Source: Leucobacter musarum subsp. musarum
GTDB taxonomy: Bacteria; Actinomycetota; Actinomycetes; Actinomycetales; Microbacteriaceae
Direction of reading: 5' to 3'
DNA: 64,000 nucleotides
Assembly: GCF_001273845.1 (NCBI RefSeq)
Contig: NZ_JHBW01000064.1
Coordinates: 124,001 to 188,000 of the forward strand
Below, piece by piece: positions 1 to 64,000 of this stretch. How positions within the stretch are numbered: position 1 is the stretch's first letter; every line of letters begins with the position of its first letter. The position numbers and the translations under genes were made by a program. Below the pieces are notes generated by a model. It saw only the letters and a list, made by a program, of their open reading frames with translations, was not told the DNA's origin and searched no databases.

Positions 1-622
1 CGATCAGGAGGACTGCGCTGACTAGGAACGGAATGCGCCAGCCCCAGGCCTCAAATTGCGCTGGAGTGAGCGTGCCGAGCAGAATCGCGAGCAGCGCCGA
101 CGACATGAGGAACCCGAACGAGGCACCCACGTTCGCGATCGTCGACAGGAAGGCGCGGTGTCGCGTCTCTGCCGCGTGTTCGATGATGAGCGTCGCAGCA
201 CCGGCGAACTCGCCGCCGACGGCAATGCCCTGCACGAGGCGCAGCAACACGAGCATCGCAGTCGCCCACCCGCCGAGTACGGCGAACGTGGGGAGCAATC
301 CGAGCAGCACGGTGCTGCCACCCATCAACCAGACCGTGACGACCAGCATGCGCTTGCGTCCGATGCGATCTCCGAAGTGGCCGAAGATGATGCCGCCCAC
401 GGGCCGCGCGAAGTAACCGACGGCGAGGGTGCTGAACCCAAGCAGCACCTCTGAGACGGGGTCGCCCGGCTCAAAGAAGAGTCTGCCGAGAATGAGACCT
501 GATAAGGAGGCGAAGATGAAGAAATCGAACCACTCGAGCACCGCGCCGACGGTGCTCGAAGCGACGACTCTGGCCAACGAGGTGCGTGCGGTGGCCGGGG
601 GAGCAGAAGTTGCAGTGTGCAT
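1..622 (-). CDS. MFS transporter, metabolite:H+ symporter (MHS) type, 3' end cut off
   Basis: This is the N-terminal ~207 residues of a 12-helix major facilitator; the rest lies beyond the left window edge. The protein begins MHTATSAPPATARTSLARVV, and its first helix carries the EWFDFFIF stretch typical of the MHS subfamily (shikimate, proline/betaine, dicarboxylate symporters). The loop 2-3 signature GHFGDRIGRKRML is intact, followed by LRLVQGIAVGGEFAGA, the standard fourth-helix region. It probably imports an organic acid or similar solute by proton symport. It is divergent from the hydroxyacid dehydrogenase at 898, with about 275 bp between them. The substrate cannot be read from the sequence. 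Start: the ATG at 622 directly precedes the recognisable N-terminus. Confidence 0.88.
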   Translation of the reverse strand, partial: MHTATSAPPATARTSLARVVASSTVGAVLEWFDFFIFASLSGLILGRLFFEPGDPVSEVLLGFSTLAVGYFARPVGGIIFGHFGDRIGRKRMLVVTVWLMGGSTVLLGLLPTFAVLGGWATAMLVLLRLVQGIAVGGEFAGAATLIIEHAAETRHRAFLSTIANVGASFGFLMSSALLAILLGTLTPAQFEAWGWRIPFLVSAVLLI

Positions 623-897
623 GGGTACCTGTGATTCGTCGTTGAATGAGCGCTCGGATCGCGAGCTGTGCAGCTGAGTGCTCGGCCGACAGTAACAGCG
701 CTCCGCGACGGGATTCATTGGACAAACGTATGAACCCCTTTCGGGGGTGTTGGGCAGAAGTGACAACCGCAACGGCGGCCTCACAAACCGCATCTGCGGA
801 TGAGTAGCATCGAGCTCTGCCGTGCTCCGTCACGGTGCCCGCGGTGCGCGATTGAGTGATCCTGCACCACTTCACACCTCGAGATCTGGAGCCCGAG

Positions 898-1827
898 ATG
901 CCCGAATCACAGCCACTGGTGGTGAGTTTGCCAGACGCAGAGTTGCGCCAGCGGATCAGGAGTTTTCCTGAGGTTCGCTACGTGGAGTGGAATTTCTCGA
1001 CGCCACCACCCGAGACCCATATTGACGTCGTGGTGCTGCCGTATCTCTCGTCGATGCGACCGATCCACGCCCTCACGCAGGTGTCGAGCCGTCTGGTGCA
1101 GAGCCCGGCACTCGGCTTCGACGGTATCGCGGACTTGCTGCCGGCAGGCGTGACCTTCGCAAATGGTGTCGGGGTGCACGAGACGGCTACGGCCGAACTC
1201 GCGCTCACCCACGTGCTCATGGCGCAGCGAGAGATGCACCGGATGTTCCGGGATCAACTGCGTGGCCACTGGGAAACCGAAGACCGATTCGTGCCAGGTC
1301 TCGCCGACCGCGAGGTATTCGTCGTGGGATACGGCGGGGTCGGTCGCGAAATCGTGCGCAGACTCGAACCGTTCGGGCCTCGGCTTTCGGTGTTCACTTC
1401 ACGTCGATACATCGCCGACGATGGCCGACGGGTGGGTTCGGGCTCCGACCTCCTCGAGGCATTACCGACCGCTGATGTGGTCGTGCTCGCGGTGCCCCTG
1501 AATCAGCGCACGCTCGGAATGGTGGATCGTGATTTTCTTGCGCGCATGTGCGACGATGCGCTGCTGGTGAATGTCTCACGCGGGCCCGTTGCCGTGACCG
1601 CCGACCTCGTCGGTGAGATCGGCCGACTCCGATTCGCACTCGACGTGACGGATCCCGAACCGCTGCCGGCAAACCACCCGCTCTGGAGCGCGCCGGGGGT
1701 GGCGATCACTCCGCACGCTGCGGCCGGCAGTCGTGCCATGGGGCCGCGGATGGTCGCCCTCGTCGAATCGCAGGTCTCGCGCCTGCGCGCCGGAGAGGAG
1801 CCGCTGCACGTCGTGATTCGCACGTAG
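898..1827 (+). CDS. D-isomer-specific 2-hydroxyacid dehydrogenase family protein
   Basis: A cytoplasmic NAD(P)-dependent oxidoreductase interconverting 2-keto and D-2-hydroxy acids, about 309 residues. The Rossmann motif VGYGGVGREIVRRL sits near residue 143. The expected catalytic set is present: Arg in VNVSRGPV, Glu in DPEPLP and His in ITPHAAAGS. The substrate domain at the N-terminus is shorter and more divergent than in SerA, so phosphoglycerate dehydrogenase is unlikely. An in-frame GTG at 856 exists, but the ATG at 898 has a GGAG about 9 nt upstream and is preferred. The gene is followed after ~110 bp by the IolD-like gene, which has its own operator; a second member of this family is at 7396. 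Substrate unknown. Confidence 0.85.
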   Translation: MPESQPLVVSLPDAELRQRIRSFPEVRYVEWNFSTPPPETHIDVVVLPYLSSMRPIHALTQVSSRLVQSPALGFDGIADLLPAGVTFANGVGVHETATAELALTHVLMAQREMHRMFRDQLRGHWETEDRFVPGLADREVFVVGYGGVGREIVRRLEPFGPRLSVFTSRRYIADDGRRVGSGSDLLEALPTADVVVLAVPLNQRTLGMVDRDFLARMCDDALLVNVSRGPVAVTADLVGEIGRLRFALDVTDPEPLPANHPLWSAPGVAITPHAAAGSRAMGPRMVALVESQVSRLRAGEEPLHVVIRT

Positions 1828-1837
1828 TCATCGGGCC

Positions 1838-1854
1838 AGTGTCAAAGTGGGACA
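1838..1854 (+). promoter_or_regulatory. Catabolic-regulon operator, copy 1 (upstream of iolD-like gene)
   Basis: AGTGTCAAAGTGGGACA lies 85 bp before the iolD-like start. It is the core of a perfect inverted repeat, AGTGTC-N7-GACACT (1838-1856). It matches the 17-bp motif found before four other genes of this block (consensus TGTNTCAAANTGGNACA), so it is read as the binding site of one shared transcription factor. Confidence 0.65.
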
Positions 1855-1938
1855 CTTCCGACCGACGGCCCAGTGGGAGTCTGAACCGGTACACGGCGGC
1901 CGCGGTCGCCGACCCGCTTCGAACTTTGAGGAGAACCC

Positions 1939-3885
1939 ATGAGCAGCACGGCCGCTGCCGTTGCAGGTATTGGTGACCCGAAGGCGCCCGTGCGGCGTCG
2001 CACCGTCGCCCAGGCGATCATCGAATACCTCCAGGTGCAGTACAGCGAACTCGACGGTGAGCGCCGGCGCTTGATTCCCGGGATGTACGGCATCTTCGGC
2101 CACGGCAACTCCGTGGGTCTTGCGCAGGGTATCGACGAGTACGGCGTCGACTTCCCCCACTATCCGGGCAAGAATGAGCAGAACATGGTGCACGCCGCCA
2201 TCGGTTTCGCCAAGGCCTCGAATCGGGCGGCAACGCTTGCGTGCACCGCGTCGGCCGGTCCGGGTTCCACGAACATGGTGAGTGGTGCAGCCACAGCAAC
2301 GACGAACCGTCTGCCGGTACTGCTCTTCCCCGCCGACATCATCAACAACCGCTTCGGCGACCCGGTGCTGCAGCAGATCGAGCACCCGATCGAGCGCGAC
2401 GTTTCGGCGAACGATTGCTTCCGCCCGGTCAGCCGGTACTTCGACCGCATCACACACCCGGGTCAGCTGCTCTCCACGCTGCCCGAAGCCATGCGCGTGC
2501 TCACCGACCCGGTTGATACCGGCGCGGTTGTCGTCTGCCTGCCGCAGGACGTGCAGGGGGCTGAATTCGACTTCCCCGAGGCGTTCTTCACCCCGCGCGT
2601 GTGGCACATTCGCCGTCGTTCCGCCGTGGAGGAGGAGCTGGCGGGTGCTGCGGAGATCATCGCCGCATCGCAGCGTCCCATCATCGTCGCCGGTGGCGGC
2701 GTGCGCTACTCGAACGCGCAGGAAGCGCTGGCCGAGTTCAGTGATCGCTTCGGCATCCCCGTCGTCGAGACGTACGCCGGCAAGGGCGCGGGCCCGGTCG
2801 GCGCGCTCGGCCTGGGCGGTCTCGGTGTGACGGGCACCGTCGGCAGCAACCAGATTGCGGGCGAGGCCGATTGCGTCATCACCGTGGGTACCCGTCTGCA
2901 AGACTTCATCACGGCGTCGCACTCGATTTTCCGTCACCCCGATGTGCAGATCGTCAACCTGAACGTCGGTGCGTTCGACGCGCACAAGATGGGCTCGTTC
3001 CCGGTCATCGGCGATGCCAAGCGTTCGCTGCTGTCGCTGCAAGAGCGGCTGGCAGAGGCAGGTTTCGCGACGATCGACAGCTACGCGGACGAGATCGCTG
3101 CGGCGCAGGAGGAGACGCGCAAGGTGCGCGAGCACGACCTGCAGGACTTCCCGGACGAGAAGATGAGCCAGGCGCAGGTCATCGAGGTGCTCAACCAGCG
3201 CATCACGGCACAGGATGCACTCGTGCTCGGCTCGGGCGGCGTCGTCGAAGGAATTCACAAGGCCTGGGACCCGTCCAATGGTGCGGAGATCCATTTCGAG
3301 TACGCGAACTCCTGCATGGGTCATGAGATTCCTGCGGGCCTCGGCTACCGCCTCGCGCAGCAGAACACCGACGGTGAGGTATACGTGCTGATCGGCGACG
3401 GCACCTACTTCATGCAGCCGACGGAGCTCGTCACCGCGGTGCAGGAGAACCAGAAGATCATTGTGATCGTCATCGACAACCGTGGGCACCAGTGCATCTG
3501 GCCGCTGCAGGCGGCGAAGGGCGGCGGGCAGGAATTCGGCACGCAGCTGCGCGAGCGTAATCCGATTTCCGGTCGTCTCGACGGTCCGATCGTCGACGTC
3601 GACATCGCTGCGAATGCGGCGAGCATGGGGGCTGCGGCCTGGTCGACCGACACGGTCGAGGAGTTCACCGCGGCACTTGAAGAGGCGCAGTCGGTCTCGG
3701 GCCCGGCCGTGATCGTCGCGAACGTCGAGCAGTTCCGTTACCTGTCGGGCAACGGTGCGTTCTGGGACGTGGGCGTTCCGCTCACCTCGCAGCGCGAGGT
3801 CACCCGCGAAGGCGTGGCCAAGCACGTCGCGGGTCGCGAGCGCCAGAGGTACTACGGCGCTACGGTCGCTCCGAGCGAGCGCTAA
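1939..3885 (+). CDS. iolD: IolD-type ThDP-dependent hydrolase (trihydroxycyclohexane-1,2-dione hydrolase family)
   Basis: A 648-residue thiamine-diphosphate enzyme, the usual length of IolD, which opens the ring of 3D-trihydroxycyclohexane-1,2-dione in myo-inositol breakdown. The N-terminal Pyr domain has YGIFGHGNSVGLAQGI and the catalytic-Glu region KNEQNMVHAAIGFAK (near residue 80). A central Rossmann-like domain follows. The C-terminal ThDP/Mg-binding motif starts at GDGTYFMQPTELVTAVQ and ends at the Asn of IVIDNRGHQ. Start: the ATG has GAGGAG 7 nt upstream. The neighbours lack iolB, iolC and iolE, so the real substrate may be another cyclic dione or keto-acid. A strong hairpin follows the stop. 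Confidence 0.88.
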   Translation: MSSTAAAVAGIGDPKAPVRRRTVAQAIIEYLQVQYSELDGERRRLIPGMYGIFGHGNSVGLAQGIDEYGVDFPHYPGKNEQNMVHAAIGFAKASNRAATLACTASAGPGSTNMVSGAATATTNRLPVLLFPADIINNRFGDPVLQQIEHPIERDVSANDCFRPVSRYFDRITHPGQLLSTLPEAMRVLTDPVDTGAVVVCLPQDVQGAEFDFPEAFFTPRVWHIRRRSAVEEELAGAAEIIAASQRPIIVAGGGVRYSNAQEALAEFSDRFGIPVVETYAGKGAGPVGALGLGGLGVTGTVGSNQIAGEADCVITVGTRLQDFITASHSIFRHPDVQIVNLNVGAFDAHKMGSFPVIGDAKRSLLSLQERLAEAGFATIDSYADEIAAAQEETRKVREHDLQDFPDEKMSQAQVIEVLNQRITAQDALVLGSGGVVEGIHKAWDPSNGAEIHFEYANSCMGHEIPAGLGYRLAQQNTDGEVYVLIGDGTYFMQPTELVTAVQENQKIIVIVIDNRGHQCIWPLQAAKGGGQEFGTQLRERNPISGRLDGPIVDVDIAANAASMGAAAWSTDTVEEFTAALEEAQSVSGPAVIVANVEQFRYLSGNGAFWDVGVPLTSQREVTREGVAKHVAGRERQRYYGATVAPSER

Positions 3886-3905
3886 GTCAGCAGTAGGCGT
3901 GGGCC

Positions 3906-3940
3906 AGACGGGCGGGATCTCTTCGGGATCCCGCCCGTCT
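3906..3940 (+). terminator. Hairpin terminator after iolD-like gene
   Basis: A 14-bp GC-rich perfect stem (3906-3919 with 3927-3940, 7-nt loop) lies 20 bp after the iolD-like stop and 58 bp before the next start. The T tract is weak, so it may terminate partially or stabilise the upstream mRNA. Confidence 0.7.
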
Positions 3941-3997
3941 CCTGCATCAGGCGCCGCACGGCGCTCACCAGATATTCAACGACGAAAGAGAGACATT

Positions 3998-5365
3998 ATG
4001 GGCGCATTCGCGGTCATCAATCCTGCAACCGGTGAGACGCTGGCGGAGTATCCGGCGGCGACGGACGCCGAGGTCGAGGCGGGCATCTCCGCGGCCGACC
4101 ACGCTTACCGCGACTGGGCGCGCACCACCACGCTCGAAGAACGCACGGCTGCTGCGGCGCGACTCGCAGAGCTATTCGAGGAGCGCGCGGAGGAGTTTGC
4201 CGCGATCATCAACCGTGAAATGGGAAAGCCGATCGCGCAGGGCATCGGAGAGACCAAGTTTTCGGGTTCGATCACGTCGGCCTACGCGCGCAAAGCCGCG
4301 GAGTGGCTCGCCGACGACGTGTTGTCGGTCGACGACGGGCTGCGCACGTTCGTGCGCTATCAAGGCATCGGCGTACTGCTCGGCGTGATGCCGTGGAACT
4401 TCCCCGTCTACCAGGTCGTGCGTTTCGCCGTGCCGAACCTCATTCTCGGCAACACGGTGCTGCTGCGGCACGCCTCACAATGCCCCGAATCCGCGCTGGC
4501 ACTCGAGCGCATCTTCCGTGACGCCGGGTTCCCGGAGGGTGCCTATGTCAATCTCTTCGCCACGCACGACCAGATCGCCGACATCATCGCGGACGATCGA
4601 GTGCAGGGCGTCTCGCTCACCGGTTCAGAGCGAGCCGGCGCTGCCGTTGCCGCCCAGGCCGGTAAGCACCTCAAGAAGTGCGTGCTCGAGCTCGGCGGTG
4701 CCGACGTGTTCTTGGTGCTCGACACCGATGACCTCGACCACGCTGTGGAGCATGCCGTGCGCGGGCGCATGGACAACAGCGGTCAGAGCTGCACCGGGTC
4801 CAAGCGCATCGTGGTGCTCGATCAGTACTTCGACGAGTTCTCCGAGAAGTTCGCGCGCGCGCTCGGCGCTCAGTCGCATTCGGCGGGCGACTTCGGGCCG
4901 CTCTCCTCGACCGCAGCAACTCGTGAACTCGCCGACCTCGTGAACGGCGCTGTCGACCAGGGAGCCAAGATTCTCATCGGTGATGGTGATCCGGAGGGCA
5001 ACGTCTTCACCCCGACCATCCTCACCGGCATCACCCCGGCGATGGATGTGTACAGCCAAGAACTCTTCGGTCCGGTCGCGCAGCTGTACCGCGTGAGCAG
5101 CGATGCCGAAGCCATCGATCTCGCCAATTCATCACCCTTTGGCCTCGGCTCGGTGATTATCTGCGACGACCTCGAGCGTGCGGAGCGGGTCGGATCCCAG
5201 CTCGACGTCGGCATGGTCTTCATCGGAGCCGCGGGCCTCAGCGGCGCCGATGTGCCATTCGGTGGCGTGAAGAAGTCGGGATACGGGCGAGAGATGGGCC
5301 AGGCAGGTTTGCTGGAGTTCGCCAACAAGAAGCTGTTCCGTTTCGCAGAGGGGGTCGGTCGATGA
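3998..5365 (+). CDS. NAD(P)-dependent aldehyde dehydrogenase (succinate-semialdehyde dehydrogenase-like)
   Basis: Oxidises an aldehyde or semialdehyde to the acid; 455 residues, a normal length for the GabD-like ALDH branch. The cofactor-binding region has MPWNFPVYQVVRFAVPNL, and SLTGSERAGAAVA is the Rossmann turn. The general base Glu is in LELGGADVF and the catalytic Cys in NSGQSCTG. The last residues, FGGVKKSGYGREMG, are the standard substrate/oligomer loop. The ATG at 3998 has GAAAGAGAG 7-15 nt upstream and matches family N-termini; the reading frame stays open further upstream through the terminator but looks non-coding there. It lies between the IolD-like and IolG-like genes and probably handles a semialdehyde from the same pathway. 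Confidence 0.88.
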   Translation: MGAFAVINPATGETLAEYPAATDAEVEAGISAADHAYRDWARTTTLEERTAAAARLAELFEERAEEFAAIINREMGKPIAQGIGETKFSGSITSAYARKAAEWLADDVLSVDDGLRTFVRYQGIGVLLGVMPWNFPVYQVVRFAVPNLILGNTVLLRHASQCPESALALERIFRDAGFPEGAYVNLFATHDQIADIIADDRVQGVSLTGSERAGAAVAAQAGKHLKKCVLELGGADVFLVLDTDDLDHAVEHAVRGRMDNSGQSCTGSKRIVVLDQYFDEFSEKFARALGAQSHSAGDFGPLSSTAATRELADLVNGAVDQGAKILIGDGDPEGNVFTPTILTGITPAMDVYSQELFGPVAQLYRVSSDAEAIDLANSSPFGLGSVIICDDLERAERVGSQLDVGMVFIGAAGLSGADVPFGGVKKSGYGREMGQAGLLEFANKKLFRFAEGVGR

Positions 5366-5411
5366 TCGCACTCGACCATGTGGGGCCACGGCAATGCGTG
5401 AGGAGCGTGCA

Positions 5412-6425
5412 ATGACTGCAGACCTGTTACGTTTCGGACTCATCGGCACTGGACGTATTGGCCGTGTTCACGCGGCGAACATCGCGGCGAGCCCCCAGAC
5501 CGAACTCGTCGTCGTTGCTGACCCGGTACTCGCGAGCGCAGACGACGTCGCTGTTCGATTTGGCGGAACCACCGTCAGCGACCCGCTCGCGGCGATCGAT
5601 CCCGGCAGAATCGACGCGGTGGTGATTGCGTCACCCACGCCGACCCACATTGAACTCATCACGGCGTGCATTGAGCGGGGCGTCCCTGTCCTTTCTGAGA
5701 AGCCGATCGATCTCGACATGGGCCGCATCGATGCGCTGCGGCCGCGGGTGCGCAGTGCGTCGAGCCCGGTGGCGATCGGCTTCAATCAACGATTCGATCC
5801 GGCCATTGCTGAAGTGCAACGCCGGGTCGCGTCTGGTGAAATCGGCGCACTCGAGCAACTTTCGCTCACGAGCCGTGATCCGGGGCCCCCACCTGCGGCC
5901 TACATCGGAGTATCAGGCGGCATCTTCCGCGATATGACGATCCACGACTTCGATCTCGCGCGCTTTTTCGCGGGTGAGATTGAAGAGGTGACGGCCGTCG
6001 GATCGACGCTCTTCGATTCCGGAGCGCGCGAGCACGATGATTTTGACACTGTGGTCGTGACGCTGAAAGCGCGTTCGGGAGCCATCGTGACTATCACGAA
6101 CTCTCGGCACAGCGCCTACGGCTACGATCAGCGCGTGGAGGCCTTCGGGGGTGGCGGACTGTTGAACGTCGAGAATGTTCCGGCGAGCCACGTTACGGCG
6201 TCAAACTCGGCGCACGCGGCAGCCAGAGGACCCTACATCGAACAGTTTCTCGATCGGTACGCGAGCGCCTACGCGAACGAACTCGATGCGTTCGTGGAGT
6301 TGGTGCACCACGGTGCGTCATCAAGCCCGAACTTCGAGGACGGGCGCGCCGCGCAAGTTCTTGCCGAGGCAGCGCATCAGTCCGCGCGGCTAGGGCGAAC
6401 GGTGCGAACGGACGAGATCGGCTGA
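5412..6425 (+). CDS. iolG: Gfo/Idh/MocA family dehydrogenase, inositol 2-dehydrogenase-like
   Basis: An NAD(P)-dependent polyol/cyclitol dehydrogenase of about 337 residues, the IolG size. The N-terminal Rossmann fold begins FGLIGTGRIGRVHAANIA. The EKP motif (SEKPIDLD) lies near residue 98. The C-terminal domain carries GFNQRFDPAIAEVQRRVASG and SGGIFRDMTIHDFDLARFF, both characteristic of inositol 2-dehydrogenases (catalytic Asp/His in the IHDFD segment). The ATG at 5412 has GAGGAG about 9 nt upstream; an in-frame ATG 18 bp earlier lacks a good site. It follows the ALDH by 46 bp and ends before a strong terminator, so the two probably form one unit. Confidence 0.82.
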   Translation: MTADLLRFGLIGTGRIGRVHAANIAASPQTELVVVADPVLASADDVAVRFGGTTVSDPLAAIDPGRIDAVVIASPTPTHIELITACIERGVPVLSEKPIDLDMGRIDALRPRVRSASSPVAIGFNQRFDPAIAEVQRRVASGEIGALEQLSLTSRDPGPPPAAYIGVSGGIFRDMTIHDFDLARFFAGEIEEVTAVGSTLFDSGAREHDDFDTVVVTLKARSGAIVTITNSRHSAYGYDQRVEAFGGGGLLNVENVPASHVTASNSAHAAARGPYIEQFLDRYASAYANELDAFVELVHHGASSSPNFEDGRAAQVLAEAAHQSARLGRTVRTDEIG

Positions 6426-6444
6426 GCAAAGCCAAACCAGCTTG

Positions 6445-6477
6445 GCGGGAGAGGAGAGCGACGACCGCCTCTCCCGC
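6445..6477 (+). terminator. Hairpin terminator after iolG-like gene
   Basis: A perfect 10-bp GC-rich stem (6445-6454 with 6468-6477, 13-nt loop) begins 20 bp after the stop and ends 15 bp before operator copy 2, insulating the next unit. Confidence 0.75.
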
Positions 6478-6491
6478 TTCATACTCGGGCC

Positions 6492-6508
6492 TGTATCAAA
6501 CTGGAACA
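6492..6508 (+). promoter_or_regulatory. Catabolic-regulon operator, copy 2 (upstream of SDR gene)
   Basis: TGTATCAAACTGGAACA, an imperfect palindrome with TGT/ACA ends, lies 71 bp upstream of the SDR start and directly after a terminator. It matches the shared 17-bp consensus at every defined position. Confidence 0.68.
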
Positions 6509-6578
6509 GCCGATCATTTCGAGACCTTGCTCTACTGGTGCATGAGTCCGTTACGGACAGCGAAGGAGCGATCAGACG

Positions 6579-7343
6579 ATGCAGCGACGATCGGCCAAGA
6601 TCCAGATCGACCGAGCACGCGTGCTCATCACCGGGGCCTCATCGGGCGTCGGAGAAGCGACCGCCAGCCTCTTCAGTGCGCGCGGCGCGAGTGTCGCGCT
6701 ACTCGGGAGGCGCACGACCGAGTTGGAGCGGGTGCGATCGTTGCTGAGCGGCACTTCGATTGCTTTGCCCGTCGATGTCGCTGATGAGGAGAGCGTGATC
6801 GATGCCGTGCATGGCGCGGCCAGCGCGCTCGGCGGCATCGACATCGTGATCAACGCGGCGGGGGTGGCGGCCGCCACCGAGGCGGAGCACATTACCGGCG
6901 ACGCATGGCGAGCGGTGATCGACACCAACCTCTCAGGCACGTTCTACGTCTCGCGGGAGGCGATTCCATACCTGCGGGAGTCGGGAGGAAGCATCGTGAA
7001 CGTGGCTTCGGATCTCGCCGCAATGGGGGCCCCGGGGCTCGTGCACTACTCCGCATCGAAGGCCGGGGTTGTCGGTCTGACCCGAGGCCTCGCGATCGAG
7101 CTCGCACCGCGCATTCGCGTGAATGCTGTCTGCCCCGGCCCGATCGATACCCCCATGATGCAGCAGGGGCTGAGCGTAGCTCCCGATCCGGGGCATGCGC
7201 GGCGAGAGAAAGAGCTCAGCGTGCCACTCGAGCGGTTGTCGACCCCTGAAGAGATTGCGAGGTCGATCTACTTCCTCGCGATTGATGGGACGTTCGCGAC
7301 CGGCGCGGCACTGTATGTGGACGGCGGCACGTCGGCCGCCTAA
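6579..7343 (+). CDS. Short-chain dehydrogenase/reductase
   Basis: A classical SDR of 254 residues. The cofactor glycine motif TGASSGVGEA is near residue 19, NAAG follows at the end of beta-4, and the catalytic Ser (NVASDL) and Tyr-Lys (YSASK) are present. ARG after the second strand (SARGASVALLGRR) suggests either NAD(H) or NADP(H). FabG-like C-terminus: ATGAALYVDGGTSAA. The ATG has AAGGAG 8-13 nt upstream. It is followed after 52 bp by the second hydroxyacid dehydrogenase, with which it shares an operon behind operator copy 2. It probably oxidises a sugar-derived alcohol; the substrate is not identifiable. Confidence 0.87.
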   Translation: MQRRSAKIQIDRARVLITGASSGVGEATASLFSARGASVALLGRRTTELERVRSLLSGTSIALPVDVADEESVIDAVHGAASALGGIDIVINAAGVAAATEAEHITGDAWRAVIDTNLSGTFYVSREAIPYLRESGGSIVNVASDLAAMGAPGLVHYSASKAGVVGLTRGLAIELAPRIRVNAVCPGPIDTPMMQQGLSVAPDPGHARREKELSVPLERLSTPEEIARSIYFLAIDGTFATGAALYVDGGTSAA

Positions 7344-7395
7344 GCCGCCGTGCCCGAGTCGATCGAAGACCACCGAAGAACACAGGAGGAGCACC

Positions 7396-8358
7396 ATGTC
7401 CCACCCCCGCGCGATGCTCATCGTGCCCGAAGGGCGACCCGTACCGCCAATGGATTCGTTCGCGAACGAGGCCGAGGTGACGGTCGTCAGGACAGCTGAG
7501 GAGTTCCGGGCAGCGCAGCCCGGCACCGAAATTCTGTTCTTGAACGACTTCCGAACGCCGCTGCTTCGCGAAGTCGGCCCGGGCGATCTGAAGTGGATTC
7601 ATACCTCGAGCATCGGTGTCGATGTACTGCTCACGCCAGAGATTGTGAACAGCGACATTGTGGTCAGCAATTCGCGTGGTGTGTGCGAACGGCCGATCGC
7701 CGAATGGATTCTCGGAGTCATCGTCATGTTCGCGAAAGACCTGCGACGCACCGTTGAGCTGCAGCTCGAGCGCACGTGGCTGCATCGCGAGACAGAACCG
7801 ATCCTTGGCCGCAAGGTACTCGTTGTCGGCCCCGGCCCGGTCGGGCAGGAGACCGTGCTGCTGCTCCGCGGGGCGGGAATGGAGGTGACGGTGGTTGGCC
7901 GCTCGGCCCGCATCGATGATCGCCTCGGCGAGATCCACGCGTTCTCCGAGCTCGATGAGCTCCTCGGCACGGTTGATGACGTCGTATTGACGATGCCGCT
8001 GACCGAGGAAACGCGAGGACTGTTCAACAGTGAGCGATTCGCCATGATGCGTCAGGGGGCGCGACTGGTGAACGTGGGCCGCGGTGCCGTCGTCGTCGAG
8101 CAAGACCTGCTTGACGCCATCGATTCCGGGCGTCTCGCTGGGGCAGCGCTCGACGTGTTCGAGCAGGAACCGCTGCCCGTCGAACACCCTTTCTGGTCAC
8201 GGCCGACGATTCTCGTGTCCCCGCACGCCTCGGGCGACCTCGTCGGATGGCGTGGGCGCGTCGCAGAGTGCTTCGCGGCAAACTTGCGCAAGTGGAAGGT
8301 CGGAGAACCGTTGAACGACGTCGTCGACCTGAAGCGCATGGGGGTCACCGCCGGGTGA
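7396..8358 (+). CDS. D-isomer-specific 2-hydroxyacid dehydrogenase (second copy)
   Basis: NAD(P)-dependent reductase/dehydrogenase of 2-keto/2-hydroxy acids, 320 residues. The Rossmann motif is VVGPGPVGQETVLLL, with Pro replacing the usual middle residue. The catalytic residues are Arg in VNVGRGAV, Glu in EQEPLP and His in SPHASGD. Closest in style to the glyoxylate/hydroxypyruvate-type branch. The ATG has AGGAGGAG 6-12 nt upstream, one of the strongest ribosome sites in the block; the frame remains open upstream but overlaps the SDR end and is not used. Second gene of the SDR unit. It is clearly diverged from the member at 898, so the two may act on different acids. Confidence 0.86.
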   Translation: MSHPRAMLIVPEGRPVPPMDSFANEAEVTVVRTAEEFRAAQPGTEILFLNDFRTPLLREVGPGDLKWIHTSSIGVDVLLTPEIVNSDIVVSNSRGVCERPIAEWILGVIVMFAKDLRRTVELQLERTWLHRETEPILGRKVLVVGPGPVGQETVLLLRGAGMEVTVVGRSARIDDRLGEIHAFSELDELLGTVDDVVLTMPLTEETRGLFNSERFAMMRQGARLVNVGRGAVVVEQDLLDAIDSGRLAGAALDVFEQEPLPVEHPFWSRPTILVSPHASGDLVGWRGRVAECFAANLRKWKVGEPLNDVVDLKRMGVTAG

Positions 8359-8377
8359 TCCTGCAGAATTTCTGACG

Positions 8378-8405
8378 GGGGCCGGGTGCAGCAGCGCCCG
8401 GCCCC
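8378..8405 (+). terminator. Hairpin terminator after second hydroxyacid dehydrogenase
   Basis: A 12-bp GC-rich stem (8378-8389 with 8394-8405, one G-T pair, 4-nt loop) starts 20 bp after the stop and ends 4 bp before operator copy 3. Confidence 0.75.
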
Positions 8406-8409
8406 TGCG

Positions 8410-8426
8410 TGTTTCAGGGTGGGACA
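8410..8426 (+). promoter_or_regulatory. Catabolic-regulon operator, copy 3 (upstream of APC permease)
   Basis: TGTTTCAGGGTGGGACA lies 66 bp before the permease start. It agrees with the shared consensus except for two central purine changes. Confidence 0.6.
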
Positions 8427-8491
8427 TTCGCGTGCACGTCACCGTATCTAGGGTTACTCTGCAAGCAAGATCGTTCAATGACGAGGATTTC

Positions 8492-9973
8492 ATGACAAGC
8501 GCAACACAAAAAGTCTCAACGGATGAAACGGCTGAAGTCGGTTCCGGTCCCGCGACGAATAAGACTTCGCTCAAGGGGAACATGGGAGTCGGCGAGCTCG
8601 TAATGAGCGTTCTCGCGTTCTCATCACCGTTGACGACAGTAGCTGGGACGCTCCCCGTGCTGCTCATCTTCAGCGGGCAGACCGCGCCGGCCATCTATCT
8701 GCTGCTTACGCTCATGTTGGTCATATTCTCCGTCGGATTTGTTCGCATGAGCCGCAGCGTGAGTAATCCGGGCGGCTTCTACGCATTCGTCACAGCTGGG
8801 CTCGGGAAGCCAGCAGGTCTCGGCGGCGCCCTCCTCGCGTTGGTCGGTTATGTATTCATCGGATTCTTTGCGCCGTCGCTCTTCGCGATCACCCTCCAGG
8901 GGTGGGTCGTCGACGCCCTGAATGGCCCTGACATCCCGTGGTACTGGTACGCGCTCGCTATCATCGCCGTGACCACTTTCCTCGCCTACAACCGCATCGA
9001 CCTTTCAGCGAAAGTGCTGACGACCGTGATGATCTTGGAGGTCGTCGTCGTCGTCGTATTTGACGTCCTCGCATTCGTGAACTCCGACGGTCAAGCTACC
9101 GGGGGACTCGGGCTCGCGCTTCCCAGTTTGACCGACGCAAGTATTGGCCTCGCGCTCCTCTTCGCCGTGGGTAATTTCTTTGGGTTCGAAGCGACTGTGA
9201 TCTACCGTGAAGAGGTCAAGGATCCGGAGCGCACCATTCCTCGGGCGACGTACCTCGCCGTGGTGGGTATCGGAGTGTTTTACGCCATTGCCGCGATCGC
9301 ATACATCGCATATCTCGGTGGAGCGAATGTGCAAGGCGCTGCCGAGGCGAACACCGTGAATCTGTTTGACGATGCGTTGCGCGACCTCGCCGGTGGGATC
9401 TTTGCCGATGTCGCCGTGGTGTTGCTCATGACTTCGATTCTCGCCTCCATGCTCTCGATCCAGAACATTGCTGCGCGCTACAGCTTCTCGCTGGCCGTCG
9501 ACCATGTGCTGCCGCGGGGCTTGGCTCGCGTGCATCCGAAGCATCGTTCGCCGCACCTCTCTGCGCTTTCGGTCGGGCTGCTCTGGGCGGCCGCGACCGT
9601 GCTCTTCTCTGTTATCGGAGTGCCGCCTGAGAACATCTATCCGGTGGCGAGCGGCAGTGGCACGTTCTCCGTGCTGCTGCTCCTCTTCATCACGAGTGTG
9701 GCAATCTTCGTGTTCTTCCTGAGACGAGGGTCACGAGGCAATACCGCCGCCTGGAAAGTGCTGTTGACCCCCGCGATCAGTGCGGTCTTCTTCGGTGGGG
9801 TGACGTACTTGGCAATTACCAATTTCTCCTCACTCATCGAGGGCTCGGTCGGGATGACGGTGATCTTCATGTCGTTCACATTCGCGCTCTTCCTCGGCGG
9901 CATCGCATACGCGGTGTATCTGCGTCGACGGAAGCCGGAGGTGTACGCGCGCCTGGGACGCCAGAGCGTGTAA
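8492..9973 (+). CDS. APC superfamily permease
   Basis: A 12-14-helix secondary transporter of the amino acid-polyamine-organocation superfamily, 493 residues. The N-terminus is hydrophilic, then [19 protein letters not shown] opens the first helix. SNPGGFYAFVTAGLG is the conserved third-helix region and [20 protein letters not shown] the hallmark APC loop after helix 6. The ATG at 8492 has GAGG 6-9 nt upstream. It stands alone between two terminators and has its own operator, so it is a separately controlled importer. A strongly similar paralogue lies at 18160-19617. The substrate is not readable; an amino acid or related amine is typical of the family, which does not obviously fit the sugar enzymes around it. 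Confidence 0.87.
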   Translation: MTSATQKVSTDETAEVGSGPATNKTSLKGNMGVGELVMSVLAFSSPLTTVAGTLPVLLIFSGQTAPAIYLLLTLMLVIFSVGFVRMSRSVSNPGGFYAFVTAGLGKPAGLGGALLALVGYVFIGFFAPSLFAITLQGWVVDALNGPDIPWYWYALAIIAVTTFLAYNRIDLSAKVLTTVMILEVVVVVVFDVLAFVNSDGQATGGLGLALPSLTDASIGLALLFAVGNFFGFEATVIYREEVKDPERTIPRATYLAVVGIGVFYAIAAIAYIAYLGGANVQGAAEANTVNLFDDALRDLAGGIFADVAVVLLMTSILASMLSIQNIAARYSFSLAVDHVLPRGLARVHPKHRSPHLSALSVGLLWAAATVLFSVIGVPPENIYPVASGSGTFSVLLLLFITSVAIFVFFLRRGSRGNTAAWKVLLTPAISAVFFGGVTYLAITNFSSLIEGSVGMTVIFMSFTFALFLGGIAYAVYLRRRKPEVYARLGRQSV

Positions 9974-9987
9974 TCGGCAGCAGCGCC

Positions 9988-10036
9988 CAGCAGCGCCCCC
10001 AGGAAGCCGGTGAAGAGCTTCCTGGGGGCGCTGCTG
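9988..10036 (+). terminator. Strong 20-bp hairpin terminator after APC permease
   Basis: A perfect 20-bp stem (9988-10007 with 10017-10036, 9-nt loop) begins 15 bp after the permease stop. It is the longest stem in the window and separates the permease from the ABC importer unit. Confidence 0.82.
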
Positions 10037-10061
10037 CGTGCGGGCTCAGTTCGGTGGGTGG

Positions 10062-10078
10062 TGTCTCAAAGCGGTACA
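10062..10078 (+). promoter_or_regulatory. Catabolic-regulon operator, copy 4 (upstream of ABC importer)
   Basis: TGTCTCAAAGCGGTACA lies 104 bp upstream of the ABC ATPase start. It matches the consensus at all but one defined position. Confidence 0.68.
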
Positions 10079-10181
10079 AAACCGGGCGCGTCGTGACGCT
10101 GATAGTTGAGTAACCGCAGAAGCCGCGTCGCACACGGCGTGAGTTCAGCGGGGCCAGAGATCCATCAACGACGAGGATGAC

Positions 10182-11054
10182 ATGACCGACGCACCCTCAG
10201 CGACCACTCCGCTGGTCGCCCTCAACAACATTCAGAAAACCTTCGGGGCCGTAACCGCGCTTCGGGGAGTGAGCATTGACGTGCTGCCGGGGGAGACGTT
10301 CGCCCTGCTGGGCGACAACGCCGCCGGCAAGTCGACGCTCATGAAAGTGCTCACGGGCGTGTACCAGCCCGATCACGGCACGATCCGCATGGACGGAGAC
10401 GCCGTGTCGTTTCCGAGCCCCGCGGTGTCGCGTTCCGCCGGCATCGAGATGGTTTACCAGGACTTCGCGCTCGCCGACAATCTCGACGTGCGCACGAACA
10501 TCTTCCTGGGACGCGAGCCGCAGAAGAACATCATCGGGCCCCTGGTTCGCGTGATCGACAAGAAAAAGATGGAGCGCGAGACGAACCGCGTGCTCGAGCG
10601 CCTCGACATCCCGATCAATCCGAGACTCAAGGTGAAGCGGCTGTCGGGCGGGCAGAGACAGGCCGTGGCCATCGGCCGCGCGCTCGCGTTCGACGCGAAA
10701 CTCATCATCATGGACGAGCCGACCGCCAACCTCTCCGTTGCGAAAGTCGACAAGCTCATCGAGGTGACGCAGAAGCTCAAGGACCTCGGCATCGCCGTGA
10801 TCATCATCACGCACCGTCTCGATGAGGCGTTCGCCGTCGCCGACCGTTGCGCCGTCATGCGGCAGGGCGAGGTCGTGGGCCGATTCCGCATGGACGAGGT
10901 CAGCGAGTCTGAAGTGGCGCACCTGATCTCACAGGGCACTCTCGACGGTTACGAAGCGCCCGAGGTCGACATCCCCGCCGAGCGCCGCCGCATCGGCAGC
11001 ACCTCGGATTCCCACCCAGCAGAGCAGGCACCGACGATCGGGAGCGACGCATGA
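10182..11054 (+). CDS. Sugar ABC importer ATP-binding protein (single-domain, FrcA/RbsA-like)
   Basis: Energises a carbohydrate importer; 290 residues, so one nucleotide-binding domain rather than the duplicated RbsA form, as in fructose-type (FrcA) systems. Walker A is GDNAAGKST near residue 46. The signature LSGGQRQAVAIGRAL, Walker B LIIMDEPTANLSV and the switch His in IIIITHRLDEAF are all present. The C-terminal ~30 residues are a polar tail. The ATG has GAGGATGAC just upstream. It overlaps the permease start by ATGA (11051-11054), so the two are translationally coupled. Expressed from the unit behind operator copy 4. Confidence 0.92.
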   Translation: MTDAPSATTPLVALNNIQKTFGAVTALRGVSIDVLPGETFALLGDNAAGKSTLMKVLTGVYQPDHGTIRMDGDAVSFPSPAVSRSAGIEMVYQDFALADNLDVRTNIFLGREPQKNIIGPLVRVIDKKKMERETNRVLERLDIPINPRLKVKRLSGGQRQAVAIGRALAFDAKLIIMDEPTANLSVAKVDKLIEVTQKLKDLGIAVIIITHRLDEAFAVADRCAVMRQGEVVGRFRMDEVSESEVAHLISQGTLDGYEAPEVDIPAERRRIGSTSDSHPAEQAPTIGSDA

Positions 11055-12043
11055 ACACCAACACGGTCGCAGTCATGCTGCGCAAGTCGAATCAAGACGG
11101 GCCATCGCCGGCGATGCGCGTCAAGCATTTCGTGGGCGACTACGGAATCCTCATCATTTTTGCCGCGGTGCTCATCTTCCTCGCGGTTGCCGCCCCGAAC
11201 TTCCTCACCCTTGAGAACCTCGTCAATGTGGTGCGGCAGTCGTCGATCATCGGCATCATCGCACTGGGCATGACATTCATCATGATCACCTCCGGAATCG
11301 ACCTGTCGGTCGGCTCGGTGGTCGGTCTCGCAGGCATGGTGTTCGCGATCCTGGCACCCTCGAGCGGCAATGCACTCTGGATTCCGCTCGTCGTCGGACT
11401 CGGTGTCGGTCTGCTCGTCGGGTTCTTGAGCGCGGCGCTGGTGGTGTGGGGCAAGATTCTCCCGTTCCTCGCAACGCTCGCAACGATGGCGATCGCCCGT
11501 ACGGCTGCGCTCGTCATCACCGATGGTCAGGTCGTGTCCGGTTTGAGCGGCCCGGCGGAGTGGCTCGGTTCGGGCTTCATCGGCCCGATTCCGGTGCCCG
11601 TCATCATCTTTATCTTGGCAGCCCTGCTCTGCGACTTCGTGCTCAGCCGCACGAAGTTCGGATCGCACGTCTACGCGATCGGCGGCAACGAGGAGTCGTC
11701 GAAGAAGGTCGGCATCTCGGTCAGTCGCGTGCTGTTCACGGTCTACCTCATCGGTGGCTGCCTCGCGGCACTCGGCGGCCTCGTCTTGACCGCTCGCCTT
11801 GACGGTGCCGCACCGACCGCCGGCCTGACCTACGAGCTGCAGGTCATCGCGGCAGTCGTCATCGGCGGCACCAGCCTCTTCGGCGGCGTCGGCACGATCC
11901 GCGGCACCGTTATCGGCGTGCTGCTGCTCGGCGTCGTGATGAACGGCATGAACCTGCTGGGCGTCTCGAGCTACTACCAGCAGGGCGTGCAGGGCCTGAT
12001 TCTCGCGCTCGCCGTGCTGCTCAACCGTTGGAAGTCCGATTGA
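11051..12043 (+). CDS. Sugar ABC importer permease (RbsC/FrcC family)
   Basis: The integral membrane channel of the importer, 330 residues with about 8-10 hydrophobic helices. It carries GMTFIMITSGIDLSVGSVVG, the fold-defining segment of this permease family, and AIGGNEESSKKVGI, the cytoplasmic coupling region. The C-terminal LFGGVGTIRGTVIGVLLLG motif is typical of ribose/xylose/inositol permeases. It overlaps the ATPase stop and precedes the binding protein by 38 bp. The substrate should be a pentose, hexose or cyclitol. Confidence 0.92.
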   Translation: MNTNTVAVMLRKSNQDGPSPAMRVKHFVGDYGILIIFAAVLIFLAVAAPNFLTLENLVNVVRQSSIIGIIALGMTFIMITSGIDLSVGSVVGLAGMVFAILAPSSGNALWIPLVVGLGVGLLVGFLSAALVVWGKILPFLATLATMAIARTAALVITDGQVVSGLSGPAEWLGSGFIGPIPVPVIIFILAALLCDFVLSRTKFGSHVYAIGGNEESSKKVGISVSRVLFTVYLIGGCLAALGGLVLTARLDGAAPTAGLTYELQVIAAVVIGGTSLFGGVGTIRGTVIGVLLLGVVMNGMNLLGVSSYYQQGVQGLILALAVLLNRWKSD

Positions 12044-12081
12044 CCCCCTCCCCGCTGTACCCACTTTCGAAAGGAACACCC

Positions 12082-13053
12082 ATGAATATGCGACGACGCA
12101 TGTCTACGGTAGCCGCTCTGATTGCAGTCTCCGCCCTTGCGCTCACCGGATGCGCGAATGGAGCTTCGGGCGATGCCGCGGCCTCCGGCGACGGTGAGCA
12201 ATACGACATTGGCGTGGTGGTGCTCGACTTGCAGGATCCCGATCTCGCCCACATGGTCGAAGCGATGGAAAGCACCGCGAAAGACGAGGGCGTCAGCCTG
12301 CACGTCACCGATTCGAAGAAGGATGTCGCCAGCGAGCTGAATCAGGTCGAAGATCTGCTGACGCGCCAGGTCGACGCCGTCATTCTGCAACCGCTCGACG
12401 GAGAGGCGAGCCAGAACGCCGCCAATCGCGTGATCGATGCCGGCGTGCCGCTCTTCATCCTGTCGACCGAATTCGCCGAAGGTGCCGACATCAAGTACGA
12501 GAGCTACATCGGTGTCGACGATACGCTCGCGGGCCAGATGCAGGCCGAGTACCTCAACGACCTGCTGCCCGACGGGGGCAACGTCGTCTTCGCCGCAGGA
12601 ATCTACGGCGCCTCGTGGACGGACCGCCGCAAGTCGGGGTACGACGAGACCATCAACGACAACATCAAGACCGTGGCCGAGTTCCAGGCGAAGGGCAGCC
12701 GCGACGAGGCGAAGCGCAACATGGAAGATACGCTGCAGCGCTTCGGTACCGGCGAGATCGACGCCGTAGTGGCGAATAACGATGAGATGGCCATTGGAGC
12801 GGCTTCGGCGATCAAGGACGCCGGTCGGACTGATGACATCGCGGCCGTTGTCGGAGTCGACGGCACACCTGCCGCCGTATCCGCGATCGAGGCCGGCAAC
12901 ATGTCGGCGACCGTGCGGCAGGACTCGGCCGGCCAGGGCGAAGAATCGGTGCGCGTCGTGCACTCGTTCCTCCAAGGCGACGACGTGAAGGATCGCTACA
13001 CCCTGCCGTTCACCCTGATCACGAAGGAGAACGTCGCGGACTTCGCCGAGTAG
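12082..13053 (+). CDS. Sugar-binding lipoprotein of the ABC importer (periplasmic-binding-protein type I)
   Basis: Extracytoplasmic substrate-binding subunit, 323 residues. The signal peptide runs to the lipobox LTGC near residue 21, so it is lipid-anchored. The mature part begins YDIGVVVLDLQDPDLAHMVE and has QVDAVILQPLDGEASQNAAN, the hinge pattern of ribose/galactose-type binding proteins; VVANNDEMAIGAASAI and VGVDGTPAAVSAI are conserved closing motifs. Start: the ATG at 12082 has AAAGGAA 9-15 nt upstream and precedes the Arg-rich n-region. Last gene of the importer operon; the order ATPase-permease-binding protein is the reverse of the common rbs order. Confidence 0.93.
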   Translation: MNMRRRMSTVAALIAVSALALTGCANGASGDAAASGDGEQYDIGVVVLDLQDPDLAHMVEAMESTAKDEGVSLHVTDSKKDVASELNQVEDLLTRQVDAVILQPLDGEASQNAANRVIDAGVPLFILSTEFAEGADIKYESYIGVDDTLAGQMQAEYLNDLLPDGGNVVFAAGIYGASWTDRRKSGYDETINDNIKTVAEFQAKGSRDEAKRNMEDTLQRFGTGEIDAVVANNDEMAIGAASAIKDAGRTDDIAAVVGVDGTPAAVSAIEAGNMSATVRQDSAGQGEESVRVVHSFLQGDDVKDRYTLPFTLITKENVADFAE

Positions 13054-13069
13054 CGCGACGAACCACAGG

Positions 13070-13110
13070 ACGGGGTGCCCTGCGCGAGCAGCGGTGCCCC
13101 GTCCTGTTTT
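13070..13110 (+). terminator. Imperfect hairpin terminator after the binding-protein gene
   Basis: A 7-bp outer stem (GACGGGG with CCCCGTC) encloses an inner CTGC/GCAG helix separated by an internal loop, and a TGTTTT run follows. It is placed ~17 bp after the stop of the importer operon. Confidence 0.6.
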
Positions 13111-13116
13111 GGTACA
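13100..13116 (-). promoter_or_regulatory. Weaker candidate operator, copy 6 (upstream of flavin/Fe-S dehydrogenase)
   Basis: Read on the minus strand, TGTACCAAAACAGGACG matches about 10 of 14 defined positions of the shared motif, with one well-conserved half. It sits 60 bp before the start at 13176, the same distance range as the good copies. It overlaps the T-run of the preceding terminator, so the match could be chance. Confidence 0.35.
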
Positions 13117-13175
13117 CGTAGGGCACCCCGACGGCTGCATACACTGCGGGAGTAAGCAGTGATTGGGGTACGTGT

Positions 13176-16136
13176 ATGTCGAATCTGACGATTGCAGCGG
13201 CGGATGCGACGCAGCTGCTGGCCGAACTGCGGGAGCGCGGCATAGACGTCGACGATGCGCCCCGCCGACGGTCGGAGTACTCCTTCGACGCATCCAACTA
13301 TCGCATCCGCCCGCAAGCCGTCGTCTTCCCACGAACCGTGGACGACGTGAGATCGGTGATGCGCGCAGCACGCGCCGCCGGCGTGCCGGTGACCACCAGG
13401 GGAGGCGGCACCTCGATGGCGGGCAACGCCGTCGGTCACGGGATCATTGTCGACCTGTCGCGCCGCTTCATCGACGTAGACACGATCGATCTCGACGACC
13501 GCTCCGTGTGGGTCGGAGGCGGGGTGGTGCTCGGCGAACTGCGCACACTCGTTGAACGCATCACGGCGGGCGCACTCACTTTCGCTCCTGACCCGTCGTC
13601 GCTCAGCCGTGCGACGGTCGGTGGTTCGATCGGCAATGATGCGTGCGGCAACCACTCCGTCGCCTACGGTCGAATGACGCAACATGTGCGCGAAGTCGAA
13701 GTGGTCACACTCGATGGCGCCCACCTGCGGCTGGCGCGCGGAAGCATCACCGCGGTGGATCCTCAGGATGCGCAGTCGACCGCTCGCGCAGAGCAGCTCA
13801 CTGCAGAACTGCGCGACCTGGCGCAGGCGCATCTCGCGGCGCTCCGCGTCGAACTGCAGACCATTCCACGGCAGGTGTCGGGTTACCACCTCGGTCATTT
13901 GCTCCCCGAAGAGGGGTTCGACGTCGCAGCGGCCCTGGCCGGCAGCGAGGGAACGATTGCCGTCATCACTCGTGCCCGAGTCGGGCTGGTTCCTCGACCG
14001 GCGACCACCGCGCTGCTGTGCCTGGGGTACGCCAATACCGTTGATTCCGCGCGCGACGTGATGGATATCTTGGCCAGTAAGCCAACCGCGATCGAGGGAC
14101 TCGACCGGTCGATCGTGGAGATCATGCGACATCGGCGAGGGCCGGAAAGCGTCGACGGGCTGCCGAGCGGAGAAGCCTTCCTCATGGTGGAGTTCTCCGC
14201 CGATGATGTCGCCGAGGCGCGTGAGCGCTGCGAGCAGCTGCTCGTCGCTCTGGGTGCGGCTGGCCGCGTCACCGACTCCGCGGTCGTCACGGATCCTGCG
14301 GCCCGCGCGAAGCTGTGGCGCGTGCGCGAAGACGGGGCGGGGCTCTCATCTCGCCGGGTCGATGGCAAGCAGACCTGGCCGGGCTGGGAAGACTCGGCGG
14401 TGGCCCCCGACCGGCTCGCCGACTACCTGTCGGAGTTGCTCCCGCTCGTCGAGAAGTACCAGTACTCGGCATTCATGTACGGCCACTTCGGCGCAGGGTG
14501 CGTGCACATGCGACTCGACTACGACCTGCGGAGCGAACACGGCAGGCGTGACTTCGAGGCCTTCACGCGGGAGGCCGCTGATCTCGTCGTCGCACACGGA
14601 GGGTCGCTCTCGGGCGAGCACGGCGACGGTCGCGCCCGCAGTGAGCTCCTCAGCGTGATGTACTCGCCCGAGATGCTCGACCTGTTCGCCGAATTCAAGC
14701 GGGTGTGGGATCCGGATAATCTGCTCAATCCCGGCATCATCGTCGACCCTGACGCCTTCACGGACGCGCTCGCACTGGAAGGAACCCCTGCGCCCGGCCC
14801 GACTCTGGGAGAACCATCGGTCATCACCGAGACGGTGACCATGGGCCTCTCGATCCAGTCGCGCACCCGTCTGCCGCTCGCGAGCCCCTACGTCGGCAAT
14901 GCGCACGCCTGCATTGGCGTCGGCCGCTGTCGCGCGACCAGCGGTGGCTTCATGTGCCCGAGTTACCGCGCGACGAAGGATGAGAAAGACAGTACGCGCG
15001 GTCGGGCGCGCGTACTCCAAGAGCTCACCCGTGCGAACAAGAACAGCCTCGACGGCTGGTCGTCGCCCGAGGTGCGCGACGCCCTCGACCTGTGCCTCTC
15101 GTGCAAAGCGTGCTCGAGCGATTGCCCGACCGGAGTCGACATTGCCGAAGCAAAGTCGGAGCTCATCGACGAGCACTACCGAGGTCGCATTCGACCATTC
15201 ACGCACTACTCGATCGGTTGGCTGCCCCGCTGGCTGCCGCTGATCGGCTGGTTCTCGAGCATCGCCAACATCGGGGCCCGGATCGGACTGCTGCGCCGGG
15301 TCGCCGATTGGCTCGGTGTGAGCGCGAATCGGCGCCTGCCGGCCTTCCGCTCGCGCAGCGATATCCGGAGACATCTCGACGAGGCGGCGTTTGACTCGAA
15401 CGGTGAGATCCTCATCTTCGCCGACAGCTTTACAAAGGCATTCCGCCCAGAAGCGATTCCCGCTGCCGCGCGCGTGCTCGGCGACACCGGCCGAACGGTC
15501 GGATGCACTGCAGACGCCTGCTGCGGCCTCACCTGGATCTCGACCGGTCAGCGAGATGGCGCTCGCCGCAGGCTCGAGCGCCTGATCCGACGGTTCGACG
15601 ACGGGACAGATCGAGATATCGTCGTGCTCGAGCCCAGTTGCGCCGCAGCTATCCGCGACGAGGGGCCGAAGATGGTGGGCGGCGAAGCCGCTGACCGCGT
15701 GGCTGCACGAGTGCGCTCGTTCTCGGTCGCGGTCGACGAAGCCGTGCAGCGCGGCTGGACCCCGACAGCACCAGCGCCCGAGGCAGCGGTGCTGCAAACG
15801 CACTGCCACGAGCACGCGGTCTTTGGATCCGGCGCGCAGAAACGCGTACTCGGTGCGTGGGGGGTGCCGCAGATTGTGGAGTCTTCATCGTGCTGCGGTG
15901 TTGCGGGCAACTTCGGCTTCGAGTCCGAGCACTTCGACATGTCGATGCAAGTGGCCGAGCATTCCATTGTGCCGGCACTGCGGCAGGCCCCCGAGGGGGC
16001 GCTCGTGCTCACCGATGGATTCAGCTGCACCATGCAGGTGTCGCAGATCGATCCTGACCTGTCGGGTCAGCACCTCGCACTCGCGCTCGACCCAGCGCGC
16101 ACCTCTCCCGAAGAACATCAAGAAGGCAGCGAATGA
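13176..16136 (+). CDS. Fused FAD-linked oxidase / Fe-S dehydrogenase (GlcD-GlcF or D-lactate dehydrogenase-like)
   Basis: A 986-residue two-part membrane-associated respiratory-type dehydrogenase for a 2-hydroxy acid. The N-terminal half is a VAO-type FAD domain with the PP-loop RGGGTSMAGNAVGHGIIVDL (residue ~70) and SLSGEHGDGRARSELL near 490. The C-terminal half has ferredoxin-like cysteine clusters, CIGVGRCR...CPSYR and CLSCKACSSDCPTGVD, and two CCG-type motifs (CCGLTWISTG, SSCCGVAGNFGFE), which bind Fe-S centres in GlcF/LldE-like subunits. Fused forms of this type are known in actinobacteria. It overlaps the next gene by ATGA, so the two are coupled. It could consume the product of the two D-2-hydroxyacid dehydrogenases; the exact acid is unknown. 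Confidence 0.88.
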   Translation: MSNLTIAAADATQLLAELRERGIDVDDAPRRRSEYSFDASNYRIRPQAVVFPRTVDDVRSVMRAARAAGVPVTTRGGGTSMAGNAVGHGIIVDLSRRFIDVDTIDLDDRSVWVGGGVVLGELRTLVERITAGALTFAPDPSSLSRATVGGSIGNDACGNHSVAYGRMTQHVREVEVVTLDGAHLRLARGSITAVDPQDAQSTARAEQLTAELRDLAQAHLAALRVELQTIPRQVSGYHLGHLLPEEGFDVAAALAGSEGTIAVITRARVGLVPRPATTALLCLGYANTVDSARDVMDILASKPTAIEGLDRSIVEIMRHRRGPESVDGLPSGEAFLMVEFSADDVAEARERCEQLLVALGAAGRVTDSAVVTDPAARAKLWRVREDGAGLSSRRVDGKQTWPGWEDSAVAPDRLADYLSELLPLVEKYQYSAFMYGHFGAGCVHMRLDYDLRSEHGRRDFEAFTREAADLVVAHGGSLSGEHGDGRARSELLSVMYSPEMLDLFAEFKRVWDPDNLLNPGIIVDPDAFTDALALEGTPAPGPTLGEPSVITETVTMGLSIQSRTRLPLASPYVGNAHACIGVGRCRATSGGFMCPSYRATKDEKDSTRGRARVLQELTRANKNSLDGWSSPEVRDALDLCLSCKACSSDCPTGVDIAEAKSELIDEHYRGRIRPFTHYSIGWLPRWLPLIGWFSSIANIGARIGLLRRVADWLGVSANRRLPAFRSRSDIRRHLDEAAFDSNGEILIFADSFTKAFRPEAIPAAARVLGDTGRTVGCTADACCGLTWISTGQRDGARRRLERLIRRFDDGTDRDIVVLEPSCAAAIRDEGPKMVGGEAADRVAARVRSFSVAVDEAVQRGWTPTAPAPEAAVLQTHCHEHAVFGSGAQKRVLGAWGVPQIVESSSCCGVAGNFGFESEHFDMSMQVAEHSIVPALRQAPEGALVLTDGFSCTMQVSQIDPDLSGQHLALALDPARTSPEEHQEGSE

Positions 16137-16957
16137 GTACGCGCATCAATCTGGCCCAAGCTCTGCACGAGGCCCACTCGGCGGCTGATGTCATCGCCCG
16201 CCTATCGGGAGTCAAACAGCATGACATCGTGCTGACTCTGGGAAGCGGATGGCGCGAAAGCGCTGCGTCGCTGGGAGACGTGGTCGCGGTGCTTCCTGCC
16301 GCGGAGATTCCGGGTTTTTCCGGGGGGTGGGTGCCGGGCCATTCTGGGGTGATTCAGTCGATACGTCTCGAGAGCGGCGCGCACGCGTTGGTGATCGGTG
16401 CACGCGCGCACCTCTACGAAGGCAGAGGAGTGCAGGCCGTTGCGCACGGCATGCGCACCGCAGCAGCAGCCGGGGCTCGCACTGCAGTGCTCACGAATGG
16501 CGCCGGCGGAATCGACCCGACGTTCTCCGTCGGCGACGCCGTGCTCATCAGTGACCATCTCAACCTCACCGCCGTCTCCCCGCTCATTGGCGCTGATTTC
16601 GTCGACTTGACCGATCTGTACAGCGAACGGTTGCGTTCGATCGCGCGGCAGGTCGAACCCGGTCTGCAGCAAGGCATCTACGTGCAACTTCCGGGCCCAC
16701 ATTTCGAAACACCCGCAGAGATCCGTGCGCTCAGCATTCTCGGGGGTCAGCTGGTGGGGATGTCGACAGCGCTTGAGGCGATCACCGCCAGATCACTCGG
16801 GATGGAGGTGCTTGGGGTGTCGCTCGTGACGAACGCCGCGGCCGGGCTGAGCGGTCCGATCGATCATCTCGATGTTCTGGCCGAGGGCCGAGCAGCCGAG
16901 TCGAAACTTGCTCTCACGTTGAAGCGACTGGTCGACGCACTGCCGCTCCCAGGCTAG
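16133..16957 (+). CDS. Purine-nucleoside phosphorylase
   Basis: Phosphorolysis of purine nucleosides to base and (deoxy)ribose-1-phosphate; 274 residues, the trimeric PNP length. It shows LTLGSGW near residue 30 (phosphate loop), PGHSG with the phosphate-binding His, and RAHLYEG. NGAGGIDP, LPGPHFETPAEIRAL and GMSTALEAITAR form the nucleoside site, and VTNAAAGLSG carries the Asn expected to contact the purine base (Asn243 in human PNP). It overlaps the flavin dehydrogenase by 4 bp and abuts the convergent trpB stop by only 6 bp. Its presence in a hydroxy-acid/cyclitol block suggests a nucleoside or an unusual glycoside is one of the inputs; that is inference. Confidence 0.9.
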   Translation: MSTRINLAQALHEAHSAADVIARLSGVKQHDIVLTLGSGWRESAASLGDVVAVLPAAEIPGFSGGWVPGHSGVIQSIRLESGAHALVIGARAHLYEGRGVQAVAHGMRTAAAAGARTAVLTNGAGGIDPTFSVGDAVLISDHLNLTAVSPLIGADFVDLTDLYSERLRSIARQVEPGLQQGIYVQLPGPHFETPAEIRALSILGGQLVGMSTALEAITARSLGMEVLGVSLVTNAAAGLSGPIDHLDVLAEGRAAESKLALTLKRLVDALPLPG

Positions 16958-16963
16958 GCAGGC

Positions 16964-18151
16964 TTAGGCAAGAGCGAACCAGTCGTTCACAGTCTGCATG
17001 TCTTTGTCGCCGCGGCCCGAGAGGCAGACGACGAGGTCATGGCCCGGCCCGAGATCACGCGCCAGTGAGATCGCCCCGGCGACGGCGTGCGCGGATTCGA
17101 TTGCTGGAATGATGCCCTCGGTGTGACTGAGCAGCCGGAGGGCTTCCATGGCTTCTGCATCGGTGACCGGGCCGTAGGAGACGCGGCCGTTGTCGTGCAG
17201 CCACGCGTGCGCCGGACCGACCCCGGGGTAGTCGAGGCCGGCAGAGATCGAGTGCGAGTCGAGCGTCTGCCCATCCTCGTCCTGCAGTAAGTAGGAGTGG
17301 GCTCCGTGCAGAATCCCGGGGCGCCCACGCGTGAGCGTGGCAGCGTGACGTGGCGTATCCACACCATCACCGGCCGCCTCGAACCCGTAGAGAGCGACGT
17401 CTGCGTCGTCGAGAAACGCCTCGAACATGCCGATCGAGTTGGAGCCGCCCCCGACGCACGCGACGACGGCGTCGGGGAGGCGACCCCGTCGGGCGAGCGC
17501 CTGCGCTCGGGTCTCGTCACCGATGACGCGTTGAAAATCCCTCACCATCGTCGGAAACGGGTGGGGGCCTGCGGCGGTGCCAAACACGTAGTTCGTGCCG
17601 TCTGCGGTTGCCACCCAGTCGCGGTACGCCTCGTTGATCGCATCGCGCAGAGTTGCCGTGCCGGTGCACACGGGTACGACCGTCGCGCCGAGTAGTCGCA
17701 TGCGCGAGACGTTCAGCGCCTGTCGTTCGACGTCGACTGCGCCCATGTACACGACGCATTCGACACCGAGCAGTGCTGCGGCGGTCGCGGTCGCGACTCC
17801 GTGCTGCCCGGCACCGGTCTCCGCGATCACCCGGCTCTTGCCCTGACGCTGTGCGAGCAGCACCTGACCGAGAGCGTTATTGATCTTGTGGCTTCCGGTG
17901 TGGTTGAGATCTTCGCGCTTCAGCAAGAGCGTCGCGCCCCCGAGGTGCTCGGAGAGTCGCGCGGCCTCGGTGAGTGGCGTCGGCCGACCGGAGTAGTCGA
18001 GCAGAAGATCGGAGAGCCGCTGTTGAAAGTCGGCGTCTTTGCGCGCGGACGCATACGCTTCGGCGAGGGCATCGACGGCAGTCACGAGTGACTCGGCAAT
18101 GTACCGCCCGCCGTAGGGGCCGAATTGCGGCCCAACGGTTCCCTGGAGCAT
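16964..18151 (-). CDS. trpB: Orphan tryptophan synthase beta-chain-like PLP enzyme
   Basis: A fold-type II PLP enzyme of 395 residues matching TrpB in full. The PLP lysine is in [11 protein letters not shown] (near residue 82). [17 protein letters not shown], the phosphate cradle CVGGGSNS and [12 protein letters not shown] are all conserved. TrpB makes tryptophan from indole and serine. No trpA or other trp gene is adjacent: it lies 8 bp after the APC permease and downstream of an aldonate dehydratase, all in one direction. The start at 18151 gives [20 protein letters not shown], the standard TrpB N-terminus; the frame stays open upstream into the permease but that part is not conserved. It may serve as a beta-replacement or dehydratase enzyme rather than in tryptophan synthesis. 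Confidence 0.85.
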
Positions 18152-18159
18152 CGCTCCGC

Positions 18160-19617
18160 CTAGTACTTCTGGCGCCCGAGGCGCGCGTAGATGTCTGGCC
18201 GTCGCGTGCGCAACACGCGTGCGTAGAGGAAGCCACCGATGAACAGTGCGAACGTCAGCCCCATGAAGATCACGGTGATGGCCCCGGAGCCACCGACCAG
18301 CTCGGGGAAGTTCGCGATCGCGACCACGGTCACGACGCCCAGGAACACGGCACTGATGGCTGGCGCGACCAGCGACTTCCACACCGATTCAGGGGCGCTG
18401 CGCCGCTTGCGCAGAAAGTAGACGAACACGGCGGCGCTCGCGATGAACATCAGCAGCAGCACCGAGAACGTGCCGCTCCCGCTGGCCACAACGTAGAGCT
18501 GCTCGGGAGGCATGCTGAGTGCCGCGAACAGTATCGTCGCGAGCGCCCAGACGACGCCCACCGTGAGCGCAGACAGGTACGGCGAATTGTGCTTCGGGTG
18601 CACCTGGCCGAGCGCGCGCGGCAGCGCATGATCCCGTGCGAGGGAGAAGCCGTATCGGGCCGCGATGTTCTGGATCGACAGCATGCAGGCGAGTGTCGAG
18701 GTAATAAGCAGGATCGTCATGACGTCGGCGAAGATCTTGCCGAGCAGCAGCACGATCGAGTTGTGGAACAGGTTCGCCGTGTCAGTCGTCGCGGCGGTCT
18801 GCACGCCGTCGGTGCCGAAGAACGCCACGTAGGCGGCGGCGGTGGCCGCGTAGAAGAGACCGATGCCGAGCACGGAGAGATACGTGGCGCGCGGGATGGT
18901 GCGGGCCGGGTCCTTCACTTCTTCACGGTAGATCACCGTGGCTTCGAAACCGAAGAAGTTGCCGATGGCGAAGAGCAGCGCGAGACCGAACGTCGCGTCG
19001 CTGGGGCGCGGCAGAGATACCGAGAAGTCGGCACCGCTCGTCACGTTGTGCGCGAACGCGGCGACGTCGTACACGACGATGATGAGCACCTCGAGCACCA
19101 TCACAATGGTCAGCACTTTCGCCGACAGGTCGATGCGGTTGTAGGCGAAGAATGTCGTCAGCACAATGATCGCGAGGGCGTACCAGTACCAGGGAATGTC
19201 GGGGCCGCCGAGCGTGTGCACGACGAAGCCGCTCATGGTGACAGCGAAGAACACGGGGGCGAAATAGCCGATGAAGAGGTATCCGACCAGCGCGAGGAAT
19301 GCACTGCCGAGTCCAGCCGCCTTGCCGAGCCCAGCAGTGACGAACGAGTAGAAACCGCCGGGGTTCTCGATGCGGCGACTCATCAGTACGAAACCGACCG
19401 AGAAGATCAGCAGCATCGCCGTCATGATGAGGTAGATCGCCGGAGCGGTGTTGCCGCCGAACATGAGGAGCACCGGCATGGTGCCGGCGACGGTCGCCAG
19501 GGGGGATGAGAACGCGAGCACGCTCATGGCGAGGGTTCCCACGCCCATATTGCCCTGAAGTCGATTGATGGTGGTGGTGTCGAGCGGGGGTTCGACCGCC
19601 TGCTGCTGTGTTGCCAT
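18160..19617 (-). CDS. APC superfamily permease (paralogue of the one at 8492)
   Basis: A multi-helix APC transporter, 485 residues. It shares long blocks with the permease at 8492: [15 protein letters not shown] near residue 26, [15 protein letters not shown], [26 protein letters not shown] and [16 protein letters not shown], so the two are recent paralogues or one was copied within the block. The ATG at 19617 is preferred over a GTG 9 bp upstream; ribosome binding is weak (GCGAGTG). It sits 8 bp before trpB, almost certainly co-transcribed with it, and after a hairpin that follows the dehydratase gene. Likely imports an amino-acid-like substrate for this unit. Confidence 0.87.
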
Positions 19618-19648
19618 GAGATTCACTCGCTGTCGTCGTCATTGAAGA

Positions 19649-19682
19649 CCTGGCGCACCGCACGCGGATGCGGTGCGCCAGG
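19649..19682 (-). terminator. 14-bp perfect hairpin between dehydratase and permease genes
   Basis: The stem (19649-19662 with 19669-19682, 6-nt loop) is GC-rich and perfect, 52 bp after the dehydratase stop on the minus strand. It lacks a clear T run. No copy of the shared operator lies between it and the permease, so it may act as a partial terminator or mRNA-stabiliser within one operon. Confidence 0.55.
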
Positions 19683-19733
19683 AGGAGAAATACTGTGGAG
19701 AGGGCTGAGGCGCGCGGCCTCAGAAGCGGCCGG

Positions 19734-21494
19734 TCACCAGCCGCCCTGCCAACCGGTGAAGAGACCGTAGGGCAATCGCTGCGGTTCTTCATCGGGAATG
19801 GCGTGCAAGAAGTCGAAGTCGCAGCCCTCATCGGCCTGCGTCACATGGTCGACGAAGAGACGCCCGTAGCCACGGTTGTACTTGCGGGGCGGCAGCTCGA
19901 CCTCGGCAAGGCGCCGTTCCAGTTCATCTGCCGGAATGTCGAGATCCAGGCGTTGGGTGGAGACGTCGAGCACGATCGGGTCGCCGTCGCGCACCACAGC
20001 CAGCGGGCCGCCTGCCGCCGCCTCGGGCGAAACGTGCAGGATCGTGGTGCCGAAGGCGGTGCCGCTCATGCGAGCGTCCGAGATGCGTACGACGTCGCGG
20101 ATGCCACGCTTCAAGAGCTTTTCCGGGATGGGGAGCATGCCCCACTCGGGCATGCCCGGTGCGCCGGCCGGGCCGCAATTGCGCAGCACCAGCACCGAAT
20201 CCTCGGTGATGTCGAGATCGGGATCGTCGATGCGTCGACCGAGGTCGGTCATGTCATCGAAGACGACCGCGGGCCCGCGATGCGTGAGCAGCTCGGGGCT
20301 CGCCGCACTGCGCTTGATAACCGCGCCTTTCGGTGCCAATGATCCGCGCACCACCGCGATGCCGCCGGAGGCGTCAAAGGGGGTCTCGAGCTTCGAAATG
20401 ACCTCGCCATCGGGCTCGGGCGCGTTCGCGAACCCGGCTGCGAGTGATTCACCGGTCACCGTAATGGCGTCGCCTTTGAGCAGCGGTGAGAGTTCTTTCA
20501 GCACTGCGCCGATGCCGCCGGCATTGAAGAGCTGCTGCACGAGGTATTCGCCAGAGGGCCGCACGTTCACGATGCGCGGCGTGCGCTCCGAGATCTGGTG
20601 GAAGCGGTCGAGATCGAGCTCGTACCCGACTCGGCGTGCGAGCGCGAGCAAGTGCAGCACGGCGTTGGTGGAACCGCCCACCGCCATGAGCAGGGTAATC
20701 GCGTTGTCGAACGCATCGGGAGTGAGGATCTCGCGCGGCGTCGGCCCGCCGGTGAGCGCCATCTCGACGGCACGTCGTCCGGTCGCCTCGGCCGCTTGCG
20801 CCCGCCGGGCGTGCACGGCGGGGATCGCTGCCGTCGACGGCAAGCACATGCCGAGCGCCTCGGTGATCGAGGTCATCGTCGAAGCGGTGCCCATCTCGCT
20901 GCAGTGACCTGCAGTCGGCTTTGCTGACGCCTCCAATTCGTCGAAGTCGGCCTGCGTCATGCGACCAGCGCGCAACTCATCGGCGTACTTCCACGTATCG
21001 GTACCGACGCCGAGCTGCTTCCCTCGGAAGACCGCGGGCTCCTGGGGGCCGCCTGTCAGCATGATCGTGGGGATGTCGGCGCTTGCCGCACCCATGAGCT
21101 GGGCAGGCACCGTCTTGTCGCAGCCGCCGAGCAGCACGATCGCATCCAGCGGATACGCGCGGATCGATTCTTCGACGTCCATTGCCATGAGGTTGCGGAA
21201 CTGCATGGCGGAGGGCTTCATGAGGCTCTCGCCGAGTGAGATGGTCGGGAATTCGAGCGGCAGTCCGCCCGCCATCAACACTCCGCGCTTCACCGAGTCG
21301 GCGAGCAGCTTGAAGTGAATGTTGCAATTGACGAGTTCCGACCAGGAGTTTGCGATGCCGATCACCGGTCGATCCTTGATGGCGAAGCCCGAGAAGCCCT
21401 CTGCCTGGATGGCGGTGCGGTGCACGAAGCCTGTGAGATCGTGCGGGGCGAACCAGCGCGCGCTGCGGAGGTCGGCCTGGGGTGAGTCTTCCAT
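19734..21494 (-). CDS. IlvD/Edd family dehydratase, aldonate-dehydratase-like
   Basis: A Fe-S cluster/Mg-dependent dehydratase of about 586 residues. The three cluster cysteines are visible in SELVNCNIHF, LLGGCDKTVP and TAGHCSEMGTASTM. The run RGVLMAGGLPLEFPTISLGE and the catalytic region RISDARMSGTAFGTTILHVS place it with L-arabonate/xylonate/gluconate-type dehydratases rather than housekeeping IlvD. It would turn an aldonic acid into a 2-keto-3-deoxy acid. Start: the ATG at 21494 (12 nt after GAAGGA) and one at 21506 are both possible. It is divergent from a Gfo/Idh dehydrogenase, with operator copy 5 in between, and is first in the dehydratase-permease-trpB set. Confidence 0.85.
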   Translation of the reverse strand: MEDSPQADLRSARWFAPHDLTGFVHRTAIQAEGFSGFAIKDRPVIGIANSWSELVNCNIHFKLLADSVKRGVLMAGGLPLEFPTISLGESLMKPSAMQFRNLMAMDVEESIRAYPLDAIVLLGGCDKTVPAQLMGAASADIPTIMLTGGPQEPAVFRGKQLGVGTDTWKYADELRAGRMTQADFDELEASAKPTAGHCSEMGTASTMTSITEALGMCLPSTAAIPAVHARRAQAAEATGRRAVEMALTGGPTPREILTPDAFDNAITLLMAVGGSTNAVLHLLALARRVGYELDLDRFHQISERTPRIVNVRPSGEYLVQQLFNAGGIGAVLKELSPLLKGDAITVTGESLAAGFANAPEPDGEVISKLETPFDASGGIAVVRGSLAPKGAVIKRSAASPELLTHRGPAVVFDDMTDLGRRIDDPDLDITEDSVLVLRNCGPAGAPGMPEWGMLPIPEKLLKRGIRDVVRISDARMSGTAFGTTILHVSPEAAAGGPLAVVRDGDPIVLDVSTQRLDLDIPADELERRLAEVELPPRKYNRGYGRLFVDHVTQADEGCDFDFLHAIPDEEPQRLPYGLFTGWQGGW

Positions 21495-21626
21495 TCTGGT
21501 ATTCATTCCTTCTCGTTGGGATGAGAAGACGAATGCCTCGGTGGAGCCGACATGACGTTCGAACTCCATTGTCAGCATTGCGTCGCCGATTGCACCCCAG
21601 TACAGCAACTGGCGAGCATCGGAACC

Positions 21627-21643
21627 TGTTCCAGATTGAGACA
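21627..21643 (+). promoter_or_regulatory. Catabolic-regulon operator, copy 5 (between divergent dehydratase and Gfo/Idh genes)
   Basis: TGTTCCAGATTGAGACA; its reverse complement TGTCTCAATCTGGAACA matches the shared consensus closely. It lies 88 bp before the Gfo/Idh start and 133 bp before the dehydratase start, so it can serve both directions. Confidence 0.66.
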
Positions 21644-21730
21644 GCCATGCACGTCGAGGCCAGACGTAACCTGGCGCAGGCGTCAGCGAACGAACGCCGA
21701 AACATCGCAGGTGAAGACGAAGGAGTCGTA

Positions 21731-22915
21731 ATGGTGAGCAACGAGCGCATTGGCGTCGGGCTGATTTCGGTGGGATGGATGGGGCGCCTACATGCGCGGG
21801 CGTACCTGGCGACGAGCCAGTTCTTTCCTGAGCTTGAACGCCACCCTGAGTTGGTGATTGCGGCGGATCCCGATGCGTCGGGTCGCCAACACGCTGCCGA
21901 CGCGCTCGGGTTCCGAGAGACCACGGCTGACTATCACGAGCTGCTGGCGCACCCCGACGTCGACGTTGTCTCGATCTGCGCACCGAACTTCTTGCACCAC
22001 GAGGTCGCTCTCGCGGCGATCGCGGCGGGCAAACCTTTCTGGATCGAGAAGCCGATGGGCATCAGCGCGACCCAATCGCGCGAGATCGCGCAGGGCGCGG
22101 CGGCAGCCGGTCTCATCACGGCGGTCGGATTCAACTACCGCCATGCGCCTGCGGTGGCTGAAGCGCGTCGACTCGTACGGAGCGGAGAACTCGGCACGAT
22201 CACGAATGTGCAGATGCGACTGCTCACGAGCTACGCATCTGACCCACAGCAAGTCTTCACTTGGAGGTACGAGAAAGAGCGTGCCGGTACTGGCGTACTG
22301 GGCGACGTGCTCTCTCACGGCTTCGACCTCGCACAGTTCGTCGTCGGTCGCGTGGAGTCGCTGAATGCGATTACCGAAACCTTCATTCCGCAGCGCCCGC
22401 TCCCGGCCGGCAACTCGGCGAACAGCTTCGCGAAGGGTGAGGCGTCGACGACCCTGCGAGACGTGGAGAACGAGGATTATGCCGCAGCGCTGGCGCGATT
22501 CGAGAACGGGGCCGTGGGGTACTTCGAGTCGACGCGCGTCGGCATCGGCCCCCACGCCGAATACATCTTGGAGGTCTACGGCACGCAGGGTTCGATCCGC
22601 TGGAACTTCGAGCGCATGAATCAGCTCGAGGTTGCGACAGACCTGCGCGGGTACCAGACCGTACTGACGGATACGAGCTTCGGCGAGTTTGGTCGGTTCC
22701 AGCCGAACGCGGGCCCGGGCATCGGATTCAACGATCTCAAGACGATCGAAGCCGCGCTGTTCATCCGATCGGTGATCGAGAACGAGCAGCTGGCGCCTTC
22801 GGTCGCAGACGGCTGGTCGGCTTCGGAGCTCGTCGACGCATCGGTGCGCAGTGCGGAGTTGGGCGCGTGGGTGAGTGTCCCCGAGGTCGATGGGGTCACC
22901 ACTTATAACCGCTAG
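21731..22915 (+). CDS. Gfo/Idh/MocA family oxidoreductase
   Basis: An NAD(P)-dependent sugar/cyclitol dehydrogenase, 394 residues. The Rossmann start is IGVGLISVGWMGRLHARAY, with Ser/Trp replacing usual glycines. The EKP motif is IEKPMGIS near residue 106, followed by GFNYRHAPAVAEARRLVRSG. The substrate domain contains GTGVLGDVLSHGFDLAQFV, with the catalytic His/Asp pattern. ATG at 21731 has GAAGGAG 6-12 nt upstream; the open frame before it covers the regulatory region and is not used. It is divergent from the aldonate dehydratase. A sugar-lactone or keto-sugar-forming step ahead of the dehydratase is a reasonable but unproved role. Confidence 0.86.
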   Translation: MVSNERIGVGLISVGWMGRLHARAYLATSQFFPELERHPELVIAADPDASGRQHAADALGFRETTADYHELLAHPDVDVVSICAPNFLHHEVALAAIAAGKPFWIEKPMGISATQSREIAQGAAAAGLITAVGFNYRHAPAVAEARRLVRSGELGTITNVQMRLLTSYASDPQQVFTWRYEKERAGTGVLGDVLSHGFDLAQFVVGRVESLNAITETFIPQRPLPAGNSANSFAKGEASTTLRDVENEDYAAALARFENGAVGYFESTRVGIGPHAEYILEVYGTQGSIRWNFERMNQLEVATDLRGYQTVLTDTSFGEFGRFQPNAGPGIGFNDLKTIEAALFIRSVIENEQLAPSVADGWSASELVDASVRSAELGAWVSVPEVDGVTTYNR

Positions 22916-22963
22916 CGGGACTCGGGAGCCCGCGCGAGTGTGCGCACCATTCAGCGGTAACGC

Positions 22964-23010
22964 GCAGTGCCGGGGGCCCGGCCAGAGCTGGCCCGGATAC
23001 CCGGCACTGC
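22964..23010. terminator. Bidirectional hairpin between convergent Gfo/Idh and CsbD genes
   Basis: Outer 11-bp perfect arms (22964-22974 and 23000-23010) enclose a further GC-rich helix. It sits between two converging stop codons (22915 and 23024), so it can serve both. Confidence 0.7.
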
Positions 23011-23023
23011 GGCGGGAACGGCC

Positions 23024-23197
23024 TTACTTGGAGAACGTATCCTTGACGTCTTCGGCGGCCTTCTTCACCTGTGCTTTGGCCTGATCGGCCTTGCCCTCAG
23101 CGGCGAGCTTGTCGTTGTCGGTCGCATTACCGATCGCTTCCTTCGCCTTGCCGGTGAGGTCTTGCGCAGCGTTCTTGATCTTGTCGTCGAGTCCCAT
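23024..23197 (-). CDS. CsbD family general-stress protein
   Basis: A 57-residue very hydrophilic, Ala/Lys/Asp-rich protein beginning MGLDDKIKNAAQDLTGKAKE and ending DVKDTFSK. This is the CsbD-like pattern: GKAKEAIGNATDN then a Lys/Ala-rich amphipathic tail. CsbD-like proteins are sigma-factor-controlled stress proteins of unknown biochemistry. The start ATG has GAAAGGAACC 4-13 nt upstream. It is last in the envelope-stress set, 50 bp after the DUF6286-like gene. Confidence 0.85.
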   Translation of the reverse strand: MGLDDKIKNAAQDLTGKAKEAIGNATDNDKLAAEGKADQAKAQVKKAAEDVKDTFSK

Positions 23198-23247
23198 GAT
23201 GGGTTCCTTTCGTGGTGAGACTCGCCAGCGGGTTCGCTAGCGAGGGA

Positions 23248-23862
23248 TCAGTGCACCCGCCGCTCGTCTCGGGCGAGCCGAGCGCGGATGCCGGTATGGA
23301 TGGAGATGAACGTGTCGAGCTGTTGGCCCGTGAGCGTCGCAAGATTCTCGACGAGTTCGTCGGTCATCGCTGCGATCTGACGCGGGCTGGTGTTCTGCCG
23401 CGGGGTGATCGCCACGTGCAGCACGGGGTCGCCCGCGACTTCGCTCGCGGTCACGCGACTCGATAAGACTTCGTCGTGCGCATCGATCGCCTGTTTCACG
23501 GCCGAAGCGGCGAAGCCTTCGGTGACGACGATGCGGCCTGCCTCGTTCTCGCCGGCGGTCGCCTGCAGCGCGGTGCGCCGCCGACCGCGGATCGTGCGTG
23601 CGACCAGAACCGTCAGCAGCACGACGAGTAGCAGGAGCGCGGCAACCAATGCCAGGGCGATCCAGGCGAGTTGCGTACCCGCAATCGCCGTGGCGTCCCA
23701 AGCTGAGGAGATCCAGTGCTCTGTATCGCCGCCGATGCCGGCCCATGTGTCAGAAACCTGAGGGATGCTCGCCGTGAGGATCAGCAGCCCGCCGATCGCG
23801 GCGAGCACCGCGCCGAGGATGAACAGCACGAGGCGATTCACCACGCGATTCGTCCGATTCAT
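23248..23862 (-). CDS. Membrane protein of the Asp23/AmaP-type envelope stress cassette (DUF6286-like)
   Basis: 204 residues with two N-terminal membrane helices (VLFILGAVLAAIGGLLIL near residue 11 and IALALVAALLLLVVLLTVLV near 68), followed by an Arg-rich stretch and a soluble domain with VTEGFAASAVKQAIDAHDEVLSSRV and DPVLHVAITPR. Architecture and place match the AmaP-like or DUF6286 membrane partners that anchor Asp23 proteins at the cell envelope. It overlaps the upstream gene's stop by ATGA. Biochemical function unknown. Confidence 0.72.
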   Translation of the reverse strand: MNRTNRVVNRLVLFILGAVLAAIGGLLILTASIPQVSDTWAGIGGDTEHWISSAWDATAIAGTQLAWIALALVAALLLLVVLLTVLVARTIRGRRRTALQATAGENEAGRIVVTEGFAASAVKQAIDAHDEVLSSRVTASEVAGDPVLHVAITPRQNTSPRQIAAMTDELVENLATLTGQQLDTFISIHTGIRARLARDERRVH

Positions 23863-24443
23863 GGTGTGGCCTCCTGCTGCTGCTGGTTCACTCGGACCGA
23901 CACCCGGGGCTTCGTCCGCAGACGGTACTCCTCGATTTCGCTGTCGACGACGACGCGCACGCGATCTTTCTCCATCTCTATGCCCGCCTCGGGCGTCACC
24001 GACACATCGATCACCCGATGTCCGACACCGACGCGCACGCGACCTCGAGCCACGAAGAGTTCGTCGCTCACCCGTTGCGCGATGGCTGCTGCGATCACGC
24101 CGTTGTCAGCAACCACTGCGCGTCGCTCACCCCACTGCATTTCGTGCTTCGACAGGCGTCCCGGCGCGAGCGCGAGCACGATACACACGAGTCCAAGCAG
24201 TGCGATGACGATGCCGGCGGTGATCGTTACGCCCGCGGGAACCTCGGTCGGCAAGCCGACGACCCAGCCGAACGCTGCCGCGGGACCGACCAAGAGTGCG
24301 GGCTGACCCGCGAGGCTCAGTATGATCTCGAGCGCCGCATACGTGAGCGCAAGGATCAAGATCACCACAGCGATGATCATCGCGACGGTACGGGGTGAGT
24401 GCGTCTCTCGACGCACCACACGACTCAGCGAACTGGTACTCAT
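23859..24443 (-). CDS. Second membrane protein of the Asp23/AmaP-type cassette (DUF6286-like)
   Basis: 194 residues with two N-terminal helices (AMIIAVVILILALTYAAL near residue 21, and ITAGIVIALLGLVCIVLAL near 73) and a C-terminal soluble domain carrying VADNGVIAAAIAQRVSDELFVARGRVRV. The layout is that of its downstream neighbour, and the two overlap by 4 bp. It ends in a Gln-rich tail. Probably one of a pair of envelope anchors for the Asp23-like proteins encoded just upstream. Confidence 0.72.
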   Translation of the reverse strand: MSTSSLSRVVRRETHSPRTVAMIIAVVILILALTYAALEIILSLAGQPALLVGPAAAFGWVVGLPTEVPAGVTITAGIVIALLGLVCIVLALAPGRLSKHEMQWGERRAVVADNGVIAAAIAQRVSDELFVARGRVRVGVGHRVIDVSVTPEAGIEMEKDRVRVVVDSEIEEYRLRTKPRVSVRVNQQQQEATP

Positions 24444-24835
24444 CGCACCCTCCTCTGCAGGGGAATACAGGCACGGTCAATAGTGAGATTCACGCGAGAC
24501 ACCGGGCGCCCGAGTGACGCCCCTGCGGAGGCGGCAACCTGCTGCTGCACGGCCTCGGCGAGTTCCATCACCGTTGGGCTGCGCTGCACCGCGCCAGAGT
24601 CACCGAGTGCAGGGACGGGGAGCGGCACGCGGGCGTTGATCACTACACCGTCCAGTGACGCGGCGGCGTGGACCCGCACGTCGCGAGAACTACTGTGCAC
24701 GGCGGTGGCGACGACGTGCGTGACAAGCTTCTGCAGCACGCTGTCGCGCACCGTCACACGACCCGGCACAGCCGAGGAGCCCGCAGCGTCACCCCCGCGG
24801 GTGTCACCCCGTGCGGCGCTCTCGTTGGCAGACAT
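24440..24835 (-). CDS. Asp23/Gls24-like envelope stress protein, short form
   Basis: 131 residues without a signal peptide. The core RVTVRDSVLQKLVTHVVATAVHSSSRDVRVHAAASLDGVVI resembles Asp23/Gls24, and MELAEAVQQQVAASAGASLGRPVSRVNLTI corresponds to the C-terminal strand-helix part. It overlaps the DUF2273 stop through TAATG and the next gene through ATGA, so it is translated from one coupled message. Assigned from pattern and position; sequence similarity to full-length Asp23 is modest. Confidence 0.68.
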   Translation of the reverse strand: MSANESAARGDTRGGDAAGSSAVPGRVTVRDSVLQKLVTHVVATAVHSSSRDVRVHAAASLDGVVINARVPLPVPALGDSGAVQRSPTVMELAEAVQQQVAASAGASLGRPVSRVNLTIDRACIPLQRRVR

Positions 24836-25023
24836 TACGAGGTCTTCCGCCCCGAGAGGGCTCCCGCGAGGTCACGCACATCGAGCTTCCCCGAAGCGAT
24901 GCGCCCAATGGCAGCCCCGATCGTCATGAAGAGTGCGACCAGGAGAAACCCCCAGAAGCCGAACACGAGCGCCGAGATGGCCAGCACCGCGCCGATGAGG
25001 GCGCCGACGACGGTCGCGCTCAT
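24835..25023 (-). CDS. Small integral membrane protein (DUF2273-like)
   Basis: 62 residues: a hydrophobic hairpin (VVGALIGAVLAISALVFGF and LLVALFMTIGAAIG) followed by RIASGKLDVRDLAGALSGRK. Small DUF2273 proteins regularly accompany asp23/amaP genes. It overlaps both neighbours through TAATG junctions. Confidence 0.78.
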   Translation of the reverse strand: MSATVVGALIGAVLAISALVFGFWGFLLVALFMTIGAAIGRIASGKLDVRDLAGALSGRKTS

Positions 25024-25562
25024 TACGCCACTCGCGATTCAACGTCGTCGTCATCTTCCGTGCCCGGCACGTGCACGTCGTTCACCTCGACGTTCACCTC
25101 GACCACCTCGAGGCCGGCCAACTGGGTGATTGCGCCGGCCACGGCGGAGCGCACGCGCTCTGCAACCTCATGGATCGGAGCGGGGTACGCAACGACGATC
25201 GTGATGTCTGCGGCGGCCTGCGTTTCGCCGACCTCGACCTTCACGCCCTGTCCGAGATCGGTCGCGTTTACTGCATCGCGGATCGCGCCGAACGCGCGGG
25301 CTCCACCGCCGCCAAGCGCGTGCACGCCAGGAACCTCGCGCGCCGCGATGCCGGCGACCTTGGCAATGACGCCATCGGAGATGATGGTTTTGCCTTCGGT
25401 GTGCACGTCACTCGGAGCTGCAGGGGCAGTGGTCGACTTCGCGCGGTCGACGCGCGGCCGCGGCGTTCCTGCGGTCGCTTCGACGGCGCCTGAATGAGGG
25501 CTAACGGCCTCGGCGACATCGGCGGGCGTGGCGTCGACGGTGTGCTTCTGGTTCTCGGTCAT
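25023..25562 (-). CDS. Asp23/Gls24 family envelope stress response protein
   Basis: 179 residues. A disordered Thr/Ala/Pro-rich N-terminal ~70 residues precede the Asp23 core: GKTIISDGVIAKVAGIAARE, VPGVHALGG, VKVEVGETQAAADITIVVAY and HEVAERVRSAVAGAITQLAG, then VEVNVEVNDVHVP, the standard final strand. Asp23 is an alkaline-shock/cell-wall-stress protein anchored under the membrane by AmaP. The ATG at 25562 has GGAG 7-10 nt upstream; an open extension before it is unlikely. First gene of the cassette, behind an AT-rich upstream region (25615-25690) that contrasts with the GC-rich genes. Confidence 0.88.
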   Translation of the reverse strand: MTENQKHTVDATPADVAEAVSPHSGAVEATAGTPRPRVDRAKSTTAPAAPSDVHTEGKTIISDGVIAKVAGIAAREVPGVHALGGGGARAFGAIRDAVNATDLGQGVKVEVGETQAAADITIVVAYPAPIHEVAERVRSAVAGAITQLAGLEVVEVNVEVNDVHVPGTEDDDDVESRVA

Positions 25563-25824
25563 GAGATGCTCCGATCTGTGTGTCGCGGAACCCCATGCGG
25601 GGTCGAGCTCATCGTGAGTTCTACCTATAAGAGACCACAAGTTCGGAAAATGTCACAAAAAACTTCATACTTTTTTTCTGCGAGTGTAAGCGAGCGTTAT
25701 GGTGCCGCGTTGTCGTGGTGGAAAATCCCAGGTCAGAGTAAATTGCGGCTGTGTTGCAGGTGAGCGCATTGCGCCGCAACCCCTCAACGTCGCGGCTGCG
25801 CGATCCGGCACCAGGAAGGCTCGG

Positions 25825-25830
25825 TACCCT
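25825..25830 (+). promoter_or_regulatory. -10 box of an apparently leaderless gene
   Basis: TACCCT is separated by 7 nt from an in-frame GTG at 25838, with no ribosome site at the right distance. This is the actinobacterial leaderless layout (TANNNT, then start codon at +1). Confidence 0.5.
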
Positions 25831-25837
25831 GAGGTCT

Positions 25838-27337
25838 GTGGAGCCACAACGAGCAAACGCGCCTCTCATTCCCCGACAACTTCGAGTGCCGGTGCCGGAA
25901 GACGCCGCGCATCATTTCGCTTCGGCCACCGTCGTGCTTCACGGACGCGTGTTGCTCACTTCGTGGGTTGAAGGCCGCGCGAGCTACCGGCTCGGAATTC
26001 TCGACCTGCGCACCGGGCAGTGGGATGTGCTGTCGGGACTCCGAGGAACGCTTCGCGACGCTCTTGGACTCTCGGCTGGCAGAGCGCTACTGCTCACCGA
26101 CCACGCGCTGACCGAAATTGACCTGGCAGGGCCAGCGATCACGCGCCAGCTGACCGCGAAGATTGGCAAGTACAACACCTACCTACGCGGCGAAGACGGC
26201 GACATCGTCGCCGTGGGAAACGCCCGCGCCCCCATGGAGTCGCTAGTCTCGCTGACCACGTTGACGGTCGCGAAACGCAGGCGGCGCGGCCCAAACGCAG
26301 CGCCGCAGTTGCCCGCAGCCGTCATCCGCGCGGGTGGAGCGCGCATCCTTGCTGCGCGAGGAGAGATTGACATAGTGGCCACCGAGACTCGCGACTCTGC
26401 ACCGCAACGCCTCCTCATGCTGACGTCAAGCCAAGGATCGGAGGCAGCCTCCGTCGACTTCTTGAATGGGCTGCAGAGCGCGCACCTGGTAGCCGATGGC
26501 GTCATTGCTGCAGGACCGGATATCGGGCAGGAACGCCAGCTGACCGTGATCCCAGGTGTGATGTCAAGTACCGCAGACTCGGCCCAAATGACGTTGGAAG
26601 AACTGGCGTCTGCGGCGAACGAATCCGCCGAACAACTCCTCAGCACGCGAGCTCGTCGAAACCCACCACGGACGGTGTTCCGTGATCGTCGACTCGAGCC
26701 TGGTGAAACAGTATCCGACGTCGCTGGCCAGCGGGTAACCCTGGTGAACTGCGTGGCTGGCCGCTCCGCAGACACCCACGAACGGCCCCGAATCGTGCGT
26801 GCGCACCTTGTCGATCTCGAGCTGCAAGCAAGCTCGCTCAACGGCGCGGTGTTCGAAGACATCACCATCGACGGGCTGCGCTGCACCGGGGACGACGGAT
26901 TTCTCTTCGGCTGTGAGTTCCGCCGTGTCACCCTCTCCGGTCGAATACGGGGACTTGTGCTCAACTCCACTTTGGACGCCATCGACCCTGAGGTGACCGT
27001 TCGCCATGCACAGTGGTATCGCGAGCGGTTGGAGGATCCGGAATGGATGCTCGACCTCACCGGAGCGACCGGCGACATTGAAATCCGTGGCTATCCGTCC
27101 CGGTTCATTCGCCGAAACCCGAACCTGCAAGCGGTGGTCACCGCGGCGGCGGTGCGCGAGCTCGATTGGCGATCGATCGAAGCAGGTCGCTCCGCACTCC
27201 GGGTATCGCTGGACGAACTCGCCCGCTCTGATTGGGAAGACGTGACGCTGATCGCTGACCCGCACAGTAATCGTGCCGATGATGACCTTCGATATATCGC
27301 ACGACTCCGAGATGCGGGAATCGCGCTGCTGGCCTGA
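25838..27337 (+). CDS. Unrecognised protein with a pentapeptide-repeat-like stretch
   Basis: About 499 residues from the probable leaderless GTG at 25838; the frame is open from 25751, but the extra 29 residues are Arg/Ser/Pro-rich and look non-coding. No signal peptide or membrane helix. The N-terminal half has strand-rich repeats reminiscent of a beta-propeller (LGILDLRTGQWDVLSGLRG, LLLTDHALTEIDLAG, MLTSSQGSEAASVDFLNGL). The part near residues 325-380 has short A(D/N)LxX-type runs (LELQASSLNGAVFEDITIDG) like a degenerate pentapeptide solenoid. It stands alone, convergent with a membrane-protein gene. No family could be named. Confidence 0.65.
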   Translation: MEPQRANAPLIPRQLRVPVPEDAAHHFASATVVLHGRVLLTSWVEGRASYRLGILDLRTGQWDVLSGLRGTLRDALGLSAGRALLLTDHALTEIDLAGPAITRQLTAKIGKYNTYLRGEDGDIVAVGNARAPMESLVSLTTLTVAKRRRRGPNAAPQLPAAVIRAGGARILAARGEIDIVATETRDSAPQRLLMLTSSQGSEAASVDFLNGLQSAHLVADGVIAAGPDIGQERQLTVIPGVMSSTADSAQMTLEELASAANESAEQLLSTRARRNPPRTVFRDRRLEPGETVSDVAGQRVTLVNCVAGRSADTHERPRIVRAHLVDLELQASSLNGAVFEDITIDGLRCTGDDGFLFGCEFRRVTLSGRIRGLVLNSTLDAIDPEVTVRHAQWYRERLEDPEWMLDLTGATGDIEIRGYPSRFIRRNPNLQAVVTAAAVRELDWRSIEAGRSALRVSLDELARSDWEDVTLIADPHSNRADDDLRYIARLRDAGIALLA

Positions 27338-27440
27338 GCAGGCGGCTGCTGAGTGTTACGACGCAAAGCTTGTGAAGTTGATTTCGCTCATCTCTCAAGG
27401 CGCGAATAAGGATGCCAGTGGGTCGTCAGGGCTGAGATCA

Positions 27441-28220
27441 TCACCCCACCGGCAGGAGTATTCTGTGAGACCGATTCAAGCGTGATGCCGTCTGCGGCGA
27501 GGCCGCCGACCGCACGGCGACGATGCGCTCGGCATCTTCCGGTCCGAGTGCCGCAGCGGCTTGAGCCTGGATCTCGGCAACCCGAGCATCGAGCTCCCCT
27601 TGCATGCGATCGACGGCGACGTTGATCACGGTATCGATCTCGAGCCGCTCTTCGGGTCGAAGCGCCCGTACGGCCAGAACGAGTAGCATCCCACCAATTC
27701 CGATGACGCCCCCGGCGATCACGAGCGGTGTTGCCCCTATCTCCGATCGGCCGATCTGAAATGCTGCTGCGGCGCCGAGGGTCAGTGCAAGGCCGATCTG
27801 CATGCGCACGGCGGCCCAGTTCCAGGGGTGCCATCCGGTGGTCGCGAGCACCGCGAGGTCTGCGACTGCGGACACGCCCACCAAAACCGTCAAGAGAATC
27901 TGGGAGTCGTCAGGATCGCGGAGCACACCACTGGCGACTGCCGCGGCATAGGCTCCGGCGAGGAGCGCACCGAAGAGAGTGAACATCGCCCAGCTCCCGT
28001 GAGGGCTTCGTGGCCCATACTCATGTCTCATCCGGCGTCGACACTCGCGCCACGCGTCGACCCCCGCGGTATGAGCGTCCGCCCAGATCTGCAATGCAAG
28101 CTCTCGATGGCCGAACACACCGAACACGGCCCGTTCAACCTCTTTCGCGTCGAGATGAGCGCGACTCGTCGGCAGGCGTGATCGAGTGCGGGTGATTTTC
28201 TCGGCGTAGCGCTCAGACAT
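27441..28220 (-). CDS. Unrecognised four-helix membrane protein
   Basis: 259 residues: a soluble basic N-terminal ~75 residues, then four hydrophobic helices (WAMFTLFGALLAGAYAAAV, ILLTVLVGVSAVADLAVLA, MQIGLALTLGAAAAFQIG, PLVIAGGVIGIGGMLLVLAV) and a soluble Ala/Glu-rich helical tail (RMQGELDARVAEIQAQAAAA). The ATG has GGAG 9-12 nt upstream. It is divergent from the membrane protein at 28402 and convergent with the unknown gene at 25838. Nothing indicates a function. Confidence 0.65.
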   Translation of the reverse strand: MSERYAEKITRTRSRLPTSRAHLDAKEVERAVFGVFGHRELALQIWADAHTAGVDAWRECRRRMRHEYGPRSPHGSWAMFTLFGALLAGAYAAAVASGVLRDPDDSQILLTVLVGVSAVADLAVLATTGWHPWNWAAVRMQIGLALTLGAAAAFQIGRSEIGATPLVIAGGVIGIGGMLLVLAVRALRPEERLEIDTVINVAVDRMQGELDARVAEIQAQAAAALGPEDAERIVAVRSAASPQTASRLNRSHRILLPVG

Positions 28221-28389
28221 CGCTGGTACTCCGATTCTTCATCGTTGGAGAGACGACCCGAGCGGTGAGTGCAGCACACGCACACATCGGCTGCCTCCGG
28301 ATCATCAATCAGGCGTCGAACTCCGGTGTCGAGCCTAACCGCTGCAACGCGAACTCGTCGGCGGTCTGCGGTCGGGAAGCGAGGGTGGG

Positions 28390-28395
28390 TAGCCT
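28390..28395 (+). promoter_or_regulatory. -10 box of an apparently leaderless gene
   Basis: TAGCCT is followed after 6 nt by the GTG at 28402. No Shine-Dalgarno sequence fits, as expected for a leaderless transcript. Confidence 0.5.
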
Positions 28396-28401
28396 GGGGA
28401 C

Positions 28402-29094
28402 GTGGCCTTCACTCTGATCCAAGCTCGCTCCGTATCGCTCATCGAAGCGGCCAGAGCGGGGGAGGGTGGTCCAGCCGACGCTGATCGAGCGTCTGCCGAG
28501 TTACGAGCGGACTTCGAGCGTTGGGGGCGCTGGGGGCTGGGGCTCATCGCGTTCGCGGTTGCCGTCGGCAGTTCGTTCATCGCGGTCGGTCTGCTCGGAA
28601 CGGTGTTGATGCTCGGTGGCTTTCCGATGGGCCTCGACCTGGCGATTTGTCTCGTCGCGACGGCTGCTGCCCTCGGCGGGATCGAGCTGCTGATTCGCCT
28701 GTGGTGGACCGGCCGACGACTGGTGACGGCAGCCGCGTGGTGGCTGCGCCTCCCCTACGAGAACGGTGGTCGCAGCCGTCGGCATGGAGGCTGGCTGCAC
28801 GCTCGCACCATCAACTTTGAGCCGCCGATCTTTGCCCGACTGGTCACCGCGACGCTGTCATGTCTGATCGCGATCGGCACCGCCGCCCTGGTCGTACGCG
28901 ACCTGAATGTGGGGATTACATCGTTGACGGCTGCGGCTGCGGTCGTTGCTGTCATCAGCGGCCTCTCGCGGCTGGGGCAGGCGGGTGGCGTGATGCGTCT
29001 CGTCGCGGGCGTTTCTGAAGGCGATCCGTTGAGGGAGCGCGTCCGGTCGCTCTTCTCGGGTCGCTCACCGCGCAGCAAGCGGAGTCGTCGATGA
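28402..29094 (+). CDS. Unrecognised membrane protein
   Basis: 230 residues with a soluble N-terminal ~40 residues and about four helices (LGLIAFAVAVGSSFIAVGLL, LAICLVATAAALGGIELLI, ATLSCLIAIGTAALVV, ITSLTAAAAVVAVISGL), ending in an Arg/Ser/Lys-rich tail. It is probably leaderless, with the GTG at the expected +1 of a TAGCCT box. Its stop overlaps the start of the following lipoprotein gene by ATGA, so the two are coupled and probably act together at the membrane. Confidence 0.65.
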   Translation: MAFTLIQARSVSLIEAARAGEGGPADADRASAELRADFERWGRWGLGLIAFAVAVGSSFIAVGLLGTVLMLGGFPMGLDLAICLVATAAALGGIELLIRLWWTGRRLVTAAAWWLRLPYENGGRSRRHGGWLHARTINFEPPIFARLVTATLSCLIAIGTAALVVRDLNVGITSLTAAAAVVAVISGLSRLGQAGGVMRLVAGVSEGDPLRERVRSLFSGRSPRSKRSRR

Positions 29095-29720
29095 AGCTGC
29101 GATGGTTTTCTGCCCTGATACTCGCGGTTAGTACAGCCGCTCTCACCGGATGCGCACCGCCAGCCCCGACCGGTGACGCTCTTGTCGCCGAAGCTGAGCA
29201 GCACTATCTCGACTACCGCACGGTCACCAACGACGTGCAAGCGCTCATCGACGATGGTCCTTGGGACGCGGAGATTTCGGCATATGGGATGCAGCCATCC
29301 GGTGCTGGCTGCAGCGCAGGCAACTACAAGTTTGACCTCACCCGCACAACCGAGGTTGACGCCGCACAGCACGCAGCACTGAGCCAGCAGGTCGCGGAGT
29401 ATCTCACCGGAGCAGGCTTCGAAGTCGAAAGTCAGCTGCTCGGTTCCGGCGCATCCGCGTCCACGGACGTGATTGTTCGTGACCAGGCCGACTTCGCGTT
29501 GCTCGTGGTGACCTTCATTGAGAACGATTCGGTTCTCGTTTCGGCAACGACGAAGTGTTGGCCGGGCGACCGTCACGACTTGAGTCGAGCGATCTTCGGT
29601 GGCGTGACGCTGGGCAACGGCTATCTGCCACGGGAAGAAGCGCCCAGTGATCCACTGTTCTTCGGCATCGCACCCGGTGCGGCAGACTTCGGGCCCGCGT
29701 CGAGTCCGAAGACTGAGTAG
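29091..29720 (+). CDS. Unrecognised lipoprotein
   Basis: 209 residues. The signal peptide MKLRWFSALILAVSTAALTG ends at a lipobox Cys near residue 21, so the protein is anchored on the outer face of the membrane. The mature part has AEAEQHYLDYRTVTNDVQAL, then a compact alpha/beta region with cysteines in SGAGCSAGN and TKCWPGD, possibly a disulfide. Similar small lipoproteins are common in actinobacteria and have no assigned role. It overlaps the membrane-protein gene upstream. Confidence 0.7.
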   Translation: MKLRWFSALILAVSTAALTGCAPPAPTGDALVAEAEQHYLDYRTVTNDVQALIDDGPWDAEISAYGMQPSGAGCSAGNYKFDLTRTTEVDAAQHAALSQQVAEYLTGAGFEVESQLLGSGASASTDVIVRDQADFALLVVTFIENDSVLVSATTKCWPGDRHDLSRAIFGGVTLGNGYLPREEAPSDPLFFGIAPGAADFGPASSPKTE

Positions 29721-29793
29721 GTGTCTGGGTGCGGGCCTCGCGAACCCGGTGAACACGAACGTCGAACGACCAAGCCCGACTCCCGCTGACCGC

Positions 29794-30627
29794 TCAGGCG
29801 CCGCCGGCGCCCCGCAAGTACCGATTGAGCTCGAGCGCCAGGGCGTCGGGCGCGTCTTGCATCGGCTGGTGCCCGACGGCCGGAATGATTGCGCGCGCAG
29901 CCGCGGAGTTCGCCTGGACTACCTCGTCGAAGATGGCATCGAGCGCCTGCGGCATGTCGAGTTCACCCCGAATGTGCAGGGTCGGCAGGTCTGATGGCGG
30001 GGGAGCGTGCACGCTCTCGAAACCGCTGAGGCCGAGTTGCAGGTAGATGGCGCGGCCCGTCGCGATGAGGCACTCCCGCACGTACGCGCGGGTGTCGGGG
30101 TCGTGACTCGACCACGAGCCCCCGAAGCGCGCGAAGAGCGGCCACGGCACCACTCGATAGAGATGACCGGCGAACCGCATGGCGGAGAGTTCGCCTCGCC
30201 GCAGGGTACGGTGCTGGCCCGGGCTGCCGATCGTCACGAGCGCATGCACCCGGTCGGAGCGCCGGTGGCTCAACTCCTGGGCGACGTTGCCGCCGAACGA
30301 ATGACCCACGAGCAGCCAGGTGCCTCCATCGGTCCGCAAGTTCCGATCTGCGTAGGTGAGGATCACCGCAAGGTCGTCGATCACCGTGTCGATGGTGGCG
30401 ACCGCCCCGTCATGGAGCCGTGACGCACCGTGGCCGCGCATATCGAACACCACGATGTTCCAGGTCGCATCGATCCGGTCGATCATCGGGAGAAACTCGC
30501 GGTGGTCGACTCCCGCGCCGTGCACCATCGCCATCCACAGCTTCGGGTCGCTGCCCTCGCGGTGCCAGGCCGCGAGGTCGGCTCCGTCTGCGGTGATGCG
30601 ATGCGGAGAGAGACGGGGATGCGTCAT
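29794..30627 (-). CDS. Alpha/beta hydrolase
   Basis: 277 residues with a canonical alpha/beta-hydrolase fold: MVHGAGVDHREFLPM (oxyanion region), VVFDMRGHGAS, the nucleophile elbow GHSFGG (Ser near residue 115), the acid in IRGELDMP and the His in AVGHQPMQD. It is cytoplasmic, without a signal peptide. The ATG at 30627 overlaps the esterase stop by ATGA. Last gene of the siderophore uptake operon. It may hydrolyse a siderophore ester after uptake, in parallel with the Fes-like esterase, but other small-ester substrates are possible. Confidence 0.8.
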   Translation of the reverse strand: MTHPRLSPHRITADGADLAAWHREGSDPKLWMAMVHGAGVDHREFLPMIDRIDATWNIVVFDMRGHGASRLHDGAVATIDTVIDDLAVILTYADRNLRTDGGTWLLVGHSFGGNVAQELSHRRSDRVHALVTIGSPGQHRTLRRGELSAMRFAGHLYRVVPWPLFARFGGSWSSHDPDTRAYVRECLIATGRAIYLQLGLSGFESVHAPPPSDLPTLHIRGELDMPQALDAIFDEVVQANSAAARAIIPAVGHQPMQDAPDALALELNRYLRGAGGA

Positions 30628-31901
30628 GAGGCGCCCCCGTCGGCGAGCGCATGTAGCGCGTCGAAGAGCCCGGTGCGCCACCACGCGTAATCGTGGCCAC
30701 CCGCATAGACGCGCCAGTCGATCTGCGCGCCCGCCTCGCGAGCCGCTTCGGCGAAGTGCGCCGCAGATTCGGTCATGCCGGTCTCTTCCGTGCCCGACTG
30801 CACGAGGAATCGCCGACCCGACAGTGCGTTCGTGTCGGCGAGCTCGCGCACCCGGTCCACGAGGTCTCCCGTCTCTCCCGCCGGTGGTCGCGGTGCTTCG
30901 CTCGCGCGGAAATGGAACGATCCCGACTGCACGACCGCCGTGGTCGCGAGGTCAGGCCGCAGCGCGACGATCGCGGCTGCGGCCAACCCGCCGTAGCTCT
31001 GGCCGGCGACGACGATGCGATCGGGGGCGGGAACCGCGGGGATCCGCGGAGCGTCAGCAGCAGCGTGGGTGCGCAGCGCGGCCAGTACGGCTGAGAGCAG
31101 GTCGGCAACGCGATCCGGATGCGGCAGTACCGCGGAGCGCTGCTCGAGGGTGCCCGAGGGCACCAGCACGACGGCCCTGGGAGCGACCGCTCCAGCCGGG
31201 TGAGCGAGCGCCTCACGAATGCCGACGCGCTCCCAGTTCTCGCCGTCGAAGAGCACGAGCAGGTTCGCCCTGGATGCCTCCGAGCTTGGGCGAGTGAGCA
31301 GCGTCGCGACGCGATCCGCGAACTCCCCACCGAGTGGCAGCGACGTCTCTTCCAGAGAGCTGAAGGGCTCCGAGCCTGCGGTCCGCACCGCCCCAGACCC
31401 CCACGCCGGGTGCTCGACGGCGCCGGGGGCGACCAGCACCGACGACCAGCGCCCGAGCGGATTGGGCAGCCGGCGCGGGTTGCGAGGGTCGGGCACTCCA
31501 GCGTCGTGCACGCGCAGCCACCCGGCGCGCGTCGCGCCCGCGTCGTCGGGCAGCTCAGCGGCGGGGAGCGACACGAAGCGGTAGCTCGCGATGAGATCTT
31601 CGGGCAGCAGGTAATCGATCACGCGTACGGAGCTGCCGGGCACCGCGTCGAGCACCGCCGGCCGAATGTCGGTGCGGTGGGCGTCGGTCGTGCCGTTCAG
31701 GTGGATCATCACCCGGTCGCCTGCCCGCTCGGCTTCGGCCACGAACACGACCTCGCGGTGGGCCTCGCCGTTGAGCTCGACGCGTTCGCCGAAGGCCGGC
31801 CACACCGGGGAGACGAGATCCGGAGACTCGCCGGCGAGCACCCGTCGCCAGATCGCCGATTGAGCACGGGTGGGCGGCATGCCCTCGGTGCGCACGTTCA
31901 T
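30624..31901 (-). CDS. Fes-like siderophore esterase
   Basis: 425 residues, the length of enterochelin esterases. The N-terminal ~150 residues form the Ig-like domain of Fes (VVFVAEAERAGDRVMIHLNG, LLPEDLIASYRF). The C-terminal catalytic domain has LLVLFDGENW, the nucleophile motif VVAGQSYGGLAAAAI (Ser near residue 300) and the His in YAGGHDYAWWR. Fes opens ester bonds of triscatecholate trilactone siderophores in the cytoplasm to free iron. It overlaps the genes on both sides. Its presence argues that the ligand imported by this operon contains an ester or lactone. Confidence 0.85.
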   Translation of the reverse strand: MNVRTEGMPPTRAQSAIWRRVLAGESPDLVSPVWPAFGERVELNGEAHREVVFVAEAERAGDRVMIHLNGTTDAHRTDIRPAVLDAVPGSSVRVIDYLLPEDLIASYRFVSLPAAELPDDAGATRAGWLRVHDAGVPDPRNPRRLPNPLGRWSSVLVAPGAVEHPAWGSGAVRTAGSEPFSSLEETSLPLGGEFADRVATLLTRPSSEASRANLLVLFDGENWERVGIREALAHPAGAVAPRAVVLVPSGTLEQRSAVLPHPDRVADLLSAVLAALRTHAAADAPRIPAVPAPDRIVVAGQSYGGLAAAAIVALRPDLATTAVVQSGSFHFRASEAPRPPAGETGDLVDRVRELADTNALSGRRFLVQSGTEETGMTESAAHFAEAAREAGAQIDWRVYAGGHDYAWWRTGLFDALHALADGGAS

Positions 31902-32710
31902 GCGACTAGCGCCGAGCGGCCGGCGAGGGGCACCACCATCGGCGTGCCCGTGATGGGATCGCTGACGACCGAGGCGCGCAGCCCGAACACCCGCTCGATG
32001 AGCTCCTCGGTCATGAGCTCGGCCGGCGGTCCCTCGGCGACGATCGCGCCATCGCGCATCGCCACGAGGTGCGTGGCGTAGCGGCAGGCCTGATTAATGT
32101 CGTGCAGTACGGTGACCACGGTGCGGCCTTCGCGGTGCAGTTCGCTGACGAGTTCGAGCACCTCGATCTGATGGGCGAGGTCGAGAAACGTGGTCGGCTC
32201 GTCGAGCAGCAGCAGATCCGTCTCTTGGGCCAGCACCATGGCGAGCAGCACGCGCTGTCGCTGGCCGCCCGAGAGCTCATCGAGGCTGCGGTCGGCGAGC
32301 TCGTCGACGCCGGTCACCTCAAGGGCGCGGTCGACGGCTCGCTCATCGTCGATCGACCACTGGCGCAGCAGTTTCTGATGCGGAAAGCGCCCGCGGGCAA
32401 CGAGATCGGCCACGGCGATGCCGTCGGGCGCAACGACCTGCTGCGGCAGCAGAGCGAGCATTCGCCCGGCCTCCTTGGCGCGGTAGCTCTCGATCGGGCG
32501 GCCATCGAGACGCACCTCGCCGCGCTCGGGTTTCAGCAGCCGCGCGAGCGCACGCAGCAGTGTGGATTTGCCGCAGGCGTTCGGCCCGACGATCACGGTG
32601 AAACCGTCATCGGGAATCGTCAGTTCGAGCTCATCGACGACCGTTCGCCCCTCGTAGGCGAGCCGGAGAGAATCGGCGACAAGCCGGGAATCGGCGGGGG
32701 TGGGAGACAC
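31898..32710 (-). CDS. Siderophore ABC importer ATP-binding protein (FepC family)
   Basis: About 270 residues. Walker A is VGPNACGKSTLLRAL, the signature LSGGQRQRVLLAMVLAQ, Walker B LLLLDEPTTFLD and the switch His in TVLHDINQA, all of the FepC/FhuC type. It powers uptake of an iron-siderophore complex. The GTG at 32710 has AAGG 8-11 nt upstream and gives a family-like N-terminus; a GTG at 32761, immediately after the permease stop, is the alternative start. Its stop overlaps the esterase start by ATGA. Confidence 0.9.
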   Translation of the reverse strand: MSPTPADSRLVADSLRLAYEGRTVVDELELTIPDDGFTVIVGPNACGKSTLLRALARLLKPERGEVRLDGRPIESYRAKEAGRMLALLPQQVVAPDGIAVADLVARGRFPHQKLLRQWSIDDERAVDRALEVTGVDELADRSLDELSGGQRQRVLLAMVLAQETDLLLLDEPTTFLDLAHQIEVLELVSELHREGRTVVTVLHDINQACRYATHLVAMRDGAIVAEGPPAELMTEELIERVFGLRASVVSDPITGTPMVVPLAGRSALVA

Positions 32711-32761
32711 GAGACAGCCTTTCACGGGAGGGGAGAGAGGAGGGGAGGCGATCCGGATCAC

Positions 32762-33844
32762 CTAGCGCCCTCGCGAGAGCATCCACAGCAGGTACCCGCC
32801 GCCCAGCACACCGGTGACGAGCCCGACCGGCGCCGAGAGCGAGAACGGCAGATACTGCGAGAACAGATCGGCGGTGACCAGCAGCATGGCACCCATGACC
32901 GCGGAACCAAGCAGCGGAAGGGAGGGCGAGCGGGAGATGCGCGCGATGAGTTGCGGTGCGGCCAGCGCCACGAACGAGATCGGGCCGGACGTGGCGGTGG
33001 CGAAGGCCGCCAGTGCGACGGCAATTGCCACGGTGGTCAACCGGATGGCGCCCACCGCCGCGCCGGTTTGGCGGGCCATGTCGTCGCCGAGTTCGAGCGC
33101 CGCGAGCCCGTGTCGTGAGACGAGCAGGATCGGCACCAGCACGACCACCGCGATCACCGTGGGCAGTACCTCGTCCCACCCCCGCGCGTTGAGCGTGCCG
33201 ACGAGCCAGATCTGCGCCGCGATGGCGTCGTCGCGCTGGCTGCGGGTGAGGAGGAGGTCGTTGAGGGCCGCCAGCAACGCGCCGACGCCGATGCCGACGA
33301 GAATCAGGCGGTATCCGCCCGCCGATGCCTGGCCGCGACGGCCAGCGGTCAGGAGCGCGACGATCACCGCGGTGAAGACGCCGGAGACGACCGCGGCTGC
33401 CGAGACCATGAGGCTGGGGGCTTCGAAGACCAGGATGGCGACGATCGCACCGGTGGCCGCACCCGTGACGAAACCGATGATGTCGGGAGAGCCGAGTGGG
33501 TTGCGCGAGATGGTCTGGAAGACCGCGCCGCTCAGCCCGAGGGCCGCGCCGACGACGATGCCGCCGACGTACCTCGGCAGGCGAATTCCCTCGAGCACGC
33601 GGATCACCTTGGGGTCGCCCTCTCCGGTAACCGCCGCCCAGAACGCACCCCAGTCGACCGTGAAGGTGCCGGTCATCATCACGGCAACGCCCAATGGCAC
33701 CAGGCACAGCGCGAGCAGGATGGTCACCCGCAGGGTGCGTCGGTGCCAGCGCAGCGACACGGAGTCGCCGCGGCTGCGCCAGCTGCTCATCGCGGGGGAG
33801 CGTCTCGCTCCACTGGTCGGCAGTGCGGTGGGCGTCGCGTTCAC
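32762..33844 (-). CDS. Siderophore ABC importer permease (FecCD family, second subunit)
   Basis: 360 residues with about ten helices. It contains the FecCD signatures RLPRYVGGIVVGAALGLSGA, QTISRNPLGSPDIIGF, GISFVALAAPQLIARI-like PISFVALAAPQLIARI and the terminal GVLGGGYLLWMLSR. The GTG at 33844 overlaps the stop of the other permease by GTGA, so the two are translated together and form a heterodimer in the membrane. An internal ATG 54 bp later is the alternative start. Confidence 0.9.
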   Translation of the reverse strand: MNATPTALPTSGARRSPAMSSWRSRGDSVSLRWHRRTLRVTILLALCLVPLGVAVMMTGTFTVDWGAFWAAVTGEGDPKVIRVLEGIRLPRYVGGIVVGAALGLSGAVFQTISRNPLGSPDIIGFVTGAATGAIVAILVFEAPSLMVSAAAVVSGVFTAVIVALLTAGRRGQASAGGYRLILVGIGVGALLAALNDLLLTRSQRDDAIAAQIWLVGTLNARGWDEVLPTVIAVVVLVPILLVSRHGLAALELGDDMARQTGAAVGAIRLTTVAIAVALAAFATATSGPISFVALAAPQLIARISRSPSLPLLGSAVMGAMLLVTADLFSQYLPFSLSAPVGLVTGVLGGGYLLWMLSRGR

Positions 33845-34983
33845 AGGCGCATCAGCCGTCGACGGCGGGCGAGCAAGATGAACACGGGTGCACCGATCAG
33901 TGCGGTCACGATCGAGGTCTCCAATTCGGTGGGTGGCAGCAGAATTCGGCCGATGATGTCGGCGCCGATCACGAGCACCGCCGCATAGACGGCTGACAGC
34001 GGAATAATCCAGCGATAGTCGGGGCCCACGAGCAATCGCACGGCGAGTGGTGCGGTGAGACCGACGAAGGCGATCGGCCCCGCGACCGCGGTCGCGGTTC
34101 CCGCGAGCAGCACCAGCAGCACGGCTCCGGCCCACAGGGTGCGACGCGGATCGGCACCGAGCGTTCGACCGAGATCGCTGCCGAGCGCGGTCGCGTTGAA
34201 CTGACGGCCGAGCAGTGCGGCGACGATGATCGCGGGCACGATCAGCAGGGTTGCCGGAAGCACGAGGGTGCCGTCGCGGCCCTGCACCGAGCCGACCGCC
34301 CAGTGCCGGAACGTGTCGAACACCTCGGGGAAGTTGATGAGCAGCGCTTGGGTGTATGCGCCGAGCGTCACAGCGAGCGCTGCACCGGCAAGCACCAGCC
34401 GCACCGGGTCTGCGCCTCGGCGGAAGATGCCGCCGAGGCCCGCCACGGCGACAGAGGCGAGCGCCGCGCCCAGAAAGGAGAACCCGATCAGACCGAACGT
34501 GCCGAGGGATCCGCCGAACAGACCGATGCCCGTCGCGGTCGCCGCTGCCGCGCCCGCGTTCACACCCAGAATGCCGGGCTCTGCGAGCGGATTGCGGGTC
34601 AGCGCCTGCATGATCGTGCCCGCGACCCCCAGGGCGGCGCCCACGAGAATCGCCAGTGCCGTGCGCGGCAGACGCAACTCCGTGACGACCAGGTGCACTC
34701 CGTTGGTGGGGTCATGTGCGATGATCGCCTGCCAGACCTCGCTCGGGGCGAGTGCACGGGTGCCGACGAACACGCTCAGCACCGCGAGTACTGCGAGCGC
34801 GCCGACGCCGACGGCCAACGCGAGAATCAACTTGCGGCGTCGCGATCGTCCGGTCGAGGCGGAGACCGATGGGCCGCCCGCGCGACCGGAGAGTGCGGTG
34901 CCCGGCTCCCGGCGAACACCTGCTGTCTCGCGCGGGGCGCCCCGCCGGCGCGAGGCCGACGGGGCGGTGGTGCTACTGGTCAC
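33841..34983 (-). CDS. Siderophore ABC importer permease (FecCD family, first subunit)
   Basis: 380 residues: a basic, disordered N-terminal ~48 residues precede ten helices. Family motifs are RLPRTALAILVGAALGVAGT, QALTRNPLAEPGILGVNAG, GPIAFVGLTAPLAVRLLVG and the terminal TALIGAPVFILLARRRR. It pairs with the permease encoded next. The ATG overlaps the binding-protein stop by ATGA. The long basic N-terminus is unusual among FepD-like proteins. Confidence 0.9.
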   Translation of the reverse strand: MTSSTTAPSASRRRGAPRETAGVRREPGTALSGRAGGPSVSASTGRSRRRKLILALAVGVGALAVLAVLSVFVGTRALAPSEVWQAIIAHDPTNGVHLVVTELRLPRTALAILVGAALGVAGTIMQALTRNPLAEPGILGVNAGAAAATATGIGLFGGSLGTFGLIGFSFLGAALASVAVAGLGGIFRRGADPVRLVLAGAALAVTLGAYTQALLINFPEVFDTFRHWAVGSVQGRDGTLVLPATLLIVPAIIVAALLGRQFNATALGSDLGRTLGADPRRTLWAGAVLLVLLAGTATAVAGPIAFVGLTAPLAVRLLVGPDYRWIIPLSAVYAAVLVIGADIIGRILLPPTELETSIVTALIGAPVFILLARRRRLMRL

Positions 34984-35975
34984 GCGAAGTCGGCGGCGAC
35001 CAGGTCGACGATCTCGGACGCGCTGTAGTAGTCGATGCGGAACGAATCCGGGCCGAGCGGGTAGACCTGCTTGGCGGCGATCGCCGGAGCGGTAGCGAGC
35101 ACCGGCGTGCTCAAGAGGTCAGCCTCGCTCGAGTCGCCTCCCGAGATCAGGAACACGACCTCGCCGGTCAGTGCGCTCGTGACGTTCTCGACCGCCAGGA
35201 ATGCGAAGTCGTCGCGCGCCTGCTCGCTCGTGTCGAGGTCGTCAGACGCTCCCTCGATCGAGAAGCCAAGCGATTCGAGCAGGTCGGCATGCGAGCTGCC
35301 GGGCTTGGCGAATGCCGTGGGGTTCTCGGTGCCGTTCCACACGATGGCGTTCGCGGTGCCCTCGGGCACGGTGATTTCGTCGGCGACCTCGGCGACGCGA
35401 TCGTCGAAGCCCTGCACGACGGCAGTCGCGTCGTCTTCGTGGCCCGTGGCCTCGCCGAGTTCGGCCGCGAGGTCTTGCCACGTCTTATCGCCGTAGTTCA
35501 GCACGATCGTCGGCGCGATCGCCGAGAGCGCGTCGTACTGATCGACCGTGGAGTCTGCCCCGCTCGCCGAGACGATGATCAAATCGGGATCGGCCGCCAA
35601 TACGGCCTCCTCGTCGAACTCAAGGTTGGGGTAGAGCGATTCGACGCCGCGCTCAGATGCGACATCCGCCCACTGGCTGAAGAAGCCATCGGCATCCGTG
35701 ATCTCGCTCGGGGTCGTGGTGGCGGTCGCCGTGACCGGCGCGTCAATCGCGAGCAGGCTGCCCGTCAGTGTGATCGAGGTCGACACGATGTTCTCGGGCA
35801 TCTCAGGGATGACCGTGCTGCCGGCCTCATGCTCGATGGTGCGCGGCCATTCGCCCTCTGACGCAGCGGCGGGAGCGTCGGTGTCGGCGTTCGAAGACGC
35901 CGAGGTCGAGCAGCCGGTCAGCGTGAGTGCTGCGGCGGTCAGCAGGGCGGCGATGGACAGGGGTGTTCGCTTCAT
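34980..35975 (-). CDS. Iron-siderophore-binding lipoprotein (FepB-like)
   Basis: 331 residues. The signal peptide ends at the lipobox Cys in LTLTGCSTS (near residue 22). The mature protein has the class III binding-protein layout: PENIVSTSITLTGSLLAID, AVLAADPDLIIVSASG, SAIAPTIVLNYG and a long central helix, then AIAAKQVYPLGPDSFRIDYYSA. It captures a ferric siderophore outside the membrane for the two permeases. It follows the siderophore-interacting protein gene by 36 bp without a terminator. Confidence 0.9.
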   Translation of the reverse strand: MKRTPLSIAALLTAAALTLTGCSTSASSNADTDAPAAASEGEWPRTIEHEAGSTVIPEMPENIVSTSITLTGSLLAIDAPVTATATTTPSEITDADGFFSQWADVASERGVESLYPNLEFDEEAVLAADPDLIIVSASGADSTVDQYDALSAIAPTIVLNYGDKTWQDLAAELGEATGHEDDATAVVQGFDDRVAEVADEITVPEGTANAIVWNGTENPTAFAKPGSSHADLLESLGFSIEGASDDLDTSEQARDDFAFLAVENVTSALTGEVVFLISGGDSSEADLLSTPVLATAPAIAAKQVYPLGPDSFRIDYYSASEIVDLVAADFA

Positions 35976-36011
35976 TCGTCGACTTTCTCTGGGGTGTACT
36001 GCGGGTGGTGC

Positions 36012-36827
36012 TCAGTCGTCGTCGTCGACGATGTGATGGTCGAGATTCGCGGTGCCCTGCCGCCAATAGCCGTCGACCTCGTACTGGTCGCGGTGCAAGC
36101 CGCGTGCTTTCAAGGCGCGACGGAGGGGCTTCAGGCTGTCGGCCTCGCCGGCCGCCCAGACGAACGTGTCGTCGGTGAGTTCGAGGTCGCGGACGAGTTG
36201 CTCGAGCACGGTTGCGCGGGTGCGACCCAGCGGGTGCACGTGGTGCGTGACGGTGGTGTGGGTGCGCGGCGGCAGCGGGTATTCGTCAGCGCTCTGCACC
36301 AGGGCATGCACGTCGACTCGCGCGGCCCAACCCGGCTCATCGAGCCATCGGCCGACGGCGGGGAGTGCGGTTTCGTCGGCGATCAGCACGTAGTGCGCGT
36401 AGCCGTCGGGGTAGATGTGCGAGCCGCGCGGGCCCAGGACGCCGAGCGGCGATCCCACCGCTGCTTCTGCAGCCCAGCTGCCCGCGGGGCCATGCTCGTG
36501 CAGCACGAAATCGATAACGAGCCCGTCTGGGCTCACGGCGCGCACGGTGTAATCCCGCACGGGCGTCGGGATCTCCTGCAGTCTCACGAGCCGGCCATCA
36601 TCGGAGAGGCCGGGCACCGCCACCTCGCCGCTCTGCGGGTCGGGCAACACGATCTTGACGTGATCGGCGGCCGCGAACGCGGGTGCCGGAAAATCGGGCT
36701 CGAGCTGTTCGCCGTTCAGCGTGAAGCGCTGCATGCGCGGCCCGAGGCGCTCGGTCTTCGTAACGAACAGGGTGCGCACGCGCAGATCGTGCATCTCGAC
36801 GCGAACGGCACGGGGTGTGGCGGGCAT
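36012..36827 (-). CDS. Siderophore-interacting protein (FAD-dependent ferric-siderophore reductase, ViuB/SIP family)
   Basis: 271 residues. The FAD-binding barrel has RMQRFTLNGEQL, DHVKIVLPDP and VRDYTVRAVSPDGLVIDFVLHE (R-x-Y-T flavin motif), followed by GPAGSWAAEAAVGSPLGVLGPRG, the hallmark SIP region. The C-terminal NAD(P)H-binding part includes YVLIADETALPAVGRWL and FVWAAGEADSLKPLRR. It reduces Fe(III) in imported siderophore to release iron in the cytoplasm. First gene of the uptake operon, with an iron box 38 bp upstream of the start. Confidence 0.92.
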   Translation of the reverse strand: MPATPRAVRVEMHDLRVRTLFVTKTERLGPRMQRFTLNGEQLEPDFPAPAFAAADHVKIVLPDPQSGEVAVPGLSDDGRLVRLQEIPTPVRDYTVRAVSPDGLVIDFVLHEHGPAGSWAAEAAVGSPLGVLGPRGSHIYPDGYAHYVLIADETALPAVGRWLDEPGWAARVDVHALVQSADEYPLPPRTHTTVTHHVHPLGRTRATVLEQLVRDLELTDDTFVWAAGEADSLKPLRRALKARGLHRDQYEVDGYWRQGTANLDHHIVDDDD

Positions 36828-36864
36828 AACAACTCCATCAGAACACTCGGAGTATTCCTCCGAT

Positions 36865-36883
36865 GAAGGTTAGCCTAGCCTGG
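36865..36883 (-). promoter_or_regulatory. DtxR/IdeR-type iron box
   Basis: GAAGGTTAGCCTAGCCTGG matches about 14 of 19 positions of the actinobacterial DtxR/IdeR box TWAGGTTAGSCTWACCTWA, including the central GGTTAGCCTA. It lies 38-56 bp upstream of the siderophore-interacting protein start, so the uptake operon is probably repressed when iron is plentiful. Confidence 0.75.
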
Positions 36884-36939
36884 CTTAGTCGGAGCGCGTC
36901 AAATCACCCGCCCAGCGCCGCGCCCCGCATGCAGCTACC

Positions 36940-37009
36940 CGAGCGCACCAGTTTCGTTCGAGTGCACGCCCGATGTGTGGGTGCACTCGACAGAAAATGG
37001 TGCTTTCGA
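36940..37009 (+). repeat. 70-bp palindromic element, copy A
   Basis: It contains 23-nt inverted arms (36945-36967 and 36981-37003, 20 of 23 complementary; inner ten, TCGAGTGCAC/GTGCACTCGA, perfect) round a 13-nt loop. A second copy lies at 50863-50932 in the same orientation, 55 of 70 positions identical without gaps. The two copies lie either side of the NRPS operon. It may be a transcription terminator, a regulatory palindrome or a miniature mobile element. Confidence 0.75.
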
Positions 37010-37088
37010 GGTCGACGTCGAGGTCGAGGCCGAGGTGGGGTGGGGGGTCTAGGTGGAGGTGGAGGAGAAGGAGGGGGTGGGAGCTGCG
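37010..37088. repeat. G/A-rich low-complexity tract overlapping the 3' end of the PPTase gene
   Basis: Tandem GAGGTCGAC/GAGGTC units run into GGTGGAGGTGGAGG and GGAGGGGG runs. The tract covers the last ~13 codons of the PPTase gene (encoding a Pro/Ser/Thr tail) and the intergenic space beyond it. It is a likely slippage hot-spot and G-quadruplex former. Confidence 0.7.
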
Positions 37089-37819
37089 AGCTGCTCGAGC
37101 GTCCAGAGTCTGCAGCGCTGAAGGCCCGAGGTGGCGACGGCGGCGCGCGTGGCCTCGCCCAGCATCAGTGTGCGCACGGAGATCGATCGAACAGCCGCAG
37201 CTGAGCCACCCCCCTCCGCGCCATGTGCGCGACGCCAGGGAGTGGCCGATGTCGCGCCCACAGGGCTCGCCTCACCGAAGTGCACCGTGGCCGGTGAAAC
37301 GCGCAACCCGTCGCCGGTGGCCTTCAGCACCGCTTCCTTCTGCGTCCACAGACTGACACGCGCTGCCACCCCGACTGGCGAATCGATGTCGGGCAGCCCG
37401 TCGCGCTCGCTCGGGTGCAATGCATACTCATCGAACCCGGGCCAGAGCTGGTGCGGGATCACCTCGACATCGACGCCCAAATCGACCGGGTAGGCAGATG
37501 CTTCGTCATCCGCAGCGACTGCGACGAGCACGTGGTCGCCGCTCGTCGACGAGCTGAGCGGCAGCCCGCTCATCGTCGGTCGCCCGTGCGGCTCGTCGCA
37601 GTCGAGGCACGTGCGATCGATCGGCAACTCGCTTGCGTCGTCGGTTGAGACGCCCAGGCACCGAGCGACCAGCAGCCGCAGCGCCGCGCGCCCGGCGAGC
37701 GTGCGACGTTGCAACTCAAGTGTGCGGCGGCGTGCGGCGGCTTGGTGATCCTTCGCGCTCGCGCACGCCTGAGCGCCCGCGAGCACCTCACTGACTCGCG
37801 CGCTCAGCAGCTCGATCAT
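37049..37819 (-). CDS. 4'-phosphopantetheinyl transferase (Sfp type)
   Basis: 256 residues. It transfers phosphopantetheine from CoA to the carrier-domain serines of the NRPS. The two family motifs are present: DLGVDVEVI (Mg-binding Asp/Glu near residue 115) and WTQKEAVLKATGDGL (KEA-x2-K, near 160). The N-terminal half is divergent and begins MIELLSARVSEVL. The C-terminus runs into a low-complexity Ser/Thr tail encoded by a repetitive tract, so the exact end may be variable. It overlaps the exporter permease stop by ATGA and is the last gene of the NRPS operon, its obvious partner. Confidence 0.88.
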   Translation of the reverse strand: MIELLSARVSEVLAGAQACASAKDHQAAARRRTLELQRRTLAGRAALRLLVARCLGVSTDDASELPIDRTCLDCDEPHGRPTMSGLPLSSSTSGDHVLVAVAADDEASAYPVDLGVDVEVIPHQLWPGFDEYALHPSERDGLPDIDSPVGVAARVSLWTQKEAVLKATGDGLRVSPATVHFGEASPVGATSATPWRRAHGAEGGGSAAAVRSISVRTLMLGEATRAAVATSGLQRCRLWTLEQLAAPTPSFSSTST

Positions 37820-38616
37820 CGGCGGCTGATGCGCCGATACTGGCCGACGGCGATCGGTGCAAAGATCGCGATGATCGCGATGCTGCACAGGAAGGCGTAG
37901 AGCACGGCGTGGTCGGCGGGCCATCCGCCGGCGACCGCGAACCCCTCGGGGGCGCCGTTGCCGAAGAGCTCGCGGATAGCGGTGGCGACAGCGGTTACCG
38001 GGTTCCATTCCGCAAAGGCGCGCAGCGGCCCGGGAAGCATATCGGCTGAGACGAACGCCCCAGAAATGAAGCACACGGGAAACAGCCAGAGCAGCCCGAG
38101 ACTCTGCGCCACCTCGACGCTGCGGGCGGTGAGGGCAATGGTGGCGCCGATCCATGAAGTGGCGAATGCGAACAGCAGCAGCAGCACGACCCCGGTGAAT
38201 ACCTGCAGCGCACCGGTTTCGACACGCCACCCGATTGCGACACCGCACACCAGAATGACGGCGATTGAGATGATGCTCGTCACGAGATCAGAGGTGGTGC
38301 GGCCGAGGATCACCCCGACTCGCGACATCGGCAGCGTGCGGAGTCGGTCGATGAGCCCCGATTGGAGGTCTTTCGCGAGGTATACGGCGGTGAACGACGA
38401 GTTGAACGTGAGCGTCTGCGCGAGAATGCCGCCGATCAAGAACTGCCGGTAATCGGCGCCGCCGAGAGCGCCGCCGAAGACGAAGGCGAGAATCAGCACG
38501 AAGATAATCGGCTGGGCGATGCCGGTGACGAGGGCCCCGGGGGTGCGCCGCACATTGACGACGTTGCGGCGTGCGACGATGCCGCCATCGCGGAATGCTG
38601 CGGTGACGGCGTTCAT
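37816..38616 (-). CDS. ABC-2 exporter permease (DrrB family)
   Basis: 266 residues with six helices. It carries TPGALVTGIAQPIIFVLIL, DRLRTLPMSR (the conserved cytoplasmic EADRMRTLP-like stretch of drug exporters) and WLFPVCFISGAFVSADMLPG, followed by AEWNPVTAVATAIRELF; all are DrrB signatures. It pairs with the ATPase just upstream to export a small molecule. In an NRPS operon the expected cargo is the peptide product. Overlaps both neighbours by 4 bp. Confidence 0.92.
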   Translation of the reverse strand: MNAVTAAFRDGGIVARRNVVNVRRTPGALVTGIAQPIIFVLILAFVFGGALGGADYRQFLIGGILAQTLTFNSSFTAVYLAKDLQSGLIDRLRTLPMSRVGVILGRTTSDLVTSIISIAVILVCGVAIGWRVETGALQVFTGVVLLLLFAFATSWIGATIALTARSVEVAQSLGLLWLFPVCFISGAFVSADMLPGPLRAFAEWNPVTAVATAIRELFGNGAPEGFAVAGGWPADHAVLYAFLCSIAIIAIFAPIAVGQYRRISRR

Positions 38617-39596
38617 CGGCTGACCTCCTCGGGGTGGCGGGCCGGTTCAGCTGAGGGGTTCTCCGTCGCGGGCGTGGTGCCGGTGAGCTGGAGGAAGACC
38701 TCGTCGAGCGTCGGCTGGCGCAGCGCGGCCTCGACAACTTCGATATCGGCGCTCGCCAGCGCCTCGAGCACGGCGGCCAGGTCGGAGCTGCCCCGGGGCG
38801 CAGACGCGGTCAAGCGTGTGCTGCGCTCATCGATTCCGACGCGCAGACCTGTGCGGCTCGCGAGCTCCGCCGCGCGTGCACCATCGGTGGCCGAGGCGAG
38901 CACGAGATCGATCGCGGCGCCGCCGGCGCGCAGCTTCAGTTCGTGAGCGGTGCCCTCGGCGACGATGCGCCCGGCATCGATCACGGAGATGCGATCGGCG
39001 AGCTGATCGGCCTCCTCGAGGTACTGCGTCGTCAGCAGCACGGTGGTGCCGGCCTGCGTCAGCGACTGCACCGCATCCCACGTGTCGCGTCGTCCGCGCG
39101 GGTCGAGTCCGGTGGTCGGCTCATCCAAGATCACTACGGGGGGCCGAGCAACGATGGCGCCCGCGAGGTCGAGCCGACGGCGCATGCCGCCCGAGTACTC
39201 GCCCGCTCGTTTCTGGCGCGGCAGATCGTCGAGCCTGAAATCTCGCAGCAGCTCGGCCGCCCGCTCCTGCGCATCGCGTCGGCGCATGCCGTAGAGCTCG
39301 CCCACCAGCGTGAGGTTCTCGGCGCCGGTGAGTTTTTCGTCGACGGCCGCGTACTGCCCGGAGACGCCGAGGCTTGCCCGCACTCCGTGTGCGTCGCGCC
39401 GCACGGAGTGCCCGGCCACCTCCACCTCTCCGGCGTCCGGCTCGAGCAGGGTTGTGACGACGCGCACGGTCGTCGTCTTTCCGGCACCGTTCGGCCCGAG
39501 CAGCGCGTGCACCGTGCCTGCGGGTACTTCCAGGTTGACGTCGTCGAGCGCCGTGAACGCCCCGAACCGCTTGCTCAACCCGCGAACAGAAATCAC
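38613..39596 (-). CDS. ABC exporter ATP-binding protein (DrrA family)
   Basis: About 327 residues. Walker A is LLGPNGAGKTTTVRVV, signature YSGGMRRRLDLAGAI, Walker B VVILDEPTTGLD and the switch His replaced in TTQYLEEADQLADR, as usual in DrrA. The C-terminal ~100 residues form the DrrA regulatory extension (LRQPTLDEVFLQLTG). The GTG at 39596 overlaps the MbtH stop by GTGA and gives the standard ISVRGLSKRFGAF start. It energises export with the DrrB-like permease. Confidence 0.92.
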   Translation of the reverse strand: MISVRGLSKRFGAFTALDDVNLEVPAGTVHALLGPNGAGKTTTVRVVTTLLEPDAGEVEVAGHSVRRDAHGVRASLGVSGQYAAVDEKLTGAENLTLVGELYGMRRRDAQERAAELLRDFRLDDLPRQKRAGEYSGGMRRRLDLAGAIVARPPVVILDEPTTGLDPRGRRDTWDAVQSLTQAGTTVLLTTQYLEEADQLADRISVIDAGRIVAEGTAHELKLRAGGAAIDLVLASATDGARAAELASRTGLRVGIDERSTRLTASAPRGSSDLAAVLEALASADIEVVEAALRQPTLDEVFLQLTGTTPATENPSAEPARHPEEVSR

Positions 39597-39802
39597 GAGA
39601 CCGCCAAGTCGCGATCGCGAACCGGAGTGATGTCCTCCCAGTTCTCGGTCACGTAATCGAGGCAGGCGGGTTTCGGGGCGGGGCCGAAGACGGACACCCA
39701 TCCAGCGGGCACATCGGCGAACTCAGGCCAGAGCGAGTGCTGCTGCAGCTCGTTCACGAGCACTCGGAAGTCGGCTGACGTGTCATCGAACGGGTTGGTC
39801 AT
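39593..39802 (-). CDS. mbtH: MbtH family protein
   Basis: 69 residues, the exact family size. It shows the N-terminal NPFDD, the tryptophans of HSLWPEFADVPAGWVSVFG and the C-terminal CLDYVTENWEDITPVR, the three MbtH signatures. MbtH proteins bind NRPS adenylation domains and are often needed for their folding or activity. It lies 63 bp downstream of the NRPS stop and overlaps the exporter ATPase. Confidence 0.96.
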   Translation of the reverse strand: MTNPFDDTSADFRVLVNELQQHSLWPEFADVPAGWVSVFGPAPKPACLDYVTENWEDITPVRDRDLAVS

Positions 39803-39865
39803 GATGAACTCTTCTCTCTCCGTCGGGTGTGGTGCGATGCCGGGCGGGCCGGCACCAAGCGTGAA

Positions 39866-42800
39866 TCAGAGGCTCTCTGGTGCTTCGGAACCCTCTACGG
39901 ATCGGTTTGCGCGACGCGCCTGAGCATCCGCGATGAGTCGTTCGAGCTGCGGCGCGAATGCGCGTACGGCGTCGTCAGACAGCAGTGCGGAGTGTCGGGC
40001 AGGCACGTCGCTCGCCGTCACGGAGCCACGGGTGAATGGCTTCCATGCCTCCGGCGTCGGCCGGTCGCGCGGCACATCGACGGTCGCTGCGAACACGTGC
40101 AGATCACCGGCGAACGTGGGCACTGCCGTCTCATCAAGCAGAGCCCCGAGACGCAGGAACCCGTGCACCAGGCGCTCGATCGACTCGTCGGGGATGTCGG
40201 CGGCGGGGTTGCCCGCATCGGCGAGCACTCGCCGCGTCGATGCCGCGTCGAGCTCGAACTCGGGCGCGGCCACGTCGTTCGCATCGAGAAAAGCGCGCCA
40301 CATGGCGTCACCTCCGTCGACGCCCGCGATCGCCGAATGCTCGGTGGGGTACGCATCGAGGACCGCCAGAAGTTCAACCTCAGCACCCTGCGATTGCAGG
40401 TGCGCGGCGAGGTGCTGCGCCAACCGGCCGCCGAATGAGAAACCGATCAGGCGGTAGGGGCCTTCGGGCTGCACGGAGCGCATCGCCGCGACGTACTCGT
40501 CGAGCAGTTCAGGCAACGCGTTAAACGACAGCGCCTCAACGTCGGGAGTGATCGCTGGCAACTGCAGCCCGTACAGCGGCTGTGAGGCGTCGAGATGCGC
40601 GAGCAGACCCGCGAATTTCCAGGAGACGCCCGATGCCGGGTGCACAGCGAACAGCGGGGTGCGCGATGCGCCGGGTTCGCTCACTGGGCGCAAGGGCAGG
40701 ATCGGCTGCAGGCTGGCAGCGATATCGCCCTCGCCGCGTTCCGCGAGCGCAGCAAGACCGGCCACAGTCGGGGCCTGGAACACGGCCTGCACCGGAAGCA
40801 TCGACCCGAGCGCCGCGTTGATCGTGCGAATCACGGGCTGTGCGATGAATGAGTGCCCGCCGAGCGCGAAGAACGCGTCGTCGGCCCGCACGTCATCGAC
40901 GCCGAGCGCCTCGGCGAATGCGGCAGCCACGGCAACCTCTGCCGGCGTCTCGGGTGCGCGCCCGGCCCCGCCGGAGGCGTGCAGTTCAGGGAGGGCCTGG
41001 CGATCCAGCTTGCCATTCGGGGTCAGCGGCACGCGGTCGATGAACGCGATTGCCGAGGGCACCATGTACTCAGGGATGCGACCCTGCACGGCCTCGCGCA
41101 GGGCACTCTCGAGCGCGCTCAGATCGTCAGAGTGATCAGTCACGACCCATGCGCCGAGCACCGTCTGCTCGCCCTGCGGCACCGGAAGTACCACGGCGCG
41201 CTCGACACCAGGCTGCGCCTCGAGCACGAGCCGTAGTTCGTCGGGTTCGACACGGTGGCCACGAATCTTGACCTGCGCATCACTGCGGCCAAGCGAGACC
41301 ACCCGGCCGGTCTCATCACTCTGCGGGTCGCGCACGGCCACGAGATCGCCCGTGCGGTACATGCGGGAGCCATCGCGCGCGAAGGGGTCGGCCACGAACC
41401 GATCGGCGGTTGCGGCCGCGCGGCCGAGATACCCGTGGGCGAGCTGCGGGCCTGCGAGCCACAGCTCGCCAATGCTTCCGACTGGCACCGGGCGCAACCC
41501 GCGGTCGAGCACGTAGCCCACCGTGTCCGTGGTGGTCGACCCCAGCGTCGGCTGCGAAGCCGCTGCAACATCGGCGAGCATCGAATCGACGCCCACCTCG
41601 GTCGGTCCGTAGAGGTTCCACGCCTGCAGCGCGCGGCGTTCGCGCGCCCACTGCCACATCCCGTCGGTGACAGCCTCGCCGCCGAGCAGCAGCGTGAACG
41701 GCTCGTCAGCCTCGCAGGCGTCGAGCCACTCGGCAAGCCTCGTCTGTCGGCTCACCGCCTCGACGTAACTCGGCGTCGTCTCCCACGCTGTGATGCGCTG
41801 CGCGGCGAAGTACTGCAACAGCGCCTCAGGGTCACGGCGCGTCTCATCGCCGATCAGGTGAACCTCGTGGCCCTCGGCCAACCAGAGCACCGGATCCATC
41901 GCCGCGTCGAAGCCGACACCCGTCGTGTGCGCGAACCGCGCTCGCCGCAGTGCCGAATCGGGGAGCAGGGTCGCCCGATGGCTGCGCAGCAGGCTCGCGA
42001 GCGCGCGGTGCGGCACCTGCACGCCCTTGGGCTTGCCAGTCGTACCCGAGGTGAAAATGAGGTATGCCGGGTCGTCGAGAGACACGTCCCGCGGGTGCGC
42101 CGGGTCGGTGTGCTCGAGCGCGGTCCGATCCCGCTCGGCAGTGCGCAGTGCCGCGTCGACATCTCCATCGATCACGAGTGCCGGATCTGCCGCGGCGAGC
42201 ATGGCTTCGACGCGCTCGGGCGGATACTCGGGGTCGATCGGCATCGCGACAGCCCCCGCGCGCCAGATACCGAGGAGCACAGCAATGGTGTCGAACGACC
42301 GCGGCAGACGGGTGGCGACCACGGAGCCCGAGCCGACGCCTGCCGCACGAAGCCCTGCGGTGATTTCGGTGGTGCGGTGCGCGAGCTCTGCGAACGTCAG
42401 GCTGCCCTCGGCAGTGACCAGCGCGGTGTGCGATTCATCGCGCGCGACGGTGGCGTCGAATGCGTCGAGCACGCTGACCGGTGCGGTGTTCGCGTCAGCG
42501 TTAGCCAATTCGGCGCTCCCCAACTCCGCGCGGTTGCTTGACCACGCCGGCAGGCGCGCAGGCGTCCCCGCGATGTCGGTCGCCATGATCGGTGCGTCCG
42601 GTGCGTCGATTGCACTCCCAAGGAAGGCGACGAAGCGCTGAACGAGCCCGTGCGCCGCGGCCTCGCTGAAGAGTGCAGAGTTGAATTCGAGGGTACCGAG
42701 CACTTCGGCCCCGGGCGCGGAGGGGCGCAGCGTGAACGACAGGTCCGCTTTTGCGGCACCGGTGCTCGCCGAGACCTCGGGGGTCACGGTGACGCCGGGC

Positions 42801-45800
42801 AGCTCAAGGGCGAACTCGTGCGGCTGCTCCACCGTCAGCAGCGTCTGAAACAGCGGGTGCCGACCGAGCGCCCGCTCGGGCCCCACTGCTTCGACGATGC
42901 GCTCGAACGGCACGTGCTCGTGGTCGATGCCGAACAGTGCTGCGGATCGCGCGGTTGCGACGGCGTCGGCGAGCGACGCCTCGTCTCCGAGCTGCAGGCG
43001 CACGGGCAAGGTGTTGACGAAGAACCCGACGAGCGGCGCGAGGTCGGGGTCCGACCGCCCGGCTGACGGCGTGCCGATCACGAGATCTGACCCCGCACCG
43101 GTGCGCATCAGGAACGCGCTCAGCGCGCCCAACCACCCGTGAAAATCGGTCGCGCGAATGCCCGCGGCGAACGAGGAGAGCGCAGCGGCCGTGCGAGCCG
43201 GTACAGCGAACGCGACCTGCGCCGCCGGCTGCGTCGCGTGATGCTCGCGAGCGCCGTCGGCGGGAAGCACGAGCTCGTCGGGTGCGCCCGACAGGTGCTC
43301 GACCCAGGCGTGCAGATCGGCATCTTCGCGGTCGGCATTGCGGGTCGCTGCCAGCTGGCGGGCGTAGTCACTGAATTGGCCGGGGAGCGGAGTGAGGCCA
43401 GCCGACGCGGCACCCGTGTGCGCGGCGTAGGCTGCGGCCAAGTCGCGCAGCATCGGGGCGAGAGACGCACCGTCGGTCGCGATGTGGTGCACGACAAGTT
43501 GCAGGCGCCAGCGCTGCGCCCCGAGTAATTCGATACTGGCGCGCAGGGGAAGCTCGCGCGTCAGGTCGAAACCTGCCGAGGCGTCGATACGGCCGTGCTG
43601 TAGGACTCCGGAAGTCGCCGCATGCACGCGCTGCACGGGCGCACCATCGACCTCAGGGTACGTGGTGCGCAGGATCTCGTGGCGTGCGACGAGATCGTCC
43701 ATCGCCTGGGAGAGTGCGTCGATATCGAGGTCACCTGCGAGTTCGGCGCTCAGCACGACGTTGTAATCACCCGAGGTCGAGTCGAGACGATTCACGAACC
43801 AGAGTCGTGCCTGGCCCGGCGAGACGGGAGCATCGCTGTCGTCGCCGCGCGGGTGGGCCGCGACCCACGCAGACAACGGTTCAACTTGCGGCTTGGGAGC
43901 GCTCGCCGCGTCAGCAGCCGCGCGATCATCGTTCGACTGCAGCGTGTGATCGAGCAGGCCCGCGGGAGTGGGGGCGTCGAACACGGCGCGCACCGCGGGG
44001 GCCGTGCCGAATCGCTCACGGATCTCTCCGATGAGCGCGACGGCGAGCAGCGAGTGCCCTCCCAGTGCGAAGAAATCGTCGTCCACGCCCACGGAATCCG
44101 CGCCGGTGATCGTCGCGAACGCGGCGCACATCAGCTGCTCCGCGTCGCTCTCGGGGGCGCGGGATCGCCCATGAGATTCGGGGGCGGGGAGCGCTGCGAC
44201 ATCGACCTTGCCGTTCGGCGTCAGCGGAATGCGATCGACCGTGCGCACCGTCGTCGGCACCATGTAGGCGGGCAGCTGCTCGCGGGCGGTTGCGAGGACG
44301 CGGTCGCCCAAACGGGTGTCATCGGGTGTGCCGGGAGTCGCCACCCAGGCGACGATGCGTGCGCTGTCGGGGCCGGCCGGGGTATCCACGCGCGCCACGG
44401 CACCCGTGACCCCATCGGCGCGTTCGAGCGCGCGCTCGACATCCGCGAGCTCGATGCGATACCCGCGCAGTTTGATCTGATCGTCGACGCGCCGCAGGTA
44501 CTCGAGGGAGCCGTCGCGGTGGCGCCGCACGAGGTCTCCGGTGCGATACATCCGCGATCCGGTGCCGCTCGGGTCGGCGATGAACGCGCTCGCCGTCTCG
44601 GCAGCGCGCCCACGATACCCGTGGGCTTCGGATGCGCCGGAGAGGTACAACTCACCGGTGACTCCATCGGGAACCTCGCGGAGGTATTCGTCGAGCACCC
44701 GTGCGCGCACGTTGGTGATCGGATAGCCGATGCGCACACCCGCGTCGCCCTGCACGCGTGCGACGACGGAGTCGACGGTGAACTCGCTCGGTCCGTAGAG
44801 GTTCCACGCCTCGATGGCGTCGTCCGCGGCGAGCGATTGCCACAGCTCTGGCGAGATGGCCTCGCCACCGACCGCGATGAGCAGCGGGGTGGCACGCCCC
44901 TGCGCCCGGTTGAGCAGGCCGCTGCTCACGAGCTGTCGCACGTACGACGGCGTCGTCTCGAGCACATCGATCGCATAGGTGTCGAGCGCATCGACGAGGG
45001 CCGCGGCGTCGCGTCGGGTGTCGTCGTTCGCCATGACCAGTGTTGACCCGGCAGCGAGCCACAGGATCGGATCCCACGCCGCGTCGAAACCGAGGCCGGC
45101 AACGTGCAGCACACGCGGAGCGCGGCCGTCGATCTGTGCGCGGAACGGCTCGATCATCGCGTCGAGGTGCTGTGCGAACACGTTCATCAGCGCCGAGTGC
45201 GGCACTTGCACGCCCTTGGGGGTGCCGGTCGTGCCCGAGGTAAAGACGAGGTAAGCGGCGTCTTCGGCCCGCACCTGCGGCAGCTCGGGCACGGGCTCAG
45301 CTCGACGGGTGCGCTCCAGCAGCGTCGCGGGGTCGACCACACCGGTGCCGGCGGCCTCGGCGAGCGGACCGAGACGGAGCGTGTCGATCGCGATGAGCAG
45401 CTCGGGTGCCGCGGCCTCCAAGATCTGCGTGACGCGCGCATCCGGGTAGTCGATATCGACCGGAACCGCGACCGCACCCGCGCGCTGCGCTGCAAGCACC
45501 GTGATGATGGCGTCGGCCGAGCGAGACAGCGCGACCGCGACACGATCACCGTGGCGCACCCCTGACAACAGCAGCGCTCGCGCGACGGCATCGATGCGGG
45601 CGCCGGCCTCGGCGAAGGTCAGCGATCCGGCATCGTCGATGAGGGCGGTCTCATCGGGGTGCGCGCCGACCTGCGCATCGAGCGCGTCGAGCACGGTGCC
45701 CGACACATCTCGGGTCGGGCCGCTCGACTGCCGGGTGATGCGTTCGCGATCGGAAGCGTCGATCGCCTCAATATCGGAGAGCCGTCGCTCGGACCGCTCG

Positions 45801-48800
45801 ACCAGCGCTGCAAGCAGGCGATCGACGGAATCGCGCATGCCCGCGATGGTGGCTTCATCGAAGAGGGCACGGTCGTAGGCAAGCGCAGCATGCAGCGCGC
45901 CATCGTCGCCCGCGGGCGTCGCAAAGTCGAGCATCAGGTCGGTCTTCACGCCAGCGCTCGTCACCTGGCCGGGCACCGTGACCTCAACCCCGTCGAGATC
46001 GAGACGTGCGGGCGCGGTGTTCTGCAGGGTGAGCAACACCTGGAACACGGGGTGCCGATCCGCCACTCGCGACGGGCGCAGCGCATCGACGATCGCATCG
46101 AACGGCACGTCTTGGTGAGCGTACGCCTCGGTGTTGCTGGCGCGCACACGCTCGATGAGCTCGTCGAGCGTCGGATTGCCGCTCAGCGAGGTGCGCAGCG
46201 GCACCGTGTTCACGAAGAAGCCGACGAGATCGTTCAGCTGCGGGTCGCTGCGCCCGGCGACCGGGGTACCGATCACGATGTCTGTGCCGGCACCGTGCTG
46301 GCCGAGTGCCGCCGCGACCGCTGCGTGCAGCAGGATGAACAGGCTCGTGCGGTGCTTCTGAGCTGCGGCGCGCAGCTGGGCATGACGCTCGGTGTCGATT
46401 TCGAACGCGAGGTGCCCGATATCGCTCGGCGCATGACCGCGCGGGCGATCCCGCGGCAACTCGATCTCTTCAGGAGCGTCGGCGAGGGCGCGACGCCAGT
46501 AGTCGAGCTGCGCGCTGATCGCGCTCTCCGGGTCTTCGGGTGAGCCGAGTGACGCGCGCTGCCACAGCGTGTAATCGGCGTAGCTGACCGGCAGTTCGGT
46601 GAGCGCGTCACCACCGGCTGCGTGCTCCCGGTACGCCTGCGACAGGTCAGCAGCGAACGGGGCGAGCGACCAACCGTCGGCGGCGATGTGGTGCATGGTG
46701 ACGACGAGTGTGCGGCGCGTCGGCGACGTGCGCAGCAGCACGGCGCGCAGCGGCACCTCGGTGGTGACGGCGAACGGGCGCAACGTCTCTTCGCGCAGGA
46801 TCGCATCGAGTCGCTCGGCCGGAACGTCAACGGCGATCAGCGTCGACCCTCCGGCCTCCGTGTCGAGGATGTGCTGCTGCGGTTCGCCATCGACATAGGG
46901 GAATACCGTGCGCAGCGGTTCATGACGCGCGACAACGTCGCGGAGTGCAGCGCGGAGGGCACCCTCATCGAGATCGCCCTCAAGGTGCAGCACGATCGGA
47001 ATGTTGTAGGCGCTCGAGGTCGGATCGAGGGAGTTCAGGAACCAGAGGCGTCGCTGCGTCGGCGACACGGCAAGAAGCGCGCCGTGCGCCATGGGCTGCA
47101 ACGGGAGCGCGGTCGCCGTCGCTGCGGAAGTCGCGGCGAGATCGGCAAGCTCGGCGGGGGTCGGGCGCTCGAAAACGTCGCGTACCGTGACCTGGCGCTC
47201 GAGGCGCTCGGTCAGCAGCGACGCCAGCTGCGTGGCGAGCAGTGAGTGGCCTCCGGCGGCGAAGAAATCTTCACCGATACCGATTGACGGCACCCCGAGA
47301 ACGTCGGCGAATGCTTCGACGACAATGCGTTCCTCGGGAGTGCGCGGCTGCTGCACGCGATCCGCGGCGACCGCAGACGGCTTGGGCAATGCGCGTCGAT
47401 CGAGCTTGCCGTTGGGCGTCAGCGGGAGCTCGGCGAGCGCCAGGACGCTTCCCGGCACCATGTAGGCCGGGAGTTCGGCGGTGAGCGCCGTCTTGACGCG
47501 CGCCCCCAGACCGCTCAGATCGGCATCGCCGGTGACGTATCCTATGATTCGAGCCGATGCACCAGAGCCCTGCACCACCGCGGCGGCGCCCGTCACCCCA
47601 TCGCACCGGCGCAGGGCCGACTCGACCTCCGAGAGTTCGACGCGGTACCCGCGGATCTTGACCTGCTCATCGATGCGTCCGAGGAAACGGAGGGAGCCAT
47701 TGCGGCGGCGGCGCACCACATCACCCGTGCGATACATACGTGTGCCGTCTGCGGTGAACGGGTCGGCGAGAAATCGCTCTGCGCTCAGGCCCGGCTGCCC
47801 GATGTAGCCTGCTGCGACATTTGCCCCCGCGAGATAGAGCTCGCCAACGGCGCCGTCGGGAACGGGCGACAGCGCGGCGTCCAGCAGATAGTGGCGCGTG
47901 TTGCGCACCGACGTGCCGAGGTGCGGATCGCGACCCTCGGTGATCGGGGCGATCAGGCTGTCGACCGTCGTCTCGGTCGGGCCGTACAGATTGACGGCGT
48001 ACACGTCGCTGCGCGCGGCGAGCGCCTTCCACAGTTCGGGGCCGACCGCCTCGCCGCCGAGTGCGATCTCGGTCGGATACCGGCGCTGCGTGAAGAGGCC
48101 CGCCGCGATGAGTGCTTCCGCGAACGACGGGGTGGTCTCGATCGAATCGATCTCGTGCTCCGCCAGGAAGATCGCGAGGCGCTGCGGGTCGCGACGCACG
48201 TCGTCGTCGACGAGGTGCAGTTCGTGGCCGGCGAAGAGCCACAGCAGCGGATCCCACGCCGCATCGAACGAGAGCCCGGCGGTGTGCGCCACGCGGGCGG
48301 GGCGACCGAGACGTGCCTGCGCAGGATCGAACATCTCTGCGCGGTGGTGCTCGAACAGGTTGCGCAGCGCGAGCCGTTCCACGCCGACGCCTTTTGGTCG
48401 ACCGGTGCTGCCCGAGGTGAAGACCACATAGGCGAGGTCGGTGGCGGGGGGAATGGGGAGCTGCGCATAGCCCGCAGCCACCGCCGGCCACTCGGCGGCG
48501 GCGGTCTCATCGATGATGAGTGTCGGTACCGTCCAGTTCGCGCCCGAGGCGTGATCGCGCTCAGCCTGGCCGGGGCTGGTGAGCAACAGTTCCGGGGACG
48601 CGTCTTCGATCATGTTGCTGACGCGGTCGATCGGGTATTCAGGGTCAAGCGGCATGTATACGCCCCCCGCTTTCAGCGCGGCGAGCACCAGCACGGGCAG
48701 GTACTTGCTGCGTTCAATGCGCACGGCCACGGTGCTGCCCGCGCCGACCCCTCGGTCGACGAGCACGTGAGCGAGGCGCGAAGAGAGATCCTGCACCTCG

Positions 48801-50335
48801 GCGAATGACAGCGAACCGTCGGCGGCGAACACCGCAGGAGCTGCCCCGCGCACCTCCGCGATGTCGGCGAACGCGGTCAGCACAGACTCCTGGCCGATGG
48901 GAATCTCGGCGCCGGCACCGCGCGCGAGCAAGCGCGTCGCCTCTGCCTCGCCGACCACCGTCGCGTCGGTGACCGCCGTGGAAGCCGGCTCATCGAGCAC
49001 CTGAGTGAGCAGTTCGAGGAGGCGTGCGGCGTGCTCGGCGAGCATGCGCGCGGAGTAGAGATCCGCGTCGCCCTCGAGCTGCAGTGTGGGTTCCGCGGCG
49101 TCGCTCGTCAGGCCCGAGATCACGACGGACAGATCACGCACGGGTCCGGTCGACAGGATCGTGACGGTGCCTCGGGCGCGGCCGAAGGTGAGATCGTCGA
49201 TGACGGGAAGCAGGTTGACGGAGGGGCCGGTGGCGCCGTGCCCAGGCGCGAGCTCACCGATGGGGAACTGCTGGTGGGCGACCGCTCCGCGCACAGCGTC
49301 GCCGGCGCTCACGATGACCTCGGCAAGATTCTGGTTCGCCGAGACATCGACGCGGAGCGGAAGGATGCTCGAGAGCATCGACGGCGTCTGCTTCGCGATC
49401 GGCCCCCGCCGTGCCGTCACCGGGAGGCCGAGCGAGACTTCCGACTGCCCCGTCATCTTCGAGAGGTAGAGCGCGACCAACCCGACCGCGGTCTTCGGCA
49501 TGTCGCGTCCGAGCGCGCGAAGGCGCACGGCGTCGGCATCGGGGATCGGAACCGAGGCCCGCTCCACACGACGAGCCACGCGGCTCGCGGTCCCCTCGAG
49601 GCCGGTCACCTCCGTGTCGGCAGCGAACTGACCGCGCCAGTACTCCGCATCCGTCGTGAACTGCGCGGAGTTGCGGTACTCCTCAAGGTGGGTCTGGAGC
49701 TCGGCGAGGCTCGGCAGCGGAGAAGCGGTGCGCGCCGCGAGATACGAAATCGGGGCTGACAGCACCGCCCCGAGGACGCCGCCCGGCGCACTTTTCACGA
49801 GCCGTGAGTACGCGCCCGCGAGATACCGCAGACCGATGACCGCCGAATAGCCGTCCAAGAGTACGTGGTGCACGCGCTGGAAGAGGAGCCAACGCTCGTC
49901 GGCGATCCGGAACAGGACCGTGGCGAAGAGGTCGCCCCCGACAATGTCGCGAGCCGTCGCGAGTTCCGAGTCCATGCGGTCGAGCGCCGCAGCCCGAGCA
50001 TCGCCCTCGCCGCGGTCACGCAGATCGACGGTCTCGAGCAGATTCGCAGTGGGCGACGGCCGATCGATGACGCCGAACGGGCCCGCACCGTCGTCGCGGA
50101 TGCGGAGACTCATCGCGTCGAGATCAGCGACCGTCTTCGTGAGTGCAATGCGCAGCAGACGCTCGTCGATCGGTCCCCGCAGATCGAGGTACTGCCCGAT
50201 CTGGTAGCTGGGGTTCTCGGGATCGAGCTGCTGGGCGTACCAGATGCCGCGCTGAGCGGCGGTGAGCTCGATACTCGAGGATCCGTGCGCGCGAGCGCGA
50301 GCATCCGGGGCGAAGGGCGGGCGGTTTTCGGTCAC
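39866..50335 (-). CDS. Trimodular nonribosomal peptide synthetase, C-A-T x3 with terminal thioesterase (EntF-like start)
   Basis: 3489 residues. Approximate layout: C1 20-440 (HHVLLDG ~155), A1 480-990 (FTSGSTGRPKG ~637), T1 ~1030 (GGHSLLA); C2 1090-1520 (HHIAADG ~1216), A2 1545-2055 (FTSGTTGTPKG ~1700), T2 ~2090 (GGHSLLA); C3 2165-2590 (HHIATDG ~2285), A3 2610-3120 (FTSGTTGKPKG ~2760), T3 ~3158 (GGHSFIA); TE 3225-3480 (GFSFGG ~3297). All catalytic motifs look intact and no epimerase or methylation domain is present. It begins with a C domain like EntF, so the first condensation should accept an acyl or aryl group loaded on a separate carrier. The three A pockets are alike (FDAAWDP, FDAAWDP, FDAAMDP; Glu in ETTPS; VDS), with acidic residues at the 278 and 331 equivalents. 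That would allow cationic residues such as Orn/Lys, but the specificity is not established. Confidence 0.95.
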   Translation of the reverse strand: MTENRPPFAPDARARAHGSSSIELTAAQRGIWYAQQLDPENPSYQIGQYLDLRGPIDERLLRIALTKTVADLDAMSLRIRDDGAGPFGVIDRPSPTANLLETVDLRDRGEGDARAAALDRMDSELATARDIVGGDLFATVLFRIADERWLLFQRVHHVLLDGYSAVIGLRYLAGAYSRLVKSAPGGVLGAVLSAPISYLAARTASPLPSLAELQTHLEEYRNSAQFTTDAEYWRGQFAADTEVTGLEGTASRVARRVERASVPIPDADAVRLRALGRDMPKTAVGLVALYLSKMTGQSEVSLGLPVTARRGPIAKQTPSMLSSILPLRVDVSANQNLAEVIVSAGDAVRGAVAHQQFPIGELAPGHGATGPSVNLLPVIDDLTFGRARGTVTILSTGPVRDLSVVISGLTSDAAEPTLQLEGDADLYSARMLAEHAARLLELLTQVLDEPASTAVTDATVVGEAEATRLLARGAGAEIPIGQESVLTAFADIAEVRGAAPAVFAADGSLSFAEVQDLSSRLAHVLVDRGVGAGSTVAVRIERSKYLPVLVLAALKAGGVYMPLDPEYPIDRVSNMIEDASPELLLTSPGQAERDHASGANWTVPTLIIDETAAAEWPAVAAGYAQLPIPPATDLAYVVFTSGSTGRPKGVGVERLALRNLFEHHRAEMFDPAQARLGRPARVAHTAGLSFDAAWDPLLWLFAGHELHLVDDDVRRDPQRLAIFLAEHEIDSIETTPSFAEALIAAGLFTQRRYPTEIALGGEAVGPELWKALAARSDVYAVNLYGPTETTVDSLIAPITEGRDPHLGTSVRNTRHYLLDAALSPVPDGAVGELYLAGANVAAGYIGQPGLSAERFLADPFTADGTRMYRTGDVVRRRRNGSLRFLGRIDEQVKIRGYRVELSEVESALRRCDGVTGAAAVVQGSGASARIIGYVTGDADLSGLGARVKTALTAELPAYMVPGSVLALAELPLTPNGKLDRRALPKPSAVAADRVQQPRTPEERIVVEAFADVLGVPSIGIGEDFFAAGGHSLLATQLASLLTERLERQVTVRDVFERPTPAELADLAATSAATATALPLQPMAHGALLAVSPTQRRLWFLNSLDPTSSAYNIPIVLHLEGDLDEGALRAALRDVVARHEPLRTVFPYVDGEPQQHILDTEAGGSTLIAVDVPAERLDAILREETLRPFAVTTEVPLRAVLLRTSPTRRTLVVTMHHIAADGWSLAPFAADLSQAYREHAAGGDALTELPVSYADYTLWQRASLGSPEDPESAISAQLDYWRRALADAPEEIELPRDRPRGHAPSDIGHLAFEIDTERHAQLRAAAQKHRTSLFILLHAAVAAALGQHGAGTDIVIGTPVAGRSDPQLNDLVGFFVNTVPLRTSLSGNPTLDELIERVRASNTEAYAHQDVPFDAIVDALRPSRVADRHPVFQVLLTLQNTAPARLDLDGVEVTVPGQVTSAGVKTDLMLDFATPAGDDGALHAALAYDRALFDEATIAGMRDSVDRLLAALVERSERRLSDIEAIDASDRERITRQSSGPTRDVSGTVLDALDAQVGAHPDETALIDDAGSLTFAEAGARIDAVARALLLSGVRHGDRVAVALSRSADAIITVLAAQRAGAVAVPVDIDYPDARVTQILEAAAPELLIAIDTLRLGPLAEAAGTGVVDPATLLERTRRAEPVPELPQVRAEDAAYLVFTSGTTGTPKGVQVPHSALMNVFAQHLDAMIEPFRAQIDGRAPRVLHVAGLGFDAAWDPILWLAAGSTLVMANDDTRRDAAALVDALDTYAIDVLETTPSYVRQLVSSGLLNRAQGRATPLLIAVGGEAISPELWQSLAADDAIEAWNLYGPSEFTVDSVVARVQGDAGVRIGYPITNVRARVLDEYLREVPDGVTGELYLSGASEAHGYRGRAAETASAFIADPSGTGSRMYRTGDLVRRHRDGSLEYLRRVDDQIKLRGYRIELADVERALERADGVTGAVARVDTPAGPDSARIVAWVATPGTPDDTRLGDRVLATAREQLPAYMVPTTVRTVDRIPLTPNGKVDVAALPAPESHGRSRAPESDAEQLMCAAFATITGADSVGVDDDFFALGGHSLLAVALIGEIRERFGTAPAVRAVFDAPTPAGLLDHTLQSNDDRAAADAASAPKPQVEPLSAWVAAHPRGDDSDAPVSPGQARLWFVNRLDSTSGDYNVVLSAELAGDLDIDALSQAMDDLVARHEILRTTYPEVDGAPVQRVHAATSGVLQHGRIDASAGFDLTRELPLRASIELLGAQRWRLQLVVHHIATDGASLAPMLRDLAAAYAAHTGAASAGLTPLPGQFSDYARQLAATRNADREDADLHAWVEHLSGAPDELVLPADGAREHHATQPAAQVAFAVPARTAAALSSFAAGIRATDFHGWLGALSAFLMRTGAGSDLVIGTPSAGRSDPDLAPLVGFFVNTLPVRLQLGDEASLADAVATARSAALFGIDHEHVPFERIVEAVGPERALGRHPLFQTLLTVEQPHEFALELPGVTVTPEVSASTGAAKADLSFTLRPSAPGAEVLGTLEFNSALFSEAAAHGLVQRFVAFLGSAIDAPDAPIMATDIAGTPARLPAWSSNRAELGSAELANADANTAPVSVLDAFDATVARDESHTALVTAEGSLTFAELAHRTTEITAGLRAAGVGSGSVVATRLPRSFDTIAVLLGIWRAGAVAMPIDPEYPPERVEAMLAAADPALVIDGDVDAALRTAERDRTALEHTDPAHPRDVSLDDPAYLIFTSGTTGKPKGVQVPHRALASLLRSHRATLLPDSALRRARFAHTTGVGFDAAMDPVLWLAEGHEVHLIGDETRRDPEALLQYFAAQRITAWETTPSYVEAVSRQTRLAEWLDACEADEPFTLLLGGEAVTDGMWQWARERRALQAWNLYGPTEVGVDSMLADVAAASQPTLGSTTTDTVGYVLDRGLRPVPVGSIGELWLAGPQLAHGYLGRAAATADRFVADPFARDGSRMYRTGDLVAVRDPQSDETGRVVSLGRSDAQVKIRGHRVEPDELRLVLEAQPGVERAVVLPVPQGEQTVLGAWVVTDHSDDLSALESALREAVQGRIPEYMVPSAIAFIDRVPLTPNGKLDRQALPELHASGGAGRAPETPAEVAVAAAFAEALGVDDVRADDAFFALGGHSFIAQPVIRTINAALGSMLPVQAVFQAPTVAGLAALAERGEGDIAASLQPILPLRPVSEPGASRTPLFAVHPASGVSWKFAGLLAHLDASQPLYGLQLPAITPDVEALSFNALPELLDEYVAAMRSVQPEGPYRLIGFSFGGRLAQHLAAHLQSQGAEVELLAVLDAYPTEHSAIAGVDGGDAMWRAFLDANDVAAPEFELDAASTRRVLADAGNPAADIPDESIERLVHGFLRLGALLDETAVPTFAGDLHVFAATVDVPRDRPTPEAWKPFTRGSVTASDVPARHSALLSDDAVRAFAPQLERLIADAQARRANRSVEGSEAPESL

Positions 50336-50422
50336 TGGGCGCTCCTGTACTGGCGCCGATATCGAGTTCGGCGCCTCGTCTGCATCTCGGCTTACGGCGT
50401 GACGCCGTTCGTCAGTGCAGCG

Positions 50423-50668
50423 TTACTGGAACTGGCCGATCTGCAGGAAGTTGAGGATGCCGCCGATGTCGATGAGCGGGCCATCGATGAGGGGGCCGTC
50501 GATCAGTGCACCCTGGGCGCTCGCCGTGGTGGCGGGTGCCACCACGGGGGTTTGCGCGGACTGCGCTGGCTCAACCGCGCTCGCGGGAAGGGCCGTGACG
50601 GTGAGTGCGCCGATCGAGATCGCTGCTGCGGTGGCGGCGCTGGCAAAGGTGCGGGTCGACTGCTTCAT
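50423..50668 (-). CDS. Small secreted protein with LIDGP repeats, first gene of the NRPS operon
   Basis: 81 residues. A Sec signal peptide (MKQSTRTFASAATAAA..., with an ALPASA cleavage motif near residue 31) is followed by a short Ala/Thr/Pro linker and a C-terminal LIDG repeat: ALIDGPLIDGPLIDIGG, then ILNFLQIGQFQ. No lipobox and no anchor. The ATG has GAGGAG 8-13 nt upstream. It lies 87 bp upstream of the NRPS on the same strand with no terminator seen, so it is probably co-transcribed. No known siderophore family has an obvious counterpart; function unknown. Confidence 0.72.
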   Translation of the reverse strand: MKQSTRTFASAATAAAISIGALTVTALPASAVEPAQSAQTPVVAPATTASAQGALIDGPLIDGPLIDIGGILNFLQIGQFQ

Positions 50669-50992
50669 TGTGCTGCTCCTCGTTTCACGGTGATGTGCCG
50701 GGTTGGTCACATGCGGGGTTCGGAGCATTGCCGTGATCGGTTTGGAGACATTCCGAGGTCTGCGGGAACGGTCAGGTTCGCTGAGGCTTCGCCGCGCAGA
50801 CACTGAATTGAGCCTGATGGCTCATCAGCGTTGTGAGTCGCATTCACTCGTATGGCGCGCGCCGAGCGCACCGGTTTTGCTCGAGTGCATGCTTGAAGCG
50901 CTGGTGCACTCGAAGAAAAAGGGTGCGTTCGATGCGCTGTACGAGGTGCGAGTGGCGGGGGCGAGGTGCGGGGCGCGGGATGCGAGCTGCGC
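50669..50992. other. Intergenic region upstream of the NRPS operon
   Basis: These 324 bp should hold the promoter of the NRPS operon. The only clear structure is copy B of the palindromic element. A weak partial iron-box match lies at 50772-50790. No gene could be supported. Confidence 0.55.
50863..50932 (+). repeat. 70-bp palindromic element, copy B
   Basis: Second copy of the element at 36940-37009 in direct orientation, 55 of 70 positions identical. The arms are 50868-50889 and 50905-50926, 18 of 22 complementary, with TCGAGTGCA/TGCACTCGA perfect. Both arms vary while complementarity in the core is kept, which suggests that the fold is selected. Confidence 0.75.
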
Positions 50993-51425
50993 TCAGCCGG
51001 CGCCGCCCACCGCGCTGCGGAGTGACGCTGCGAGCGGCGTGAGGTCGAGCTTCTGCACGCTTCGGGGCCGGTGAGCGTCGTCGAACCCCGTAGAGATCCA
51101 TTCAGCGAGTGCGGCCGCCTCGCCGCCATCCGCGACGCGCTCGACGGTGGAACGCCCGACCACGATGTTCACCGTCAGACGCGAGTCACGAGAGAAGTGC
51201 TTCATCGATGAGTGTGTCGAGTTCGATGAGGTGCCGGTATCAGCAGCCCCTGACGCGTAGTCGGTCAGGCTTCCGCTGATCCAGACCGCGATTTCGCAGG
51301 TCTCAACCCCCTGACACCTCGAGCGACGCGAGCGCCTCCTTGCCGCGTTGCCGCAACTGCACCAGCGACGCGTGGAACCGACCTGCTTCGGGGCCGCCCA
51401 TTCGGCCACTGAGTGACATCTCCAT
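50993..51425 (-). pseudogene. Small unrecognised protein gene broken by a +1 slip in a G5 run
   Basis: From the ATG at 51425 the frame reads MEMSLSGRMGGPEAGRFHAS to EALASLEVSGG and stops. The next frame continues from the same place (GVETCEIAVWISGSLTDYA onwards) to LTPLAASLRSAVGGAG at 50993. Removing one G from the five-G run (51307-51311 on the plus strand) would join them into one ~143-residue protein. Either a recent frameshift mutation, a sequencing error or programmed slippage. A minus-strand TAGCCT box 7 nt before the ATG suggests a leaderless transcript. Family unknown; the next gene downstream on this strand, past a 324-bp intergenic gap, is the small secreted protein of the NRPS operon. 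Confidence 0.5.
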
Positions 51426-51432
51426 GCAACTC

Positions 51433-51438
51433 AGGCTA
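51433..51438 (-). promoter_or_regulatory. -10 box before the frameshifted small gene
   Basis: TAGCCT on the minus strand, 7 nt before the ATG at 51425: the same leaderless layout as at 28390. Confidence 0.45.
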
Positions 51439-51474
51439 GTCCGCGATGTCGTCGCAGCGTCGCAGCACGAACGC

Positions 51475-52680
51475 TCAGAGCGGCACGTTCAGGTTGACCG
51501 CCCAGTCGCGAATCGCCTGTCGCTCGGCGGCGTCGCAGACGTACCCGTAGCCGAGGCTCTCAGAGCCGTTACTCAATGACCACTGGTCGTAATAGGTGAG
51601 CGCGTAGCAGTCGGCCATGACTTCTTTGCTGCCCTGGAACAGGCCCTGCGCGAGCAGATCGTTGTAGGCGCCCGAGTAGTCTTCGGCACCCTGGTCGTCA
51701 GCCCGTTGATACACGTGCGCGAGTTCGTGGGTGACCAGCATCAGGTTCATCCACTCGCTGCCGACCTCGGCCTCGGGCAACAGGTGCACCGTGAGCGGTT
51801 GAGCCGCGAGCACGCAGCCGATGTTCTCCTTGCCTGGCCGCGGCTCGCTCAAGCAGGCCGTCACAGCGTCGTACTGCACGTCGATGAAGCCGTTGCCCGC
51901 CGCATCGACGATGCCCTCCGTCAGTGATCCCGACGCATTTGAGCGGCGTGCCTCGGCAGCGGCCACGCTCTGTTCGAGCTCTGCACGAAACGCAGCGGCC
52001 CGCTCAGCGATGGGCTTGGCTTCGTAGATGCCGATCGTCGGGTCGGCGGCGCGCTTCTCGTCGAGCCTGAAGTTGCGCAGGTCGGCGACGAGCGGTGCGA
52101 CCGGGTTGCCCTCCAGTTGGGCGGCGAGCTCGATGATGCGCGGCCGGTCGGCTTCGAACTGGGAGATTTGCGCGTCGACCTCCGGGTCCGAGGTCGGCGG
52201 CGCGGCCTGCGGGGCGTCGGGAGCAGCGCTCTGTGACGGGAGGGGCTGCGAAACGTCGCGAGTATCGGGCGTCGAGACCGCGGCACCCCAGCCGAGCGCG
52301 GCAACGAGCACGATGATCGCGATCACCGCGACGACCAGGCACCCGCAACCAGCGAACCACCAACCGGCGCCGCCGCGTCGCCGGGGCGCGGGAGGCGACT
52401 GGGGCCACGATGGCGCACGCAGCGGGATCGGCGAGCCCGCCGTGCCCGCCGAACCCGCCGCACCTATCGAACCCACTGGTGAAGCCGGCGGCATCGGCGC
52501 GTACGCGAATGCTGCCGGATTCACGGCGCGCATCCACTGGATCAGTTCGGGGTATGCGCCCGGGTTCGCGGCGATCTCGGCGTGCAGATCCCAGCGGCGG
52601 GCGGCGATCTCGGCGAGCACGCGCGGGGGGACGCCGCGTGCGTTCGCCGCATACCGGTCAGCGTCTTGCGGCGAATTCAC
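51475..52680 (-). CDS. Membrane-anchored zinc-metallopeptidase-like protein with N-terminal variant leucine-rich-repeat domain
   Basis: 401 residues. The cytoplasmic N-terminus (RYAANARGVPPRVLAEIAAR, WDLHAEIAANPGAYPELIQW) is the variant-LRR domain often placed before actinobacterial membrane proteins. A Pro/Gly/Ala-rich linker leads to one helix near residues 112-140 (CGCLVVAVIAIIVLVAALGW). The extracellular part ends in a peptidase-like domain with THELAHVYQ (HExxH near residue 318) and a downstream SKEVMADCYALTYY that could give the third ligand. Cys residues suggest a disulfide. The GTG at 52680 has GGGAG 9 nt upstream. Substrate unknown. Confidence 0.75.
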   Translation of the reverse strand: MNSPQDADRYAANARGVPPRVLAEIAARRWDLHAEIAANPGAYPELIQWMRAVNPAAFAYAPMPPASPVGSIGAAGSAGTAGSPIPLRAPSWPQSPPAPRRRGGAGWWFAGCGCLVVAVIAIIVLVAALGWGAAVSTPDTRDVSQPLPSQSAAPDAPQAAPPTSDPEVDAQISQFEADRPRIIELAAQLEGNPVAPLVADLRNFRLDEKRAADPTIGIYEAKPIAERAAAFRAELEQSVAAAEARRSNASGSLTEGIVDAAGNGFIDVQYDAVTACLSEPRPGKENIGCVLAAQPLTVHLLPEAEVGSEWMNLMLVTHELAHVYQRADDQGAEDYSGAYNDLLAQGLFQGSKEVMADCYALTYYDQWSLSNGSESLGYGYVCDAAERQAIRDWAVNLNVPL

Positions 52681-52828
52681 GATTCGTCGCTCCCGTGTGT
52701 TAGGTCCACCCCCCTGAGCGTATTCGGTCAACCGCCCGGGTTCGGCGCGACGAAGCGAATCTCTCTCATGTGTCTGCGCGTACACGGAGTAGCTACTCTT
52801 GCGTGAAACGCGGGGTAGAGGGGGCACG

Positions 52829-53479
52829 ATGCGGCATCGAACGAGAAGCCGGTCACGCGAGGGGGCGATCCGGAGCTTCGCTTGCGTCGCCATCGCGGGC
52901 GCGATGCTGCTGACCTCGGGGTGCACGGTCATTGCGGGGCAGCAGGCGCGAACTGCCGCGGAGACAAGGCTTGCGCAGACCATTACCGAGACGCAGGGCG
53001 CGGTGTGGGATCACCGAGACGCGCTCGCCGCAGACGTCGATGGTGCGGTCGACGCGATGCTTGCAGGCGGCGTCTCGCCGATCACCGATGCGCGACGCGT
53101 CGCCGCCGGTACCGCGATCGAGGTCGGGTCGGGGGAGGCCGCGCTCCTGGGCACCGATGCGTCGCCCCGGAACGCGGTCCTCACCTTCACGGTCGTTGAT
53201 GCCGGCAAGGCCGGCGATTACCTGACGTCGACAACTCGCACCGAGGGCCTGTGCTTCGCGCTGCGCCCTCCCGTCGATGAGGCGGTCATCATTACGGAAG
53301 ACGCAGCGTGCCCGTCATCGCGAGGACTCCCCGTGGCCGACAACTCCAACGACGGGCAGACGGTGGATCTCGTCCCCCTCGCTCGGCTCGACGTTCGTAC
53401 GACCGTCTCTGCGTCCGACTTCCGGCCGCCGCCGTGCCAGTGTTACAGCGGGAGTTCCTGCGAGTGCCCGGGAGGTTGA
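52829..53479 (+). CDS. Unrecognised lipoprotein
   Basis: 216 residues from the ATG at 52829 (GAGGGGG 7-13 nt upstream). A very basic n-region (RHRTRSRSR) and a hydrophobic core lead to the lipobox LTSGC. The mature part is Ala/Thr/Asp-rich with LAQTITETQGAVWDHRDALA and a C-terminal Cys cluster (CQCYSGSSCECPGG). A TACTCT hexamer at 52794-52799 is a plausible -10 box. Divergent from the peptidase-like gene, so they may share a control region. No family recognised. Confidence 0.65.
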   Translation: MRHRTRSRSREGAIRSFACVAIAGAMLLTSGCTVIAGQQARTAAETRLAQTITETQGAVWDHRDALAADVDGAVDAMLAGGVSPITDARRVAAGTAIEVGSGEAALLGTDASPRNAVLTFTVVDAGKAGDYLTSTTRTEGLCFALRPPVDEAVIITEDAACPSSRGLPVADNSNDGQTVDLVPLARLDVRTTVSASDFRPPPCQCYSGSSCECPGG

Positions 53480-53486
53480 AGCTGGG

Positions 53487-53948
53487 TCACAGTTCCACAG
53501 TCATGAACACGCTATTCGGATCGGCGACGTACGATCCGAACGGCCCGCACGGCACGAACCCGGCCGAGGCATAGAGCCTCCGAGCCGGTGTGAAGAATCC
53601 TACGCTGCCCGTTTCGAGCGATAGTCGTTCGACCCCGCGACTGCGAGCATCAGCGATCAGGTGCGCGAGCATCGCCGACGCGATGCCTTCGCCGCGCACG
53701 GCAGGATCGGTGCGCATGCTCTTGAGTTCTTCATGATCCGCTGAAATCGAGCTCAGTGCTCCGGTTGCGACGAGCACCCCGGCACGGTGTCCGACCCACA
53801 GCTGCACGCCCGGGGCGCCGAGTGCCGCGAGGTCGAGCGCATGTCGGCTTTCCGGCGGCGCCGTCGGTGCCAGGTCTGCGAGGTGCGCGGTGAGGAACGC
53901 GTGCAGCTGCGCGTCGGTCAAGTCCGCGTGGGAGATCCGGAGCGTCAT
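53487..53948 (-). CDS. GNAT family N-acetyltransferase
   Basis: 153 residues. The acetyl-CoA loop is in RTDPAVRGEGIASAMLAHLI (R/Q-x-x-G-x-G/A), followed by RGVERLSLETGSVGFFTPARRLYASAGF, the typical motif B region. It would acetylate an amine of unknown identity. The ATG at 53948 gives MTLRISHADLTDAQ. Convergent with the lipoprotein gene 7 bp away. Confidence 0.88.
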   Translation of the reverse strand: MTLRISHADLTDAQLHAFLTAHLADLAPTAPPESRHALDLAALGAPGVQLWVGHRAGVLVATGALSSISADHEELKSMRTDPAVRGEGIASAMLAHLIADARSRGVERLSLETGSVGFFTPARRLYASAGFVPCGPFGSYVADPNSVFMTVEL

Positions 53949-54041
53949 CGGGCTATCTTCCCCGGTGCGGATGTCGCGGGTGTTACGCGCCCGCCGAGAC
54001 CTTCCTTGCGCAACAGCGCCCCGTCGCCGAATACTGACTGC

Positions 54042-54392
54042 ATGACCTACGCCAGCCACGACGAGTACATCGACGACGCTCCCGAGCGGTTTCGCCCCAT
54101 GCTGAGTGCGCTGCGCGAGGTCATTGCGCGTTCGCTGCCCGAGGCAGAGCAGATCATCAAATACGACATGCCCGGCTTCCGTATTGGAGACACGATCGTC
54201 GCGAGTTACGCCTCGTTCAGCAGGCAGTGCGGCCTCTATCTCTCACCGACTGCGATCAGTGCGCACGCCGACGAACTCGCCGAGATCGGGCTGAAGCCCA
54301 CCAAGACCGGCATCACCTTCCCGGTAAACAAGCCGATCCCTGATGACCTTGTCTTGCGCCTCGTGCGCGCCTCCCGGGATGCTGCTGCCTGA
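54042..54392 (+). CDS. DUF1801 (YdhG/Fra-like) family protein
   Basis: 116 residues with the family core SLPEAEQIIKYDMPGFRIGD, then YASFSRQCGLYLSPTAI and KPTKTGITFPVNKPIPDDLV. Proteins of this family include frataxin-like iron chaperones and many uncharacterised ones. The ATG at 54042 fits the standard MTYASHDEYID start. Adjacent and convergent to dps (15 bp), which is also iron-related, but the link is only positional. Confidence 0.82.
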   Translation: MTYASHDEYIDDAPERFRPMLSALREVIARSLPEAEQIIKYDMPGFRIGDTIVASYASFSRQCGLYLSPTAISAHADELAEIGLKPTKTGITFPVNKPIPDDLVLRLVRASRDAAA

Positions 54393-54407
54393 CGGCGAAC
54401 AGACTCC

Positions 54408-54959
54408 TTACTTCTTCTTCGGCGTGCGGTTCTCCGCACTGACCATCCACGAGAGCTGCTCGAGGCGCTCGAGCACGGCGTGCAAGATGTCGGCGCTCGT
54501 CGGATCCTCATCGTCGACCTCGTCGTGCACCCCGCGGCAGGTGCCGATCGTGGCCTCGAGCCGCTCCGTCATCAGGTCGATGACCTCCTTCGTGGCGATC
54601 TCCCCCTGGGGGAACTCGGGGAGGCTCGTGGTCTCGGCGACGCTGTCGCTGCGGCCGTCGGGCAGGGCGTGCAGGGCGCGCATGCGCTCGGCGATGGTGT
54701 CCGAGAACTCGCGCGCGGCATCGATGATCTCGTCGAGCTGCAGGTGGGTATCGCGGAAATTCTGGCCGACAACGTTCCAGTGCGCCTGCTTGCCCTGGAG
54801 CGACAGCTCGATCAGGTCGACGAGCACCTTCTGTAGGTTGTCGCTGAGCTGCTGCGACGCCTGGAAGCCGCTCTCGGCGTTCTGTTCGTCGGTGAGGCCG
54901 GCGCCCGATCCTCCACGAGCTGCGCGGCGCTGATTGCGGGGTGCGGTGCTGGTTGCCAT
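54408..54959 (-). CDS. dps: Dps family DNA-binding ferritin-like protein
   Basis: 183 residues. A basic disordered N-terminus (TAPRNQRRAARGG) suits DNA binding. The ferritin-like bundle has the Dps signature KQAHWNVVGQNFRDTHLQLD followed by EIIDAAREFSDTIAERM, supplying the ferroxidase His, Asp and Glu at the subunit interface. It oxidises and stores iron and shields DNA under oxidative stress. The ATG at 54959 has GAGAGGA 8-14 nt upstream. Confidence 0.93.
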   Translation of the reverse strand: MATSTAPRNQRRAARGGSGAGLTDEQNAESGFQASQQLSDNLQKVLVDLIELSLQGKQAHWNVVGQNFRDTHLQLDEIIDAAREFSDTIAERMRALHALPDGRSDSVAETTSLPEFPQGEIATKEVIDLMTERLEATIGTCRGVHDEVDDEDPTSADILHAVLERLEQLSWMVSAENRTPKKK

Positions 54960-55180
54960 AGCAATGTCCTCTCGTCGGTGTACGCCCTCGACGCTACGGT
55001 CACGCCGCCGGTTTGGCAGCGGGGTTGACACGGGTTGAGCCGAGCGCGAGAGGACCATGCCGTGACGGTTGCTCGGATGTGGGCTTGCTCATGCAATCCC
55101 CTTGTCGGCGCTGTGTTTCGGCCTCAGGATGCGGAGTGTGGGGGCGCTGAGCTGCCCGCGCATCAAGAGAAGGGAGTGGC

Positions 55181-56131
55181 ATGGAGGATCGCCCACCGCA
55201 GAGCGTTACCGAAGCACTCGAGCATGCGCAGCGCATCGCGCCCGAGTTCCCGTCGCCGGGTCTGGGGTCGACGCGACGTCTGTGGGATCACCTCGCGGCG
55301 CTCGCCGCAGCGGATCTGGCAGTTGCGCGGGCGATTGAGCCGCATCTCGATGCGTGTGCGATCTTCACTCAAGCGGGCCTGCCGCTTCCGGAGGGTGCGT
55401 GGGGCGTCTTTGCTTCAGAGGGTGGCCCGTGCCCGGTCGTCGCGGTACACAAGGGTGACCATTGGTCGATCACCGGAGAGAAACTCTGGTGCTCGCTCGT
55501 AGCTGAGCTCGACGGTGCACTGGTCACGGCCGCCACCGACGCGGGCCCGCGCCTCTTCGCGATCGACCTGCGCGATGCAGGCGTGCGGGTGCGCGAGGGG
55601 GCGTGGATGGCGCGCGGGCTCGTCGAAATTCCCAGCGGGCCCGTCTCATTCGACAACGTTCGGGCGACGCCTGTGGGTGAGCCCAGCTGGTATCTCGAAC
55701 GCGACGGGTTCTGGTGGGGCGGTATCGGTGTGGCGGCCTGCTGGTTCGGCGGAGCGATCGGTCTGATACGCACGCTCCAGAGCGCCGCGGCCGTGAAGCC
55801 GGATCCGTATCGCACGGCGCATCTCGGTGCACTCGACTCTCAGCTGCATGCGTGTCGACTGGCACTGCATGATGCTGCCGACGCGATCGACGAGCGCCGC
55901 GACGTGAACGGCCCGCTGCTGGCGCATCGCGTGCGATCCCTGGTCGCTCGCACCTGCGAAGAGACGATCTGGCGTGTCGGGCATGCACTTGGACCGGCAC
56001 CGCTCGCGATGGATCAGGCTCACGCCAAGCGCGTGACCGATCTGCAGCTCTACATCCGTCAGCACCATGCCGAGCGTGACGACGCTGCGCAGGGCACACT
56101 GCTGCTGCAAGCGGAGACCCCGCAGTGGTGA
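55181..56131 (+). CDS. Acyl-CoA dehydrogenase-like protein
   Basis: 316 residues, shorter than the usual ~380 of the family. It has the middle-domain pattern AIFTQAGLPLPEGAWGVFAS, WSITGEKLWCSLVAELDGAL (TGxKxWCS) and VSFDNVRATPVGEP, then a shortened helical C-domain with HVGHALGP-like IWRVGHALGPAPLAMDQAHA. The usual catalytic Glu is not evident, so it may be a degenerate or specialised flavoprotein. It overlaps the next gene, forming a three-gene unit with a PIG-L/methyltransferase fusion and a glycosyltransferase. Substrate unknown. Confidence 0.78.
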   Translation: MEDRPPQSVTEALEHAQRIAPEFPSPGLGSTRRLWDHLAALAAADLAVARAIEPHLDACAIFTQAGLPLPEGAWGVFASEGGPCPVVAVHKGDHWSITGEKLWCSLVAELDGALVTAATDAGPRLFAIDLRDAGVRVREGAWMARGLVEIPSGPVSFDNVRATPVGEPSWYLERDGFWWGGIGVAACWFGGAIGLIRTLQSAAAVKPDPYRTAHLGALDSQLHACRLALHDAADAIDERRDVNGPLLAHRVRSLVARTCEETIWRVGHALGPAPLAMDQAHAKRVTDLQLYIRQHHAERDDAAQGTLLLQAETPQW

Positions 56132-57435
56132 CCTTCGACGCGGCAGAGCCGGGCACGTCGCGAGCCACCTGGGAGCACGATGCGCGACTCTCCGCACTCC
56201 CGGTGTTCGACCCGATGCAGTATCCGGCGGTGCTCGTGTTCGCCGCGCACCCCGATGACGAGACACTCGGGGCAGGCGGACTCATCGCTCGGTGCGCCGC
56301 CGCCGGAGTGCCGGTGCACGTGATCTGCGTCACCGACGGTGCGGCTTCGCATGACAACGTGCCCGACCTCGCCGCGACGCGACAGCGGGAGCTGCAGGAG
56401 GCGCTGCGGATCCTGTACCCCGATATCGTGCTGAGCTGGCTCGCCTTTTCCGACGGCCGCGCCGAAGCGCAGGCTGCCGAAGTCTCTGCGGCAATCGCCG
56501 ACGTCATGCGCGCGGCGCCTGCTGGTGCGCTCGTGGTGGCGCCCTGGCGCGGAGACGCGCACCCCGATCATCGGGTGGTGGGAGAGCTCGCCGTGCGGCA
56601 CGCGGGTGGGCGCACAGTGCTCGAATACCCGATCTGGATGTGGCACTGGGCCTCGCCCGATCACGATGCGACCCCCTGGCGAGACCTTGTCGCGGTTGAG
56701 ATCGACGCCAGTATCAAGCAGCGGGCAATCGAGACCTTCACCTCGCAGGTCCGCGTTCCGGTAGCGGCGCAGGGAGCGCCACTGCTGCGTGCCGACTTCC
56801 TCGAGCACTTCCGCCGGCCGGTCGAGTATTTCGTTGCGTCGACCGAAGCATTCGGTTCCGAATACTTCGAGTCGTTGTACGCGAACTCCGCCGACCCGTG
56901 GAGTTTTCGCACCCGCTGGTATGAGTCACGCAAGCGCGCCATGACCCTGACGTCGCTGACTCGCCAGCGCTTCACAAGCGCCCTCGAGATCGGGTGCTCG
57001 GTCGGGCACCTCACCGAAATGCTCGCCGAGCGATGCGATGACGTGTTCGCCGTCGATATCTCGGAGCGCGCGATCGCCGAGGCGAGCAAGTCTTCGCCAG
57101 CGCATGCGCGTTTCGGGGTGCGCGATGTGCTCGCAGATTTTCCTGAGGGCCAGTTCGATCTGATCGTGCTGTCAGAGGTCGGCTACTACTGGGGCGAGCT
57201 CGAGCTGCGTGAGATCCGCACGCGGATTCGGGATCACCTCTCCGCCGACGGACTCCTGGTCGCGTGCCACTGGCGGCATCCGGTCGCGGGGCATCGTCTG
57301 AGCGGCGATCGTGTGCACGCGATCTTGCGCGAAGAGCACTGGCACCGGCTCGTCGCACACACGGAGGAGGACTTCGTGCTCGAGGTTTTCGGGCGTGACG
57401 GCCGATCGGTCGCGGCGCGCGAGGGGCTGACATGA
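56125..57435 (+). CDS. PIG-L family deacetylase fused to a SAM-dependent methyltransferase
   Basis: 436 residues in two domains. The N-terminal PIG-L/LmbE zinc deacetylase (residues ~30-210) has FAAHPDDETLGAGGLI with the AHPDDE metal motif, and PWRGDAHPDHRVVGE with the second His pair. The C-terminal methyltransferase (~235-430) has NodS-like FESLYANSADPWSFRTRWYE, motif I ALEIGCSVGHLTEMLAE and post-I VFAVDISERAI. It would remove an N-acyl group and methylate, probably acting on a glycoconjugate or amino sugar. The GTG at 56125 overlaps the upstream stop; its own stop overlaps the glycosyltransferase start by ATGA. Confidence 0.88.
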   Translation: MVTFDAAEPGTSRATWEHDARLSALPVFDPMQYPAVLVFAAHPDDETLGAGGLIARCAAAGVPVHVICVTDGAASHDNVPDLAATRQRELQEALRILYPDIVLSWLAFSDGRAEAQAAEVSAAIADVMRAAPAGALVVAPWRGDAHPDHRVVGELAVRHAGGRTVLEYPIWMWHWASPDHDATPWRDLVAVEIDASIKQRAIETFTSQVRVPVAAQGAPLLRADFLEHFRRPVEYFVASTEAFGSEYFESLYANSADPWSFRTRWYESRKRAMTLTSLTRQRFTSALEIGCSVGHLTEMLAERCDDVFAVDISERAIAEASKSSPAHARFGVRDVLADFPEGQFDLIVLSEVGYYWGELELREIRTRIRDHLSADGLLVACHWRHPVAGHRLSGDRVHAILREEHWHRLVAHTEEDFVLEVFGRDGRSVAAREGLT

Positions 57436-58136
57436 TCACGCAGGTCGCCGTGGTGATCCCGGCGAAGAATGAGGAAGATCGTATCGAGGCGTGCCTGTCG
57501 GCCGTGCGCGTTGCGGCATCGCGGTGCCCGGTCCCGGTATCGATCACGCTCGTTGCCGACAGCTGCACTGATAATACGGTCGAGCGAGCTCTGAGATTTC
57601 GGGGAGTGAGCGTCATCGAGCTCAATGCGTCGAACGTGGGAGTCGGCCGAGCCGCCGGAGTGCGGAGCGCGCTGGAGCGCTGCGGCGCGGACACTCGCGG
57701 GGTGTGGATCGCCAACACTGATGCCGACTCGGTCGTGCCCGCGGACTGGCTCGTGCAGCAGATCTCGCTCGCTGAGCGGGGGTGCGACCTCGTGCTGGGG
57801 GATGTCGTTCCGCATCCCGAGGAATACCCGCGCGCACTGCAGCAAGAGTGGGCGCACGCGCACCCGCCGGGCCGCGTGCGCACCGAAATCTACGGCGCGA
57901 ATCTCGGCGTGCGCGCTTCGACCTATCTGCACGTCGGAGGGTTCGCCCCGCTCGCCGAGCACGAGGACGTCGAACTGATGCGGCGCATTGAACAGCTGCG
58001 GGGTGCTCGGGTGCGCTTCTCCGACGCGGCGCCGGTGCAGACGTCGGCGCGACTCGAGGGGCGCACGCGGGGAGGCTTTGCGGGGTACCTGCGTGCGGAG
58101 CGTGCCGCGATGTCGGTGGGGGTTGCGGCGATGTGA
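57432..58136 (+). CDS. Glycosyltransferase family 2
   Basis: 234 residues with a GT-A fold and no membrane helix. It shows VVIPAKNEEDRIEACLSAV, VADSCTDNT, the DXD-type NTDADSVVPADWL and ANLGVRASTYLHVGGF with EHEDVELMRRI, the GT2 acceptor region. It transfers a sugar from a nucleotide sugar to an unknown acceptor. Translationally coupled to the deacetylase/methyltransferase. The stop codon is part of the terminator stem. Confidence 0.88.
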   Translation: MITQVAVVIPAKNEEDRIEACLSAVRVAASRCPVPVSITLVADSCTDNTVERALRFRGVSVIELNASNVGVGRAAGVRSALERCGADTRGVWIANTDADSVVPADWLVQQISLAERGCDLVLGDVVPHPEEYPRALQQEWAHAHPPGRVRTEIYGANLGVRASTYLHVGGFAPLAEHEDVELMRRIEQLRGARVRFSDAAPVQTSARLEGRTRGGFAGYLRAERAAMSVGVAAM

Positions 58137-58170
58137 GGCGCGCGAGCCGCGACTGCTGGAGCGCGCCTCA
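58134..58170. terminator. Hairpin between convergent glycosyltransferase and monooxygenase genes
   Basis: Perfect 10-bp arms TGAGGCGCGC/GCGCGCCTCA (58134-58143, 58161-58170) round a 17-nt loop. The left arm includes the glycosyltransferase stop codon. It is placed to serve both converging genes. Confidence 0.65.
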
Positions 58171-58196
58171 GCGACCACCGACCTGGGAAGCCCGCC

Positions 58197-59501
58197 TCAC
58201 GCTTCCATGAGCATGGGCTCTGCGACGGCGCCAGCTGGCACCGCGTTGCCGGAGTAGCGCTCGTACCCGCGCTGGATGCCGATCTGGTCGGCAACATACT
58301 GCGCGTCGTGCCAGACACCCCAGATGAAGCTGGATCCACGACGCGACTGCCAGGGAAGCCCGAGGAAGTACACCCCGGGTTCGGCTGAGACTCCGCGGGT
58401 CTGCAAAGGCCGCCCGAGCCCGTCGAACGCATCGACCTCGAGCCAGCCATAGTCGGTGCGGAAGCCGGTCGCCCACACGATCGAAGTGATGCCCTCTGCC
58501 CGCAGATCGATCTCGCGAACGGGGTTCATGATCGTATCGGGCAACGGCAAGAACTCGCGAGCCTCGGGCTCCTCGGGCAGGTCGAGGCCGTTGCGCGCGA
58601 TGTACGCGTCGGCCTCGTCGAGCAGAGAGAGATAATTCTCATCGCCGTGGCGCACGTTCTCTGCGAGGTCGTCGTCGAAGCCCATCCGTCCATCGGCGTA
58701 GGCGGTGGCGCGGCCAGCGAGGCGGATGCCACTCGCAGCGAGCTCGCGGAAGTCGATCGTGCGACCGCCGTGAGCTCCGCTCACCGCGATGGTGACGTGC
58801 TCTGCACCCTGAGGCGGCGCTGCAGCCTCCCACTTGCCGAGCACGCCGAGCCACCACACGAAGTTGCGACCGCGGTAGCGCTGCGGCGGTCGGTCGTGCG
58901 GGCCGACCGCGAGTGTCACGGCGCGACCGGATCGCTGGAGCTCGTCCGCGATCTGCACGCCGGATGATCCGGCACCCACGACGAGCACGCCGCCGGCGGG
59001 CAATTGCTCAGGATTCTTGTACCCGCTCGAATGGATCTGGTGAATCGCCGGGTCCTCGGGAACGATCGGAGGAATGGCGGGGTGCTGGAATGCGCCCGTC
59101 GCGCTTACGACAAAGCGAGCGCGGATGCGGCCCGCAGACGTATCGGCAATAAAGCCCGACTCGCCGTCCGCCTTGCGGACCGAGCGCACCTCGACGCCGG
59201 TGCGGATGGGGAGCGAGAACTTCTCCGCGTATTCTTCGAAGTACGCGGCCACGCGCTCTTTCGGGGCAAACGCGTCGGGGTCCACATCGTCAAACTCAAG
59301 ACCGGGGAACCGGTCGTGCCAAGCTGGACCATTCGCGACCAGCGAATCCCACCGCTCCGAGCGCCAGCGCTCGGCGATTCGATTCCGCTCAAGCACGACA
59401 TGGGCGACGCCTCGCGCGCTCAGGTGCTCGCTGATTGCGACGCCGGCTTGTCCGGCGCCCACGACGAGGACTTCAGTGACCTCGATCTCTTGGGTCGACA
59501 T
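58197..59501 (-). CDS. Flavin-containing monooxygenase-like NAD(P)/FAD oxidoreductase
   Basis: 434 residues. The FAD motif VLVVGAGQAGVAISEHL is at the N-terminus, and NAD(P) binding VLVVGAGSSGVQIADEL near residue 170. WRSERWDSLVANGPAWHDRF and VSATGAFQHPAIPPI are conserved in CzcO/YUCCA-like monooxygenases. SIVWATGFRTDYGWL is the ATG motif. It may oxygenate an amine, sulfide or ketone. The ATG at 59501 has GGAGAGG 6-12 nt upstream. It is co-directional with the LysR gene ~220 bp upstream. Confidence 0.87.
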   Translation of the reverse strand: MSTQEIEVTEVLVVGAGQAGVAISEHLSARGVAHVVLERNRIAERWRSERWDSLVANGPAWHDRFPGLEFDDVDPDAFAPKERVAAYFEEYAEKFSLPIRTGVEVRSVRKADGESGFIADTSAGRIRARFVVSATGAFQHPAIPPIVPEDPAIHQIHSSGYKNPEQLPAGGVLVVGAGSSGVQIADELQRSGRAVTLAVGPHDRPPQRYRGRNFVWWLGVLGKWEAAAPPQGAEHVTIAVSGAHGGRTIDFRELAASGIRLAGRATAYADGRMGFDDDLAENVRHGDENYLSLLDEADAYIARNGLDLPEEPEAREFLPLPDTIMNPVREIDLRAEGITSIVWATGFRTDYGWLEVDAFDGLGRPLQTRGVSAEPGVYFLGLPWQSRRGSSFIWGVWHDAQYVADQIGIQRGYERYSGNAVPAGAVAEPMLMEA

Positions 59502-59722
59502 GTGTGACCTCTCCACTTGCATCGTTTCGGTATTGGGTGCGCGTCGCCTTTCGCGCGCACTGCGCTCCGAGCGGCCGTGACGGTTTCGGAGTGATTCCAG
59601 AAAACCTCAACGGGGATGCGAAGGCCAATATGCGTTGGCGGTGCAGAGAATCTACTGAACTGATGAAAATGGAGATGGGCATCTCATGAACGAATGGACC
59701 GGCGCGGGCGCCGGGGAAGACC

Positions 59723-60643
59723 CTAGGTTGCCGAGGGGGCGCCCTCGAATGCGCGCGCGACCGCTTCTTGCACGGCCTGTGCGCGCCGGGAGCGCCGCAC
59801 CTGCTGCAGCGATGAAACCTCAAGCGTGAGGCTCGCGACCGGGTCGGCGATCTCGACAATTGCGGTGCACTCGCCGGCGTACGTTTCCGCAGTGCGAGGC
59901 CGCTGATTCAAGATCGAGAACCCGAGCCCCATCGCGACCATCGAACGCACGGTTTCATAGCTCGAGCTGCGGTACCGCAGGTTCGGGGTGATTCCCGCGT
60001 CGGTGAGGATACGAATGAAGTAGTCGCTGCTGCTCGGCAGATCGAGCAGCACGAACGGTTCATCCTCGAGATCAGACAGCCGGGTCGCCGGGTTTCCGGC
60101 GAGCGGATGCGAAGTCGGCAGGATGACGTGGGGGCGGAACTCGGCGACCACCGTGCTGTCGATGCCGTCGCCGAACGGAAGATCGTATGTGAGTGCGATT
60201 TCCGCGCGCCCATCGCGCAGCGCTGCGAGGCACTCGGAGTGATCCCCCTCGATGACGGAGACTTCGAGCTCCGGGTGCTCGGCGCGCAACGCGCTGAGCA
60301 GGCGCGGCAACAGGAACGGCGCGAGCGTGTTGAAGCAGGCGACCGTGACGGGCCCGCTGACTCGATACTGGGTCTCACGAATAGAGTCGATCGTCTCTTG
60401 TAAGGAGCCGAACAGGTGATGCGAGTCGAAGAGTAGGCGTTGACCGGCCTCGGTCAGGATGAGGCCCTTTGCGTGCTGGCGAATGAAGAGCGATGCGCCG
60501 AGCGACCGCTCGAGTTGCGTGATCGCCGTTGAGACCGCTGATTGCGCGACGTGGAGATTGCCGCTCGCGACCGTCATATTGAGTGTCTTCGCGCACTCCG
60601 CAAAGTACACCAATTGAGTGAGCGTGATGGGGAACCGTTGCAT
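59723..60643 (-). CDS. LysR family transcriptional regulator
   Basis: 306 residues. The N-terminal winged helix-turn-helix has TLTQLVYFAECAKTLNMT and LHVAQSAVSTAITQLERSLG, then FIRQHAKGLILTEAGQ. The C-terminal periplasmic-binding-like effector domain has VTVACFNTLAPFLLPRLLSAL. It is divergent from the RidA operon with two similar palindromes between, the classic layout for a LysR activator of the adjacent catabolic genes. The effector is probably an intermediate of that pathway. Confidence 0.93.
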   Translation of the reverse strand: MQRFPITLTQLVYFAECAKTLNMTVASGNLHVAQSAVSTAITQLERSLGASLFIRQHAKGLILTEAGQRLLFDSHHLFGSLQETIDSIRETQYRVSGPVTVACFNTLAPFLLPRLLSALRAEHPELEVSVIEGDHSECLAALRDGRAEIALTYDLPFGDGIDSTVVAEFRPHVILPTSHPLAGNPATRLSDLEDEPFVLLDLPSSSDYFIRILTDAGITPNLRYRSSSYETVRSMVAMGLGFSILNQRPRTAETYAGECTAIVEIADPVASLTLEVSSLQQVRRSRRAQAVQEAVARAFEGAPSAT

Positions 60644-60690
60644 CGTGCTGCACCACTTTCCGCGCGACCTCGCGCCGACTCTGCGTGAAC

Positions 60691-60705
60691 ATCTATTTCA
60701 TAGAT
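60691..60705 (+). promoter_or_regulatory. Probable LysR operator, palindrome 1
   Basis: ATCTAT-TTC-ATAGAT, a perfect 6-bp inverted repeat of LysR T-N11-A type, 48 bp before the divergent lysR start and AT-rich against its surroundings. Confidence 0.65.
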
Positions 60706-60721
60706 GCGCTCCGTAACTTTT

Positions 60722-60736
60722 GTCTATTTTACAGAT
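60722..60736 (+). promoter_or_regulatory. Probable LysR operator, palindrome 2
   Basis: GTCTAT-TTT-ACAGAT matches the first palindrome at 12 of 15 positions, spaced 31 bp centre to centre (about three helical turns), 69 bp before the ridA start. Two sites on one DNA face fit tetrameric LysR binding. Confidence 0.6.
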
Positions 60737-60804
60737 GAAACTGGGCGTTCGAGGATGGACGGATAACGCGCACATCAGGCGCTCAGCTCGACGAGGAGGA
60801 CCCC

Positions 60805-61227
60805 GTGACCGAAACCACCCACGTGCGACTGCGGAAATTCAATACGCAGGAGACGTACCCGGAGCAGAACCTGGACAATGATCTCTGCCAGGCGGTCGTA
60901 GCCGGAGGCGTCGTGTATCTCCGCGGACAGATCGGTCAGGATCTCGATACCCGCGAGTCCGTGGGCATCGGAGACGTCACCGCCCAGACCGAGAAAGCGA
61001 TGGCGAACATCAAGATGCTGCTCGACGAAGCGGGCAGCCGCCTCGAAGACATCGTCAAGGTGACCATCTACATCATCGACCCTCGGTACCGCGAGGATGT
61101 GTATCGAACCGTCGGCAAGTGGCTGAAGGGCGTCTACCCGGTGTCGACCGGCATCGTGGTGCAGGCCCTCGCTCGGCCTGAGTGGCTCGTCGAGATCGAC
61201 GCGACCGCCGTCATCAGCGAGCGCTGA
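60805..61227 (+). CDS. RidA (YjgF/YER057c/UK114) family protein
   Basis: 140 residues, slightly longer than typical RidA. It has VVAGGVVYLRGQIGQDLD, NIKMLLDEAGSRLEDIVKVTIYI and the signature ALARPEWLVEIDATAV with the conserved substrate-binding Arg. RidA proteins hydrolyse reactive enamine/imine intermediates; a subset acts in catabolic pathways. The GTG has GAGGAGG 7-13 nt upstream. First gene of the LysR-controlled set, 3 bp before the DUF1028 gene. Confidence 0.9.
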   Translation: MTETTHVRLRKFNTQETYPEQNLDNDLCQAVVAGGVVYLRGQIGQDLDTRESVGIGDVTAQTEKAMANIKMLLDEAGSRLEDIVKVTIYIIDPRYREDVYRTVGKWLKGVYPVSTGIVVQALARPEWLVEIDATAVISER

Positions 61228-61230
61228 GTA

Positions 61231-61908
61231 ATGACGTTCTCACTGCTCGTCCGCGACCCGCAGACCGGGGCATTCGGGTCCGCGATATCGTCGTCATCGC
61301 CCGCGGTCGCAGCGCGCTGCGTCAATCTCGCGGACGGCGTGGGCGGTGCGCATTCGCAGAACGTTACTGACCCGAGGCTCGGGGTGCAGCTGCTCGACGG
61401 GCTGCGCGCCGGAGCAACGGCTGCCGACGCCCTCGCGGACGTCGTTGCAAGAGCGAATTCCCGCACGATCGATTATCGTCAGCTCCTCGTGGTCGACCGC
61501 GAGGGGGGAACCGCGGTGTTCTCGGGGGGCAATGCTCTCGGCATCTTCGGTGCGACGCAGCGCGAGAACGCAGTAGCCGGCGGCAACATGCTGGCGAGCC
61601 TCGATGTGCTCGATGCGCTCGTCGATACGGTGCTCACGGCATCTGGGTCGCTGGAAGTACGGTTGATCGCCGCACTGCAGGCCGCGATCTCCGCCGGTGG
61701 CGAAGCAGGACCGGTGCACTCGGCCGGGCTTTCTGTTGTTGCCGATGCCGGCTGGCGCATCACGGACCTGCGCGTCGACTGGTCGGAAGACCCCATCGGC
61801 GACCTCGGACGCGCTCTCGACGAATGGCTGCCGCAGCGCGATGCCTACGTGCAGCGCGGGCATGACCCGTCAGCGGCGCCGTCATACGGAGTGCCCGGCG
61901 ATGAGTGA
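61231..61908 (+). CDS. DUF1028 family protein (Ntn-hydrolase-like)
   Basis: 225 residues. It begins MTFSLLVRDPQTGAFGSAIS and has SPAVAARCVNLADGVGGAHS, DPRLGVQLLDGLRAGATAAD and AVAGGNMLASLDVLDAL, all DUF1028 hallmarks. The family is predicted to have an Ntn-hydrolase fold but the reaction is not established. It overlaps the amidohydrolase start by 8 bp. Genome neighbours of DUF1028 often include RidA and peptidase/amidohydrolase genes, as here. Confidence 0.9.
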   Translation: MTFSLLVRDPQTGAFGSAISSSSPAVAARCVNLADGVGGAHSQNVTDPRLGVQLLDGLRAGATAADALADVVARANSRTIDYRQLLVVDREGGTAVFSGGNALGIFGATQRENAVAGGNMLASLDVLDALVDTVLTASGSLEVRLIAALQAAISAGGEAGPVHSAGLSVVADAGWRITDLRVDWSEDPIGDLGRALDEWLPQRDAYVQRGHDPSAAPSYGVPGDE

Positions 61909-63097
61909 GATACTCAAGCAGCGGATTGCAGAGCGTCGCGCCGAGATTGATGCGGAACTCGTCGGCCTCTCGAACGCGCTGCACGATGATCCCGAAGTGG
62001 GGTGGCAGGAGCATCGGTCATCCGCCGCGGTTGCGGCCGTGCTCGCCGGGCACGGCTTTGCGATCGAGCAGCCGTATCTCGGCCTGGAAACGGCATTCCG
62101 TGCGACGCTCGGCGATCCCGCAGCCGCCGCATTCACGGTCGGTTTCCTTGCCGAATACGATGCGCTCCCGGGGCTCGGGCATGCCTGCGGCCACAACCTC
62201 ATCTCGGCGATGTCGGTTGGGGCGGCGATCTCGCTCGGTGCCGTCGCCGCCGAATCGAACATCGCGGTCGAGGTGATCGGTACGCCGGCAGAAGAAGGCG
62301 GTGGAGGCAAGATCGAGCTGCTGGAGCGCGGCGCATTCACGGAGCTCGATTTCGCGCTCATGGCGCACCCCGCACCCGTCGACGTTGCAGAAGCGCGCCC
62401 GTTCGCAGTGACTCACTGGCACGTGCAGTTCGACGGCGTCGCAGCGCACGCGGCCGCATACCCGGAACGCGGCATCAACGCGAACGATGCCTTCATCATT
62501 GCTCAGACCGCCATCGCACTGCTGCGCCAACAGCTCCCCGCCGGGGTGCGCGTGCACGGGGTGCAGACCCGCGGTGGCGAAGCGCCCAACGCGATTCCCG
62601 AGCGCACCGAGGGGCGCTGGTATGTTCGCGCCGAATCGACCGAGCAACTCATCGCTCTTGAAGGCCGCATCATCAAGTGCTTCGAAGCCGGCGCCCTGGC
62701 GACCGGCGCGACCCTCACTATCACTCCCGAGAGCAAGCGGTACGCGGATATGCGCACTGACGATTCCGCCCTCGAGATCTATCGGACCAACGCCCTCGCG
62801 CTCGGCCGAAACTTCGACGTCGACCCCGTCGCCGCGACCATGAACCGGGCATCGACCGACATGGGCAACGTGTCGGCGATCGTCGACGCGATCCACCCCT
62901 ACATCGGTGTCGGTGGTACCGCGTCGAATCATCAGCCAGCGTTCGCCGAGGCGTGCGTCGGGCCCGAAGCCGAGCGAGCGCTCCGCGACGGTGCGACCGC
63001 TCTCGCCTGGACGGCGCTCGATGTCGCCCGCGCACGAACACGCATGCACGGTGCCCCAGCCCCCGCTGTTTCATCTGCAGAAGGAGAACCCTCATGA
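61901..63097 (+). CDS. M20 family amidohydrolase
   Basis: 398 residues of the M20D aminoacylase/IAA-amino-acid-hydrolase type. The metal site is recognisable in GFLAEYDALPGLGHACGHNL (Asp/His/Cys-type ligands), IGTPAEEGGGGK carries the catalytic/metal Glu pair and AHPAPVDV a further His. The dimerisation domain follows (HVQFDGVAAHAAAYPERGIN). It hydrolyses an amide such as an N-acyl amino acid. The ATG at 61901 lies inside the DUF1028 end; it overlaps the ALDH by ATGA. Confidence 0.9.
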   Translation: MSEILKQRIAERRAEIDAELVGLSNALHDDPEVGWQEHRSSAAVAAVLAGHGFAIEQPYLGLETAFRATLGDPAAAAFTVGFLAEYDALPGLGHACGHNLISAMSVGAAISLGAVAAESNIAVEVIGTPAEEGGGGKIELLERGAFTELDFALMAHPAPVDVAEARPFAVTHWHVQFDGVAAHAAAYPERGINANDAFIIAQTAIALLRQQLPAGVRVHGVQTRGGEAPNAIPERTEGRWYVRAESTEQLIALEGRIIKCFEAGALATGATLTITPESKRYADMRTDDSALEIYRTNALALGRNFDVDPVAATMNRASTDMGNVSAIVDAIHPYIGVGGTASNHQPAFAEACVGPEAERALRDGATALAWTALDVARARTRMHGAPAPAVSSAEGEPS

Positions 63098-64000
63098 CAC
63101 GCACCCTCGCCGACTGGCAAGCCGCCGCTGCCGCCCTGGAATTTGATGGGCGCCCGGTCATCAACGGAGCCCGCGTGAGCGCAAGCTCGGGCGAGACGAT
63201 CACGAAGACCAACCCGGCCACAGGTGCGAAGCTGTCCGAGATCCACTCGTGTAACGAAACCGATGTCGACCGCGCAGTCGCCGCCGCACGCGCGTCGTAC
63301 GAGTCAGGGGAGTGGTCACGGGCGGGCGCCGGGTTCCGCCGCGAACGCTTGCTCGAATTCGCGCGCCTCATCGAATCGCGCGCCGACGAATTCGCCCTGT
63401 ATGACTCCCTCGATATGGGCAAGCCGGTGCGCGAGTCGTCGACGATCGACGCCCCGGGATCCGCCGCGCTGTATCGCTTTTACGGTGAGGCCATCGAGAA
63501 GCAAGAAGATCTCATTCCGGTGACTCCGCCCGGGTCGACCGCGCTCGTCACCCGCGAGGCACTCGGCGTCGTCGCGGTGATCGTCGCGTGGAACTACCCG
63601 CTCGAGATCGCGACCTGGAAGCTCGCGCCCGCGCTCGCCGCAGGCAACTCGGTCGTGGTGAAACCTCCGGTCGAAGCGTCGCATTCGACGCTGCTGCTGG
63701 CAGAGCTCGCGATCGAGGCGGGCATCCCTGCGGGCGTGCTCAACGTCGTGACCGGACGAGGTTCCACGGTCGGCAAAGCGCTCGGTCTGCACGAGGACGT
63801 CGATCTCCTGGCATTCACGGGCTCCACTGAGGTCGCGAAGCAGCTGCAGCAGTACGCCGGTCAGTCGAACATGAAACGATTGGCGCTCGAAGCCGGGGGC
63901 AAGAGCTCCAACCTGATCTTCGCCGACACCGAGGATCTGCGCGCTGCGGCTGAGAAGGCCGCGTTCGGCAGCTTCTACAACCAGGGAGAGGTGTGCTCGG
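63094..64000 (+). CDS. NAD(P)-dependent aldehyde dehydrogenase, 3' end cut off
   Basis: The first ~302 residues of an ALDH whose remainder is outside the window. VAVIVAWNYPLEIATWKLAP and AGNSVVVKP bind cofactor, FTGSTEVAKQL is the Rossmann turn, Glu in LEAGGKSSNLIF is the general base and NQGEVCS reaches the catalytic Cys at the window edge. It resembles gamma-(glutamyl)aminobutyraldehyde/betaine aldehyde dehydrogenases. The ATG has AAGGAG 9-14 nt upstream and overlaps the amidohydrolase stop. It would oxidise the aldehyde produced by, or feeding into, the LysR-controlled pathway. Confidence 0.92.
   Translation, partial: MTRTLADWQAAAAALEFDGRPVINGARVSASSGETITKTNPATGAKLSEIHSCNETDVDRAVAAARASYESGEWSRAGAGFRRERLLEFARLIESRADEFALYDSLDMGKPVRESSTIDAPGSAALYRFYGEAIEKQEDLIPVTPPGSTALVTREALGVVAVIVAWNYPLEIATWKLAPALAAGNSVVVKPPVEASHSTLLLAELAIEAGIPAGVLNVVTGRGSTVGKALGLHEDVDLLAFTGSTEVAKQLQQYAGQSNMKRLALEAGGKSSNLIFADTEDLRAAAEKAAFGSFYNQGEVCS

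Follow-up and report, generated by a model that had tools for sequence, protein, structure and literature searches.

A 17-bp palindrome before the units of a conserved catabolic gene block in Leucobacter musarum subsp. musarum and its candidate Fis-type regulator

The 17-bp palindrome that recurs through a gene block of Leucobacter musarum subsp. musarum is very likely the operator of one conserved catabolic regulon, in which a 601-aa Fis-type protein would activate at least seven sigma-70-type promoters without sigma-54. The data behind this reading are the sites themselves, their spacing, their conservation and their co-occurrence with the regulator gene. Sequence analysis further suggests that the protein binds these sites, acts as an activator rather than as a repressor and responds to an inducer. 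An uncharacterised regulator subfamily would in this way gain a list of targets together with predictions of its operator and promoter geometry, and about twenty loosely annotated genes would be brought together into one testable pathway.

The window refers to the whole 64-kb stretch of DNA that was analysed. A search of it with the motif of the preliminary description, TGTNTCAAANTGGNACA, allowing up to three mismatches, gave six matches at five places (the site at 21627 matches on both strands), compared with a mean of 1.18 matches by chance, and none of 100 shuffled sequences reached six. All five sites were found where they had been placed, at 1838, 6492, 8410, 10062 and 21627, with one, zero, two, one and one mismatches, respectively, the last on the minus strand (Table 1). 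The palindrome TGTNNCANNNTGNNACA is a better description of the five sites than TGTNTCAAANTGGNACA; compared with the palindrome TGTNYCANNNTGRNACA, three of them are perfect and two carry one mismatch. The claim that they are intergenic and precede start codons also holds, the distances from the end of the site to the start codon being 84, 70, 65, 103 and 88 bp, with a further 120 bp separating the site at 21627 from the divergent dehydratase gene. At the junction equivalent to the 1838 site, both of two related Leucobacter genomes, G158 and G185, carry GGTATCAAAGTGGGACA. Two further sites, C92:120352 and C92:113169 (two mismatches), lie beyond the window. The earlier figure of at least five units is an undercount: there are six strong sites, a two-mismatch site retained by most relatives and one half-site.

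This half-site, at 13100, had been described as a weaker copy. Its right half, TGGNACA, and the downstream TACACT are kept in all three Leucobacter genomes compared (the window genome, G158 and G185), although its matrix score is only 9.1 and it is not among the TGTNTCAAANTGGNACA matches with up to three mismatches. Neither element was seen at the same gene in G036. By eye, a GC-rich inverted repeat at 13068-13104, the end of which is overlapped by the weak site, looks like a terminator for the ABC importer unit, and a similar inverted repeat is present in G158 and G185.

Table 1 Features of the gene block (plain numbers are positions in the window; C92 marks contig coordinates)
Feature	Position	Strand	Remarks
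Candidate regulator, 601 aa	G000:C92:111261-113066		10.9 kb before first base of window; Fis-type HTH and reduced AAA+
PucR-family regulator	C92:121736-123253		Inside block, just before window
Operator site AGTGTCAAAGTGGGACA	1838-1854	+	-10-like GAGTCT 1877-1882; upstream of IolD/ALDH/IolG unit
TPP enzyme, IolD family	1939-3885	+	TIGR04377, 742.9 bits (cut-off 715)
Aldehyde dehydrogenase (ALDH)	3998-5365	+	PF00171
IolG-like GFO/IDH/MocA dehydrogenase	5412-6425	+	TIGR04380, 358 bits (cut-off 355)
Operator site TGTATCAAACTGGAACA	6492-6508	+	Extended -10 ttgcTCTACT, hexamer 6531-6536; same sequence in G158
SDR dehydrogenase	6579-7343	+	
D-2-hydroxyacid dehydrogenase family protein	7396-8358	+	PF02826
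Operator site TGTTTCAGGGTGGGACA	8410-8426	+	-10 TAGGGT 8449-8454
APC-type amino acid permease	8492-9973	+	PF13520
Operator site TGTCTCAAAGCGGTACA	10062-10078	+	-10 GATAGT 10101-10106; same sequence in G158
Ribose-type ABC importer	10182-13053	+	ATPase 10182-11054, permease 11051-12043, binding protein 12028-13053
Weak half-site CGTCCTGTTTTGGTACA	13100-13116	+	TACACT 13140-13145
FAD/Fe-S D-2-hydroxyacid oxidoreductase	13176-16136	+	
Purine nucleoside phosphorylase	16133-16957		Follows FAD/Fe-S oxidoreductase gene
IlvD/Edd-family (sugar-acid type) dehydratase	19734-21506	-	PRK06131, 823 bits (cut-off 539); divergent from 21627 site
Operator site TGTCTCAATCTGGAACA	21627-21643	-	Between divergent genes; extended -10 ttgcTGTACT, hexamer 21604-21599 on minus strand; same sequence in G158
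MocA2, GFO/IDH/MocA dehydrogenase, levoglucosan dehydrogenase-like	21732-22915	+	NF052479, 285.6 bits, under cut-off 650

In the whole 3.44-Mb genome, TGTNYCANNNTGRNACA occurs without mismatch at four places, all within the 25 kb of C92:120352-145643 and one of them 3.6 kb outside the window, while its reversed control occurs without mismatch at none. A looser palindrome gives a fifth perfect match, C96:78058 (L022:8059), which is the sole one outside the block and counts against the reading. Once mismatches are allowed, the counts approach those of the reversed control (19 places against 15 for the looser palindrome with up to one mismatch, and 83 against 81 for TGTNYCANNNTGRNACA with up to two), suggesting that only strong matches, or matches judged in context, carry information; use of the motif on its own as a genome-wide detector was dropped below the perfect-match level. 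A matrix was built from the six sites of the window genome, a seed on which all scores depend. Over 104 kb (C92:84001-188000) these six sites come out on top, as they must, with scores of 19.3-24.0 (15.9-22.8 in leave-one-out scoring), followed by C92:113169 in seventh place at 13.9 and by an unrelated match at 11.8; in other stretches of the genome chosen for near matches, the best scores were 17.6, 16.6 and 14.7. The genome scan had been proposed as a check, and it confines the perfect TGTNYCANNNTGRNACA matches to the block; the best Fis-type HTH hit of the genome lies at the block's edge.

In the part that precedes the window, the block extends from the candidate regulator gene through genes for a D-2-hydroxyacid dehydrogenase, a class III aminotransferase, a FAH-family hydrolase, HyuA, HyuB and MocA1 to the PucR-type regulator gene. 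Within the window, the nucleoside phosphorylase gene is followed on the minus strand by genes for TrpB, a second permease and the IlvD-type dehydratase, and then by the divergent MocA2 gene. Sites are placed before the first D-2-hydroxyacid dehydrogenase gene (C92:113169), MocA1 (C92:120352) and the genes for IolD, the SDR dehydrogenase, the APC permease and the ABC importer, as well as between the IlvD-type dehydratase gene and MocA2. The IolD of the block is the third in the genome to score over the cut-off, the other two being encoded on C91, and the IlvD/Edd dehydratase reaches 766 bits with PRK13016, under the cut-off of 882. The earlier remark that these genes share no known pathway is a fair one. 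Elsewhere in the window, the minus strand at 39866-50335 encodes a nonribosomal peptide synthetase of 3489 aa, in which condensation, adenylation and carrier stretches each occur three times alongside a thioesterase.

The sequences downstream of the sites share a fixed geometry. Promoter rows were compiled with exclusion of gene matches of less than 30% identity or starting past query residue 60; rows identical over 70 bases were counted once and a divergent site was assigned to the better-scoring gene only. From the resulting 62 rows, removal of ten whose gene identity did not exceed 45% left 52, and removal of one Pseudomonas row lying 249 bp from its gene left 51. A -10 hexamer is found 22 bp downstream of the site, at bases 23-28 (TCTACT, TGTACT, TAGTGT, GATAGT and similar sequences), with TG two bases upstream in many rows. 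Base 28, with which the -10 hexamer ends, is T in 48 of the 51 rows, including all seven of the window genome; the mean over nine gene groups is 0.85, a value reached by none of 20,000 circular shifts by group. Among 25 sites outside these rows, 15 of which come from loci of 33% regulator relatives, 18 show the T on one or both strands, more than at any other of 29 positions (next 15, mean 8.9). By eye, the MocA2 side of the 21627 site carries a -10-like TAACCT one base further out, as does the 13100 half-site with its TACACT in all three Leucobacter genomes compared. No conserved -35-like hexamer was found in the base frequencies over the 45 positions after the site. If the hexamer is taken as -12 to -7, the site spans about -51 to -35.

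Site and hexamer are also the parts of these promoters that are best kept in G158 and G185 (ungapped comparison, with the divergent site compared on its MocA2 side). Identity to G158 is 113/119 in the site (seven sites) and 40/42 in the hexamer, against 85/154 in the spacer and 110/210 in the upstream stretch; the corresponding values for G185 are 94/102 (six sites) and 32/36, against 65/132 and 89/180. Overall, identity amounts to 89-95% in the site and hexamer, 70-71% in the downstream stretch and 49-55% in the spacer and upstream stretch.

No regulator gene was seen in the window, as had been stated (few proteins were scanned from 24 to 64 kb), and the candidate lies upstream of it (Table 1). 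Its product gives by far the best of four PF02954 (Fis-type HTH) hits in the genome (E 2.9e-10), and best matrix scores within 1.5 kb of the other three are 8.7, 4.6 and 6.7. Pfam analysis places the HTH at residues 554-592 (PF02954, 9.5e-10, over the cut-off), and the preceding AAA+ part matches AAA_lid_14 over its cut-off (2.9e-10) and Sigma54_activ_2 under its cut-off. The protein retains the Walker A motif and the AAA+ lid, and GAFTGA is absent from it and from all 16 aligned relatives. The earlier guess of a Fis-type regulator with GAF and HTH parts is borne out for the HTH; for the GAF part, Pfam gave no GAF or PAS domain up to E 10, under filters that drop most matches above 0.1. A structural model of an 85% Leucobacter relative (mean pLDDT 79.7, pTM 0.43) gave ZraR (1ojl) as best Foldseek match (E 2.8e-10), alongside other AAA+ activators, and, in fifth place, an N-terminal fragment of DhaR (4lrx_C, E 3.3e-9). 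The candidate does not fit the sigma-54-dependent activators of the NtrC kind: it lacks GAFTGA, and a search of the genome returned no sigma-54 DNA-binding domain, in agreement with a survey that lists Actinobacteria without any sigma-54 system (PMC3162934). On sequence grounds, the candidate is best read as a new member of a known, DhaR/TyrR-like kind of regulator. Autoregulation was rejected for the window genome, as neither G158 nor G185 retains the two-mismatch copy upstream of the regulator gene (C92:111118) or keeps any other site there; it may occur in other genomes, given a good site 192 bp upstream of the regulator's own gene in Brevibacterium (L049).

Conservation was examined at several taxonomic depths. 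Among 150 genomes of the family, the regulator was matched at E 1e-30 in seven, the close ones being the window genome and two others (58-59%), in which the block is syntenic over 17 of the gene families compared and the sites recur at equivalent, although not all, junctions. The prediction that sites would be found in syntenic blocks of related genomes is in line with this recurrence, which, together with the confinement of perfect matches to the block, supports the claim that they define one regulon. In G036, no site over the cut-off precedes the first D-2-hydroxyacid dehydrogenase gene or MocA1, and G185 has lost both the SDR gene and its site, the 6492 equivalent. Perfect sites occur in 16 of the 150 genomes, with four, three and one in the three that have a close orthologue and one or two each in 13 of the other 147; two of these 13, G026 and G133, encode regulator relatives of 28%.

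A scan of named genomes gave 25 loci, comprising 17 orthologues (54-85%, including a pair from the same Arthrobacter strain), six relatives of about 33% and two weaker ones. The orthologues belong to Leucobacter, Arthrobacter, Paenarthrobacter, Brevibacterium, Pseudolysinimonas, Nocardia, Amycolatopsis and Streptomyces, and the 33% relatives to Arthrobacter, Pseudolysinimonas and Pseudomonas. A site scoring at least 12 lies before a block gene in 16 of the 17 orthologue loci, although those of L051, L052 and L054 score just 13.3-14.5, not far over the best unrelated score of 11.8, and the sites of L042 are the same as those of L041. In the Streptomyces locus L056, block genes accompany the regulator orthologue, but no site exceeds the threshold.

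Within the genus, 54 genomes yielded seven regulator matches at E 1e-30, namely five orthologues of at least 54% and two relatives of 31-34%. The five orthologue carriers have four, four, four, three and one perfect sites, the genomes of the two relatives have none, and four of the 49 genomes without an orthologue have one each (Fisher test, 4e-5 for at least one site and 1.6e-5 for at least two, counted over related genomes that owe the block to common descent). Of the 16 sites in these five genomes, one, G184:C9:87147, is on a contig other than that of the regulator and HyuB. HyuB itself, matched at E 1e-100 in 14 of the 54 genomes, is at least 86% identical in the five orthologue carriers and 46-53% in the nine others. 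This co-occurrence suggests that regulator, genes and sites travel together, and leaves undecided which protein binds.

In the mechanism that we propose, the regulator has a probably sensory part at its N-terminus and a Fis-type HTH at its C-terminus, together with a reduced AAA+ domain that lacks the sigma-54 contact loop. On sensing the inducer, a regulator dimer would occupy TGTNYCANNNTGRNACA at about -51 to -35, adjoining RNA polymerase with its housekeeping sigma factor and aiding the use of a weak -10 located 22 bp downstream. The activator would thereby take the place where sigma region 4 would need a -35. At least seven promoters could be switched on in this fashion, driving the D-2-hydroxyacid dehydrogenase/aminotransferase/FAH hydrolase/HyuAB operon, MocA1, the IolD unit, the SDR unit, the APC permease, the ABC importer and the IlvD-type dehydratase.

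Activation is favoured by the combination of a fixed spacing, no conserved -35 and mostly poor -10 hexamers, and a -10-like hexamer at constant spacing is consistent with promoters of the sigma-70 type. A repressor covering the -35 and freed by the inducer would also fit a site that spans about -51 to -35, since a protein sitting there could obstruct RNA polymerase, but there is no conserved -35-like hexamer in the 45 positions after the site, and the constant distance to the -10 is what contact with polymerase would be expected to impose, whereas a repressor site should, as an argument, tolerate more positions; repression is considered unlikely. An origin of the recurrence in chance or local composition could appeal to the near-equal counts of motif and reversed control at up to two mismatches. 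It would have to accommodate the shuffling result, the location of all four perfect matches in one block, the conservation and the spacing, and its probability is close to nil.

The sites could instead belong to the PucR-family protein, the regulator encoded within the block, rather than to the Fis-type protein. Its gene occupies the same place in five of the 16 orthologue loci long enough to include it (L041, L042, L050, L051 and L052). However, in the remaining 11 (L043-L048 and L053-L057) IolD directly follows MocA1 with no PucR gene between them, as judged at the locus only, and ten of these keep at least one site, nine of them before IolD. Moreover, two Pseudomonas loci that encode a 33% relative of the Fis-type protein carry sites of this kind, with no PucR match in the 21 kb covered, and a TGT-ACA palindrome fits a Fis-type HTH, as in the TyrR box quoted in a passage of PMC4894688. 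An assignment to PucR is improbable on this evidence, and the Fis-type activator is preferred.

The substrate of the pathway can be approached through the genes under the predicted control of this activator. In the Brevibacterium locus L049, a site precedes a sugar-lactone oxidase gene followed by a gluconate-type permease gene, pointing to a sugar acid. Nitrogen is suggested by HyuAB, the aminotransferase and the amino-acid-type permease. Our guess is an iminosugar or an aminocyclitol. A bolder and rather speculative proposal is that an undescribed pathway for a cyclic sugar or cyclitol containing nitrogen, such as these two, is encoded by the regulon, and that the site with its 22-bp spacing serves this subfamily of sigma-54-independent Fis-type activators as a general promoter code, both in actinobacteria and in Pseudomonas. 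Such a pathway would proceed by import, oxidation by MocA/IolG-type dehydrogenases and ATP-dependent lactam opening by HyuAB, and then by nitrogen loss through the class III aminotransferase, IlvD-type dehydration and cleavage by IolD- and FAH-type enzymes. The neighbouring genes in Pseudomonas and Arthrobacter gave no pathway name. The canonical myo-inositol pathway was rejected because the genome has other IolD copies, the two on C91, and because IolE has no match on C92; genome-wide, no IolE match scored over the cut-off.

Several known systems share features with the block. The resemblance to the iol regulon lies in IolD- and IolG-family enzymes over the NCBIfam cut-offs, and the block differs from it, besides the points above, in its HyuAB, aminotransferase, FAH hydrolase and IlvD-type genes. 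No title or abstract opening in the open-licence literature was found to deal with the regulator, the operator or the gene block. MimR of mycobacteria is reportedly the subject of published work. The absence of a detectable sigma-54 from the genome offers a clean setting for asking how a relative of sigma-54 activators works with the housekeeping polymerase. DhaR, TyrR and VpsR are described, in the portion of PMC3162934 consulted, as such relatives with a damaged GAFTGA; like our candidate, E. coli DhaR and TyrR combine AAA+ with a Fis HTH and lack GAFTGA, their partner being sigma-70. The TyrR site, given in an extract of PMC4894688 as TGTAAA-N6-TTTACA, is a TGT...ACA palindrome like the block operator. 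Unlike DhaR and TyrR, the candidate has an N-terminal part without a Pfam sensor domain, the 17-bp TGTNYCANNNTGRNACA and a catabolic regulon in an actinobacterium with no sigma-54 found. In Rhodococcus sp. BCP1 and relatives, a Fis-family regulator gene lies beside prmABCD with a palindrome over the -35 of the presumed target, according to an excerpt of PMC4428276, and the link of this regulator to its target is ascribed to sequence analysis only in a review (PMC8784404). By these descriptions, BCP1 resembles the block in having an actinobacterial Fis-family regulator and a palindrome over the -35, and differs in its target, propane monooxygenase. Finally, HyuA and HyuB of the block score best with models of caprolactamase (476 and 294.5 bits), the CapAB enzyme of Pseudomonas jessenii (PMC6061476), both far under the cut-offs of 1000, which sets them apart from CapAB.

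A few further observations concern the relatives. In a Leucobacter genome (L077 and L078, on G181 C11 and C3), the block is split, with the genes from the regulator to ALDH on one contig, those from IolG to the FAD/Fe-S oxidoreductase on the other, and sites on both. TrpB of the block matches G158 (L073/L074) in two overlapping pieces, which suggests a frameshift there. In Arthrobacter sp. StoSoilB13, the regulator orthologue (60%) is carried on a 1.0-Mb plasmid (L072, NZ_AP024649.1:693918-735669). A second regulator of about 33% identity lies near its own SDR or ALDH genes, permease genes and similar palindromes in L058-L063 (Arthrobacter, Pseudolysinimonas and Pseudomonas), and lumazine-synthase-like and luciferase-like proteins are encoded nearby in the Pseudomonas locus L062.
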